64,000 nt of DNA, from the NCBI RefSeq assembly GCF_003073045.1, contig NC_037590.1, forward strand, positions 8,265,042-8,329,041, written 5' to 3'. The first letter of the stretch is position 1; each line of letters opens with the position of its first letter. This DNA comes from Pomacea canaliculata. Its lineage: Eukaryota; Mollusca; Gastropoda; Architaenioglossa; Ampullariidae. A program made the position numbers and the translations under genes. The notes under the pieces were generated by a model. That model saw nothing but the letters and a program-made list of their open reading frames with translations. It was not told where the DNA came from and did not search any database. Below are positions 1 to 64,000 of the stretch, piece by piece.

Positions 1-122
1 GATGTCAGGCGATGTCAGGCGATGTCAGACGATGTCAGCGATGTCAGGAGATGTCAGGAGATGTCAGACTATGTCAGGCGATGTCAGACGATGACTGCGA
101 TGTCAGGCTGCGAGAGACGATG
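1..122 (-). repeat. 5'-UTR-type 10-bp minisatellite of a peptide gene lying left of the window
   Basis: Tandem GATGTCAGGC/GATGTCAGAC-like 10-mers run from the first base. The same repeat lies directly upstream of exon 1 in peptide genes A, B, C and F. The exon 1 that this copy should precede would therefore lie just outside the left edge, transcribed leftwards. Confidence 0.8.
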
Positions 123-1030
123 TCCAAGGATCTCAGTCTCAAGACTTCCACGCGCTGAGGATTCGGATGGACTTTTGTGGCGAAGGAGCACATCCTGTTA
201 TTTGCAGTCCAAGCGAATGAGGCGGGAAGCACTCCAACATAATCCTGCCTTTGTGCATCACTGACCACGTTAACCCCTTAGCTGGCGAGCCTGGGAGTTG
301 ACATGGCTGACTGCGTCTTGTGAACAACTCCACGCGAGGAAAGCGGACAAACCTTTGATGTCTAGACTAGGACGGACATGTCTAATTAACACACAGTTCT
401 TGCGTTCCCATTGGCTGTAGTCATGACAACGTACGCATATCTCATACTCCTATAGGTCGTTCGACATTTCTCTGGTGGTGGTGATGCTTAGTAAATATCT
501 AAAAATAAAGAAATGTTATTTATTCACAATTTGGGACAGAAGTCCAACCCACGAAGCTCCCCGAAAGACCGGTAAGTGGTCAAGTAAGAGTAAGAGTCAA
601 AGTAAGAGTTTCAAGTGACAAAGGTCAGTGGTCAGCCATTTATAAACAAAACATTCCACTTTGTAGACTTTTAGGAATATTCTTGATTCTTGACTTAAGA
701 GCTGCTGTCAGAACTGAGGACACAACATTTAAATAATTTCTTCTGTAGACAGATATTTGTTGTTTGTCGTGGTGATCACCTCATTAGTTTCACAGATTTT
801 TTCTGATTTGTTTTATCGAATTTGATTTGCTTTGCTTTTCACCAAATGGACCACAGTTCTCAGAGGTCGGACAAAGATATGAAGTACTACCATCATCACC
901 TTTCAAACGGCTGGAATAAAGATGAATGGGGAGTGAGTAAAGCTTTTGTTTCAGGTCCTAAAGGGTTAAGTGTGTCTAGTCTGACTTGTCTGCGGCTCCT
1001 GTTCTCAATTGCTCATTATTCTGGACATTT
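123..1030 (-). promoter_or_regulatory. 5' flank of the left-edge peptide gene copy
   Basis: The order of conserved blocks matches the flanks of genes A to C. A CTCAGTCTCAAGACTTCCAC block near 131-150 resembles the core promoter block of the others, a GTTAACCCCTTAGCTGG block follows near 269, and a distal block with AGGTCCTAAAGGGTTAAGTG lies near 953-972. An obvious TATAATAA box is not present here; an AAATAACA-like stretch near 200 on the minus strand is the nearest match. The copy appears more diverged than those of A to C. Confidence 0.55.
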
Positions 1031-1858
1031 GCCTATCTAGTAGTGCATGTCGTCCTGCTACTTCAGACTCCGGCGACGACGTCGCTGCACCGTTAATCCC
1101 GACGATTGGGACATCGTTGAAGGAGTCTTTCCTTCCTTTATCGCTCTTTCCTTCCTCTGTATCTGCACACCATGAAGGTGACCATACGGGGTTTATTCTA
1201 AATAAGACAGATTCTATAACTCGTCACCTGCATTCTTCCATATTTTATTCGGATATGCCACGTGTAAATATAATGTATCTCGTGGAAACACGGTCTGTTT
1301 AAGCTTCATGTATACTTGTCGTGTCTGCGTCCTCTCCTGTCACGACATTGAACACACTTGAAGTAAACATTATTTATGCGAGAACATTTAGTTGATAGCC
1401 CCTAAAGTGCTTTTATGTTTCGCCAGAGAAATTATTATCGGCAGAATGTAGAGAAGTTTTTATCGCATTGAAATAAAATGGATTGTATATGTCTACCTGG
1501 CGTTAAACACACGTGTAGACTGGGGGGTTGTTGTGCACCACCCATACAAAGCTTCCCGCCTTCTGTCAATACCTGAACATGTGCTAGCAGGGACTGTGTA
1601 TTATTAAGTTCAGGTAAGCACTGTGCCATGCCTGTATGCAAGAGCAATAGGCATCGGAAATCTTTGTGCCATCCTCAGTCCAGCTCCTCAATCACAGATG
1701 AACTGTCAGCGGTGTGTGTGTAGGTGGGCATATGAATGTCTTGCCCATATCTCTCATTGTTCTTGTTAATGTTAATATATCTATTCTACTGCATTGTAAT
1801 TGTAATGACTTTTTTAAATAATATATACATGTATCTTGAAAACAGAGCACACCTCCCA
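1031..1858. other. intergenic, nothing recognised
   Basis: No reading frame with recognisable content, no tandem repeat and no transposon end was seen here on either strand. Confidence 0.5.
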
Positions 1859-2096
1859 TAAGGTGACCAGAAGTCCCGCATTAGTCTGCTCATCTGGCGG
1901 GACGCACAATGTCCCGCTTTCTGGCTTTCTGGCAAGTCCATCAAATGTCCCGGTTGTCTTTAAAAATCTGAATACCGTACGCTGATTCGCATCCGGCAAA
2001 GTCAGAGGAAAGCCCCCCCCCCCACTTTTTTCGGCGTTCTTTGACGGTGACGACACCATCATCGGCATGTTCGCCCCGAAACGTCTGGTCACCTTA
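1859..2096. mobile_element. candidate 238-bp MITE with terminal inverted repeats
   Basis: The left end reads TAAGGTGACCAGAAG and the right end is its inverted counterpart, CGTCTGGTCACCTTA, giving terminal inverted repeats of about 12 matching bases. The inside contains GTCCCGC motifs on both arms. I could not find a clean target-site duplication. The size and structure fit a non-autonomous DNA transposon, perhaps hAT-derived; the superfamily is not settled. Confidence 0.55.
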
Positions 2097-4127
2097 CTCA
2101 CATTTAAATGGCCCATTGGGACAAATAAAGTTGGTTGTTATTGTTAAAAGCTTATTGTGGGGGGAAATACAACTTTAATGTCGAGATATTGTAATGTCTT
2201 CGCCTTCTACAAGATTTCGGTGCTCACAGCCCTAATCACGTGGTTTAGCTTTCATACATCCTTACACAGTCTCGACACATGCATAAAGAGTGGTCATGAG
2301 TAATTGTATTCAGTAACTTCTCGAGTTTGTTGACTAGTCAGCATGTCAATACACATCATCGACATAGTAACACACACAAATATTTTTTTTTCTCTCTCTC
2401 ACATATACACACGCTCTCCCACACGTGTATGTAGAGGAGACACGCGCCCAGGTATGTCATCACAAGTATCACAAACGACACACGTGTCAGACGGTGTGAG
2501 CTTAAAGCTCCTCACACACACACACACAGACACACACTGAGGATGTCACGCGATGTGTGTCACGAGGAAGTGCTAACTGTCCATTATATCCACGGATGAG
2601 CGGGGAACCTGTCCATAAACGGCTCATCTCCATGAAAGCCTCGAGTCGAAGGTTTTCACATGTCAACCAGCTTTAACCCTTTCTCCAGCAAGTCAACAGT
2701 CAAAATGTCTCGTCCTCCTGTGTGCAGCCAAAACATTACTCGAAAAGAATAAAATACAACGAAATACCATAAAATAGGATACAAGGCAATGAAATACAAT
2801 GTGAAGCAATGCTAGGATTCAAAAATTTTTATTGTTTCTTCAGCAAAGTCTGAGTCTCGGAGAATGAGCTCCCTTTACAAACAATTAAACACGTTTTCGA
2901 TCTTTCAAGCTTGATATCAGTAACAACCACGACATTTCGAAACTAAGACACTGTAAACATTCTGTCATCATAAACCCAAAGCAGACAGAGTTGTAACAGC
3001 TCCTTAAAGTGCAGAGTTTGCACTAAGCCCCGCGCTTCCTGTTCTGATGTGACCTCTGTGACCCTCTGTGACCCGCTGTGACCCGGCTGATGCTATTTAT
3101 AGACGACTGCAGACCTGACACTCGTGACATCGTCTTGAGTCTGGTCACGTGACTGCACCGCACTCTACAATCTTATTCCTCGCCTTAGGCCCGACTCCTG
3201 ATTTATTATAACAGCTTGATAAGATCCGAAAATCTCGGAATATTTCTGATATTGTTTCTTGGGATCTTCATTTGGGAGGACATTATATATAATTTTATGA
3301 TTTATCTTGTGTATATTCTCACATCAGCTCTACAGATGCGGAATACTGCAGTTGAAAAATGGAAGAAAGAGTAAGGATCGAGGAATAAAAGGGTGCAGTT
3401 CAAAGAAAGAAATTATTAGTGGAATGAAGAAAGGAAGGAAAAGCATCTTCAGTGACAAAGTACTCATCTCTGACAAGTGCATTTATACTTATCTAGATCA
3501 CACACAAATACAAACTGTGTATATAATATAAATATAATATGAATGTATATGCATGAGTATTTTGTCCACACACAGATCTTAGCACTATCAAACCCCATTC
3601 CTAATCCACAATCCAAATCCAAGTAATCCACATTCCCAACCGAAAATCCGACCCTGGATATCTTTGTGAGCTGAGATTAACATGAATGGGTGAGAACTCA
3701 GACAACATTAAACACTGCAAATTGTTCTTAAATACTCACATTTGTAAGCACAATTTCTTAAATAAAGTAATACATACACACATATATATATTGAAACATT
3801 AATCCCATGCAGTTACATAGAGTTACATGGATAAAAATGTTTATCTCCTGCAAGTATTCAGCAGTCGAGCCCTGACCCTATAGTTCACTTGAAGTGTAAA
3901 TCCCTGTCTATTGACAGTTCTGTAACCTGTTATGAGGGAAGTTTTGAGCAGTACTTGGTTGTCCTGGTAACCCGAGATTTGAGGCATGGATTATTGTCCA
4001 GGTCACCAGGGTCTTTTCAGGAAGATGAGAGAAAAAAGAACAATCCTCGCTCTCTCGCGACCTTAGCACTGAGGTCAACACCCTATCACTGTTCAGCATG
4101 GATTGCTTACACAAACAAGTAAACAAG
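2097..4127. other. intergenic with simple repeats
   Basis: Holds CA/CT-rich simple sequence at about 2366-2535, AT-rich stretches near 3520-3540 and 3770-3795, and no gene that I can support. A short triplicated TGTGACC motif lies near 3050-3082. Confidence 0.5.
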
Positions 4128-4408
4128 TCAGGCTGTTTACACTGAGAAATCAGGTTGTGTACAGCAAAAATAGGTTTATAGGGGAAGCGGTGAAAGTCTT
4201 ACAATTACACTCAGAAGACATGATGTAGACTTGAGTTTGAACACAGACCGCGTAGTCACCAGCAGAATGTTTCTTGACAAATGTTTACATTTTGTTTTGT
4301 CCTGTTGCTTTTTTTATGCAAAATAAGTTTGTCAAAAATTTCATCAGTCGGAATGAAAATATTACAAGAAGGAAATGTCCATCAAATGTGTTCAAAGGAC
4401 AATTTGTA
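4128..4408 (-). other. 3' UTR and 3' flank of peptide gene A, shared with genes B and C
   Basis: The block GGCTGTTTACACTGAGAAAT and the following sequence recur at 7568 and 10662, at the same distance 3' of genes B and C. The poly(A) signal position, AATAAA in B and C, reads TATAAA here (plus-strand TTTATA at 4175-4180), a known weaker variant. Confidence 0.6.
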
Positions 4409-5909
4409 TCATCGATACATGTTTTGGCAAAAAGGAGGCAGCGTGGTGACTCCAGTCCGAAGCCACTCTTGGCATTTCTGTCGCAAGATGAGATCAATGA
4501 GTCGACTGGACGTTCGCCTGAAACCAGTGCTTGCAGCTTTATCTGAAAGACAACCAAGCTACCATCTTCTGAGAGTGTAAACAAGTCAACAACAAATACT
4601 GCAACTCACTTTGCATGCACACATACAGGACCATGAGGACAAGAAGACGGAGAGCGCGTGTCTTCACGTCTGCTTCGTGAAACTGCGAGAACTACTTCCG
4701 TTTGGCCTTACCTGGCTTTTTAAACACTTTTTTTTTTTCTTAAATTCCTGATGCACTTTGACCTTCATATAGAAAAAAATGAACGTGTCACTGCAAGTTC
4801 GTTTCTTGATAGATGGTCTCAAAACCAATGATGTGTGTCTTCTCTAATGTTGTTTACCAGGTATTGATGGACAGCAAACATTTTACTGTTTACCCGCTGT
4901 TTGTAGGCAGCGAACCCTGAACTGTTTACATCGTAAACAAATAACTGTAAGCTGTATGCTGTATGCTAAGAGCGGTGGTTGAGAAGTGTGAGTGCACCTG
5001 GTAATTAAACCACATTACTGTGGACATCTACTCTGTGAACTCGTGTGGCAGGTGGACAATGTCTCCTCACTGTGGGTGTCCTTGCCTTGTATTCACATGA
5101 ACGCCACCCGATGTATACACATGTATCTGTACTTCCATATGCTATTGTGTGTGTTACAGAGAGAGAGATCAAAAGTACACATAAGCGAAATGTGTGGGTG
5201 TGTCTTTGCCTCGTATCCCAGATAAATAACCCTCGAGGTAAATAAAATCTGAATAATCAAATATCTGTACAAAGGTGCTCGTGTGCGTGTGTGTGCATGC
5301 ATGTGTGACTGCCTCGCAGTGCCGACAATATCGTGTACCCCATATTTTAATAAATGTTTGCAACTCGTGTTATGGAGTAAAAAGTGTACTGACATCATTG
5401 TGACATTAATGTATGTATGAGGTCCATGGCTGAACCTAGAGTTCTACGTGTCTTCTTCACGGCAATAAATGTTTATCTCGCATTTTTAAAATTTCATTTT
5501 TGCTGCAGGTACAGGGTTACAATTATGTGTAGTTCCGGGCTCTCATGCCCAAGAATGTTTATTTGTGAATAAAAGTGTGGAAGAAAGTAGCCAGGAGCGT
5601 GTGCGCATGCGCATGCTTGTCTCCTTTGACAGCTGATGTTGAGATAATCACATACATCAAAGCCACACCCAGGCTCCTTGCTACATTAAAGAAGATAAGC
5701 TAAAAACGAGATGATGCACACAGATGATAGACAAGACATCGACAGATTGAAAGGTAGACAATAAACCAGACTAAAATACAACAGTAGTGAGAAGCAGACG
5801 CACTGACAAACAGACTGACAATCTTACCCGAAACATCTGTAACAATGGGTTGTGAGGAGCTCAGTGTAGCCAGCATCAGAGCAACAAGAAGGCCTGCGAG
5901 CATCTTCAT
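4409..5909 (-). CDS. secreted two-Cys peptide, gene A of the array (2 exons, 71 aa)
   Basis: Not a family I recognise. Exon 1 is 5909-5828 and exon 2 is 4542-4409. Exon 1 encodes a signal peptide (MKMLAGLLVALMLATLSSS) and ends in phase 1 at the donor GTAAGATTG; exon 2 begins after CTTTCAG, giving Asp at the junction. The mature part has a hydrophobic helix (RLIDLILRQ) running into Cys51, then QEW, 14 residues between cysteines, and PPFC with Cys66 near the end. A disulfide hairpin is inferred. The same architecture is seen in genes B to G. The start Met is the first in frame after the 5'-UTR repeat; a second Met two codons later is possible. A longer overlapping frame through the exon 2 region exists but lacks the family motif, so the spliced frame is preferred. 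The intron is 1285 bp. Confidence 0.75.
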
Positions 5910-5939
5910 CGTCGTCGCTGGGCGTCACTAGATGACAGA

Positions 5940-6137
5940 CGGTGCGAGTGATGGCAGGCGATGTCATGCGATGTCAGACGATGCAAGTGATGTTAGTCGA
6001 TGTCAGCGATGTCAGACGATGCCATGCGATGTTAGACGATGTTAGAGGATATCAAACGATGATAGATGATGTCAGGCGATGGCAGGCAATGTCAGGCGAT
6101 GCGAGTGATGTCAGGCGATGTCAACGATGTCCGTTTC
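5940..6137 (-). repeat. 10-bp minisatellite in the 5' UTR of gene A
   Basis: About twenty degenerate GATGTCAGGC-type units lie between the inferred transcription start and the ATG of gene A, so they should be transcribed as GACATCGCCT-like repeats. At least two units create upstream ATGs in the RNA. Confidence 0.75.
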
Positions 6138-6197
6138 ACGAGGCCTTCTCCCACTGGGGATGACATTCGAGTTTTGAGGCGAGGAAGTGCTAGTCTC

Positions 6198-6205
6198 TTA
6201 TTATA
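6198..6205 (-). promoter_or_regulatory. TATA box of gene A
   Basis: Minus-strand TATAATAA within the block CTATAATAAGAGACTAGC. The same block lies at the same place in genes B and C. Transcription would start about 30 bp downstream, near 6170, giving a 5' UTR of about 260 nt. Confidence 0.65.
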
Positions 6206-6474
6206 GCCCACGGATGAGCAGAGGGCCCGGTCCCAAAGGTCAGGTGTCAGCTTGTGGGTCATTAACCCTTCCTCAGCAAGCCGCCACGAATTAAATCTCT
6301 TCACCTTGCGAGTTGCTAATGCAAATATCAGTCAGGTCCTCATATTGCCGTGCTGTTTGGATCATTTTAATACACTTGTCATCTGTTGAGCAGATACCAA
6401 GCTTATATTTCTTCTTTTCTCTCTTTCTGTTTGTGTTTTGTTTGTTTAATGGCAATGTAGCGCAAAGTAGTTAA

Positions 6475-6600
6475 AAATGCGACCACGACCCCTGACCTTT
6501 ATATCCCCGACTCGACTGTGGAATACGAGCGTAGTGTTCGCTTCAGGTCCTGAAAGGGTTAACTGTGTCCAGCCCAAGGTGACGTCACTTCCTTGCGTGC
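6475..6600 (-). promoter_or_regulatory. conserved distal promoter block of gene A
   Basis: Contains CCTGACCTTTATATCCCCGA and, further on, GGTCCTGAAAGGGTTAACTG. Near-identical blocks occur at about 8835-8925 (gene B) and 12680-12790 (gene C), and a diverged copy near 953-972. The position about 300 bp upstream of the TATA box in each copy suggests a shared regulatory module or simply duplicated flank. Confidence 0.5.
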
Positions 6601-6882
6601 GTTGCTCGTTTTGGAAAGACCGAATCATCATCGAGTTATTTATAACTATGGCGAGGACTGCGCCACGTGTCCTTATTTCGTTATCCTTTATACAACTGTC
6701 GGTTGGCTATATTTGTACATCATCACAATACAGGGGAGGACGTAGTGTCAGCAGCAGCAACAGCAACTGTGTGGTCGCCGTAGTTGTAGTGTTTGTGGTA
6801 TGCACGGAGTTAGCAGGATGTTCCTCTCTCTCTCACTCTATACATATTGTACTATTTTTAGCATGAGAACAGCAGTTATATA

Positions 6883-7450
6883 TTGGGTTTCGGAAAAGTC
6901 CTGATGTATTTTCTATGGTTTACTAGGGACATTGATTGATGAAAGAACAAAAGTTATTCAATGATGTATTGCCCGTTATGTTCGATAACCTTTCAGTGAC
7001 TTTCATAATTCCTCCTTCATACAAGGACACTTTTATCAACGAAAACGTGAACAAGGTGTTGATTTACAGCCTGGTGGGACCTGAACATTCTACCCGACAA
7101 GGAGGTTTGACGAGGGCGAAGCAAGTGGAAGTTTGACGTGGCAAGGGGAGACTAGTCTGGTGGGTGTGGCAACACATTCCACCCGAACTCCAACAGCTTT
7201 TGACGAGTGATGAAACGTGTGTGTGGCCTCACGTTGTCGTGACTGAGCACCACTCCTCGACGATTAACGAGAGCTGGACATTTCTGGATGATGGATTCGT
7301 TCACACTGTCCGATTGCCGACAGTCCACATTCGAACTGATTGCTTGGTTCCTTGAGGGCGCCTTTAAAACCCTTAAAATCCCACCACACGTCCTCTGAAA
7401 AATGTCTGCTTTCGACATCGTTTGAGGTGAATCATCAAGTTGGGACCAAA
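6883..7450 (-). mobile_element. mariner transposon relic
   Basis: The minus-strand frame at 7418-7155 contains CPALVNRRGVVLSHDNVRPH and VLPHPPD, the hallmark region of mariner transposases around the second catalytic Asp. At 6883 a terminal-repeat-like TTGGGTTTCGGAAAAGTCCT follows a TA dinucleotide, consistent with the 3' end of a minus-oriented element. The rest of the transposase and the other end are missing or scrambled, so the element is dead. Confidence 0.8.
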
Positions 7451-7616
7451 AACCATTAACATTTCATTTTTCATCACCAGTAGCTTCTAAAATAAAGATC
7501 GTGTTAATCGGGTTTAATGAGCATATCGCTCATAAGAAAGAACAACCCTCGCTCTCTCAGCATGGATAACTCAGGCTGTTTACACGGAGAAATCAGGTTG
7601 TTTACAGCAAATAGGT

Positions 7617-7622
7617 TTATTG
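7617..7622 (-). other. poly(A) signal of gene B
   Basis: Minus-strand AATAAA in the context ATAGGTTTATTGGCG on the plus strand, about 220 nt 3' of the stop of gene B and in the duplicated 3' block shared with A and C. Confidence 0.55.
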
Positions 7623-7839
7623 GCGAAGTGGTTTGTACCCTTACACTCAGAAGACATGATGTAGACATGAGTTTGAACACACAAGCAGAATGTTTCTTGC
7701 ACAAATGTTTACATTTTATTTTGTCCTGTTTTTTCCAAATACAAAAACGTTTGTCACAAAATTCCATTAGTCGGAGTGTAAGTAGTACAAGAAGGAGATG
7801 TCCATCAAATGTATTTCTGTGTTTGAAGGAACACGTGCT

Positions 7840-8219
7840 TCATCCATCATTGCTCTGGCAAAAGGTAGACTGGGTGATGTCTCCCATCATGTCCAAGTAT
7901 TCACAAAATTCTTTTAACATCTCGTCACTCATCACTAATTTTAATCTCATCGGCCACTTTACACCAGGATTTGCAGGTTTGTCTGAAAGACAGAATGCCA
8001 TTGGTTAAACCAAGCTAACTTTGTCTGAAAATATACAATACAATACACTGACAGATGGAAAGATAGAAAAAGAAAACGGACTAAAATACAACAGTACTAA
8101 GAAGCAGACGCACTGACAAACAGACAGACAATCTTACCCCAATGATCTGTAACACAGGGATGTGAGGAGCTCAGTGTAGCCAAAATCAGAGCAACAAGAA
8201 GGCCTGCGAGCATCTTCAT
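7840..8219 (-). CDS. secreted two-Cys peptide, gene B (2 exons, 74 aa)
   Basis: Same unrecognised family as gene A. Exon 1 is 8219-8138, exon 2 is 7982-7840, and the intron is only 155 bp, against 1.0-2.5 kb in most of the others. Exon 1 encodes MKMLAGLLVALILATLSSS and ends in phase 1 (TGG G|GTAAG); exon 2 follows CTTTCAG and joins as Asp, then KPANPG. The cysteine pair is Cys54 and Cys69, spaced by 14 residues (KEFC ... STFC), followed by a short tail QSNDG. An additional Cys22 lies near the signal cleavage region. The helix before Cys54 is less hydrophobic than in A. Gene B and C share KPAN.G, FCEYL and ITQS motifs and are close paralogues. Confidence 0.7.
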
Positions 8220-8224
8220 CGTCG

Positions 8225-8440
8225 TCGCCGGATGTCACTGGATGTCAGACGATGCGAGTTATGGCAGACGATGTTAGACGATGTCAGACGATGGTAGACG
8301 ATTTTAGACGATGTTAAACGATGTTAGACGATGTTAGACGATATCCGACGATATCCGACGATGTCAGACGATTTTAGACGATATCCGACGATGTTAGACG
8401 ATGTTAGACGATATCAGACGATGCTAGATGATGTTCGTTT
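8225..8440 (-). repeat. 10-bp minisatellite in the 5' UTR of gene B
   Basis: About twenty units of GATGTTAGAC, GATGTCAGAC and GATATCCGAC type, in almost perfect 10-bp register. It is the longest and most regular array among the copies. Confidence 0.8.
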
Positions 8441-8501
8441 CACGAGTCCTTCTCTCACTGGGGATGACATTCGAGTCTTGAGACGAAGAAGCGCTAGTCT
8501 C

Positions 8502-8509
8502 TTATTATA
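8502..8509 (-). promoter_or_regulatory. TATA box of gene B
   Basis: Minus-strand TATAATAA, flanked on the transcript side by AGAGACTAGC and by CTCAAGACTCGAATGTCATC, as in genes A and C. Confidence 0.65.
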
Positions 8510-8834
8510 GTCCCCAACCCCCGGATGAGTGGGGGAAACCAAAAAGTCACGCGTAAGCTTGTGGGCGGTTAACCCTTTGTCCAGCAAGCCGCCAAGAATT
8601 AAAGCTCTTCACTTTGTGAGTTGGTAATGCAGATATCAGTCATGTCCTTGTCTCGACTTGTTTGGATAATTTTAGTAAAAAAAAAAACAACAAACTTTTC
8701 ACCTACTGAACAGACATCAAGCATAGGTTTCCTATTTGTCTCTATTTTTATTTTGTTATGTTTCATTAATTTTATTGTTTTTTGTTTGTATATTTAATGG
8801 CCCTGGACCTCAAATTCGTCAGAGATACAACAAC

Positions 8835-8925
8835 GACCCTTGACCTTTATATCCCCGACTCGAATGTGGAATACTTTCGCATCAGTTCCCAAAAGGTTAA
8901 CTGTGTCACTGACGTCACTTCATTG
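8835..8925 (-). promoter_or_regulatory. conserved distal promoter block of gene B
   Basis: Contains CCTTTATATCCCCGACTCGA and AAAAGGTTAACTGTGTCAC in the same order as the blocks upstream of genes A and C. Confidence 0.5.
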
Positions 8926-8962
8926 CAAGCGTTGGCTCATAAGTAACAGCAGCAGCTCTGTA

Positions 8963-9926
8963 TTAATGGCGGTTGTATGTAAGGTATGTGCAGAATGGAC
9001 AGGATGTTTTCCTAGTATTGTTCGCCCCCAGAAGATATAGGACCACACCCACACCCCGCCAATGGATCCGGCTGTGGGAGTCTTTTTCAGCTGGGACCAT
9101 GTCATGCCAGCTGTCTCCGCCTCTCTCTGGACTGATCTCCCCCACGTCTGTCTGATCTCCCCCACGTCTGTCTGATCTCCTCCACGTCTGTCTGATCTCC
9201 TCCACGTCTGTCTGATCTCCTCCACGTCTGTCTAGGTCTCCCAACCCTGCGCCTCCCTGTGGGTTCCAGCCCAAGGCTTGTCTCGTTAAATTGTCGGCCG
9301 GCTTTTGCAGGGTGTGACCGATCCAGCCGCACTTCCACTTCTTGATGTCTTGGCTGGAAGGCATCAAGCATCCTCTGTATTTCTGACCATGTGTTGGCAT
9401 GTGAGTTTTCATTCTTGCGGTCTGGCTGTAGGTACCCGATACATGCAGAACCAATCGTCACAGTAACTCATTCATTCCACGTGCCATTCATTAGATAAAC
9501 TCTACTGGCCGTCACTTGTACCAGGATGAAGTGTCATGGGGTCATACACTCTATCTGCCGTTGTCAGGAATGTGTGTGTGTGAGAGAGAGACTATTTCAA
9601 CACGTACATTTTATATCACCTCTTTTATATCCTGTATATATAAATATTATTCCTAGTACGAGCACTGTCTTGAATCGCCCTTGCCATGTTTCATATCCGT
9701 ACAGAACTCACTTTATGTTTGTGTTGAAAATGTGGATCTTGGTGTTTGGATACAAAGCCTTGGAGTTCCAGGTAGGTGGCAGGGTGTGGAATGCACGCCT
9801 GGCCTTATTTATTCGGCTTTGTTCATCTTCATCTGCACCTCCATCTTTGCTGACTATGCTGCCAACATGATAGTCTTCCCTGATGCAAGTCTGGTCTGAC
9901 CGCTGCCATTCCACCTGGTCTTCCAC
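8963..9926 (-). mobile_element. RTE-like LINE relic, interrupted by a second LINE
   Basis: On the minus strand, 9926-9680 encodes reverse-transcriptase motifs (GSIVSKDGGADED, RINKARRAFHTL, NTKIHIFNTN) and about 9357-8963 the C-terminal tail ([36 protein letters not shown]). These are hallmarks of RTE-type elements. Between them, about 9345-9500, lies plus-strand sequence from the C-terminus of another LINE (HVLACEF-like frame, RYPIHAEPIV). Several frame breaks are present. The composite has a paralogous copy at 12.89-13.88 kb. Confidence 0.8.
9131..9230. repeat. 20-bp minisatellite inside the RTE relic, 5 copies
   Basis: Five tandem copies of TCTGATCTCCTCCACGTCTG, two of them with CCCCAC in place of CTCCAC. 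The sister LINE copy near 12990-13015 has only one unit, so the expansion is local to this copy. Confidence 0.85.
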
Positions 9927-10179
9927 AGGCCGAGAAGTTTGATGACATACCTCATCTCATGGAGTTCCGATATTCCCGGTCTCTATTGTATATAAAATCT
10001 CGTCCATATTACATGATGTTCTGATTTTACGATACCATCGTTGGTGCAGAGTATTTCTTGCTTCCTTAAATTTTACTGGATGATGTGGAGCCACCTGACA
10101 AAGCGAAGTTTGGTTATCTCCAGATGCAATTTCTGAAGTGCTATTTATGGTTGATACTTTCACAGTTAGGTTAGGTGCA

Positions 10180-10185
10180 TGTTTT

Positions 10186-10216
<31 letters not shown>

Positions 10217-10245
10217 CAGAGAGAGAGACAGAGAGACAGGAGGAA
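10180..10245. repeat. GA/CA microsatellite
   Basis: Imperfect run of GAGAGA, CACACA and GACAGA units. Confidence 0.85.
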
Positions 10246-10257
10246 GACAACTGTGCA

Positions 10258-10545
10258 ATATATTGTTTTGTCACCTCTTTGTTTCCCAGTCAACAATGAT
10301 GGTCAGTGTAGTGTGCGTGTCCTTATTGTGTTTCTTGGCTCATTCCCCAATAAAATGTTGACTGCACCAACAGCATTCACTTTAGATGACATCTTATCAA
10401 TTCACATTATCATTACTTTATTTTGAAAATAAATGTAGGTGCAGACCAAAGTAATGTTACTAAATGTCAACATTCTCGGTTCAAACATCCATCGAGCTTC
10501 AGGCTGTTAATGGAGTTAAAACCGTGTTCATGGTGAAATGTTTGT
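10258..10545. repeat. segmental-duplication block (partner at 13918-14240)
   Basis: Starts TCACCTCTTTGT and continues through CCAATAAAATGTTGACTGCA, GGTGCAGACCAAAGTAATGT and CATCGAGCTTCAGGCTGTTA. The same string of segments recurs 3.66 kb to the right with few changes. It is flanked in both places by LINE debris on the left and GAGTGAGAG repeats on the right. Confidence 0.85.
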
Positions 10546-10639
10546 AGTGAGTGAGGGGGTGAGGGAGTGAGAGAGTGAGAGAAAGAGTGTGTGTGTGTTT
10601 TTCTGTGTGTGTGATGAGAGAGGAAAGAACAACCCTCGC

Positions 10640-10951
10640 TCTCTCAGCATGGATAACTTAGGCTGTTTACACTGAGAAATCATGTTGTTTACAGCAAATA
10701 GGTTTATTGGCAAAGTGGTTTGTACCATTACACTCAGAAGACATGAAAACATGAGTTTGAACACACACCACGTAGTCACAAGCAAAATGTTTCTTGCACA
10801 AGTGTTTACATTTTATTTTGTCCTGTTTTTTTCCAAATACAAAAACGTTTGTCACAAAAGTCCATTAGTCGGAGTGTAAGTAGTACAAGAAGAAGATGTC
10901 CATCAACTGTATTCCTGTGTTTGAAGGAACACGTGCTTCATCAACCGTTGC
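10640..10951 (-). other. 3' UTR and 3' flank of gene C
   Basis: Duplicated block shared with A and B. A poly(A) signal AATAAA is on the minus strand (plus TTTATT at 10703-10708), about 245 nt after the stop of gene C. Confidence 0.6.
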
Positions 10952-12179
10952 TCAGGCAAAAAGAAGACTGAGTAGTGTTTCTCCTCTTGGCCAAGTAATT
11001 ACATATTTTTGGTCAAGCATTAATTCTGAGAGCCTTAAATTTAGCAGACCGGTTGGCATACGGTTACTATTGCAAAAATGAGACTGGGTAATATTTGTCT
11101 GCGTGGCCAAATATTCGCAAAATATTTTCCCAGCCTGGTCAGGCATTGTTTCTGTGAGCAATGAATTTCGCTCACCGGTTGGCCGCCGTACACCAGAGTT
11201 TGCAGGTTTATCTGAAAGACAGAATACGATTGGTTTAATCAAGCTAACTTTTTCTGAGAATGTAAATCACAAGAGGTATAAATAAGTAAACAGCAAATAC
11301 CGTAACTCACTTTGCATGCACACATACAGGACAATGAGAACAAGAAGACGGAGAGAACGTGTCTTCACGTCTGCTTCGTGAAACTGCGAGAACTACTTCG
11401 ACTTGGCGTTACCTGGCTTTTAAACACTTTTTTCTTACATTCCTGATGCACTTTGACCTACGCACAAAAAAGAGGAACTTTTAAATCCAATTTCTTTTCT
11501 TGATGGTTTCTATCAAGACTAATGATGTGTGTCGTCTCTAATGTTGTTTACCAGGTATTGATGGACAGCAAACTTTTTACTGTTTACTAGCTGTTTGTAG
11601 GCAGTGAACCCTGAACTGGTTGCTGAGAGCGGTGGTTGAGAAGTGTGAGTGCACCTGGTAATTAAACCACATTACTGTGTACATCTACCTGTGTGCTACT
11701 CGTGTGGTAGGTGGACAATGTCTCCTCACTGTGTGGGTGTCCTTGCCTGGCATTGCACATGAACGACCCCTAGGTCAACAGATTGTGTATACACATGTAT
11801 CTGTACCCCTGATTGCTGTTGTTGCTGTTCTTGTTGTTGTTCCTGCTGCTGTGTGAGAGATATCAAATGTGGACACAACAAGCATTTTGTCTCCTTTGAC
11901 AGCTGATGTTGAGATAATCACATACATCAAAGCCACACCCAGGCTCCTTGCTACATTAAAGAAGATAAGCTAGAAACGAGATGATGCACACAGATGATAG
12001 ACAAGACATCGACAGATCGAAAAGTAGAAAATAAAGCAGACTAAAGTACGACAGTAGTGAGAAGCAGACGCACTGACAAACAGACAGACAATCTTACCCA
12101 AAAGATGTGTAACTATGGGATGTGAGGAGCTCAGTGTAGCAAGCATCAGAGCAACAAGAAGAGATGCGGGCATCTTCAT
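10952..12179 (-). CDS. secreted two-Cys peptide, gene C (2 exons, 113 aa)
   Basis: Same family as A and B. Exon 1 is 12179-12098 and exon 2 is 11211-10952. Exon 1 encodes MKMPASLLVALMLATLSSS and ends in phase 1 (TTG G|GTAAG); exon 2 joins as Asp followed by KPANSGV. Cys59 and Cys74 are spaced by 14 residues (KIFC ... SHFC). Unlike A and B the frame continues about 40 residues past the pair. That tail is an intragenic duplication of the first part of exon 2: RRPTGERN.L corresponds to RMPTGLLNLRL, and PDQ to LDQ, while the second unit no longer carries the Cys pair. The intron is 886 bp and aligns well with that of gene A (shared GACAAGAAGACGGAGAG-like segment near 4640 and 11340). Confidence 0.75.
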
Positions 12180-12189
12180 TGTCGTCGCC

Positions 12190-12320
12190 GGGCGAGACTA
12201 GATGACAGACGATGCAGGTGATGGCAGGCGATGTCAGAGATGTCAGACGATGTTAGGCGATGTCAGACGATGGCAGGCGATGCTAGAAGATGCGAGTGAT
12301 ATCAGACGATGCTAGATGAT
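12190..12320 (-). repeat. 10-bp minisatellite in the 5' UTR of gene C
   Basis: About twelve GATGTCAGGC-like units upstream of the gene C ATG; shorter than in A and B. Confidence 0.75.
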
Positions 12321-12389
12321 GTTCGTTTCACGAGTCCTTCTCCCACTGGGGATGACATTCGAGTCTTGAGACGAGGTAGTGCCAGTCCT

Positions 12390-12397
12390 TTATTATA
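12390..12397 (-). promoter_or_regulatory. TATA box of gene C
   Basis: Minus-strand TATAATAA in the same block context as genes A and B (CCCCAACCCCCGGATGAGTG just upstream on the plus strand is identical in B). Confidence 0.65.
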
Positions 12398-12679
12398 GTC
12401 CCCAACCCCCGGATGAGTGGGGGAAACCAAAAAGTCACGCGTGAGCTTGTGGGCGGTTAACCCTTTCTTCAGTAAGCCACCAAGAATTAAAGCTCTTCAC
12501 TTTGTGAGTTGCGAATGCAGATATCAGTCTTGTCCGTGTCTCGACTTCTTGTTTTTTAGTAAACCTTTCACCGACTGAACAGACACCAGGTTTAGGTTTC
12601 CTATTTGTCTTTATGTTTTATTAATTTGCTTGTTTGTCCAAATGGCTATGGACTGCAAATTCGTCAATGATACGACTAC

Positions 12680-12800
12680 GACCCCTGACCTTTATATCCC
12701 CGACTCGAATGTGGAATACAAGCGGAGCTTTCGCATCAGGTCCTAAAGGGTTAACTGTGTCCAGCCTACAGGTGTTGTGACGTCACTTGCAAGCGTTGGC
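12680..12800 (-). promoter_or_regulatory. conserved distal promoter block of gene C
   Basis: Contains CCTGACCTTTATATCCCCGA, AGGTCCTAAAGGGTTAACTG and GTGACGTCACTTG. The TGACGTCA palindrome is a perfect CRE; the A and B copies also keep TGACGTCACTT here. Confidence 0.5.
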
Positions 12801-12839
12801 TCATGAGTAACAGCAGCAGCTCTGTATTAATGGCAGTTA

Positions 12840-13880
12840 TATTTAAGGTATGTGCAGAATGGACAGGATGTTTTCCTAGAATTGTTTGCCCACAGAAGGC
12901 ATGGGACCTTAACCACACCCCGCTAATGGATCCGGCTGTGGACGTCCTTTGTCTTTTGGACCATGTCATACCAGCTGTCTCCGCCTCGCTGTGGACTGAT
13001 CTCCTCCATGTCAAGGTCTTCCAACCCTGCGCCTCCCTGTGGGTTCCAGCCCAGAGCTTGTTTCGTTAAATTGTCGGGTGGCTTTTGCAGGGTGTGACCG
13101 ATCCAGCCGCACTTCCGCTTCTTGATGTCTTGGCTGGCAGGTTGTTGGTTGGTTCTTTACCACAGGTCTGTACTGGAGATCTTCTCTGGCCCTCTGATGT
13201 TGAGGATGTGGCTCAGACATCTGTTGACAAATGTCTGAATGACTGAGGCAGTTGTCAGCATTATCCATGATGATGCCATCGAGGAAGTCGACTCTTACAA
13301 ATATCAAGGTATTATCTTTGATAACAAGCTTAAATGTGACATCAACACTAACATGATCCTCTGTAAGAGCCAACAATGTCTGTACCTCCTACGGAAACTC
13401 ACATATTTATGTGTCACCTCTGTCATCCTCACTTGGTTCTATCAGTCCTTCATTGAAAGTCTCATCACTTTCTCTTTCATCTCTTAGATCCACAGCATCT
13501 CCCTAGGGAACAGGAACAGTCTTGTCACCCGTGTTTATATATGTTCCAAGATCACCACAGGGACTTGGCAGCCTTTCGTCATCAGCAAATCCTTAGGAAG
13601 GCATCCCTCATCCTCTCTATTTCTGATCATGTGTTGGCATGTGAGTTTTCCCTCTTGGGGTCTGAATGTAGGTACCCGATGTATGCAGAACCAATCGTCA
13701 CAGTAACTCATTCATTACACGTACCATTCACTACTGGCCATTAAGTCCATCTTCTGGATGTTGATGGTCAGACCAGTCATCGCTGCTTCTTCTGCGAGCC
13801 TTGACAGGCGAAGGTCCACTGGACGCCCGTGTTGCTGTTGGAGATTCTTCTCATGATCCAGTCCATGACGATCAGACAGA
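12840..13880. mobile_element. nested LINEs: plus-strand LINE inside a minus-strand RTE-like relic
   Basis: Minus-strand RTE C-terminal sequence occupies about 13140-12890 (GWIGHTL-region equivalent, TRQ-like, [13 protein letters not shown] frame) and more RT sequence about 13880-13745 (RLSRLAEEAAMTGLTINIQK). Between them, 13141-13740 is plus strand: EEVDSYKYQGIIFDNKLK, LLRKLTYLCV and FYQSFIESLITFSF, then SLGNRNSL and a GCRYR-like end, which are hallmarks of a CR1/L2-type reverse transcriptase C-terminus. Several frame breaks. This is the duplicate of the 8.9-9.9 kb composite, in which about 455 bp of the plus-strand element is absent. Confidence 0.8.
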
Positions 13881-13917
13881 CAGACCGACAGACAGACAGA
13901 CAGACCGACAGACATTG

Positions 13918-14245
13918 TCACCTCTTTGTGTCCCTGTCAACAATCATGTGCAGTGTAGTGCGCGTGTCCTTATTGTGTTTCTTGGGTTATTCCCCAATAA
14001 AATGTTGACTGCACCAACAGCATTCACTTTAGATGACATGTTAAATGATCTTATCAATTCACATAATCTTTATTTTATTTTGAAAATAAATGAAGGTGCA
14101 GACCAAAGTAATGTTACTATATGTCAACATTCTCGGTTCAAAAGTCCATCGAGCTTCAGGCTGTTAATGGGAGTTAAAACCGTCCTAAGGCAACACCCAC
14201 TTCTGATTAAATCTGTTTATGGTGAAATGTTTGTAGGGAGTGAGA
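13918..14245. repeat. segmental-duplication block (partner at 10258-10545)
   Basis: Second copy of the block described at 10258. It contains an extra segment CGTCCTAAGGCAACACCCAC not seen in the first copy. The duplication ends in GAGTGAGAG-like repeats near 14240-14270, where the expected 3' flank of another A/B/C-type gene is missing. Confidence 0.85.
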
Positions 14246-14587
14246 GAGTGGGAGAGAGAGAGAAAGAGAAAGTATGTTTTTATGAGAAAAATCATCACTT
14301 GGGGCGTCTAATGGTCTCGCAATTATACTGTCGCGTTTACAAAAGCTGTGGAATGTTCTAATGTTTCAAAAGCAACAGAATGTTTACAGACAAGAGGTAG
14401 AAGTGAGTAATGCTCAGCATGCGGTGAAACATGATGACAAACACTGACAAATGCGCTAGAATGTACTGCAAACACAACATTTTTTCCAATGATTTTATCT
14501 CACTGGAAGAATTCAAATGTGTCACACACAAGACACGACATCAGATCTTCGGGTCAAGCCTTGCTGTGTGTCGGTCTAATAAAGAAT

Positions 14588-16514
14588 TCACCCATTTGAA
14601 GAGGCTGGGGTGACATTCAGACAAAACTGTGACAAATACTGAAGATGGTTCTGTTGACACATTTGTTGCAAGATGACCAACATCAGTCGTCCTCCCGCTC
14701 CAGTGGCTGTGTCGTGACCTGCGACCTTTGCTGGCTGTCGAGGTTCATCTGCGTCTTCACTCGACTCTTGAAATTCATCAAAAAGCTGGTCCTGTGTCCC
14801 CTCTGCTTGTGACAAGAGAAAAGACAAGAGAACGTGCATGTTGGATTTAGCTTATATATACTGACATTTGAAATATCTCATCATAAATTCGGGCTGCAAA
14901 AAAAAAATTTTTACTTACTTTAATTGTTTGCAAAACACACCGGAACTGTTGACAAAGACTGCCATTCTTTTGCGAACTATTTGGCGAAGGAAAACAACAG
15001 GACCTGACTTCGTGATGTAGCATGAACAGTTTGATGCTGTGGAGGAGGTGTTTAGTCTTTGCCTGACTGACCCACGAACTGATTAATAATTTGTAATCAG
15101 TTATCAGAAGGAAATGCTTGCAAGCCCCTAAAAGGAAAGGTGAGTTTAGAGAAGCTTGTCTTGGGTGACAAAGTAGTTTGCGAGCAGGGAACTAGTTTTG
15201 TTTGTGTAAACATTCTACTGCAGTGACACAGCAGGATTCAGTCTTGGAATGGCATTTGTTTCTATTTTTCACACACAGACATCGTTGGTCTGACAACTTC
15301 TTCAGCAACTATTGTCATTTGGAAGCTCACAGCCGCCACAATATGTTGTTATTGCTTACAACCTTCTAAGTATTCTACCACTCCTTTAGTTGTTTATCAT
15401 TTTGTTCTGGTTCCAAGTGTTATTACATGATCTCCAGATTGAGGTTGGCAGAGTTCTGACGATGGCAGCGATGAGACTTCAAAAAAAAAAGAAAAAAAAA
15501 ACTGTCAGACGAGTGCCGATGGCGTCCCTTGACAACAGGTCATGGTGGTCTCGGGGTGTCGTCCCACACTTGTGTTCTCGGTGCTTTTGTAATTAAATAG
15601 TTGTTTTGAAAACCGAATTTTTAGTCCGAAACGAAGCAGCAGGTCGGTATTTATCATATCAGCCATTGCTTTCAGCAAGACAGGAAAGATACAGGTGCAC
15701 AGACAAAAACTATAGACCACGCATTGTTCTCTGAAAAACATCTTTACAAACTCATTTGTAACTTGGGAGAGAGAGAGACAGTGTGAGAGAATGAGAAAGT
15801 ACACTCATTTGTAACTTGAGAGAAAGACTGTATGTGACATGAGGAGAGACAGGTGTGTGGAATTTGACTAATACATCCCGTGTTTGGTTGTTTGTACACA
15901 AAGAAATAAACCAACAGAAAATGACATACTTCGGAAATTATTCCACAGAACGAATTAACATCAAAGTTGAGGATAGAGCAGAAGAAAGGAAAATGAGTGA
16001 GGAATAATAAAAAGAAATGAGAAGCGTGAGACAAAGCAAGAAACGAACACAGGACATTTGCAGTGACAGCACAATACACAGACAGTCTGAAGAATTCCTA
16101 AGTCATGGGAGGGAACCTATTTCTCTGTCGACAGTCATTTAGTTATTTATGACATTCACTTGCCACACAAACTTATCAACCAAACAATTCACCTGCTACT
16201 CTTCGTCAAACATTTAAATATAATTTACCGCTAAAATAATTGCTTATTTCATTATTTATGTTATCATCATGATTCACTTTCATAAATTCCAAATGCTGTG
16301 GAAAAAAAGCTTCTAGATTTACTGAATTTCTCGTGTCCACTTCCTTGACAGGGCAAGATCAGGGATTCCGTGGACCGGATGCTGCCCACCCCTGAACTAA
16401 ACACACAGGTAGGTGGGTACCTAGAAGGTAGAGAAAGTACTCACGGTGAGAAGTCCCTCTGGTCAGTGTAGAGATATACAACCACAGCAAAAGACAACGA
16501 GTCAGCATGTTCAT
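14588..16514 (-). CDS. secreted two-Cys peptide, gene D (2 exons, 94 aa)
   Basis: A second branch of the family. Exon 1 is 16514-16445 and exon 2 is 14802-14588. Exon 1 encodes MNMLTRCLLLWLYISTLTRG and ends in phase 1 (CAC C|GTGAGTAC); exon 2 follows CAAGCAG, an alternative acceptor 3 nt upstream would add one residue, and I chose the one that aligns with gene E. The mature part begins with an acidic, Ser-rich segment (DEFQESSEDADEPRQP), then a helix RLMLVILQQ into Cys72, 11 residues, and QFC with Cys84. Compared with A to C the Cys loop is three residues shorter. The 1642-bp intron has only an A-rich run near 15480. No processing-enzyme dibasic site is evident. Confidence 0.7.
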
Positions 16515-16700
16515 TTTGCCAGACCCCGAATGTGGGGAACCTCTCCACTCCACATATCTGTGTCACTTTGTGTCAGAGGATGGTCATGTGGAAGAGGACT
16601 CCACCCAATGGCTGGCAAGAATGCGACATTTCCTACTCGCATTTTTTCTCAGCCCAGTCGTCGGAGACATGATGTTTGGGTCACACGCCAGACGGGCTCA
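16515..16700 (-). promoter_or_regulatory. 5' flank of gene D, shared with gene E
   Basis: Contains, on the minus strand, CCATTGGGTGG (a CCAAT-type box) and AGTAGGAAATGTCGCA. The region upstream of gene E has CCATTGGGTGGATCTGG and AGTAGGAAACGCCGG in the same order. No TATA box or 10-bp minisatellite is seen, so D and E have a different promoter from A to C. Confidence 0.5.
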
Positions 16701-16869
16701 TCTCGTAAAAAACATTTGTGTTGTGGTTTGTATTGTGAACACAGACAAAAGCTGCTGCCGCCGACAAGACTTCTCCATCTGTGTTTTCACCGACGACATC
16801 ACTCGTCTCTCACACACGTGACAGCGATGCTTGCTATAGATATTTACATGAAGGTGAACATCAAGTGGA

Positions 16870-17094
16870 ATTCTTCGTTAGTCAAAGGAGGATACGCTCA
16901 GTCCTTGCTGTTCTTTGCGTTTTCTGTATTTGTCTTGTATTCGTCATCAATACTGTTGTTTATTCTTCTGTCTTCTTATGTTATTTGTTTGTTCTTTAGC
17001 TTTTTCTCGTATGCTGTCCATGTCTCGATCTTGTTCTTAAGGGCTATGAGCATGCTTCTTACGAGTATGAGTATACGCTATACAAATCTTGGAC

Positions 17095-17131
<37 letters not shown>

Positions 17132-17135
17132 CTTC

Positions 17136-17175
<40 letters not shown>
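16870..17175 (+). mobile_element. LINE 3' UTR fragment with (TTG)n(TTA)n tail
   Basis: The segments CGTATGCTGTCCAT, TCTTGTTCTTAAG and GAGTATGAGTATACGCTA, followed by TTG and TTA triplet runs at 17095-17175, match the 3' end of the LINE fragment at 46757-47275. No coding part is left at this site. Confidence 0.75.
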
Positions 17176-17937
17176 CGCAAGTCAAGTCACTGCCATTCTT
17201 ACACGCATACAGGCACGCGGACACACGCACTCAGGGTTATACTAACACAGATACACGCACATACACATACACACGCATTACACACGCATGCACGCAGACA
17301 CCCACATGGACGTGTACATACCACACCGTGGTGTCTATGGTGAAGATGGCGGAGAACTCTTCTTTTTCTAGAAACAAAAAGACTCCAACTCTACAGAAAG
17401 ATGCAATGTCGCTGTTGCTGTGGTTACTGCGTCTGAAGATGTCCGTAGGAGCGCAGGACCCGGGGGCTCAGATGACTGCGAACCATTTAACGGACACGTC
17501 TGTCACGTGACGACACACTGGCCTTGCAATCAGAGACTTTGTTTTAGTCATAATTATTTTTATCTGATATTTATTACATGTATGTTCTTCAAAGCAGGAT
17601 AAACAACTGGCAATCTATAATTAGCGCTGTATCTGTATCAACACCTTCAGTTTCACACCAAGACGTACGAGGCCAGACCCTCCGTGTTTACAAGCTCAGC
17701 AGCTCAGGACATGCGCACCGAAGCGGAACAGGCTGTGTCGTGAGTTTCCTCTTTCACTGAACTGTGTCACTGAGGTTTGGAGAGGGAGACACCTGCAGTG
17801 CAATGACCTCAGAGTTTTCGGCGAATTGTTACAGGGTTCGAATCCTTTCGCAGGTACTGGTGGCTGTATTTGTTAGTTAGTTTGTTTGTTTGCTTGTTTG
17901 TTTGTTTATTTGTTTGTTTGTTTCTTTCTTTCTTAGT

Positions 17938-17996
<59 letters not shown>

Positions 17997-18616
17997 TGCG
18001 CGAACAACAGAGAGGAAATGGGATGTGATTTCAAAGTAACATCAGGAAGCAAGAAAGTTGGGAGTAAACACGATGCACACCTGTGCATAACACCTGTTTG
18101 GACACGTCATCACAGTCTTGACTCGTTGTCGTCTCTACGCTAACCTTGACCTTTACATCAGGTAGCCACACATCTACAGGTAATTCAGTTTCCGCAATAA
18201 CCGCCACGTCACACTGTCTACCCAGCGACCTGACAGGTAGGCAGTCTGTACGAGGAATTAATTTTAAATAAGAAACAGTAGGAATGCCTGTTAACTACTA
18301 CCTACTACTAAGGTTAATATTTCATTTGCGATACCACGAGACGGACGACATCCACGTTACAGACAATAAACACAAACAATAACATTGAATCCAAGCCTTT
18401 CTTTATTCATTAAATGAAACATAAGCATTCTAAGCCAAATTCATTGAAACAAACCATTTTACAAACAAGATTGTGAGCTCGGACTGACATAATCCATGTT
18501 TTTAAAATTCAGAAAAGTGATAAAAGAGAGTCAGGAGAAAGTGTGTCCACCATTTGTCTACATGCAAGCAAACCACATTGTCTTTGAGCGTTTCCCTAGG
18601 ATTCGGATTTTGCGCG
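17176..18616. other. intergenic with microsatellites
   Basis: CA-rich simple sequence at 17190-17330, an AAGATGGCGG (YY1-type) motif at 17343, a TTTG run near 17880-17935 and a perfect (GA)n of about 27 units at 17943-17996. No gene supported. Confidence 0.55.
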
Positions 18617-18871
18617 TTATAAGTCTCCTTCCTTTCCTTTCCTTTCTTGTCTCATGGTCTTTACACTTTTTCGAGGAATTGCCTGCCATTCTTGTTGAAG
18701 AAACTGGTATAGCTGATTGAGGTTAGCTGCTAGGGTGAGTGGCTCACAGTTGCTAGCCCAGAACATCCCACAAATGTTGGATAGGATTGAGATGTGGAAC
18801 ACAACTCGGTCAGTCCATGGGTTGACCTGAAGGATGGACATTCTTGGAACCAACACTTCGGGACTAGTCAC
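18617..18871 (-). mobile_element. Tc1-like transposase fragment
   Basis: The minus-strand frame contains a degenerate catalytic end region and NLNQLYQFLQQEWQAIPR, which is typical of the C-terminal part of Tc1-family transposases. Only the C-terminal quarter is recognisable and no terminal repeats were found. Confidence 0.7.
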
Positions 18872-20407
18872 GCTTTTATATTTTATATTAGATATTCAAA
18901 GAAAATTCCGAGATCCAGGGAAAAATTATTTTACCATTTTTAGTACATTTCAAATAAAATGGTGTTAAACAGGTTTTTTTTAACTTCTTTTATTTGCTTG
19001 ACTGCTGTACTAAGCTCGCACAAGACCAAACTGTATCGTCATCACATTCACGTTTAATGATTAATAATAATTTAGAAAATATATAGTAACCTTTGCCTTG
19101 TTTTGGAAAGTTTTCGTTTATTTTTGAACTGACGATAAGTTGTGTTCCTAGGATGAGTGGTTCTATGGATGTGTACAGAGTTTTAATAATTGCGAGAGTG
19201 ACGGTTAAATGCCAGAGTAAATAAATGCGATGTAGTCAGTTTATTTTTTCATAATCCGTGTTCATGTTTTATGTAAAGTGTTGCTTCCATGTTCCCTTGG
19301 CAGGCAAATAATTTCCTGAAAAGGATTAATAAAGATGTTTCTTATTTGTATTACGATGGTAGGGGAAGGAGGGGAATGGAACCCTGACCCCTCGGGGTCA
19401 GTCCTTTTTAACCACGTGGCTTACTCGTGCACATCACTAATCCACCCGTTACATTAACGTCATCGTTGTTCGTTCCATCCATTTTAATTAAATGTTTTTA
19501 ATTAAATTCTTAAATTATTAAAATATTCACGCAGGTCATGTGAGCTTAATCAGAATCTCCTTTGCATCGTGGTGACGTGGCTGTCAGGAAGGATCGCTGA
19601 GTTTGAGGGACCGCTCGTGTATCACAGACATTAGAATAAGCCGACATCATAGAAACCTGTGGAGCTGGTGTCACAGAGTGCGGCCTGGTTACCTGGGAGT
19701 GAGGTCAGTAGGTGACAGGCTTCTGGATCCCTCTGCACCTGTGTGAGGGTGTCTGAGTACAGGGGGCTTCACAAGTGCAGATCGTTGTAGTAAATTTTCG
19801 CATTTTGTGCTCACGGCAAAGAGTCTGAGGACCTGGGTAGCGAGCCTACTTGCCTTGTCCAAATAGTTGATGATGACCTCTTCCTCTCTCTCTCTATATA
19901 TATATATAGAAAGGATGGTAATAGGAATACCAAGTACAAGTTAAGGTCAAGTTAATCCTCCTCCAACGGAACTCACAGACTGCTGCCATGGCCGTTAACG
20001 GTCAATGGTGGTTGTGGTGGTTGTTGTGGTGGTGGTGATATGTGTGTCTGTGTGTAAAGATGTGCTTGGGATGGGGGATGGGTGAGTACACTTTCTCTTT
20101 ATCTATAATATATAAATATGAAATACAAATATATAAAATGCTCAAACAGCTCACACTTGTACGTAACAACATATTTTCTCTTAGATGTAGGTTTGCACAG
20201 ACCAAAGAAGAATATACTTTAATATGTGCCAAACCCTGATGTTAATTTGCCCAAAAGTCAGGAGAATAAAAGAAAGCCAGATTGTTGTAGGCGCGATGTA
20301 AAGCCCATGCGTAGAGATGGCTGTGACTTCCGCTTCCTGTGGCCAGCCAAAGATGGCGGCAGACCTTGTTCTTCCCCGGCAAGGTGGTCGTAGGCCATTG
20401 ATGGTCA
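18872..20407. other. intergenic, AT-rich, no gene supported
   Basis: Simple CTCTCTATATATA sequence at 19886-19910, GTGGTTGT-type simple repeat near 20005-20040 and an AAGATGGCGGC motif at 20350. Includes the 3' flank of gene E. Nothing else recognised. Confidence 0.5.
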
Positions 20408-22199
20408 TTAAACCTGGTCAAGGGCCATGTTCCAACAGAAGTAGAATGAATTCCTTAGTTGTGGTTGCGTGCACAGCCGATGTAAGAGAAACACAATCAC
20501 TCTGGGGTTTGGATTCATGGCTTTGAGGAGACCGGCATGTTGGACTGGCTGTCCAGGTTCATCAGAGTCTTCATCGGACTCCCGAGATGTGGACGCCTCA
20601 TCATAAAGCGGCTCCTGCTTCCTGTCTGTAACCAAACAGCCAAAGCACACATACAGTTACAGACTTAGGCCTACATATAACTCTGTGTGTGTGTGTGTGC
20701 GTGTGCGCGTGTGTGCGTCGCACACACACGCGCACACACACACACACACATATAAGCAATTTCCAACTGCATCAGTAAATGAATTACTACAAGAGATTTA
20801 AGAAACAACAGCTGAAGTCCATTTTGAAACACGGAGCTGACTGAGTGGTTCAACGGGAAAATGGCAGCGAGTTCCACAGTTCGTCAGAAACAATCGCTCG
20901 TCAAAGCGTCAGGTGCAGACCTCGGGCAGGAGGGGACAGGTGGGCTGGGGACAGACACAGGTGTGTAGAGGGAGAAGAGAGGATAAACATGATGTTAATT
21001 ATGCATGCAGGAGACGAGCTCAGACGAAGCCACAACACATCACAGTCAGCTTGAAATCAGTTCAGGCGTGAACACAGCCAGCGGAGCGTGCAGGCGAGAC
21101 GAGCAACAGGACCGACAACCAAGCGTGCCTGGGAACTTTCAACTCTTGACCTCTGTCTCGTACATAAAGTCCTGTGGAAAGGAGTCGCACGCAACTTGTC
21201 GCAAAGACAAAAAAAAAATAATAAAAGAATTCCCCGGCTGTTCATCATCCAACATATCGCACCCTCTACCATGCACACCACAGCATAGCAACAAAACAAC
21301 AACAACAACAACAACAACCACCACCACCACCACCACCACCATATGACAACATGACTTACTGACACCATCCTAAGGACTGAACAAGTCATTAAGAGAAAGC
21401 TTCGCTTTTTCCTCTTTGGTGCCTTCGACTGTTTATTTTTTAAGTTGAAGCTGCTTATATTTAAAAAAGATCAGTACTTAAGCAAAGTAATTACAAGCAG
21501 ATACGACTGATATAGAAGCAATATAAATAAAATAATAAAAATGAATATAGGAAACTAATTACCGGTGAGCAAACATAAACAAATAAGTATACAGACTTCA
21601 GACTATTTGATTTTTGCAATGGATGACAATGTTAAGAATCTGACAGCAGTTGTTAGTGAAGGCGTGTAATATTTCTTACTCTATTCATTTCTAGTACATC
21701 TCAAAGATGACAATACTACATCTCGTGGTCATCCATTGTTTTCTACCTGCTCAACACACTGTGATGTCAATGTAACCCTCTCTATTCTATTGTCGCTGCA
21801 TCTGGAACTTTCTATTGTGCTATCACTGAGTGAAACTTTATTGTTCTGTCTGTAAAACTTTATTGTATTGTTTCTGCCTCTAACACCTTTTATCCTCCTG
21901 CCTCTATATGTAAACCTTTATTGTATTCTTACTGCCTGTACAACTCTTTACTTATCTCTATCTAAAACTCTCTTGTGATGCTGCTACATGTAACATTCTA
22001 TTGCATCCATTCTATTGCTCCATGCAATTCTCAATCCTTCTGTCAATTCGTTTCAAACTCTCCATTGAAGGAGAACTCACTACTTTTCATGATTGCAGAC
22101 AGACAGACAGATAGACATAGTGTACTCACGGTGAGAAGCCATATTTGCCAGGGACATGAGCGACAGCCCCAGCAAAAGATAGCCAGTCAGCAGGTTCAT
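20408..22199 (-). CDS. secreted two-Cys peptide, gene E (2 exons, 95 aa)
   Basis: Closest relative of gene D. Exon 1 is 22199-22130 and exon 2 is 20625-20408. Exon 1 encodes MNLLTGYLLLGLSLMSLANM and ends in the same place as D, in phase 1 (CAC C|GTGAGTAC); exon 2 follows GTTACAG and joins as His. The mature peptide has an acidic stretch (LYDEASTSRESDEDSDEP), GQP, then RVIVFLLHRLC with Cys75, 11 residues, and FYFC with Cys87. D and E share LxDE, DEPxQP, the hydrophobic helix and the Cys spacing but little else, so divergence outside the motif is strong. The 1504-bp intron holds a (GT)n/(CA)n inverted pair at 20684-20752 and (AAC)n(ACC)n at 21297-21341. Confidence 0.72.
20684..20752. repeat. 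(GT)n followed by (CA)n, imperfect inverted repeat
   Basis: GTGTGTGTGCGTGTGCGCGT then its near-complement CACACACGCGCACACACA; it could form a hairpin. In the intron of gene E. Confidence 0.85.
21297..21341. repeat. (AAC)n(ACC)n triplet repeat
   Basis: AAC units pass into ACC units. In the intron of gene E. Similar triplet runs are found at LINE 3' tails in this window, but no LINE body was found next to this one. Confidence 0.85.
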
Positions 22200-22400
22200 T
22201 TTTGCAGACGCCAAATGCCAAGAGCATCAGCCCACGAAACATTTGTGTCACTTTGTATCAAGAGATGGTCAGGTGGAAGCCAGATCCACCCAATGGCCTG
22301 GCTGCTCGCCGGCGTTTCCTACTCGCATTCCTTCGCCTATCAGACGGAGGGGCGATGGTGGCCCCCACCCCGGCCTTTGATTTAGTGGGGTGAGCACACA
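22200..22400 (-). promoter_or_regulatory. 5' flank of gene E, shared with gene D
   Basis: Minus-strand CCATTGGGTGGATCTGG and CATCTCTTGATACAAAGTGA have counterparts upstream of gene D. No TATA box is recognised. Confidence 0.5.
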
Positions 22401-23357
22401 TCTACCTTGTCGAGGCAAGTCTGGTGCTGTCTGTCACCTAGAAAAGAAAATCCCTCTTCAAACAAGATTTAAATATGGTCTTGTTCTTTCATCTCGTGAA
22501 TTTCTTGTCTAAATCTTGTTCGCGAGTGATTTCATTTTGTATCTGCTTGATGTTGAACAGAAAATGGCAAGATCCATGAGCAGACATGCAAATGTGAGTG
22601 CACGGGAGATATGTGTCAGTGTGTGCGTGTATCTATATATATATGAGATATCTAGATTATTCATTATATTACCTGTGATTCAAAGATCGCAGACTAAAGC
22701 TACCAATGGTCAATTCGCCAGACAAAGGTGGCCAATGGAATCGTCCAACGATTTTGAGGACAATGAACAACATTGGCATCAGAATCTGTATTTGACTAAG
22801 CAGCATTGATATCAGGTTCTGTCGTAAATAAAACATCAGTATCAAGGCTGTCAGGTCTACACCTAAATAAACATCAGTCTCAGATTCTGTGCGTTCGTCC
22901 AGGCTCGTTTGTAAGCTCGGTTTTGATTGGTTGATGAGTTCATGAGCAGACTAGTGCTCAAAAATAAAGCACGAATGGTTGCATGGAAACATTGTTTAAA
23001 CCTCTGACAAAATCTGTTCACACCAATGTTATAAATGTGTGTGTGTGTATATATATAAAGAAGAAAGCAGAAAATGCATTACTCGCGTTCATTCACGCTT
23101 TTATTTACTAGATTCTCATGTTTGTCGCTCAAATGCAACGCAGTATAATACACACAACACAACTGACAGCAATGGAATACAATACACTGCGATGCATTAT
23201 TGTACAACTCAAAGTTTTATTCCAGTCTTAGGAAGATCAATTTGCAACTAGAAAAACATTTTGGCGTGTGAGGCGAGCGGTACTGTACCTCAGGTATCAG
23301 AGGATTGATGATTCTCGCTCACTCTACCTTCCTATAGCAGCTACATTGACATATCAA

Positions 23358-23457
<100 letters not shown>

Positions 23458-24218
23458 CATAGACACGTGCACACAAGCGCGCACATTTCCAAACGCATAT
23501 GAATATAATTTTTCAGAACTGAAAGGTCAATAACCTTTTTAAAGTCGAGAAAGCCAAGCGTTCTATTGCTAAGAATGAAGGAATGTTTCTTTACAAAGTT
23601 AAACAGGTTACAAAGTTAATCACATAAGTAGTTGACATTTTCGTTGAAACATCCAGATATTAACAGTTTTTAATTGCTTAATGTGGCTGATTGTTTCCCA
23701 TGAGAAACTCTATTCCTGTAGCCTGTCAGGATGTAAGGAAGATAGATTGTGTGGTCCGCTAGTGTCGGGCGTGGCAAACTCAAACCTTTGTGTGGGTTTA
23801 AGGTCAAGAACCTCGGAAACAATACCAAAGTACACTTTTAGTACAGGACATTAACATTAACTGTCAGAGTTGCTTGACTGTTGCCAGAAATCTCTGTCAG
23901 GCAGTGTGTTCGTCCTTTGTGAACAAAACACGAGGTTGTGGTTGTACTAAACAGTCGCACGGCGCCTGCTGGTCTCATCCCGAGACTTGGCGAGGTCCTA
24001 TTTGTTTATTTGTTTATCCTGAAAGTCCGAGTGAAAAGAACAGCTACATTGATGCCTCGCTCTAATTATTATCATAGAATAAACATAAAGTTTGTTTACA
24101 TTATAAATAACAGTCTTCTTTCCACTTAGTTGCAATATTTGACTACTTGGTAACAAAACTGAGTGTAGCCTTATGGTAGAATCAATTCTTTTTCATGTTA
24201 TTCAATGTGATTTAATAG

Positions 24219-24320
24219 CTTCTCCCTTCACTCGGACATTTAGTGTGAATTAGTAGCTTCTCCCTTCACTTGGACATTTAGTGTGAATTAGTAGCTTCTC
24301 CCTTCACTTGGACATTTAGG
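24219..24320. repeat. 38-bp tandem repeat, about 2.7 copies
   Basis: Units begin TAGCTTCTCCCTTCACT and end TTTAGTGTGAAT; the first unit differs by one base (CTCGG for CTTGG). Confidence 0.85.
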
Positions 24321-25206
24321 TGGAAAGAAATCAGCGGCCGGAATAAGGTAGCTTGGTTTTTGTTTATAACATTTTTCTCCTTTTCAAAAAAAAAATCGAA
24401 TGTTTTTATTGGGATAACAGCATTAAATGACAGACAGTTCATCTTATTAACTGTAAGAGGCGACAAACATTAGGCATCTACAATGAAGTCAACTCTCAGA
24501 CCACACACAAGGCAAACAAGAGCATGTGCACTGAAGTGGAACATCAACAGCGTGACACGAGTTTGCTTTTTTCGTCGATGTACACTTCATGTCCTGTCGT
24601 ACCTGGGGTAACATTGTCCCTCAGCGATGTTGTACAGTCACAAAAATAGCTTTTTGCTACTATTATCACTTTGCTTTGTTTGTTTGCTGGCGTGCATGAA
24701 AACATAATGTTTGCATGCGTTATAGAAGGAGGATAGGAGAAAGAGTTTTGCTGTATGTGGTGTTATGATTTGGTATTAAGCGATTATGCAGTTTTGAAGT
24801 CTAACAAACCTTCATGTACAGAGTTCACACCGGTTTTCCAACTGTTTTCTGTGCCTGTCCTTGGGTGAGCCCGGAACTAGCGGGATTCAGACCTCGCTCG
24901 TCTGGGGCGGCAGTCATGAAGCAAGGGCAAGGCGTTGCCCTCGGAAAACATGGGGAACGACAGGACAAAAGTCTTGTTTCCAAAGTTCTATAATGGTATC
25001 CACCCCACAGATATTGTTTTACCTCTGAGGTCTTTGTTATAAGGTGGTGACAAGGATGCTCTGGGGGTAGAGAAACATAAAGTAACATCCGAGGGGTGTG
25101 GGCACAGCCCTGTAACTACGAAACTAAGACGCTTTTCCTTGAGGTCCCCACTTGGGGAAAGGACTTGCTCTGGCTTCATGACTACGACTCCAGGTGTCTA
25201 CACTGT

Positions 25207-28040
<2,834 letters not shown>

Positions 28041-28250
28041 TGTAGACGTTGTAGTGATGCCAGACGATGTCGGCGATGTCGGTGGACAAGGACGTTGATG
28101 AAGGTGTGCGGCAAGGCGGCGCGTGACGACAGTTATAGCCACACGGAGGAGGGCGGCTTCCCCTCAATGCTCGCATTTCCGTGCGTCATAGCCGCGCATA
28201 GGTCATCATCATAACCGTTAACCTCTTGTCGGGCCACCCAGCTCAAAGGT
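28041..28250 (-). promoter_or_regulatory. 5' UTR and proximal flank of gene F
   Basis: Contains a short run of GATGCCAGAC/GATGTCGGCGATGTCGG units at 28057-28082, corresponding to the 10-bp repeat of A to C, and CCGTTAACCTCTTGTCGGG at 28217, the counterpart of the GTTAACCC block. No clear TATA box. Confidence 0.5.
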
Positions 28251-29545
28251 GATCACACTCAGTCAACATTCGTTTTTAAAAGCGCGTGATATTATTCTAA
28301 CAAAGCAAAGTATACTAGACTTACATGGAAAGTGTGTTTGATTTCACATCCTGGCCTAGATGTTCACCTTTCAAACATCAAGGCGGGTTTAAAGGTCGCG
28401 AAGTTTGTTTTTTTTTAAATTTTAAACAGTTCAGTCATGTAGTCTGACCAGAGCCGAGGCCAAGATTCCACGTCATCCAGGCGTTATTTACAAACACTGA
28501 CCATGTGACGTGTCAGTGGAGCAGGGAAATCGGTTTAGAAGCGAAAGGGTTAAGTCTGTCCAGCTCCACGTGTGTGAAGTTCCTGTTATTTCCCGGCCAC
28601 GCTCACCTCCGGGGACTTTCCCCAAAGATCCGCAGTAATAACGCTATTTATAGCTCCACCTGGACTTTACCTGGACCTGGACTTTCCGGCGAACGCCAAC
28701 GCGCTGACTGTTGGAATCCTCCCATCCTGTTTGTCGTGGCCGTTAGACTGTCTCGAGACTCACACAGGGAAAGCAGGCTCCCTCCCACCTTACTTGGAAA
28801 AAACACACTCAGTCTGAACTGCCTGCGTGTACAGGAGACAGGAGGGTCTCCTTCCCTCCCATGTAGTGTCAGAGAGAAGTCACCGTTGTCAATAGCAACG
28901 CGACGCCACAAAGGTAGCAGCCGTAGAAAATCCTGTCTGGTGTGTCCGTTGAGCAAGACTTTCCTCATTAATATGGTGATAATGAGGGACACTACTGGAG
29001 TAAAAATTGTGGTAATGAGGAAGCTAAGGGGTAATGAGGTGCTACGGAGAATGAAGATGGTAATGAGGCACTACGGAGGTAAAGACAGTAGTAAAAGCAG
29101 ATAGAAACTAGTGAAGGTGGCACACTGTGTGCATAATGACGGTATAGATAATAGAAGTGGTGCACTGTGTGCATGCAAGCACAAGAAGGTCGTCTGGCGG
29201 TTTTGTTTTGTTATTGTTATATAGTTGGGTTTTATTGTTTGTTTGTTTTTTTTGGCCAGCCTGTGATGACAACACCGCGGAAGGATCTGCTACACTTGCG
29301 TGCACGTCGTCTCCATACCGGACATACTTCTCTCCAGGTCGTTGTCGAGCTCGGAACACCTTCCTCTTTCCTCGTGAATGATAGAGGGATAACCCTCACC
29401 TACGCTAAAAGTAGAATACGAGGGTAAAGCTGATGTTTACATATGACTGTGTTTAGGAGGATCTGTTTACGCGTGTTTACACTGTGACACTATCGTATGA
29501 ACCGCTCACAACTTCAAACACACAACAACAAAAAAACGTTGATTG
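28251..29545. other. upstream region of gene F; no gene supported
   Basis: A block near 28535-28580 (GCGAAAGGGTTAAGTCTGTC) resembles the distal block of genes A to C. GGTAATGAGG-type short repeats lie near 28975-29075. An open frame of 199 codons on the plus strand (28505-29104) shows no recognisable domain and I do not call it a gene. Confidence 0.45.
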
Positions 29546-29560
29546 AAGGTGAAAGACTTG

Positions 29561-29566
29561 TTTATT
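29561..29566 (-). other. probable poly(A) signal of gene G
   Basis: Minus-strand AATAAA in the context GACTTGTTTATTGGCGAAGT, close to the context of the signals of genes B and C (GGTTTATTGGCGAAGTGG). It lies about 780 nt 3' of the stop of gene G. Confidence 0.5.
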
Positions 29567-29804
29567 GGCGAAGTCTAGCATTTACAAGCTGCAGCTTTTA
29601 TATCACACAACTTCCTGTAAAACACCATGTCACGGTGCTAAAAATAATCATGACGAGGTTACGCTTGACTTCTCCTTCAGCTCGGCTGTCTTCACGCTCA
29701 CGTGTGAAAAATAAACTCGTAAATTTGAATATACATCGCTGGGTCAGGAAGCTGGGGGCTAGGGCGTGGTGACAATGCAGATAACCTAGTCTCACGTACG
29801 ACTG

Positions 29805-29905
29805 ATGGTAAGAAAGAACGAACGAAAGAAAGAAAAAAGAGAGAACAAAAAAGAAAGAAAAAATAAACAAATAAACAAACAAAAGAAAGAAAGAAAGAAA
29901 AAGAT
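29805..29905. repeat. purine-rich GAAA/GAAC simple repeat
   Basis: AAGAAAGAACGAACGAAAGA and similar units, within the presumed 3' UTR of gene G. Confidence 0.8.
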
Positions 29906-30345
29906 GGAAGAAAATAAGTAGAGTTATTTAGCTTTCTAATGCTACAAAAATTCCCTTGACATCATTGTCATTTCCTTGCAATGTGCATTGGTATAGTTTC
30001 TGCGTCCAAGCAAAACATTCGCTAAAAGATAATTTTTAAAATACATAAAAGCGGGTAGCTCAAATCAAAGAGTTGTACAACAGCATCAAAGAGTTCTTTG
30101 GTTTAAGATTCAGTCCCCCAAACCCCTACAGGTATGTTCACATAACCTTTGTTCCCCTGTCACTATTGTTGTCACACACGGGGTGGATTCTCATGCAACC
30201 CATTACAGGACCACGAGGATGACATCGCTCATTCAATGTCGGAGGCTCCTCTACCCATCTTGGCTCTTCCTTCGCACACACACACACCCCACACACCCCC
30301 CACACACCCACTTCTGAACGAGACTGCGAGGTTCGTTGACAAACA

Positions 30346-31405
30346 CTAATCCCAGGAGCCATGCTTTCGTCTGACATTATCGTGGTCCCGCCTCCTCTCG
30401 TCGTCCGACACCAGCCCCCAGTACTGTCGGTAGTTGTCGCACAGGGTGGTGTCGGACACCTTGGCGGTGGCGGCGGCGCCGGTGGCTGCGGCGTTCACAC
30501 AGAAGGCCGGCGGACGGCGGTTCAACCGCCTCCACTCCTGGCAGCGTTCATTGAGGATCAGCCCGATCACTCGTGAGGGAATAAAGTTCGATCCCCCTGG
30601 AGTTGAGCCCGGTACTTTCCCGGGAGCCTGGCACACGCCTTGCCCTGGAGGGTAACCTGGACAAAATGTGAACATAGTACACACGTTATCATGTGAACAC
30701 GAGTGCATTGTTATATAAACACAGGAAGCACATTGTCGTGTGAACACAGCATGACATTTGTGAACACAAGGCAAGACACTGTCGTGCGAACAAAAACACT
30801 TTATTGCCATAGTTTGAGCTCCGCACTGCGGACTAAAAGAAATGTTAAAAAGAATGTGGACAGAATACAACACATTGTTGTGTGAACACGGTAAGCACAT
30901 CGACATAATGTAAAATGTAGTGCAAATCATTCTCAAATGAACACACTGATCACAAGCTGCAATAAAGGTTTGTGGTTGGTGTTGCACAGTGAATGTTCCT
31001 CCAGATATTTCTGTTTTTGTCCATCTCTCTACAGCGTATTTTCCTGCTGCACAGTTTATTTCCTCTGTAGGCAGATCCTTTTCGAAAAGTTCAATATAAC
31101 CGAGAGTATACAGTGTGTTTTGATGTGAATTGTGCAGTTGCAGTAATGAGTGTATTTCAAAGTATAAACAGTATCCAGTGCATGTTAAAGTATAACCAAT
31201 GCACACTGTTTTGAAATACATTTTTCGGCACTGGTTGTCTAGGAGTTTTACATCAATACAATATAAAAATAATTGTGAACTATCGTAGGCTTTTAAAGAA
31301 AAAGATGGACATACCCCGTTCCTCTCTCGACTGTGGATGAGAAAGGACGAGAATCGAACTCAACATCGTCACTATGACGACAGCTGCCAGCAGTCGACGA
31401 TCCAT
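30346..31405 (-). CDS. secreted Cys peptide, gene G (133 aa)
   Basis: The largest member. Coding exon 1 is 31405-31315 and exon 2 is 30656-30346. Exon 1 encodes MDRRLLAAVVIVTMLSSILV then LSHPQSREER and ends in phase 1 (CGG G|GTATGT); exon 2 follows TTTTGTCCAG and joins as Gly. The mature part starts Gly/Pro-rich (YPPGQGVCQAPGK), then RVIGLILNERC with Cys69, QEW, 13 residues, AFC with Cys83, an Ala-rich linker, Cys103, NYRQYWGLVSDDERRR and a basic end. Cys39 and Cys103 could form a second disulfide. A 5'-UTR exon (about 31840-31776, donor CAG|GTAAGA) is predicted, splicing to the acceptor at 31429-31430 just before the coding exon. An upstream in-frame ATG at 31465 would lie in that intron and is not used in this model. 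The intron between coding exons is 658 bp. Confidence 0.8.
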
Positions 31406-31863
31406 TGCTTGTCTTTGATGCCAAATAGCTGAAGAAAATAACTCTTTGGAGACACCTGCTGACAAAATATTTTAAATAGATTCTGTACTATCCCTTTATT
31501 ACATCAAATCAACAACAATTAGTTCTTCAGCTCTCGTCTAAGCAGACATAATAGCAACAGTTTGAGAAGCAAAACCATCGGAGACCTGACCGTAGGGGGA
31601 AGAGGGATGGCATGGAAGCGGAAATTGATATTTTACACCGAAGCAGCAAGTGGAAGGTTATTTTGTGGTAAAGAAGCCGGTCATGGAACAGATGCAACAT
31701 GCAGAGAATTTTCGTTTAAAACTTAATTGGCAACTTATTCTGACACCCGTTCTTACGATCACTATTTCGTCTTACCTGTCTGTTGCTCTTGAGACGTCAC
31801 TTGAAGATCTGGGTAGGTTTCAACGATGGCACGTCACTGGGTCCCCGAGTTTCAAGTGTGCAG

Positions 31864-31871
31864 CTTATATA
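31864..31871 (-). promoter_or_regulatory. TATA box of gene G
   Basis: Minus-strand TATATAAG, about 90 bp upstream of the predicted 5'-UTR donor at 31775. A start near 31840 would give a short noncoding first exon. Confidence 0.6.
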
Positions 31872-31879
31872 AAGCGTGC

Positions 31880-32528
31880 AGCAGGGGTCAAGAGGAAGAG
31901 GTCAGCGGTTTTCTTCCCTTGTCTGACATTGAAATTAATCTTGGAAGTGGAGTTTCCTGTACGACTTTCCTGAAAACCCTTGTCTATTAGGCCAAAAGAT
32001 GACTAAAAAAAAAGGAACACAGGATGAATGTATTTTCCTTATCCAGTTTTTGTTTTCTTTCATTCGAGTTTTATTAATGATGTTATCGCAACCTTCGTTA
32101 TCTGAAGGGTTAAAAATCTACGTGCGGAGTTGGGTAGAGTCGCATTACCTGTTTGTACAGAGTTTATGGGTAATAAGTTTGGAGGCAGCACATTGTACGA
32201 TGCGTAGAAAAGACTATTTACCGATTAATCATACGTACGCATTGTGTTTCTAATTATTTCTGCAAATGTCTAAGTTGCCCGCATTTTTTAATTAAAGGGA
32301 CATAACTCAACATAGGACGCTAGCAACCTAGTGTAGTATCGTCCCCTTCTTGTGAGCATTTGCTCAGATGAACCTGTGAAAGATTTGACTAATCTACAGA
32401 AAATTATTCGCTTGGAAAAAAGAAAATAAAAAAGCAAAGCTAACATCCTGTTTTAAAGTATTAATGTTTCGGCTTGATCGGAGATAACGAAAAGTTCAGC
32501 TGGTACAGGCGGGTGAGTGAAGATGGTC
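31880..32528. other. intergenic, nothing recognised
   Basis: AT-rich unique-looking sequence upstream of gene G; no gene, repeat or transposon end identified. Confidence 0.45.
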
Positions 32529-32726
32529 GATCTAGAAAAGACCTGGGCAAAGGCCGGCCCGCCTCCTGTCTCTGACCGGCCGGCCCGCTGGCCCGCCTGC
32601 CAGTATATATACTATATATACAGTATTGGGTAAAACTGAGTTAACTATATTAGTCCGGCCCTCTAAAACCATCCCAATTTCTCATGCGGCCCCTTGGGAA
32701 AATTAATTGCCCTCCCCTGATCTAGA
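32529..32726. mobile_element. hAT-type MITE with 8-bp target duplication
   Basis: GATCTAGA occurs at 32529-32536 and again at 32719-32726, immediately flanking a 182-bp insert. The right end, read inward on the minus strand, is AGGGGAGGGCAATTAATTTT, a common hAT terminus; the left end AAAGACCTGGGCAAAGGCC resembles it over GGGCAA. The interior GGCCGG/GGCCCG-rich part and TTAGAGGGCCGG are typical of this MITE class. The intact target duplication suggests the copy has not lost its ends. Confidence 0.85.
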
Positions 32727-34239
32727 ACTATGTATGTGAAGCGGTGATCCGTGGTTTTGAACGCTTCGTGAAACTCTTGTTGACACAAATGTCACTGAGC
32801 AATAGATTCTGAATTCATAGCACAATAAGAATTTTTAAAATCAGATAACTGAAACGTATAAACGTGCAACCGGAGTCGAGTGTTGGTATTGAGAGAGAGA
32901 ACATAGACAGAGCCTCGCGCATGGTACTTCAGTGTGTGAGAGAGAGAGAAAGGACAACTCTTTATTTACTAGTGTAACAGAATGAGTAACGTTTGTAGGT
33001 TTTTTTTTGTTTTTTTTTTTTTTAAACATCTCGATTTAAGGAAAGGAAACTAAAATGCTACTACAAAATAAAGGCCTTAAAATAATGGAAAATTAACGAG
33101 AGAAAATTAATGATAAATTAATTTAGGCATAAAGATGATAATGTTTCATTTGACAGCAATTTTTTTAAATAATGCATCAGTAACATATGGTGCACATTTG
33201 TTTTCTCATTGTTAGTGATTGTGTGTTTATGTTAGGTGGGAGGTCTCTACAGCGATCTAAGGTTTGATACAGATTTTGGAGAGAGAGAGAGAGAGAGGGT
33301 GGGAGGAGAGAGGGTGGGAGGAGAGAGGGTGGGATACACGCAACATTCAAATCATTAAATTTCTTTCTTTCGCTCGTCTTTTTATTTTCTCTTTTTTTTT
33401 CCATTTATGTTGTCAGTTAAAAAAAGCTTATAACGTATGTTTCAGCAGACAGGGAAGAAGCAGCTCTTCCTCACTGAAACTGTGAAATTAATGACGACTT
33501 TGCCTCTAGATGCGGGCTTGAGTTTATCAACGTCAGGAGTGGTCCTTTAATTACAACATTTGGACACAGATATACGAAAGTCGTTGTGGTAAACAATTTG
33601 TTTTATTTCAAGGTGTATTCCATGTGGCAGACAAATATAAATGCACCGTAGTAACACGTTATATAGCTATGTACTCCACAATCTATCATCATCATCACAC
33701 ACAAGCAATGGTGTACCTCCTGACTCCCATCTTTCTGACCTCTGTCTAATGTCAGCAGTGTCAAGGATTTCTTTTCTGCGATTGTTCCGGAGAGTTGTGA
33801 TGTTGCGATGTCACACCAAGCTAGTTGTGCTCGTTGTGCTCGTTGTGCTCCACTGCAGACATCGAGCTGCTGTGGGAGGCTGGTCCCTCCCATCACCCTT
33901 TACTCTAACAGTTGTGTATATGTCACAGTGTTTCTGCCTGCGAGGCCCATCACCGAGAATTGTGTTTTGAGTTTCCATACAAGTGTTAAACAAACTTCGA
34001 ACTTTTTAGTTATATTTGAAGAATATATGAAGAACTTTTTATGGAAGATTTCATGCAGTGGACTCCATTGCCGACGGCATCGACTGTGGTGATGGCATTC
34101 GCCTTCTTCACCTAAGTGGCTGCGCTCTCTTGTTGTGAGACACTGGGATCCTACCTTTGATGTTATTTAATAACGACTTCCGATGGCTGCTGGGCAAAAT
34201 TATTTTAATTTTGTTTAGTGCCTGCTGTTTAAGAGGATA
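32727..34239. other. intergenic with simple repeats
   Basis: T-rich run near 33000-33023, (GA)n with GGGAGGAGAGAGGGT tandem units at 33281-33333, GTGCTCGTT triplets near 33826-33850. No gene supported. Confidence 0.5.
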
Positions 34240-34437
34240 CAATGTACACTAAATGTCCACTAACTGTACACTAAATGTCCACTAGCTGTACACTAAATGT
34301 CCACTAACTGTACACTAAATGTCCACTAGCTGTACACTAAATGTCCAGTAGCTGTACACTAAATGTACACTAGCTGTACACTAACTGTCCACTAACTGTA
34401 CACTAAATGTCCAGTAGCTGTACGCTAAACGTCGACT
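34240..34437. repeat. 22-bp minisatellite made of two related 11-mers
   Basis: Units alternate TGTACACTAAA and TGTCCACTAAC/TGTCCACTAGC for about nine 22-bp periods, decaying at the right end. Confidence 0.9.
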
Positions 34438-34526
34438 ATGTGTGTATAAGGTTCTCATATAGCTGGCACCAGTTGCCTTTTTAAAATAAAAGACGTTAAC
34501 CATCATGTAATGTCTCATTTTATGAA

Positions 34527-34553
34527 GATTAATTAATTAATTAATTAATTAAT
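34527..34553. repeat. (TTAA)n-type simple repeat
   Basis: Seven near-perfect TTAA/ATTA tetranucleotides in a row. Confidence 0.9.
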
Positions 34554-34659
34554 TTCCCGGAAGGGATTATTCAAGATGTTTAGTACTTTGTAAAACCACT
34601 CTCACGGAGTTGAATGGGAAGTGGACAGCACGCGATGCCCAGCAGCGAGACAGCGTCAC

Positions 34660-34800
34660 AAAGCGTGACGTCACTCAACAATGACGTCAAGCCCCGGCGA
34701 CAGAGAACAAACGCGCGTCAGTAACAGCAAGGCTTGTTTTTATCTGGCCTACCCCTCTAGGGACAAATAAAATGAAATCGCTGGAAAATGACGTCAAGAG
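34660..34800. promoter_or_regulatory. cluster of three perfect CRE sites
   Basis: TGACGTCA palindromes lie at 34666-34673, 34682-34689 and 34789-34796. The eight-base site is the canonical CREB/ATF binding sequence. The region lies about 1.7 kb upstream of the receptor gene start and about 2.9 kb upstream of gene G on the other strand. Confidence 0.55.
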
Positions 34801-36368
34801 TCGTCTGCTTATTCGCACTTCCAGCGAAAAGTGAGTGGACTGAACTTCGCGGGAAACTAATTTTTGTTTTTAAGAAAAGGTAAGAGAAATGTCTGACACT
34901 CGATATGGTAGATGCTGTGATTGTAGTGTTTGTGTGTTTATGCGTGTGAGCGACGAGCTTCATCAGACCCATCCATCAGCAGCAAGCGACTCTGACGTAA
35001 CACCAAACACACGTATATTACTGCAGTAGGTAGACTAGAACGTGAACGTGATCTGTAGTAACTTGTGAGATTTGACTTAATATCATCCTTCCTGCAGGTT
35101 CTTTCTAGTCTAACCTACGTCACGCCCTTTGCTCTCTGCTTTTCACAGCCGCAATCTTCTTCAGTCGCAGTTCAGTAGCTCTCGTGATTATTACCTTCTG
35201 CTGTTAAATATGTGATATTATTATTATTATTCACCGGATTTTGTAAGATGAGTCTTCGACTTTAAATCTGTTGTGATTTCCCTTTGATCAAAGCAACAAC
35301 CCCTCCAGTATTTTAGTATTTTTATAAGAAAAAATGGTTAGGAAATGTCATAGCTAAAATAAAATGTAAGTGATTTTGAAAGTTTGATTTAAAACTTTCA
35401 TTTAAGATTTTGTTCAGAAAAATCAAGTCTGTTGATATGAAAATGATGTTCATAAAATATTTCTTTGAGGCTGAGGCACAAATAATGCTTGCCTTTCTTA
35501 CCTGTCAGTGGGTTTGTTTTTTGGGGGTTTTTTTAGGAGGTGAGATGTTATTTGCCTGTTTGCTTTTATTTTCATCAGCAGGGTCCGCGCATCTTTATCA
35601 ACAAAGGCTAGAAGGAAATAAAAAAGTTTATTTTTCTCTTTAGATCCCGTATAACTTGCAGTCTACAGATGAAAGCGAGATCTAGTGGAACATTCTAGAT
35701 TGTTACAAGAGTTGTAGTTGTTCTCGGCGTTTCTACAATGTCGATGCATTTGTTTCAACCTACCTGCCTCTCTTCTTCATTTAGCAAACAAACTGCCGAA
35801 TCACAATTTATTTTCATATCGCGCAAAGATATAGTACTTGCTACAGCAACAGAATGTCTCCACACTAGAGGATGGAAAGTCGTCATTGTTGTCATTCTCA
35901 TCAATTGAAAAGGGTGTGGTAATAATTTCTTTATTAAAATTATGAGTACATTTTCCTGCTGGGAGCTTGCTCATAGGCGTGCAATCATGATTGCTACGTA
36001 ATAACTGTTACTGTGATATTACTGTGATATTACTGTGATATTATTGTGATTACTGTTGTCATTCTGCAAGTGTATCTACATTTGTATTGTAACTGGATTT
36101 CATTGCTGTGACATTTGCCACCATAACAAAGGCAAATAAAAACATTGAAGTGTTCAATAAAGCGTTATTAAACCGTCTATATATTTTTACATCGGGTGTG
36201 GGTTTTATTGTTAGTACATCTTTCACCCTAACAAAGGTAAATAAACAAATAAATGATTAGAGTTGTGGTTGTGGTTGTGTCGTTGGACAGTAGACTTAAT
36301 TACTTTAGCTAAACTCTAAAAATTGATTGGTTTAAGCATAGTTTTAATTCTGAGAATATTTTTCTGTG
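34801..36368. other. intergenic, nothing recognised
   Basis: AT-rich; four copies of TTACTGTGATA-like 13-mers at 36008-36050. No gene supported. Confidence 0.45.
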
Positions 36369-36376
36369 TATAAAAA
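36369..36376 (+). promoter_or_regulatory. TATA box of the receptor gene
   Basis: TATAAAAA 41 bp upstream of the ATG at 36417; a start near 36400 would give a 5' UTR of under 20 nt. Confidence 0.5.
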
Positions 36377-36416
36377 GCCTGAAAGTGAGGAGAAGCAATC
36401 CGGCCCCTGACTCACG

Positions 36417-39400
36417 ATGTATGACGAGCATCTCACGACAGCTGCTGTGTCACTGGTTGTTGGCTTTGCGGCCCATCTGTTTTTTATTTTCAGCTTTGCA
36501 TACACCTGGGAATTTTGGCGACAGGTAAAGATGATCCTTATATAAGGCAATTTTGAAGATAAAAAGACATTACAAAACTACAGAAAATTTGACTAATATT
36601 TTTGTCTTTCGGTGCAGCAAATTTGAGAATATAAGGCTGAATTATTGACTGCAATCAACTGTAGTTGAAGAAAAGCAGCACGCAGAAGATAGTTACTATT
36701 TATGTGCAGGTCAAGTGGTACATCATCGTCATGACTGTCGGCAATGTTCTTAGTCTCTATAAAATGGTCCTGACAGTGATGATCCTCGGGAAGTACTGGT
36801 CCATCTCCACGGATGAAGCCTACAAATTCGTGGAGTTCATCTCTTCGCTTGGACTCTGCCTCACCAACATGTCCATCGCTGCCTTGGCTGTCCACGTCCT
36901 CCTGACCTCAGCCACCGGTTGCCAGGGCAACACTTGGCGACATGGATTTCTCATCGGTGTTTTCGTCCACTGGAGCCTATCCCGGACTTTGTACCAGGTT
37001 ACTGAGTAGACACATCGCCAAGAAATTTCACAGATGTTCGAAATAATGTATGACTTGCATAGCAAGGAAGAGCGTCTAATTAAGCATGCTGCTTTGACAA
37101 TGTGTGTGTGCAAGTAATAATTACAATGTCCTCTCTTTTTTCTAAATATTACATATTTTAAGAGGAAATTCATTTCTTAAATTGCAGATCTTCACTCCTT
37201 CGGCGAAACATAAATTACTATGCACCAATGGTTTTAAAGATGAAGAAACAGAAGATCATACCACATTGGCTTTACAGTGATTTCCGTGGTCTTACCTCTA
37301 ATTATTATAATAAGCGCATGTGTGGCATCTATACTTTTGAACAGAACTTCCAACAGAAGTGAGTGAGTGATGGAAGAATCTCACACACGAGAAATATAGT
37401 TAATTTTTATTTTAAATTTTACCTCGATAAAACGTCCGAAAGATCAGTGGGTGAGTGATGGATGCATGAAAAATAGTTAATTAAAACAATACGGTGAAAC
37501 TCTCAAAATATCAGATAAGTACTGAGAAATGCACTAATAATAACATAATGAAAAGCCTTTTAATTTTTTTTTTCGAAACGCTGATTTTACTGACATTTTG
37601 CAGAGACTGTCATCTCGGATGTGGACAATGCCGAACTCTCTCTGACGATATTTCTTGGTGAGTGTTTCTTTGCTGCCGGCTGTTGTCAGAATGAAACTTG
37701 CTACCTACCTTGCCTTTATCCAGTTTCACTTACTTTTGATTTTTCCTTTTCATGTTCTCTCTAATGTTTTAAGGAATACAGGTCAATTTAAGGGTTTAAG
37801 GAATACAGGTATAAGTCAGGTTTAGTAGTTAATTTAGAGAAGTCTAACATTGTAGTATTAAGAAGTGGTATTTTATTTCTTCCCATGAGAAATAGTTATT
37901 TGTAGTCAAACATACGTGTTATAAATATGTATAAATATATGAGTATCTACAAGTCGTCTGTCCTCTCGTGCTTTCAATGGCAGGGCTAGTCGTGCCAAAA
38001 AAGGTGTGGTTGAAATCCTTAGGGCTTTGTGGTCTATTGGTGAGCATGCTCCTGATGTTTTCTTAAAATTGTTGGATTCTCAGATTCTTTCTATGGGATC
38101 TATGCAGCAGAACCACGGGTGATTGTTACCAATGTCAAAACAATAGAAACAGTTCACACTATTGCTTTAAAAAAAATTGTGGAAGTCCCACTACAAACCT
38201 ATATCGCACTAGTTTATGGAAAAACATCAAGATACCCCTTGTTAGTAACTGCTTTTGTAAAATGAATTAAATACTGGTTAATGCATTACAAATGTACAAA
38301 GTCATTGTGATGTCACCCTCCTATGGCCTAGGGAATAACATATTCTCACACATACACACACTCTCTCACACACTCTCTCTCTCGCATAAACACACTCTCT
38401 CACATACTCTCTCACCCATACACACACTCTTTCTCAAACACTCTCACTCTCTCTCTCTCACATGTACACACATACACACGTGCGATGTCATGCTGTTTGC
38501 TTTTGTTTGTAGGTCTTCTGGTGGCAACATACAATATTCCTTTCAATGTTGCTTATCTTGGGATTCACAATAGAGACAAGTGAGTAATGCACCGTTATTT
38601 TGTAGCAGTAACATTTTGTGTGACATGACGATAAGCTAAACGTTACAAGTGTAAACACCTCTTGCTGGGACAATCACGGATCATATGACTAGCAGTCCAA
38701 AACCTTTTCAATGACACCGTAAACCTTTGTCTACAATTTGATATTCACTTTTGGTCCCCAGAGAGGGAGGGATGCTAAAGGAGGAGGAGGGAGAGACTAT
38801 ACGCCAGTGTCTGTACGATGTGTCTACTAATGCATCTATAACTGTGATTGGTTTGTCTACTAATGTTTCTATGACTATGTTTAGTCTGTCTATCAGTGTG
38901 TCTTTGACTATGTTTTGGTCTGTCTACCTGTGTGTCTATGTGTTTGGTCTGTCTACCTGTATGTCTATGTGTTTGGTCTGTCTACCTGTGTGTCTATGTG
39001 TTTGGTCTGTCTACCTGTGTGTCTATGTGTTTGGTCTGTCTACCTGTGTGTCTATGTGTTTGGTCTGTCTACCTGTGTGTCTATGTGTTTGGTCTGTCTA
39101 CCTGTGTGTCTATGTGTTTGGTCTGTCTACCTGTGTGTCTATGTGTTTGGTCTGTCTACCTGTGTGTCTATGTGTTTGGTCTGTCTACCTGTGTGTCTAT
39201 GTGTTTGGTCTGTCTACCTGTGTGTCTATGTGTTTGGTCTGTCTACCTGTGTGTCTATGTGTTTGGTCTGTCTACCTGTGTGTCTATGTGTTTGGTCTGT
39301 CTACTAATGTGTCTCCATCAATCCGTACGCCTCACACGTCTACATTTCTGTTCTCCAAGTCTGGGCCTCGACTTGTAGCACCACACCTCACAATTGTGTC

Positions 39401-39815
39401 CAATTTATCTACAGTGACATCACACCAGTCTACTGTCGGCTGTACTACTTCACATTCTCCTTTCCAGCCGTCACTTCCTGTGCCTGCGGTACGTCACACA
39501 AGTGTCTCAGCCGTCCTGCTTGTTTTTCGATCATTCATTGTCCCTTGCCGCTTTCCATTTTTCAGTCAGTTCAAAACGACCAATTTACTCTGAAAAAAAA
39601 CCTTATTTTCTTTCTTTTTAACATCTGCAGTTTTCTTACGTTCTTGTGCGCGATTGGAGAAGGGGAGTGAGAAAGAAAATGTATTTTTGGTTCCGTCCGA
39701 CCCTTTATAACACCTTCGTCACTTTTATTTGTTTGTTCGCAGCCACATTTGGATATGCCTTGGCGTTTCTCGATCGCTACTTTATGCCTTCAGGCAGACA
39801 GTAAAACAACATTGA
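36417..39815 (+). CDS. seven-transmembrane receptor, rhodopsin-like in TM6-TM7 (6 exons, about 253 aa)
   Basis: Exons: 36417-36524, 36710-36997, 37188-37358, 37604-37657, 38513-38579, 39743-39815; all donors are GT and all acceptors AG, and phases agree at every junction except inside exon 3. TM1 is in exon 1 (AAVSLVVGFAAHLFFIFSFA); TM2 to TM4 are in exon 2 (YIIVMTVGNVLSLYKMVLTV; FISSLGLCLTNMSIAALAV; GFLIGVFVHWSLS); TM5 in exon 3 (VISVVLPLIIIISACVASIL); TM6 spans exons 4-5 (LTIFLGLLVATYNIPFNVAY); TM7 in exon 6, with SRSLLYAFRQ at the NPxxY-like position. The loops are short and the classic DRY and TM2 Asp are not obvious, so this is a divergent orphan-type or chemosensory receptor. Exon 3 changes frame near 37270-37277: one extra base would join the ECL2-like segment (with LLC) to TM5. 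That is either a pseudogene lesion or a sequence error. Confidence 0.65.
38920..39303 (+). repeat. 29-bp minisatellite, about 13 copies, in the last intron of the receptor gene
   Basis: Unit GTCTGTCTACCTGTGTGTCT plus ATGTGTTTG, almost perfectly repeated. Since 29 is not a multiple of three and the unit has no stop in any plus-strand frame, all three frames remain open and give spurious long frames. Confidence 0.95.
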
Positions 39816-41109
39816 CAAGCACAACATAACGGGTCAACTGACCCCAGCGGTCACGCACAACAACTGACCCCAGAGGTCACGCACAAGGGACACAAACCGG
39901 TCAGCTCACTGAGTTGTCCTCCAAACCGTTACAGCGACTTGTCTACCATCAAACTGCCTTCATTATAGCTGAAGTTCTCTTAAGTTCATTTCTAACCGAG
40001 AAATTGCTTTAAACAGCTTAGAGACGTGTTATAATTTAGCTTCGTAGTTTCCTTTTTTTCTGGTGTTTGGACCTTCATTGCAGCAATTCGCTAATTTAAA
40101 CACTAAAACGAAGTGTGACACCATGAGGTCAAGCTTCTTTATTTTCTGTGTGAAATTATGATCTCGATGCCTGTGTAATACATTTGTTCAGATGCTACAC
40201 ACACTAACCCCACTCTCGCCGTCGATCTCCACCTCACGCGCCGCCGCTAAAACAATATTCGGCAATACGACATGCCAAACAATAACGACAATGGAAACAG
40301 TGACTAATGCCTAATGTCTCGAAATACCTACCCACCTTATCTAAAAACAACCAATATTTTCATTTACTATGGGTTGAATTCATGAAGCGAGGGTAAGTCG
40401 TTACACAGGGGTAAAAATGCATTTATGCCATAGCTAATAAAATGCAAATAAAATAAAAAGTGTGTGATTAATTATACTAATCAGACATGTCGTACAACAG
40501 CACACAGCCGTCACAAGGGCCAATATAACCGTAGTAGGTAAAAGTAATGTGAAGATAAAGATCTTAATGAATAGATAAGTATCAATATGTAATGACATAG
40601 CTCTTGACTCTAATCAAAGCCGCATGCTTGATCAGTAAAACAATATTTTGCATTCTCGGATTATTTTTTTATTCGAGATTCACAAAAGAAATACTCAAAA
40701 CAACAACAAGTCTTTGTTTAGGAACAACATATATTGACATCTTAAATCATGTTTCATTTGTTCCGAAGACAAACAAAAACAGATGTAGAAAACTAAATTG
40801 AAAACATGAGTTTCCTTTCGGAGTATTTCTACCCACATCTTAGTTTTATTTCAAAGATCGGCAGTGTAGTCATCATTCTTATTAAGTACCTTATAACATG
40901 TGGCAACATATTCATCTGCAGATCACAATATTTTCTTGATCACACCTGCAGGAACACGTTCATCGCAAACAAACAAAAAATGTGTTGACTGATCAGCTAA
41001 CACAAGCATGCTTGCTTCACAGCGTCGGTAGTCTGTCTGTTGATCTTACCTTTGTCCCACTTCTCAGAAGTTGTAGTTAATTTACTTTCACCTGCAAGGT
41101 GCGACACTT
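39816..41109. other. 3' flank of the receptor gene; nothing else recognised
   Basis: AT-rich. A short duplication of AACTGACCCCAG.GGTCACGCACA lies at 39836-39889. AATAAA motifs near 40437 and 40449 could serve as receptor poly(A) signals. Confidence 0.4.
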
Positions 41110-41306
41110 TCAGTTTGTCTTTCCAAGGTTCCAGCAGCGTGAGTTCAGTTCAGTGTAGCGGGGAAAGTAATCATCTGAAGCTGTTTCAGTTATAACCTTT
41201 CCAAGCATAGGAGGAGAGAACACCCATGTCCCGATAGATTGACGAAGCTCACTCGACGATCTCTTTCTGGAATTTTGTCTTTCTCTACTTTGGTTAGTCT
41301 CTCCAG
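41110..41306 (-). CDS. weak candidate 3' exon of a secreted or peptide-precursor gene
   Basis: After a good acceptor (CTTCCTTTCTTCGACAG) a phase-1 frame of 64 codons runs to a stop. It is Ser/Arg-rich with a dibasic SRKRSSSELRQ site followed by GTWVFSPPMLGKV. The phase-1 acceptor matches the peptide array, but the two-Cys motif is absent (a single Cys lies near the end) and no signal-peptide exon was found. A second frame on the same strand is open over nearly the same bases. I treat this as a possibility only. Confidence 0.25.
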
Positions 41307-41966
41307 CTGTCGAAGAAAGGAAGAGCAACTCATTTTTTTACAACGTTCTTTGCAAAAATGTAGTATAATGTTTAGCAAATTATTACTGAAGTAGTAGTTG
41401 AATCACAACTATATTCATGTCTTCGCCGCTCCACGAAGACATTGTGATCGAGCGCGTGCAGTTAGGTAAGCAAAATTGTTAACGTCAGTTTGAATTTTCG
41501 ACTGAAGTATATCTTTAAATGCACCGAGGTAATATTGGTACTAAGTACATGTTATAAAAGAATATCTGGACTTGTTTGAAATGAAAGATATAATTTTCAA
41601 TGCTTAAAATATACTTATATTAATTTGTTATTTTTTCGCACGTAGCTAAAACAAAACAAAATTTTTTTTTTCACCTAAAGAAAAAAAAAGGAGCAATGCC
41701 TTTAAAGATAAAATGTAGCAATGAAATGAATACAAGAAGGCTCAATGCAAGCAAAGATGTTAGCATATTTTGGAAGATCTAGAATGTCAACGACGGAAAT
41801 ATCTCACATGAATGTCTCCAAAACGAGGAACGAGGCAAAATACATCATGAAAATTTGGCTTCAGTGGAATATTCATAAAATTCTGATAGACAAAAGACAA
41901 AGACTTTACAGCTAATCGTCCAAGAATTTTCTTATATATACACACACACGTGCACGCTTATTTGTA

Positions 41967-42194
41967 CTAGGAGGTGTTGCTGACCATGGCGTCGATGTCC
42001 TCTCTCTTCATGTGCTTGTTGTGGCGGATGTATGTGGGTTTCTTGTTGGTGGGCACTGTGTACAGGCGCTGGACAGTCTGCTCGATCTCGTACTCCGTCA
42101 TTTTCTGGTAGCCCAGGCCGAACTCCGGCTTGAGGATCGTCCCCCAGGGCTGCTTGCTGCTGCGAGGTCGCACGGAGGACCTGATGGTGGTCAT
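41967..42194 (-). CDS. small basic cytoplasmic protein, 75 aa (last exon)
   Basis: The frame starts with ATG at 42194 right after an acceptor-like GACGTCAG and ends with TAG. The protein is compact, highly charged and without signal peptide or membrane segment; notable motifs are SSKQPWGTILKPEFG, a helix MTEYEIEQTVQRLY and KREDIDAMV. The composition and clean codon structure look like a conserved small protein, possibly a cilia- or microtubule-associated one given the PWGT-type motif, but I do not recognise the family. A donor at 42999 (TCTGTCG|GTAAGT, minus strand) could belong to an upstream noncoding exon of the same gene. Confidence 0.55.
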   Translation of the reverse strand: MTTIRSSVRPRSSKQPWGTILKPEFGLGYQKMTEYEIEQTVQRLYTVPTNKKPTYIRHNKHMKREDIDAMVSNTS

Positions 42195-43089
42195 CCTGAC
42201 GTCGTCCTCACCTCCTCACAAACTCTCAGGCTCACCACGTGGGAAACGAGACAGCAGCAGCGATGACACTGTGGAGGTGAGAGCAGAGTTTATTGCCAGA
42301 AATAGGTCAGAAGATGAAATCACATTTGTAACTTGAGGTTTAGCACTGGGACAGAGCGATTCGGCATTTAGTCAAACGTTCACTCATCTTCTTTAAAGAC
42401 AAATTATAGGAAGACGGCAAATACTTTCATGTCCTGACAATGATAGAATGACAAATGTAGTGATAGAGTGTTTTCACAGAGTGTACAGTAAGAGTGTGGA
42501 AGACGGGTCTGTGTCTTACAATTATGGCTTTACATGAAACACAGGACTGAACGCTACAGTCAGTGCTTGACATCAAAAACAAAATGTACATTATAAAGAC
42601 ATCAGACTGTTGACACTAGACTCTCTTAGAGACAAGCGACGTCCTTCACACAGAGACAAGGGGAATGAGTGCACGCGAAAACAAGATTATTTATTTTTTA
42701 TTTATTATGTGCCCCTCCCACGTCACCTCACGACAGCTTTGTTTACTTGTTACCACACACCAACTGACATATTTCTGTTACACCTTCCTGGTGTAGAGGG
42801 AAAGACGGGCAGAAACAACAGACCTGCATGTACAAGTCCTACTACTAGTGGAAACATAGTGTGCCGGCGCGAGATCAAAGGAGACGAACCTATTGTAAAC
42901 AACGAGTCACCGAGGTAACCACACAGCCACCAAATACAAAAATCAATCACCACGTCTTCCTCTCACCTGGACAGAGAATTATTGTCGACTTTGAACTTAC
43001 CGACAGACGTGGAGACGTCCGTAAGCTGGTTGGCGCTCGTGTTGTTTGAAGTGTGTTGACAAGAGAAAGGTTTGTTGTGTGGAGTAGAG

Positions 43090-43963
43090 TCAGTCACTGA
43101 AGCTGTTGCCAACACCACACACACCTGGGGTGCAGCCACCCACCTGTCCCACCCGACGCCGGACGGCTGCCAACGAACACTGGAGGTCCCCAGGCTTGGC
43201 GACGCAGTCTTGCTGTAGACGTTGGCATTTCTTACTACGTGTACTCACTTCTTTCAGTTTATTTATCTGCTCGTCGAGATTAGAGAACAGGGGGAGGGGG
43301 AAATGTAAATCACTTTGCCAGCAAATCACCCACCCGTCTGTTACTTTACCCTGGAGTGGAATTCATTCTCTGGCCAAGGGCAGGGAGTATATGCCTTCCC
43401 GAGGACCCGATGATCGAGTTGATTTACTTCACCCGTTCTCTCTCTCTCTGTATGTGTGTGTGAGAGAGAGAGAGAGCGAATGAGAAGTGATCAATAGCCC
43501 TGTAAATGCAGGCGATAGTGTGGGTAGAAATTCGATCTAATCGGTGAACTGATATCGCTCTCTCTCGGGGGTGCCTTTGATAGCCAGTCTTATAAACTGC
43601 GCAAAGAAAGCTAGTGAGTGAGTGAGCACTGAGCAGGTGAGTCACTGAGCGAGTCAGTGTAAGTGCAAGTGAGTTAGCGAGTGTGACAGAGAGACTGGAG
43701 GAGACTATGGCGTCTCTCTATCACAGGTCCACAGGTCGGTCAGGCCGCTTCACATCAAGATTCCGTGCAAACGGCCGACTGATGTAGTGGGGGGAAGGCC
43801 GGTAGAGTGTAGTAGTCAGAAACTCAGGGTTCAAATCTCGTCTCGGGACACTGTATGTGACGCTTGGGGGCTGGGTGTATTTTCCTACTTGATCAACCAA
43901 ACCGACTGCACAGTTTCCTACTAGTGACACACACACTGACACACAGAACAGCACAGGTAGCAT
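43090..43963 (-). CDS. candidate small Cys-rich secreted protein (2 exons, 83 aa)
   Basis: Exon 1 (43963-43889) encodes a signal-like MLPVLFCVSVCVSLVGNCAV and could end at CAA|GTAGGA in phase 0. Exon 2 (43266-43090) follows a pyrimidine tract and CAG in phase 0 and encodes INKLKEVSTRSKKCQRLQQD, three further cysteines in GDLQC, GGC and GVC contexts plus one in QDC, and stops at TGA. Five cysteines in 58 residues would suggest a secreted disulfide-rich peptide. The donor is non-optimal, the intron contains a SINE-like piece and the alternative is a noncoding upstream exon of the 41967-42194 gene. Confidence 0.33.
43735..43880 (-). mobile_element. tRNA-derived SINE-like fragment
   Basis: GGTAGAGTGTAGTAG (box A-like) and GGGTTCAAATCTCGTC (box B-like) lie about 35 bp apart on the plus strand, the spacing of a pol III type-2 promoter. 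No target duplication or tail was identified and the strand shown is uncertain. Confidence 0.4.
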
Positions 43964-44702
43964 GTGACAGAGTGGTCTACCTGGCGTGGAACATGATGTG
44001 CATCTGATGACAGCTCAGGCACAGCTCTGTGTGATGACAGTTTGCCGCTCACATGCTCATGTCGCTTCACTAACAACGCACACATTTGGCGCTTATAAGG
44101 CTCGAGGTCACGTGACGATAGGTTCACTGCTCACAGGCTCGTGCTGTGCGGTGTAACACACCTGTAGCACTCACTAGTGTCTGCTTTACTGTGTGAATAA
44201 TTTAGACACCTTCACGAGAAGTACACACACCCGAAACTAATTCCGACTAAGATCGAGGTGTAGGTTAAAAAACAAAACAGTTTCTACGCTGGCATTTACG
44301 GGTAGGGGATAGGGGTAGGTCGGGTCGGTAGTTATGAAATATGGGTAACGTTACCACAGGGTTAGATATGAGTTGAGGTGTTGTGACGGATCCTGTAACT
44401 GGAAACTGAAGCAGACCTTAGAGGTGTGATAACCTCACGGCCACAGTTCACAGCTTACACACGACTTGCTAGGTGAGAGCAAGGTGGAGGTAAGACAAAC
44501 CCTGGAAGTAAAACCCTTGCTTCATCATTACGACCCTGGAGTTTGCATGAAAGTAAGACTATGAAAATGCCTTGCAACAAGTAAACAATTTGGCTCACCT
44601 GTGTGCCTAGTTGTGAATATGTCGTTGCACATACACATACACACGTACATATGTACATACGTATTGTGTGTGTGTGTTCATGTCTATATATCAGTCTACA
44701 CA

Positions 44703-44946
44703 TCAGAAGCCATGCTCTGCCAGTCCTTCGCCAGCAAACTAAAAGGACAAAAGGTTCTGTAAGTGTTTAGAAATGGCCCTCAGTAAGTATTATAGATCCT
44801 CATACAATGTCTACTTGTCATCTGTAACACACTACTTTGACGATATTTACCTCAATGAACACAAGTTTGTCAAAGGAATCGCCGGACTGTGGTAATGCCA
44901 GTGATTTCCACAGACTGCTCGGTCTGCAACTTGATGCCAGGTAGTC
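44703..44946 (-). CDS. weak candidate: two terminal exons of an unknown gene
   Basis: A phase-0 exon at 44946-44851 (acceptor TGCTTGCAG, donor GAG|GTAAAT) encodes 32 residues including SSLWKSLALPQSGDSFDKLV and could splice to a phase-0 exon at 44738-44703 (acceptor CCTTTTAG) encoding FAGEGLAEHGF and a stop. The junctions agree, but no upstream exon was found and I do not recognise the protein. Confidence 0.28.
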
Positions 44947-44949
44947 CTG

Positions 44950-46756
44950 CAAGCACTCGATCGTTATTAGGGAGGTTACTGTGTCGCCTCCTACCCTCCT
45001 ACAATATTTTCTTCTCCGTGGGGAGCCAGAAATGAGGGGGTGGGGGCAGGAGGGTGTAGGATGTGTTGTCTCCCCTAAACTAGTTCTCGCTAAGGGTGAG
45101 ATGGGGGAGGGGTGGAGATGGAGTAATGCACGGTTATTACCTTCATTCAAGCGGGTGGTTAATTCCTGGCCATAGAAACCTTATCCCTCCAACCATCCAC
45201 ATCACAGCCACAGCGACCATCGATCTACGGTTGCTGGGCAAGTGGAGGGGTAGGTGGTGGTAGGGGGGAGAGCAGAAGTAAGGAGAATGACAGAAGGCTG
45301 ACCCTTAGGGCAATGATTTCCTACTAGCATGCCTCTATAAACCTGAAATACAATAAATGACTGAAAAAAATAAAAAAGGGATAGGGTTAGTAGGTGAACC
45401 TTAAGTAAGACATACATGCGTGATATTCGAAATTCACTAGAAAAAAATAGCGTTAGGTACACATAAGCACGAGGGAAATAAAAGATAGAGCCGTCAATGG
45501 GAAATAAACGTCAGATATACTTTAACAAATACCGAATGGTTACTAGGCACAAGTGAAAGGGAAACAAACTTTAAATATCCATAAATAAAGGGGAATAAAG
45601 GTTATACAAAGAAAACTAAACAGTGTTTTTGTTTTGATATAAATAAATTATATTCTAGTTGTGTGTGTGTCTACCTTGCATAAAATGCATGTGTTTAAGA
45701 CTGATGTGTGTTAACCTGGCCGACATCTTTAAAAATGGAATGTTTACAATAGTTAAAAAGGGAAATTGTTGTGTTTGCCTCCTGTCATATGCCAAGCAAG
45801 CCGGGCCCAGTTCGACATGTGACAACATTTGCAGTGTTTTACAAGCTGAACGCACAGAGGCGAGTTCAGAGAGCGCTCGCCGAGCGTGTTTGCGGGGAGA
45901 ACTCAACATGGCGGCGGACAGCCCCACGTGACCAACTTAGCAACACACACACTGTTGGAAGCTCGTGAGATGTGTGGAGTGTGGAGAGAACAACGTGACA
46001 TTTGGTGACACGACTCACTCTCGCCCTCACTAGACTCCTTGGCAAACGTTGGTGAGTTACGACCCAGTAGCTCGGGTTCTCAGCTAGAGTGACCTCCCGT
46101 TACCATTGACTTTAGTGGAAAGCTTTGCACACTCATCAGCAGTGTAAAAGAAGTAATCAGCTAGACAGCAGCTTAGCTTACGGCTTCTAGATCATTATTT
46201 CTAGCACCTTCCTTCATGCGTCGTTGTCTCGCTAACGCAAGCGTTCGTCAGTTCAGTTCCCTTTTTTCTCAGTTTTCCGTTCGACGGCGAGGCTTCTACA
46301 CACTTGAACACGACCCCACTGCCTCACACCCCCTTCCTATCCTACTCCCTCCCCCTCACACCGCCACTTGGCACTAGGTGGGAGTGGACTTAATGATCTC
46401 TTAATGGCGTTTCTGGAGAGGTCAGGCACAATGGACGACGTCTGTCCTCGCCAGCGGTGGAATGTGGGAGTGCGGTGCAGTCTGAGGCTGCCGTTGATGA
46501 GACGATAAAAGATCAAATGGTTGCCAACAGAGAACCGTATACAGATTACAATCCGTAGTAAAACTAATTTTTTTTTTTGTTACCTCTTTCTCCCTCTCTT
46601 TCTCTCTTCTCTCGTCTCTTCTGGCCTTATGAAAGAAAAATAGTAAAATGCCATTAATTCCAGGCACGAGTTTTGACGACTGAAGACCGTGGTATGTTTT
46701 GATTCATTTCTGGCTCCTGTCCTGACTGTTTCTTGAAATGCTTTTTCTCTTCCAGC
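44950..46756. other. intergenic; possible CpG-rich promoter near 45.8-46.1 kb
   Basis: A GC-richer stretch with AACATGGCGGCGGACAGCC (YY1-type motif) at 45906-45924 could be a promoter, but the ATG in it opens a frame of only seven codons. No gene is supported. Confidence 0.35.
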
Positions 46757-47275
46757 CAGAGAACTCTTCTTTCGTCTGACAACCGTCTCCTATTTCTGTT
46801 ACCAGAACAGCAACATGTGGTCAGAGGAATTTTAGTTATTGTGCAGCAAAACTATGGAACTCTCTCCCCTTCTATATCCTACCCTTTAAATCCTTTAAAT
46901 GTGCGCTGAAAACATGTATCTTCTGTAAACATTACTGCTAACAACAGTCCACACAAATGGTCGTCTGTTGTCACACCCTTCCCCGCTTTTCCACTAATTG
47001 CTGCTTCCTTGCTCGTCTTCCTTTTGTAAAATCACGATACTTTGTGACTTGGCTTCTCTTTATGTTTTCTGTATTTGACTTTTATTCATTATCGGCTCTG
47101 TTGTTAATCTTTCCGTCGTTCATATGTTGTCTGCTTGTTCTTCTGTCCCTCGTATGCTGTCCATATCTCGTTCTTGTTCTTAAGCGCAAGAGCATGGTCC
47201 TTACGAGTGTGAGTATGCGCTAGATAAATTTTGTGTTGTTGTTATTGTTGTTGTTGTTAGTATTATTATTAGTGT
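46757..47275 (+). mobile_element. LINE 3' end: C-terminal RT tail plus 3' UTR and (TTG)n/(TTA)n
   Basis: The degenerate plus-strand frame encodes a FSYCAAKLWNSLP-like segment (bases 46829-46872), the usual end of CR1/L2-related reverse transcriptases, followed by a 3' UTR whose last 100 bp match 17020-17100. Ends in TTGTTGTTG and TATTATTATTAG. Several frame breaks. Confidence 0.75.
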
Positions 47276-49333
47276 TGTATATAAATAAATATCAGAACAG
47301 TCTCCAGACTGGGGTACAAAAGGAGACATAGCAGTCGGCTTGAATATAATTCCTAAGGATGAGTACAGTGCACACACACTTTCACATAAGGGTGATAATA
47401 ATTTGTAAACAAAAGCCACTTTGCTGTGGAAACAGCCTTCAACCTGGCCTTGCACTTGCATTGATCTGGGGGAGACCCAAACCTGTTCAGTTCTTACCAA
47501 GACAGTTATTCCAATAATCTTGGCGACAGAAAAGAACTAACGCCATCTTAAGTGTCAAACCATTTTTTCGAGAGGTCGGATTCCAAACCGGGACATATCA
47601 CCCACCTTCGATATTTTAAGGTTCATCTCTCCATGAAAAACATAATTTTCCTTTTTTTAAGCAATGTAGGTTTGAATATACACTAGTGACTCCACTTCTC
47701 TTCGCAATCCTTTTTGTATTGACTCTCCCATAGTCAGCTGGTGTGTTTCTTCTTCTCCTCTTTCATGAGAACTGTTCCCTCCATCATTTCTTCTACCTCT
47801 GATTGGTTGTTGTTTATTCGTCCTGGCACGCGTGCGGAAAGCAGCTTGCCAACCAATAACTGGTCAGCGACGGGAAACAAACAAAATCCACTCACTCCCT
47901 TATCCTCCCCGTGGATGTCAACTGAAGACGACAGACGCATCCGGTCTGTGGGGTGAGACTGCGTCGTCTGCATCATCTGCTGCAGGCTGTTGGCACGTCA
48001 AACAACAGAACGCGCGTCAAACGACAACACGACGTGGCCTCGGGGTCATCATCGCCCTCCTCTCTCCTCTGTTTACGTCGTGACGACAAACACCAACAAG
48101 CAGACAACAGCTACCCACTAAATAAAGCCAGCCCGACAGGCAAGGACACGGCTACTTGTCTTCACTCTCCAAAATCCAAAATGATTTCTTAATCCTTCAC
48201 ACAAACTCTACCTCTTCCTTTCAGCTTTCCGTATCCATTCATTGTTCTGTGAATATATTAAAAGCTTATAAACCCTTATTTTATAGAACCTTGTTAACAG
48301 CTACAGTCGTCCCTCCCCTAAAGCCCCCTCGACGACCAACATGTACAAGTGTTCAGAGGAACCAAAAAACCAAAAAATACATGATTAACAGTAAAAATTA
48401 TACACCTCAAGGAATATAATCTCTAAGTTAGTCAAATTACACAAACAGAATTCAAGGCAGGTGTTTGTCACATAAAGTCAATAATAAAATGATTGTATTT
48501 GCCTGTTTTTTATTTAAAAAAAACTTGAAAACCTGTCCCATTTTCTTGTCCTGGCTCATTGTGAAGACATGAGAAGTACAGTTCTTGGGAACTACCTTGG
48601 ACATAAAAGGTCATCACTGAAAAGGCAGGCGGGAGGTTGGGGTTGGGGGTTGCGAGCAGAAGCTAAAAAAGGCCATCTATAGAAACAAGCAAACTGCAAA
48701 CACCAAGACAGCAGGGGAGGCATGGATGAAGACCTGACCGTGCTCCGGGTCCAGTATTTGAGGACATGACATGGCAAGAGTCGAGGTTCCAGGAGTCTTC
48801 CCGTCACACGTCATCGGGTCACCGTGTTCTGGTTTATCGTGTATAAAACTCGGATGGTCCTGCAGGTCCTGGGCCACAGGGGAAGACCATTCACGAGGAA
48901 GCAGTGGTGAGCGCAAACTTGCTTCCTGTCGTAGAGATACGGTCACCCAAACAGCGGTCCTGTCTCAAGCTCCATCTCAACAGGTAGGTTGTTCTAATAG
49001 AAAGGCAACAAAAAACAGCGTTTAAATGGTATCTTTGAGTGTCTGATGTCCACCTGTATTTAACCTGATATGTACTTTGCTCACCTGTTCAAGCAGGCTG
49101 ACAACCTGTGGCTGTACGACTGCAAGACACTGGTCATCGTCTTCTACAGCAGTTGTGACGTGTGCGCTCATTGGGATCCCCCACGATGCAGAGGTAAATA
49201 TAGGAGGACTAAGTGCAAGATACCGTCCTCCACAATCTTGAAGTCGACAATCATCTCTCTCTCTCTTGTGTCTTTCCTGCAAACAATTTTTATCATTGTC
49301 CTGTAATGAAAGATCCATGTGGAGCCAAAATCT
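47276..49333. other. intergenic; no gene supported
   Basis: A minus-strand open frame at 48946-48677 with a hydrophobic end (FIHASPAVLVFAVCLFL) was considered and left out. Nothing else recognised. Confidence 0.4.
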
Positions 49334-52300
49334 ATGCAAAGGTAAGTCTCTCACAATTCATAACAAACTGAGCAACTATCTCTTGGAAGAATATAACATA
49401 TATCAAAGACAATAGGATTTCCGTAGCTGTGTCTTCTTTGTTGCGATACCGTTGTAGCGCAGAAAGTCCATCTCTACCTGTCTTTTTTCTTGTATTTCTG
49501 ACTGTGTCATGGCAGTTATTTTAAGAATATCTCTTGCAACAGGAGCAAACTTTTAGTCGTCGTCCTCGTCTTCTGCACTGCGATGATAACAGCACTGGCT
49601 CAGGTTGAAGACAACTTTGGTGCTGACCCTGGATGCCGTGACCCTTGGACAACAGAATGGACACGAGACCAGCAGGACTGCGCCAAGGTTCATTTTTGTG
49701 TCCAGGTATATTTGATGTCAGCTTCTGTATGCGCAGCCAGGTGTTTAACATCTAGCGCTGGTTCAATTCATGATTAGCCCAGCAAACTTCCCCAGTCGAC
49801 CCAGCTGGCGGAAATGGTACCTGACTCCATAGAGGGTCGAGGGAGGTAAGGCGGTGAGGGAGAGGAGATGGGCACGGCCCTCATGAGATTGCCCCGAGAA
49901 AAGATATCTCTTACACATGACCCCCTCCCCAGCTGGAAAGGTTAGGGGATGACCTTTACCTTATCCTGTTTTCTTTATCATTTTCATTAACCAGATGGAG
50001 TGACTGGCTTTTTGTTTATTCTGAGGTAACTATGATGGAACCGTTACTTCCATATTTTAAGATTAATACAAATATTATAAACTTTATAAACAATTCTTTC
50101 CTTTATATGTTGTTGACTTAGTAATAATTAAATTGCCTCGAAATGGATAGTGTGTTTGCATAGGTATAAGTCTAAACAAACGCAAGTGACATAAATAAAT
50201 CACGTGACTGTCCCTGTGCACCTGACGATATCATGACTCGTGACTAACTGTCTCGAGTTATACGACGCTCATTCCGACTTACGAGGTCAGTGCATAAAGA
50301 AAAGGAAGATCATCATGGAGGTGAAAGTGGATTATCATAAGGCAATCTGAGAAGGGGAAACAGCACAGAAATTAGCAGTGACGTTCATCAAGGATGACTG
50401 TGACCCTGTGTGGTAGTGTTTGCACTGTCTGTTATTATGGTGTACTGTATCAACGTATGATCCGACTTACGTCGAAATTCGGTTTACGACGCCGCGTTAA
50501 GAACGGATCCCCGTCGTAAGTCGAGGACTACCTGTATATCAGTCTTCGAGCAGGTATTTACGACATAACTTCTGTATTTTTGTTTTCCTATAGTCATATG
50601 GTAAATGATACTGGACGATTAAGTGCAACCATGTGGTATTTACTGATTATTTATGTTGTTATTTTGGTGTTGTTTCTTTTGCGTGATTACAGGGCAAGCG
50701 ATACTGGACGATACAGTGCAACGATTCGCGTATTTGGTCCAACGTGGGTCACGCATGCGTGGAGCCGATGTCACAGTGGGACGATTGCAACCAAGTCATG
50801 ACGACACCAGCGATCAGTGAGCTTGGAGATTACTCACAATGTGTTGTTATTACTAGTCTTAAATGGCCCCCAGTGGGAACTAAGTGAACAAATGGCAATA
50901 GCCCGACCGTCATACTGTGTCCAGCAAACAAAATTACGGATGCAGATTCGTGAGCACAGTGACTAGCCATTAGCTCCAATAGTAAGGATGTTCAAATGTG
51001 AGGAAATGAGGGAAACAAATAAAAAAAGATGGCACCAATGCTCAGATAGTCAACAGAATAAGCTTTTATGTTGAAGGAAAAGGGAGATAACGTCCTTCGT
51101 GGTGAAAGCAAACGAGGCTTGCAACATTTACCTCCCGTTGTTTAGAGGAAAACGCTGTCGATTTTCTTGCAGGTTAAAGAAATATGGAAAGTGTCAATAA
51201 ATAAATAAATAAATAAATAAATAAGAGTGAAAGAACCTCTAATTCAGTTCAGAGTGAAGAAAGTCTGAGATCCGTCAGGTGGGTAGGGGAGGGGCCTAAA
51301 CCGTTTGCTAAACCTTCGAGGTCTCTGTCCGTGATGATGAAGTTGACCCTCATCCGTCATTCGCTTTGCAGATGACGAGCGATGCGTGAACCCTAGCGGC
51401 ATGAACCCTGACCCCGACAACTGTGCGCAGTTCCTAGCCTGCAACAACAAGACAGTGGTGGCCACCATGAACTGCCCCGAGAACACCCTCTTCAGCACGC
51501 GAAACAACACGTGTGAACTCAGCTTCTTGGTGGCAGAGGAATGTACCAGCAGAAATATTCCCAGTCACATAGTCATCAGTGAGTATTTACACCAGAGGAA
51601 GCTCTTTCTTTAATGACTGGTCATAAAGGCCAGACGATTCATGTCGTATGCTCACTGATGTGTCATTGTTGACCCGCGACACAAAGCTCAGATCTCATCC
51701 TCACTAAATGGTCATAGCAAATAGAGAGATGTCTTCGTGTCTACCTCATGAATTCAACCTTCAACTCAGTTTTTTTTTTCCACTGATCTGTTACTACCGT
51801 TGAGACCCCGCAGATGTTGCAACAGAATTTTCTGAAGCCACCACACATCCATCCGACCATTCGACAGAGCCCATAAACTAGCATGAAACATGAACAGATT
51901 AGCATCTACCTCTCTTGTTTTGAAATCAAAGAAGATAAATAAAACAACAAACAAAACTTCAAAAATGTCCAGCTTATGTGTATTATGAGAAAGTATCAAT
52001 GCAAGGTAATCCCAAATACTGACAGTGTCCGTCTACGAGTTCCACTATGGCGGGTAGTCTGCTCCTAGAAGAGTCAGTCAGGGTCTGTCCAACAGGGATT
52101 TTCTCCTGTCAGCAAACCAAGTAACCAAGAAACATCGACTTTGTTGTTTCTGTTCACATAAACAAAACATTTGTATGCATATTCACACATGTTGCAGAAA
52201 TGAACCTCGCCAAGCACGGACAAATTATAAATGTTTCTATAAGCTAATACATATTTCTTTATATCAATGTACTCGAAGAAAACGAGTTTGCTTGTCAAGA

Positions 52301-52632
52301 GATGGCTGGGATAACTTATTTCCAAAAAGAAAGAAAGTGAGGACTATGTGAAGTAAACTAAGTAGTCAAAGTTAGTTACTAGGTTTCACGAGAGAAGACT
52401 AATGACATCTCTCTGTGCAGCCACGGCCAGCCCCATCATCGACAAGCCGTGTGAGGGAACCAGTAACGGTGACGTGGCCGACTCCACCCACTGCGGCCGC
52501 TTCTACAAGTGCAACTACGGGCGAGTGGTTGCTCGTATCAAGTGTCCCGCCAACTCCGCCTTCAACGCCGAGAAACGCAAGTGTGACTGGCGCTCCGCAG
52601 TGGACTGTGGCGACCGACCGGTACTTCAGTAA
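49334..52632 (+). CDS. secreted peritrophin-like protein with three CBM14 domains, gene 1 (5 exons, 237 aa)
   Basis: Exons: 49334-49341 (ATG CAA AG), 49543-49705, 50693-50816, 51372-51578, 52421-52632; all junction phases agree. The tiny first coding exon joins to give MQRSKLLVVVLVFCTAMITA, a signal peptide, then three six-Cys chitin-binding type-2 domains: domain 1 across exons 2-3 (C.DPW, DCAKVHFC, ACVEPM, DDC), domain 2 in exon 4 (GMNPDPDNC, NNTCEL), domain 3 in exon 5 (DSTHCGRFYKC, KCDWRSAVDC). CBM14 domains bind chitin in peritrophic matrix, cuticle and molluscan shell matrix; the protein should act outside the cell. The paralogue lies 8.7 kb downstream. Intron 2 contains a SINE-like piece, a pogo relic and a decayed copy of the exon 3 start. 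Confidence 0.88.
49785..49975 (+). mobile_element. possible SINE in intron 2 of CBM14 gene 1
   Basis: CCCAGTCGACCCAGCTGG, GGTACCTGACTCCATAGAGG and GAGATGGGCACGGCCCTCAT are structured like the body of a metazoan tRNA-derived SINE, but pol III boxes and target duplication were not confirmed. Confidence 0.4.
50247..50534 (+). mobile_element. pogo/Tigger-type transposon, internally deleted
   Basis: The right end, read inward, is CAGGTAGTCCTCGACTTACG ACGGGGATCC, and the left end, ACTGTCTCGAGTTATACGAC, is a degenerate inverted match; both are next to TA dinucleotides. Just inside the left end the plus strand encodes KRKIIMEVKVDYHKA and EGETAQKLAVTF, the HTH (psq-type) start of a pogo transposase. 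The rest of the transposase is missing. Confidence 0.75.
50600..50637 (+). pseudogene. decayed partial duplicate of CBM14 gene 1 exon 3
   Basis: GATACTGGACGATTAAGTGC at 50607-50626 copies GATACTGGACGATACAGTGC of exon 3, 93 bp further right, and is preceded by an acceptor-like TTTTCCTATAG. Read in the exon 3 phase, the codon corresponding to Arg (CGA) is TGA, and no matching donor follows, so it cannot replace exon 3. Confidence 0.7.
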
Positions 52633-55600
52633 ACAACAACACACCTCGGACCTCCACACCTCGTCCCCTGACGAACTTTCAACGTTTACTTCTTTACTGA
52701 CGAAGACATCGTGTCGCAAGATGATGTTCATCTTATAAATGTTTTATTTGGCTGCACATTTCCCGAAAAAAATGTTGGAAATTACCAACGACATTGATCA
52801 CATTTAAAGCCGTTAAAACAATTCCATTTTGTAATTTATTTTCAGTTTTGAAATTAGAACTAAATTTAAGTTGTACCCCTGCTCGGTGATGCTTTTCAAT
52901 GTTTCATTTCGTATGGTTCTCATTTTGAACTCCTCCACCAACATTCCATTGTCAGCGCCACGTTGTCTTTTGCTTCAGTTGTGAGTAGACTACTTATTAC
53001 AAGTGCAGTAGACCGTATCCTAAAATACCATTAATAAGAACGGAGACAGCAGACAGTTTGTCAACAAATCACGTGACACTCCAGTTTCTAGGTGTCGTGA
53101 GACTTGTCATCTTGAATTCACCTATCAAATGTTTGCAGTATTTAGTGTCTACTTGATTTGTTCTTTGTGTGTATTTAATGTTCATTACATGTTCAGTTTA
53201 TCTTTTATTTTCTTTCACGTCGATGTCACTCCAGGTATTTTGATGTTGTTTTTAATGTTTGTAACAAACACGCGCCATGTTGTCACTGAATTTGGCAAAA
53301 ACCTTTTCTTGGCATGTGTTCCTGGTCTTGTGATGCTGTGAGAGGCATCCAGAACAAGCCAATTCTCTCTGTAATCTTGCTCCACTTGAGCAAAGTCACA
53401 TGGAAAATTTGTCTTATACTGTAGTAGTGTGTGTTCTTAAAGGTTATCCCGATATCTTCTCCATCTTGAGGATGACTCAACAGTAAGCATCACTGGAGAT
53501 TCAAAGAACAATAGGGAAACCGGATAACCCATACTTGAAACATTATGCTTTTCATATTGTTTTGTGAAACCTTTGTGTCTCATGCTCCACTATTCTACTG
53601 AAACTGAAAAATTAAATGAAATTTTAAGAAACTTCTTTTGCGTATGTTCGAGCTTTTGGGTGTGTATATGCGTTCCTTGGGAGTGAGTGAAAAAAAAGTT
53701 AGACGATATATATATACACACACACAGGATTGTGTATGGCATGCGTTCGTGCATTTGTTTTCAGCTATTTCATTTCTCGTGGCTAATCATCTCCCTGCTG
53801 TGCATGCAGTCTTGACTTAATGTAAAATAATGAAAGAAAAAATTAACAAAATCAGAAATAAACAATTATTATACAACTTGCACTCATCCAAGCTGTGGAA
53901 AATGAACTGATGTCACTGTAACGTTTCGGTGATGAGTGTTTTGTGTGACCATCACATGCTACACTCCTCTGCCTTTTTCAAAAAGACTAAAAGGACCGAC
54001 CACGATCAGCATATTTAATGACTAAAAATAAGAGAAGAAAAGACTAAACGCGGGTGATGATGAATAATGAATGTTCTACGCTACTTACCCTACCTAACTC
54101 TACCCAAGTACCGATCAGTCATTACCCAAACATTACCGTCACCATCAAATAAAAATGTCTTGCTTCCTTGAGGCCAGAACTTGTATGAATGTGCTCCTTA
54201 CATGGCTGATGTTGGTTTTCTGTATGGAGTGTTAGAATGTTGAACCTACCTCCGTGCAGATACCTTTACGTACATCTTTTGCCAAAACGGAATGAATTTT
54301 GATCTTCAGAAATATAAATCCTCTAATAAAATAAACGGTTTTTATGTCAATGATCTATCCACGATGGCGACACAATTTATAAGGGAAGACCACTAGGCCC
54401 CCTCCACACTCACACCTCTCACTCTTGATTTGACTTTACTCCAAGGTGTGTAACACAGGGGTCCTCCAACACATCTTTAATGTGTGATAAATATTATTGA
54501 GGCATAATAACTAGAATTTTGAGGTGTGAGTGCCTACAAAGTATATATTGTGCAATGATGTAGGAAGATGCTGAGCTTTGTGAGGTCTTACTGAGGGGAG
54601 GGACTCGTAACAGCTGGTCATGTCGTCTGGCGGAATGAAACACCGATGGGAAAAAAAAATTTAAATAAAATATAAGAACTCTATTCCAGTAAATGCAATT
54701 AATAAAGAGGATGATTAGACGCAGTCCGTTAATAAATATCATAATTAAGTGAAATCAATTAAAGGGCGATTAAACACGGTTAATTAATAACAGTTTAAAG
54801 AGTCTTAGTGCATGCACCGGGTGGCGATACTGACATCAAAGACAATAAATACTAGTACAGTATTCAGTATCTTTGATAGCATCTAACAAGGTTTGATAAA
54901 TAGTAGTAGTAGTGCTCAGTAGTAGTGTTGGCAGCCGGGATGAATGTTGCCATCAAAACATTTTTACAGTTGTATTGATGTTACTATTGTCATTACAATC
55001 CAACATGAGTAGATTTTAGAGTTTCTGATCCAACTGTAAGAGAAATATCCTTCCATCTACAACTGACAACCAGAGAAAACACTTGCCGAGTCTTAGCTGC
55101 AACAAAAATTACTTTTTATCCCAAAACGGTTTTATTCTGATGTCATTTACAATATAATTAACATTACAAATTAACGATTAATTTACTTTCTTCTCTGCTA
55201 TCATTTGTCTTTCTTATTTTTTCGATACTTTTTTTTCTTCTTATGCAGTCTTTTTTTTTTTTCTTTTTCGTTTCAAACTAAAAACCGAAAATATGGTGAC
55301 TGGGGGACAGTCGATTTGTCAGTTTACCTGAGCATGTAGGGACGTGGTTGCACGTGCATACGTGCCTGCGCCTCCATTACACACACACCTGTGGTTTTAC
55401 ACTTTAGCCTTTTACTCAAAATTCTTGTTTTCTTTCTCCTCCACCTTTCTCGCTTGAGCAATTAGTCGTCACTCGTACGTCGCACTTCCTCTCCCCGTCT
55501 CTAACATGTTTGACCCTGCTCAGGTCACCCGGGTTCCCAGGGGGTCAGACGGGGTCAGAGCTGCGCGTACACCTTGAATGACCCCCACAGGTTTTGCAAA

Positions 55601-57636
55601 ACAGGAGATCGTGACAAAATCACAGGTTACTGAACCGACTGATGTGCGTTGCTCGCTCCAGACAGACACCGGAAGAAGAAGAAAAAGTCCGGCGTAGTTT
55701 TTTCCATCATGGCGTATTTTTGAACTGGATCCCGCGTCATCAGTCGCCATCTTGGCCGCCAAGCTCCCAATGGCGTTTGTTGAACACGTTATTGTCTGTA
55801 CTCACACTTATTATTTTATTTATAACAAGTTCTTAGTTAAGCCCCAAAGACATTGGAAAAGACAAGGTGTAGTAGGAGCGGCAACTACATTTTAATACAG
55901 TAAGCTTCTCTCAGCATCAGGTTCTTCTTGTCTCTTTGCTGCAGTCTATCACGTGACAGGGAATCTACCAAGACGACATTTCTGGTCTCATTTCTACAAG
56001 TCCTGTTAGCCGCGACGGATTTTTTTCTGAAAACCGCCAGCCTTGAATGCCCCTCTTTCCAAAAGCTATTTTTTTATTATTATTATAAGAAAGACGCAAT
56101 AAAAATCACATTATTCAGAAGTCATGATCCCCTTAAAAGAAATTAAGAAAGTGATTTAACATTAAAGGTGGAGGGGGTGAAAATTCATCTGGTCGTGTCT
56201 CATCCCCTTTGTTTCTCGTCACCAGGGAAGGAAAGAGGGTTTCTCGCAATTACCAAGCTTAGTTTTATTCCTGTTCCAAGCTTATTTAACTACAGCAAAC
56301 ATGGCTGAGACAATGTTATGTGTATGCAAGGACAAATGCTTACAATGAGACCCCAATTGTTCTCTACATATACGACAACACATATCTCGAGTGGTGCTTG
56401 CTGTTTAATGTAGGGAGCAGTTGCTATTCTCTGCACATCCAGCCAAGGATGCCTGGAGAGAGAAGTTCCGTCAGATTAAGGGATTCGTGCGACGCCCATG
56501 TGTGACAGCATGACCGGGGATAATACCTGTCAGCCACAACAAGAAATATTGACCAACATTGTTAGTTTTTTTTTTTTTTTTTTAAAAAAAAAAAACTAAA
56601 GCCAGGGGATGATAGAGCCCACCATACGAACAAAAATCAAGAGTACAGTTGGTTTTAGTAAACCAACTCAACCACAGACACTTTTAGTTGATAACATTTT
56701 TTATTCATTCAGTTTTTTAAACTGATACATGCAAATGTATTTTCAAATTGTTTCCAGTCCGGATAGTGAAATCCATCCAGATGTGAGAGATTAGTTTTGA
56801 AACAAGTACAAATGTGCTGATGCCTTTGGTTTCTTGGCAAGGAGGCGATGACAGAAAGAAGTCAAATATCTGACAAAAGTCACAAGGCTAACTAGTTACC
56901 CAGTCTGTAGTATCTCCCACAACCTTAGAAAAAGACAAAACAGGAGGGTGGGGGATACTATGAAAAGTTGATAAATAGTATGATTCGGAAGCTTTGCAAA
57001 GACATGTTTGTAGCAAAGAAGTATATGATGAAGCTTCATTATTGAAGTATCGGAATGCAGACCACAAAGCAATGGACCACATTCATCAAAAGTCAACCTG
57101 CATAAGAGATGTTTCCATGAAATCCTACATATACCCGAATAAAGTTTCAGAGCATTCCATCCTATGCTATCAACGCAAGAAAACTATGATTCATCTTCTT
57201 TGTTCTGGTTGCGCTGTTTTTTAAAGACTTTCTTCAGTCAATCAGGGGGCAGGTGCTAGTTCTCTCATTCATTTTGTGATCTCAGTCCTGACTGAACATG
57301 AACAAAGTGAGCTTCCCAGCTAAGCAACTAATCCCCTAACTGGAGATGGACAACAAATGACAAGAATACACTGCAGCAGGAAGCAGCTAACACGACAGCC
57401 CCACAGCAAAAACACCCAAGTGCGACGACATGTCGTTTTGCACCGGATGTCAAGAAGCAGAGAAGAGAAGCCGAGAACAAATTTGTTCCTGATTTTACCG
57501 GGCGCCGTCAAATGCATCGCCGATATTGCCTCATCCTCCTCATCCCCCCCGTGACAGGCCGGGCAAGCACGCCTGCCTGTTTTAGGAACGGTCAACAAAC
57601 GCCAGACGACAAACAAGCAAACTAGGGGCCAGCTGG
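52633..57636. other. intergenic between the two CBM14 genes
   Basis: Mostly AT-rich. Simple repeats: AGTAGT near 54902-54930; T-rich tracts near 55231-55270; and T21/A12 palindrome at 56562-56597. A GCCATCTTGGCCGCC (YY1-type) motif at 55747 and GC-richer sequence at 55480-55790 could mark a promoter, but no gene could be tied to it. Confidence 0.45.
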
Positions 57637-57644
57637 TATATAAG
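57637..57644 (+). promoter_or_regulatory. TATA box of CBM14 gene 2
   Basis: TATATAAG, with the expected start near 57668 and a noncoding first exon of about 95 nt ending at TTAG|GCAAGT (57762), a GC-type donor. The coding exon begins after TTCCAG at 58094. Confidence 0.6.
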
Positions 57645-58094
57645 GCCAGCAGGACGGACATCGGTCGTCTCCTGACCATCACTTGACTGTCTTCCCAACT
57701 CTAGTCGACGCCTGTGGCGAGAGCAGGAACAGCTTCTCCGACATCTGTTAACCGGCCGTTAGGCAAGTAGTCTGAGCTTAGCATCTTGAGCTGCAATAAC
57801 CTTCCTGAAGCTGATTTACTGTATGACATTAATATGTAGCATTATGGAGAGCAGAGTAGTGTGATACCTGACTGTTAACCGACTTTTATACAGGTAGTGG
57901 GATGTCACTGTAGCAAAATGCTTGGAAGAGGTTTCTCTTTAAAATCTTTCTGGCCAGGTCCGTCTGTGTCCTAAAAGTTAACAATTTCGGGGCAACGTAC
58001 GGGATGTCTCTCATATTCACGAACGTTTACATTCTGGCCATTCTTACCAAGTTCATGACTGTTCAGTATTGCTGTGTGTTCAGAAAATTCCAGA

Positions 58095-60050
58095 ATGCTG
58101 GCTCTAGCTCTCATCTTTGCTGCGGCAATCAGCGTCCAGGCTGCCGACTACTACGACTCCGAACTGTGCGGCAACATCCAGCCAGGACTGTGGGTAAGTA
58201 AAGCCACGTGACTTATTGAAGTTGTAAACAAATCCCTGCTTCAACTAATACCAAAATATACAGTTTGAATACTAAAAATCCCTTTCAATGAGAAATATTG
58301 TATAATATACTTATTACAATGTGAAGAGTTCTCGTACAGATAAAAAAACTTATCTGACCTGGACTTGGCTAACTTCAAAACATTCAGACATTTGAGATGA
58401 GTCAACCAGGGTTTTTTTAAAGTTTCTTGTGTAATTTAAGCTGTTACCGATGAAAGAAGGAAAATATTGGATGAAGAATGAATAAAAGAAAGGCTCCCTA
58501 GTTACGAATCATTTCCTGTACTTTTTTCACCCCTAATCCGTCTCTCCAAAGTCTGGTGTGCTTTTCTCTTGCAGGTGCGTGACCCACAAAACTGTATGAT
58601 CGCTCATCAGTGTGGCTTCGATGGGGAGATCACACAGTCAGTTCGGTGCAACGCCAGTCAAGTGTGGTCCAAACTTGCTTCCTCCTGCGTCTGGGAATGG
58701 GACCCTGACAGGGATGATTGTAACGGCTCACCCCAGGTTCCCATGCCTAGTGAGTTGACAAAAATGACAAATTATCGTTTGTGGCATTCTTTCCTAGCAC
58801 CGAGAGTGTAAAACCTTGGTGCACCGACACTCTGCTTGTACAAGGGACAGGACACACCTATACAGGTGGTTCTCGCAGCACCATAATGACATCACAGGGG
58901 GTCAGGTATCTGTGAAGTCACGTGTTCGCTAGACTACTATTGTGTGTCTAAAAACTCTAAACCGTATAATTTGTTCGTTTCCAGACGATCCTCGCTGCGT
59001 GAAGAAGACTGGCAACAACCCTGACCCTGATGACTGCTCACGCTTCGTGTCCTGCGCCAACGGCACCCTGATCGCCATCCAGCGCTGTGGGGACGGTACC
59101 CTGTACTGGCCCAAGAACAACACCTGTGAGTTCGCACAGGCGGTCGTGCAGGACTGTGGCAACCGCAAGGTCCCAGACACCATCGTCATCCGTGAGTCAC
59201 TGCCTCGTTTTCTTTCTTTATTACAAAAAAAAAAAAAAAAGCCTGAATGAAGTTTTCTCCACTTTTCTGTCAAATATCAGGATGACTTTTTGCCATATTA
59301 TGGGATTTAACTATCAAGTCGATAGCATGCTGCTACGTTTGTCACCTACACGTTTTGATTAAACTTAATGAATTGAGCAGACAAGAACTAGATTGACAGT
59401 CACTGACACGAAAAAAATATATTTGTATGTATATCAATGAATCAGCTACGATTCTTAAAATTACTTTTAGCATACGTAATGCCGTTATTCGTTTTTCCTT
59501 GCTATTATTTAGGTTAAGGTTGAGGGGGAAGATGTCAGTAACATTTTTGTCTGAAATCCAACTTTTTTGACAAAAGGCTCTCTAATCAGTTTCCAAGTTG
59601 TCTCGAGCTCTAATAAAGATGTGTCAGTTTGCATGCCACCAAATATTTCGTACTTAGCATGCGCGTTTCTTTTGTTTCACATCCCGAAAATCAAAACGAG
59701 ATGAAAATTTCTCCTGATTCTCCATCAACCATTTAAACCGGAGTTTCCATAACGCTAATGAACTGGAAGCCACTGCATGTCTCTGATGGTCATGTAGACA
59801 GAAGTGTATTAGATGAAAACTGTACCTACAGTGTATATGTGTCATCTGCCTCATCCTTGCCTGACACTGGCTTGCAGCACAAGACGACCCTCTGTGTCGT
59901 GACGACGGCCAGGTGCCAGACCCCGAGAGCTGCCGGCACTTCATCCTGTGCCAACATGGCCGCCGCACCCAGCGCCTCCAGTGTCCGCACGGCACCTCCT
60001 TCTCCGGCCAGTCCCGCAAATGCGAATGGAGCTCCGAAGTGAAATGCTAG
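58095..60050 (+). CDS. secreted peritrophin-like protein with three CBM14 domains, gene 2 (4 coding exons, 217 aa)
   Basis: Exons: 58095-58193, 58575-58749, 58985-59191, 59878-60050; all phases agree. The signal peptide is MLALALIFAAAISVQA. Three six-Cys chitin-binding type-2 domains follow: domain 1 across exons 1-2 (LCGNIQPG, NCMIAHQCG, SCVWEW, DDC), domain 2 in exon 3 (CVKKTGNNPDPDDCSRFVSC, NNTCEF), domain 3 in exon 4 (DPESCRHFILC, KCEWSSEVKC). Exon 3 is 207 nt, the same length and phase as exon 4 of gene 1, and both end in an IP/VP..IVI linker, so the two genes are tandem paralogues. The expected role is extracellular chitin binding. AATAAA occurs at 60309 and 60914. Confidence 0.92.
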
Positions 60051-60920
60051 AGGAAACCAATCTCCAAACTTCGCCAAAACAAAATCACGCCAGGATCGTA
60101 TCTCAGCCTCTGAAAACATATCGCGCATCACTGCAACAGTCACAGAGTGCTTCTTTCAACACCGCAAGAACATCTGATGGGACAGTAGGGTGGAACGAGG
60201 GGATTTGTGTGCAAAAACGAACTGAATCGCCATTTTGTTGCTCTATTCATGTTTTTTCTAAGCTGAAGCAATTTACTGGGGTAGGGGTATAACATTTTCT
60301 GGCCATAAAATAAAACCCAAGTCTTGTGTTCATCTCGAGGAACATCTATGTTCCAGGGTCGCTGTGCATTTTCTGTCACCGTAAATGTATACACCTGCAC
60401 TCAATGTTATCACAAGTCATCTTTTTTTAAGTATTATAACCATGTATCTGAAAGTATTATTGTCTCAAATGCTCAAATTACCTGGTCAACGTTTTAAGTC
60501 TGTAACTGGCCAAATGAAAAAGCTGTTGACAACAGCAATTTCTCTCCCATGTCCAGACAATAACAAAAATTTGGCCATCATGTTACTACTGCGTTGTCCA
60601 GTCGCCCAAAAGGCTATATTCAAATCATAATTTTTCATTATTTCATGAGAACTGCATGCGGACATTCTAATGTTATAAAATTCAGATTTCAAGTCTTGTA
60701 AAGAGAATGAATGCTCCAGCAATGAATAAGCATGTGGGACGCATGACACTTTCCATGCGACATTTTTTAACGATCAGTTTAACAGCTAAATAGCTGACGA
60801 TATACAAGATCTGTGTCAAGACGGGCGCACCCATCATGGTTTTTGTTCTGCTTTAAGTTTTTTTTTTTATACTCTATGGCTGATTTGTGAAAACTGTTGC
60901 ATTTCATAGAAGCAATAAAA
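60051..60920 (+). other. 3' UTR region of CBM14 gene 2
   Basis: No coding sequence. Two AATAAA signals at 60309-60314 and 60914-60919 could end the transcript. It converges with the AK6 transcript from the right. Confidence 0.5.
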
Positions 60921-63158
60921 TGTCTTAAGATTTCACTGTCTTCTGCCAAGTTTCTTTAGTTGTCCATCAAACTTCTTCAACAAAGATCTTAATGACATAT
61001 TTTCACCATCTGTCTAAAAGTACAGGTACGTTTGATGAAAGAATGCATAAACTTATGTACACTTCATACATAGTCATTCAAGATAATAGATGCAGCACTG
61101 AAACCTGTATAAAATAATGTATTATATTTTTCAATCAGATATAAAATCACAATCTGGCACACACCAATGGAAATTAAAATTGACATACAGGGTCATTCCT
61201 GCCACATTCTGCGACTACTGAACTGAAAAGAGCAGCACACCTACTCCACTTATTGGAAGTATTCCCAGAAGCATCTTTAGTGACATGATGCCAGACTAGA
61301 ATTATGTCTGATGAGATCCATCCCATCAGCTGCTGCTTCTGTCCAACCCTATCTCCAATAATCAGCCAGGTTAGGGCCTGAACTGATTGTCCTAACTGTA
61401 CTTTAATAAACCATTTGGCCACATTGCTTGGACATCTTTGAAAGAAAAAAAACTTTTTTAAAGAATTGAAAACACCATTACAATAAAGACCCAAAACAGT
61501 TCCTTTTGGGTGCTCTGTAGCTAAAACTGTAAAGATCATTTCTTGACATTTGGTTGTTGGAGAGTAAGGTGTTAAGACACCACAATTTTCTTGAGGCCAG
61601 CTTTTTGTGAGTGTAATGCCCTCTCCCTCTATGCCTTACTTTCCCCATGCCCTCTATGGTCAGGTACCCACTGCCAACAGTTGAGCTCGCTGGGGAAAGA
61701 TAACTGCACAACAAGAGAAAAAATGGTGTGCCTTCTGATTTGAGTGCTATAAATAGCTTTCTGCTAGAATGCTTTTTACAGACGTTCATGTTAATTCATA
61801 TGGCTTCTTTTTGTCACAACTACTGCATATAATGTTTCTTAAATGATTGTGTTTGACTTGAACCCATTCACAAAAAAAGTTTTACCAAAACTTTGCCTTA
61901 CAATTTTTCTTAGAAAATAAATTTATGAAAAGAAAGCCATACATAGATATTCATCTTCCTTGTACATGTCTAAATCCATGTGTAACTCTGTTAACAGTGA
62001 TTCAGATCTTAGAGTAGATTTTTAAAAAGTAAAATACAGCAGCAAACCTCAAGCTCAGTGAATGAAAATACTAAACACAACAGAACTGTTTTCTTTTGAG
62101 CAGAAATGCTGCAACATTTTCAAAAATTAAAAAACTAAACCTTTTATAGGTTTAGCCTTACCCATTGTCTTGATATTCCAAATTTCTAATAAGTACAGTT
62201 TACCTGAATGTTATTTTTTGTAACAAAATATTACAAATTCCTGTTAATAGGTTCCTCATACGCTGATAAAATTATTTACAGAAGACACTGTTGTCTCTGA
62301 CTTTCTTTTCTTTAATATTCATTTATGTCTATTTTCTACCCTCACTCCATTTATCCCTTACCCATTCTCCTGTCTTCACACTTTTTTTAAAATGTGATAC
62401 TTGTTCTGAACGGGATTAATACTAGATAGTTGACTAAATTTCACTTTCAATCAGAGCAAATGTACACTTGCATTGCCCATTACTACAACTGTCATATACT
62501 GAGCAATATGAACAGTAGAAATTGTACAACAAATAAAAAAATGGATGATCCTAAATGAAACTTGACTGCATTATTTCTGTATTCTTTCCAAACCAAAATG
62601 TGTTGTGATTGATATTTACATTTATTTTCCAACCTTCTTCCACAATGCTATACAACTGCTTATGTACACAGGTCATAGCTTATATACACTCAACACATAT
62701 AAGGTGTGTGATCTTCAGAATTACTGGCATATATTACATATATACATTTAACTTAGTGGAAACTTTCTTATCATAGCTATGATGAGTTAATGTTTCATGA
62801 GGTTATCAGTGACATTTTGAGTATCAGTCTATGTTATAAACATTAGCTTTGACACCCAGTCCTTACAGGTCCTAACTAGGGCAATTTCTATATTACTTTT
62901 TCAAATATCAAATATCTTAATACACATTAATAATCAGGGCTTTGGGTTCTAAAAGTCTCTGCACTTTTGACGTAAATCTAAATCATCATCATAACAGCAA
63001 TAATACAATCCCTAATGCAGTGCTAGTATAGTTTACAATAGTACAATTATAGGGGGGGTGGGTGCACGTGGACATGTTTCCTTTTCTGTGCTTTGTGGTG
63101 TTTTTTCTGAAGGAAAAGAAAAAGCAATTGATTCTGTCATTATTTCCACAAGGCACAC
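60921..63158 (-). other. probable long 3' UTR of AK6
   Basis: AT-rich, low in recognised repeats, with no supported coding frame on either strand. It follows directly the AK6 stop codon. Its true 3' limit cannot be set from sequence alone. Confidence 0.4.
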
Positions 63159-63351
63159 CTAGGTTACTGGGGTTGGCTGCCACATGGCTATCCATGCTAA
63201 CACCTTTTCCAAGTTGTCTTCCAGCTGCTCAGATGTGTTAGACTGGAGCTCATGAACAATTTCTGGACGATATGACTCCTTAGCTTCATCAAGAACTGTT
63301 TGAAAAATTTCACATTCTATGTTGGACTCCAACTTTTTTCCTGTATACCCT
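63159..63351 (-). CDS. AK6: adenylate kinase 6 (last exon, partial gene)
   Basis: After the acceptor ATATCCATCAG the minus-strand exon starts in phase 2 and encodes GYTGKKLESNIECEIFQT, then VLDEAKESYRPEIVHEL, QSNTSEQLEDNLEKVLAWI and AMWQPTPVT before TAG. This matches the C-terminal third of AK6/CINAP (RGY..KKL..NI.CEIFQ, EIVH.L.SN..E.LE.N...I..WI), a nuclear adenylate kinase-like NTPase involved in 40S ribosome maturation. The N-terminal P-loop and lid exons lie to the right of the window or were not found in 63352-64000. The last residues differ from vertebrate AK6 as expected at the variable end. Confidence 0.95.
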
Positions 63352-64000
63352 CTGATGGATATGGTGTTGTCACATATAAATTAAAGAAACAGAAAAAGAA
63401 ACATTAGCACTCATCCATAAAGAGCTATGACAAAATTTAATCTGAATAATACAACAGATCATTGTGAGGCCTTTTCGGGGCTATATTGCGACTACTGCTT
63501 AAAAAGAAGAATTTTTTTTATTGGCCAAATGACACTACACTTGGAATATGACTTGATGATGGAAGAGACAAAACAAAAGAAAGACTAATCAGGCTGTTCC
63601 TACACATACATACACACTACCCTTCTTTCTCGTTTGATCTCTCTTCCATACACCCTTTCTATCACACACACAGACACTGCCTCACAGACTGCAAAAAGAA
63701 ACATTAAACTAGTATTATTCTGACACAAGCTGACACGTTTAAAGACCTTCTCAATGACTATCAAATCTTAAGAACTTGGTATTCTGTACAATTATGGTAA
63801 AACAGCATCAGCCTGACCAGATGAGACCAAAACCAGTAATACAAAGAACAAAGGGAAGGTATATAAGCTGCTGGCATTATGATCCTACCTACCTAACAAC
63901 AATATTGATAATCTCAGCCAGCACGTTAACAATATTCTCAAGGTTCACATTTTAATCTTTAATAACTGCTTCATGTTGATTATTGAAGATCAAGCCTTCC
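63352..64000 (-). other. AK6 intron
   Basis: No upstream AK6 exon was found up to the window edge; sequence is AT-rich with short CA runs near 63660-63680. Confidence 0.55.

What the first reader, a model, noticed from the sequence alone, without database searches (positions are those of the whole stretch)
4409..31405. Tandem array of seven unrecognised, fast-diverging secreted two-Cys peptide genes
Seen: seven minus-strand two-exon genes, each with a signal peptide in exon 1, an intron in phase 1 soon after it, and exon 2 with a hydrophobic helix of the form R-[LV]-[IM]-x-[LVF]-[IL]-L ending in Cys, 11-14 residues, then usually F-C. Cys pairs: A 51/66, B 54/69, C 59/74, D 72/84, E 75/87, F 47/62, G 69/83. 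Outside this the sequences barely align. This pattern (constant leader, constant gene structure, divergent mature part, local duplication) is known for secreted signalling, reproductive, defence or venom peptides; which of these applies cannot be told here.
Basis: partly seen in the sequence, partly recalled or inferred. Interest (0 to 1): 0.92.

Follow-up and report, generated by a model that had tools for sequence, protein, structure and literature searches.

The report
Apple-snail array of hypervariable secreted peptides
A chromosome of the golden apple snail carries a row of at least twelve related genes for small, probably secreted peptides that share a simple helix-and-loop frame but differ in almost everything else; their job is unknown, and they resemble other fast-changing secreted peptide clusters of molluscs.

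Summary
The window is Pomacea canaliculata C1:8265042-8329041. All seven two-exon models stand at the stated coordinates with GT-AG sites, a phase-1 intron, a hydrophobic leader and a Cys pair ending in Phe-Cys. The left flank holds five more genes of the same grammar (one on the other strand), and a further promoter is cut off at the window edge: twelve readable genes in about 58 kb. Annotation holds four of them letter for letter (LOC112574117, LOC112569214, LOC112569197 isoform X2, C0Q70_00401) and two with another first exon; none is named or grouped. No Pfam family matches; a fold search, done for G only, found none.

"Fast-diverging" is only partly right. In A, B and C the mature exons differ far more than promoter, leader exon, intron ends or 3'UTR, but at synonymous sites too. 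So flanks look homogenised, or mature exons exchanged. In exon 2 only the youngest pair (H/I) has dN above dS (p=0.019, one of 11 pairs, uncorrected), and its noncoding divergence is as high. Expression and function could not be tested. Most likely: a secreted ligand or effector family, seen so far only in Pomacea; a new member of a known kind.

The parts
5828..5909 (-). Gene A exon 1 (signal peptide, phase-1 donor)
4409..4542 (-). Gene A exon 2, C-x14-C, CQEW type
8138..8219 (-). Gene B exon 1
   Evidence: script label C
7840..7982 (-). Gene B exon 2, C-x14-C
   Evidence: script label C
12098..12179 (-). Gene C exon 1
   Evidence: script label B
10952..11211 (-). Gene C exon 2, C-x14-C; the mature part is duplicated in tandem and the second, diverged copy (about 11052-10948, reaching just past the stop codon) lies in another frame
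16445..16514 (-). Gene D exon 1
14588..14802 (-). Gene D exon 2, acidic spacer then C-x11-C
22130..22199 (-). Gene E exon 1 (annotation C0Q70_00403 starts upstream in another frame)
20408..20625 (-). Gene E exon 2, acidic spacer then C-x11-C
27962..28040 (-). Gene F exon 1
25207..25466 (-). Gene F exon 2, C-x14-C and a long tail (annotated as C0Q70_00404 with another start)
31315..31405 (-). Gene G exon 1 (LOC112574117)
30346..30656 (-). Gene G exon 2, four Cys, predicted helical fold
4610..4667 (-). Second leader-like exon inside the intron of A: phase-1 GT donor kept, first codon GTG, no in-frame ATG upstream (by eye); relic or alternative first exon
   Evidence: sequence
11311..11368 (-). 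The same second leader-like exon inside the intron of C, also GTG
   Evidence: sequence
1..535 (-). Promoter-like stretch and 10-bp 5'UTR minisatellite of a further gene whose coding part would lie in the 5-kb N stretch left of the window
5931..6131 (-). 5'UTR minisatellite of A
8241..8435 (-). 5'UTR minisatellite of B
12201..12322 (-). 5'UTR minisatellite of C

Best explanation
A secreted-peptide family, found so far only in Pomacea, grown by tandem duplication. Each gene makes a short precursor: signal peptide (exon 1), a spacer of varying length, then a helix ending in a Cys pair 8 to 14 residues apart whose second Cys follows an invariant Phe (exon 2). After signal cleavage and, I infer, closure of one disulfide, the peptide acts outside the cell. 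The fixed part (Cys, Phe, Cys, helix) is a frame; loop, helix surface and tails vary in length, charge and sequence, as expected of ligands or effectors with different or changing partners. The array works as a cassette system: in the A/B/C group promoter, 5'UTR, leader exon and 3'UTR are kept alike between neighbours, probably by gene conversion or capture of a new first exon, while the mature exon is left to differ. Shown: gene models, family grammar, array extent, likeness of flanks against exon 2 in A/B/C. Inferred: secretion, disulfide, extracellular role. Guess: reproductive or defence use, reproductive slightly ahead.
For: 7 models at the stated places and 5 more in the left flank; H, I and J match annotated proteins letter for letter, I as 'isoform X2'. 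Profile and grammar tests. Hydrophobic leader in 12 of 12. Invariant C, F and C in the 12-row alignment. Script pair B-C: 3'UTR 11/252 differences, promoter 43/438, intron ends 25/161, exon 1 13/82, against 10 of 25 differing codons at identical residues of exon 2 (p 1e-6 vs 3'UTR, 1e-4 vs promoter, 0.01 vs intron). Synonymous divergence of exon 2 above exon 1 in three A/B/C pairs (p 0.003 or less, counts rounded), D-E p=0.052. A's exon 2 is nearest to F and G while its exon 1 is nearest to B and C. Predicted helix over the motif in G (blocks 61-80 at pLDDT 91-92; the block with the second Cys at 72) and in H (32-50, blocks at 61 and 86). Net charge of the core from -4 to +4 speaks against plain cationic membrane lysis.
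Against: No expression, proteomic or functional data were reachable. B, C and E fail the leave-one-out test on exon 2 alone. Hydrophobic moments of the helices are mostly not above shuffled ones (2 of 12 at p below 0.05). dN above dS in exon 2 only in H-I, where noncoding divergence is equally high. H-I shows no synonymous excess of exon 2 over exon 1 (2/48 against 2/25.7), so the cassette pattern is not seen there. dS is saturated in several pairs and alignments are short. The H model has pTM 0.25. Relatives in other snails could not be sought: the protein searches are word-limited and no mollusc genome but this one was at hand. Own-genome searches were weak: that with G, at E up to 0.001, found G alone.
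Confidence: 0.6

Rival explanations
1. Host-defence (antimicrobial-like) peptides: clustered, variable, secreted effectors as proposed for mussel cysteine-rich peptides.
For: Same layout as mussel CRP-I: clusters, conserved leader, hypervariable mature part in the last exon, module duplication inside that exon (PMC10138031 passages); gene C shows such a duplication and gene I a repeated Arg/His-rich tail.
Against: Core net charge runs from -4 to +4 and most helices are not more amphipathic than shuffled ones.
Confidence: 0.25
2. Derived from the C-terminal two-Cys region of a neuropeptide precursor such as luqin, which lost the amidated peptide and kept the Cys domain as the product.
For: Luqin-type precursors end in a conserved Cys pair, usually 10 apart and 8 in C. 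elegans (PMC7041311, PMC5940834 passages); spacing here is 8 in H, I, J and 10 in K.
Against: No RFamide, RYamide or RWamide site in any of the 12 (by eye); spacing 11 to 14 in the other 8; the luqin gene of this snail was not found by one exact pattern, so the domains were never compared.
Confidence: 0.06
3. Local hypermutation of exon 2 rather than homogenised flanks explains the excess of synonymous change.
For: In the A/B/C pairs the synonymous excess lies in exon 2, not in exon 1 or flanks.
Against: H-I exon 2 has only 2 synonymous differences in 48 sites; A's exon 2 resembles another gene's, which points to exchange.
Confidence: 0.1
4. Mostly decayed duplicates: several copies are pseudogenes and divergence is drift.
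For: GTG second leader exons and an out-of-frame second copy in gene C; 6 of 12 without an annotated protein among the hits seen.
Against: All 12 frames open with intact splice sites; dN below dS in exon 2 of the four old pairs where both were computable; annotated proteins for six.
Confidence: 0.1

Closest known systems
[quoted passage not shown]
   Same: Clustered mollusc genes; conserved leader, hypervariable mature peptide coded by the last exon, module duplication in that exon, function unknown (PMC10138031 passages)
   Different: Six-Cys knottin array and 4 exons there (first one untranslated); one Cys pair after a helix and 2 coding exons here
Conotoxin superfamilies (Conus)
   Same: Secreted precursors with a variable mature region (recalled); A superfamily and conodipine genes normally have 2 exons and some superfamilies form potential arrays (PMC8152183 passages)
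   Different: 62.6% of complete conotoxin genes there have 3 exons; no conotoxin Pfam match here; apple snails have no venom gland (recalled)
Luqin/RYamide precursors, C-terminal two-Cys region
   Same: Cys pair near the C-terminus, 8 or 10 apart in four members here
   Different: No amidated peptide; here the Cys region follows the leader without one
Frog skin antimicrobial precursors with a C-terminal disulfide loop (Rana box; recalled, no call)
   Same: Conserved leader, acidic spacer (D, E), helix then Cys loop
   Different: Loop longer, no constant positive charge, no common dibasic site

Membership tests
Mussel CRP-I | Six conserved cysteines (C-C-CC-C-C) | tested here: not met
   Mature parts hold 2 Cys (4 in G; 3 in B if its Cys22 is mature):
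Mussel CRP-I | Conserved leader, variable mature part in last exon, clustered genes | tested here: met
   (leader alike only within sub-groups A/B/C, D/E, H/I/J)
Conotoxin superfamilies | Match to a conotoxin family model | tested here: not met
   No such Pfam match for 12 of 12 proteins; only unrelated hits below their cut-offs
Conotoxin superfamilies | Expression in a venom gland | not testable with these tools
   No expression data
Luqin-type precursors | Amidated R[FYW] peptide after the signal peptide | tested here: not met
   None in 12 of 12 sequences (by eye)
Luqin-type precursors | C-terminal Cys pair 10 apart | tested here: inconclusive
   10 apart in K only; 8 in H, I, J; 11-14 in the other eight
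Any family with a solved structure | Sequence or fold match in PDB | tested here: inconclusive
Array family defined here | Leader exon, phase-1 intron, helix, C-x8-14-C with F before second C | tested here: met
   12 of 12 genes for leader, intron phase and Cys pair; helix predicted only for G and H; B and C fit the helix formula poorly

The most novel reading that the evidence does not exclude
The array is a cassette machine: one homogenised 5' unit (promoter, minisatellite 5'UTR, leader exon) and a homogenised 3'UTR are kept common by gene conversion or re-captured, while mature exons of great age are exempt from it or exchanged between genes, so that a new mature peptide is brought under a standing promoter and leader. 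The second, start-less leader exons inside the introns of A and C would be the first exons that this process displaced.
Probability: 0.25. Interest if true: 0.7.

Novelty: new member of a known kind. Interest (0 to 1): 0.5.

Why it matters
It gives a bounded array in an invasive pest snail for asking how new secreted peptides arise: leader, promoter and mature exon seem to have different histories over a few kilobases. If expression is reproductive or mucosal, the peptides become candidates for mating, egg or immune biology of apple snails. It also shows that annotation holds such a family only as unconnected 'uncharacterized' or 'hypothetical' entries.

Tried and rejected
Pfam for all 12 proteins: nothing above cut-off. 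PDB sequence search with G alone: best E 0.12, unrelated. Three protein-database searches listed only Pomacea entries and two contig proteins without a named organism that read through introns, so apparently genomic (P0002, P0008); these searches sample at most 100 words, so absence elsewhere is not shown, and A, B, C, D, K and L were not searched one by one there. Own-genome searches with G (E up to 0.001), gene B and L (E up to 10) matched only this array, apart from one match at E 4.9 on C9, and each missed most of the known array members; members elsewhere are therefore not excluded. Right flank (20 kb) and the further left 200 kb: no two-exon member. Trees of exon 2 and of leaders: too short; only script B+C is supported. 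Positive selection as the general cause: not supported for the old pairs. Lytic antimicrobial: weakened by charge. Luqin: one exact pattern for the peptide gave 0; a wider pattern did not complete. Fold of G: no match that stands out; an unlisted family is not excluded. H's model was not searched. Papers: none with the names LOC112574117, LOC112569214, LOC112569197, C0Q70_00401 or C0Q70_00404 (C0Q70_00403 was not asked). Topic searches on apple snail peptides showed none on this family, but their lists were cut: 20 of 32, 20 of 25, 12 of 621 and 10 of 66 papers. Passages only were seen of PMC7041311, PMC4208409, PMC8152183, PMC5940834, PMC13394694 on egg capsules (90, nothing on this family) and PMC10138031; of all others the listing.
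Full report
WHERE IT IS. Gene G of the window is identical to uncharacterized protein LOC112574117 of Pomacea canaliculata, the golden apple snail. The window is C1:8265042-8329041 of the assembly held for it (440 Mb, 24 contigs).

CHECK OF THE OBSERVATION. All seven spliced models were rebuilt: exon 1/exon 2 at 5909-5828/4542-4409, 8219-8138/7982-7840, 12179-12098/11211-10952, 16514-16445/14802-14588, 22199-22130/20625-20408, 28040-27962/25466-25207 and 31405-31315/30656-30346; all have GT-AG sites, phase-1 introns and the stated Cys pairs. Annotated proteins agree with G exactly, with F over nearly all of exon 2 (C0Q70_00404) and with E over nearly all of exon 2 (C0Q70_00403), whose annotated first exon reads another frame.

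THE ARRAY IS LARGER. The left flank (250 kb, last 5 kb N) and 20 kb on the right were read. A profile of the motif found five more genes on the left; two of them, J and K, scored weakly there (E 0.14 and 0.05) and were accepted for their gene structure. They are H C1:8258772-8258359, I 8254271-8252339, J 8250693-8249716, K 8245880-8246684 on the plus strand, and L 8239036-8238423. All have the same two-exon, phase-1 layout. H equals LOC112569214, J equals C0Q70_00401 and I equals LOC112569197 isoform X2, letter for letter. The naming of isoforms by NCBI usually rests on transcript evidence (recalled), but I saw no reads. At the left window edge a promoter and 5'UTR like those of A-C and H run into the N stretch. 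From L to G, twelve readable genes lie in about 58 kb (C1:8238423-8296446).

IS IT MORE THAN CHANCE. Leave-one-out profiles put 9 of 12 members above every non-family frame among 6393; gene B, gene C and E were outranked by 13, 20 and 122 non-family frames. B and C are joined to A by exon 1, promoter and 3'UTR, E to D by exon 2 at 37% identity and by the exon 1 region at 69%. A grammar scan of the 334 kb recovered 11 of 12 genes with an exon 1; gene C was not recovered, I think because of a Pro in its helix. Outside the array 11 exon-2-like places had no exon 1 within 3 kb; inside it two more were false positives.

HOW IT EVOLVED. Script pair B-C differs at 11/252 sites of the 3'UTR, 43/438 of the promoter, 25/161 of the intron ends and 13/82 of exon 1; in exon 2, 10 of 25 codons for identical residues differ (p 1e-6, 1e-4 and 0.01 against the first three). 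Note that in gene C the copy compared is the first one, while the 3'UTR adjoins the second. Synonymous divergence of exon 2 exceeds that of exon 1 in all three A/B/C pairs (p 0.003, 5e-5, 2e-5; counts rounded for the test) and nearly so in D-E (p 0.052). So in these genes exon 2 has not merely changed its amino acids: its silent sites are old as well. A's exon 2 resembles F (47% over 40 residues) and G, while its exon 1 is 88% like B's over 25 residues. Both facts fit homogenised or captured 5' and 3' parts around old mature exons. H-I is different: 28/156 nonsynonymous against 2/48 synonymous differences in exon 2 (p 0.019 two-sided, one of 11 pairs examined, uncorrected), no excess of silent change in exon 2, and 58/379 noncoding differences, so the ratio comes from few silent changes rather than many amino-acid changes. 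B-C, D-E, A-C and A-F have dN below dS in exon 2; in A-B, F-G, F-L, A-L, H-J and I-J dS was saturated. In exon 1, on few changes, dN is above dS in script A-C, H-I and I-J and about equal in A-B, B-C, D-E and F-G.

DISPLACED LEADERS. In the introns of A (4667-4610) and C (11368-11311) lies a second leader-like exon of 58 bases with a phase-1 donor, beginning with GTG and without an ATG upstream in frame (by eye). I read it as a former first exon; an alternative exon is not excluded. Gene C also carries a tandem copy of its mature part, out of frame.

FUNCTION. Secretion is inferred from leaders. The frame-plus-variable-surface design, lack of any constant charge and (by eye) of a constant dibasic site favour ligands or effectors with differing partners over a lytic peptide or a classic prohormone. 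Reproductive and defence roles are both open; I lean slightly to the first, without data.

COMPARISON. Closest in kind is mussel CRP-I, also a clustered, hypervariable and functionally uncharacterised mollusc family with the mature part in the last exon (PMC10138031, passages), but with six Cys. Of complete conotoxin genes in one cone snail 62.6% have three exons (PMC8152183, passages). Luqin precursors share a terminal Cys pair (PMC7041311, PMC5940834, PMC4208409, passages) but their defining amidated peptide is missing here. Hence: new family, known kind.

Noticed in passing
30346-31359, minus strand: The whole intron of G plus exon 2 is one open frame of 337 codons; a database protein (P0002) from a contig without a named organism reads the same frame at 97% identity, the intron part less conserved by eye.
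   Followed up: partly
51347-51610, 52366-52629, 58482-59250, 59865-60047, plus strand: Chitin-binding Peritrophin-A (CBM_14) exons, apparently two tandem genes; Pfam E 2e-10 at 58933-59250 and a hit below its cut-off at 58482-58811, the rest by eye.
   Followed up: partly
5931-6131, 8241-8435, 12201-12322, 1-108 and L007 upstream of gene H: A 10-bp minisatellite (CATCGTCTGA type) sits before the ATG of A, B, C and H, weakly in I and J, and at the cut-off gene; a minus-strand scan of the 334 kb found kilobase bins with 3 or more units only in the array.
   Followed up: yes
38908-39304: 29-bp tandem repeat, 13.7 copies at 99%, open in three frames on the plus strand.
   Followed up: no
L005, C1 about 8239800-8241100, minus strand: Long transposase-like reading-frame stretch beside gene L; judged by eye only.
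   Followed up: no
C1:8260042-8265041: Exactly 5 kb of N abuts the window on the left and would hide the coding part of a further array gene.
   Followed up: no
C1:8254271-8252339 (gene I): The tail of I carries a repeated Arg/His-rich unit that H has once.
   Followed up: partly
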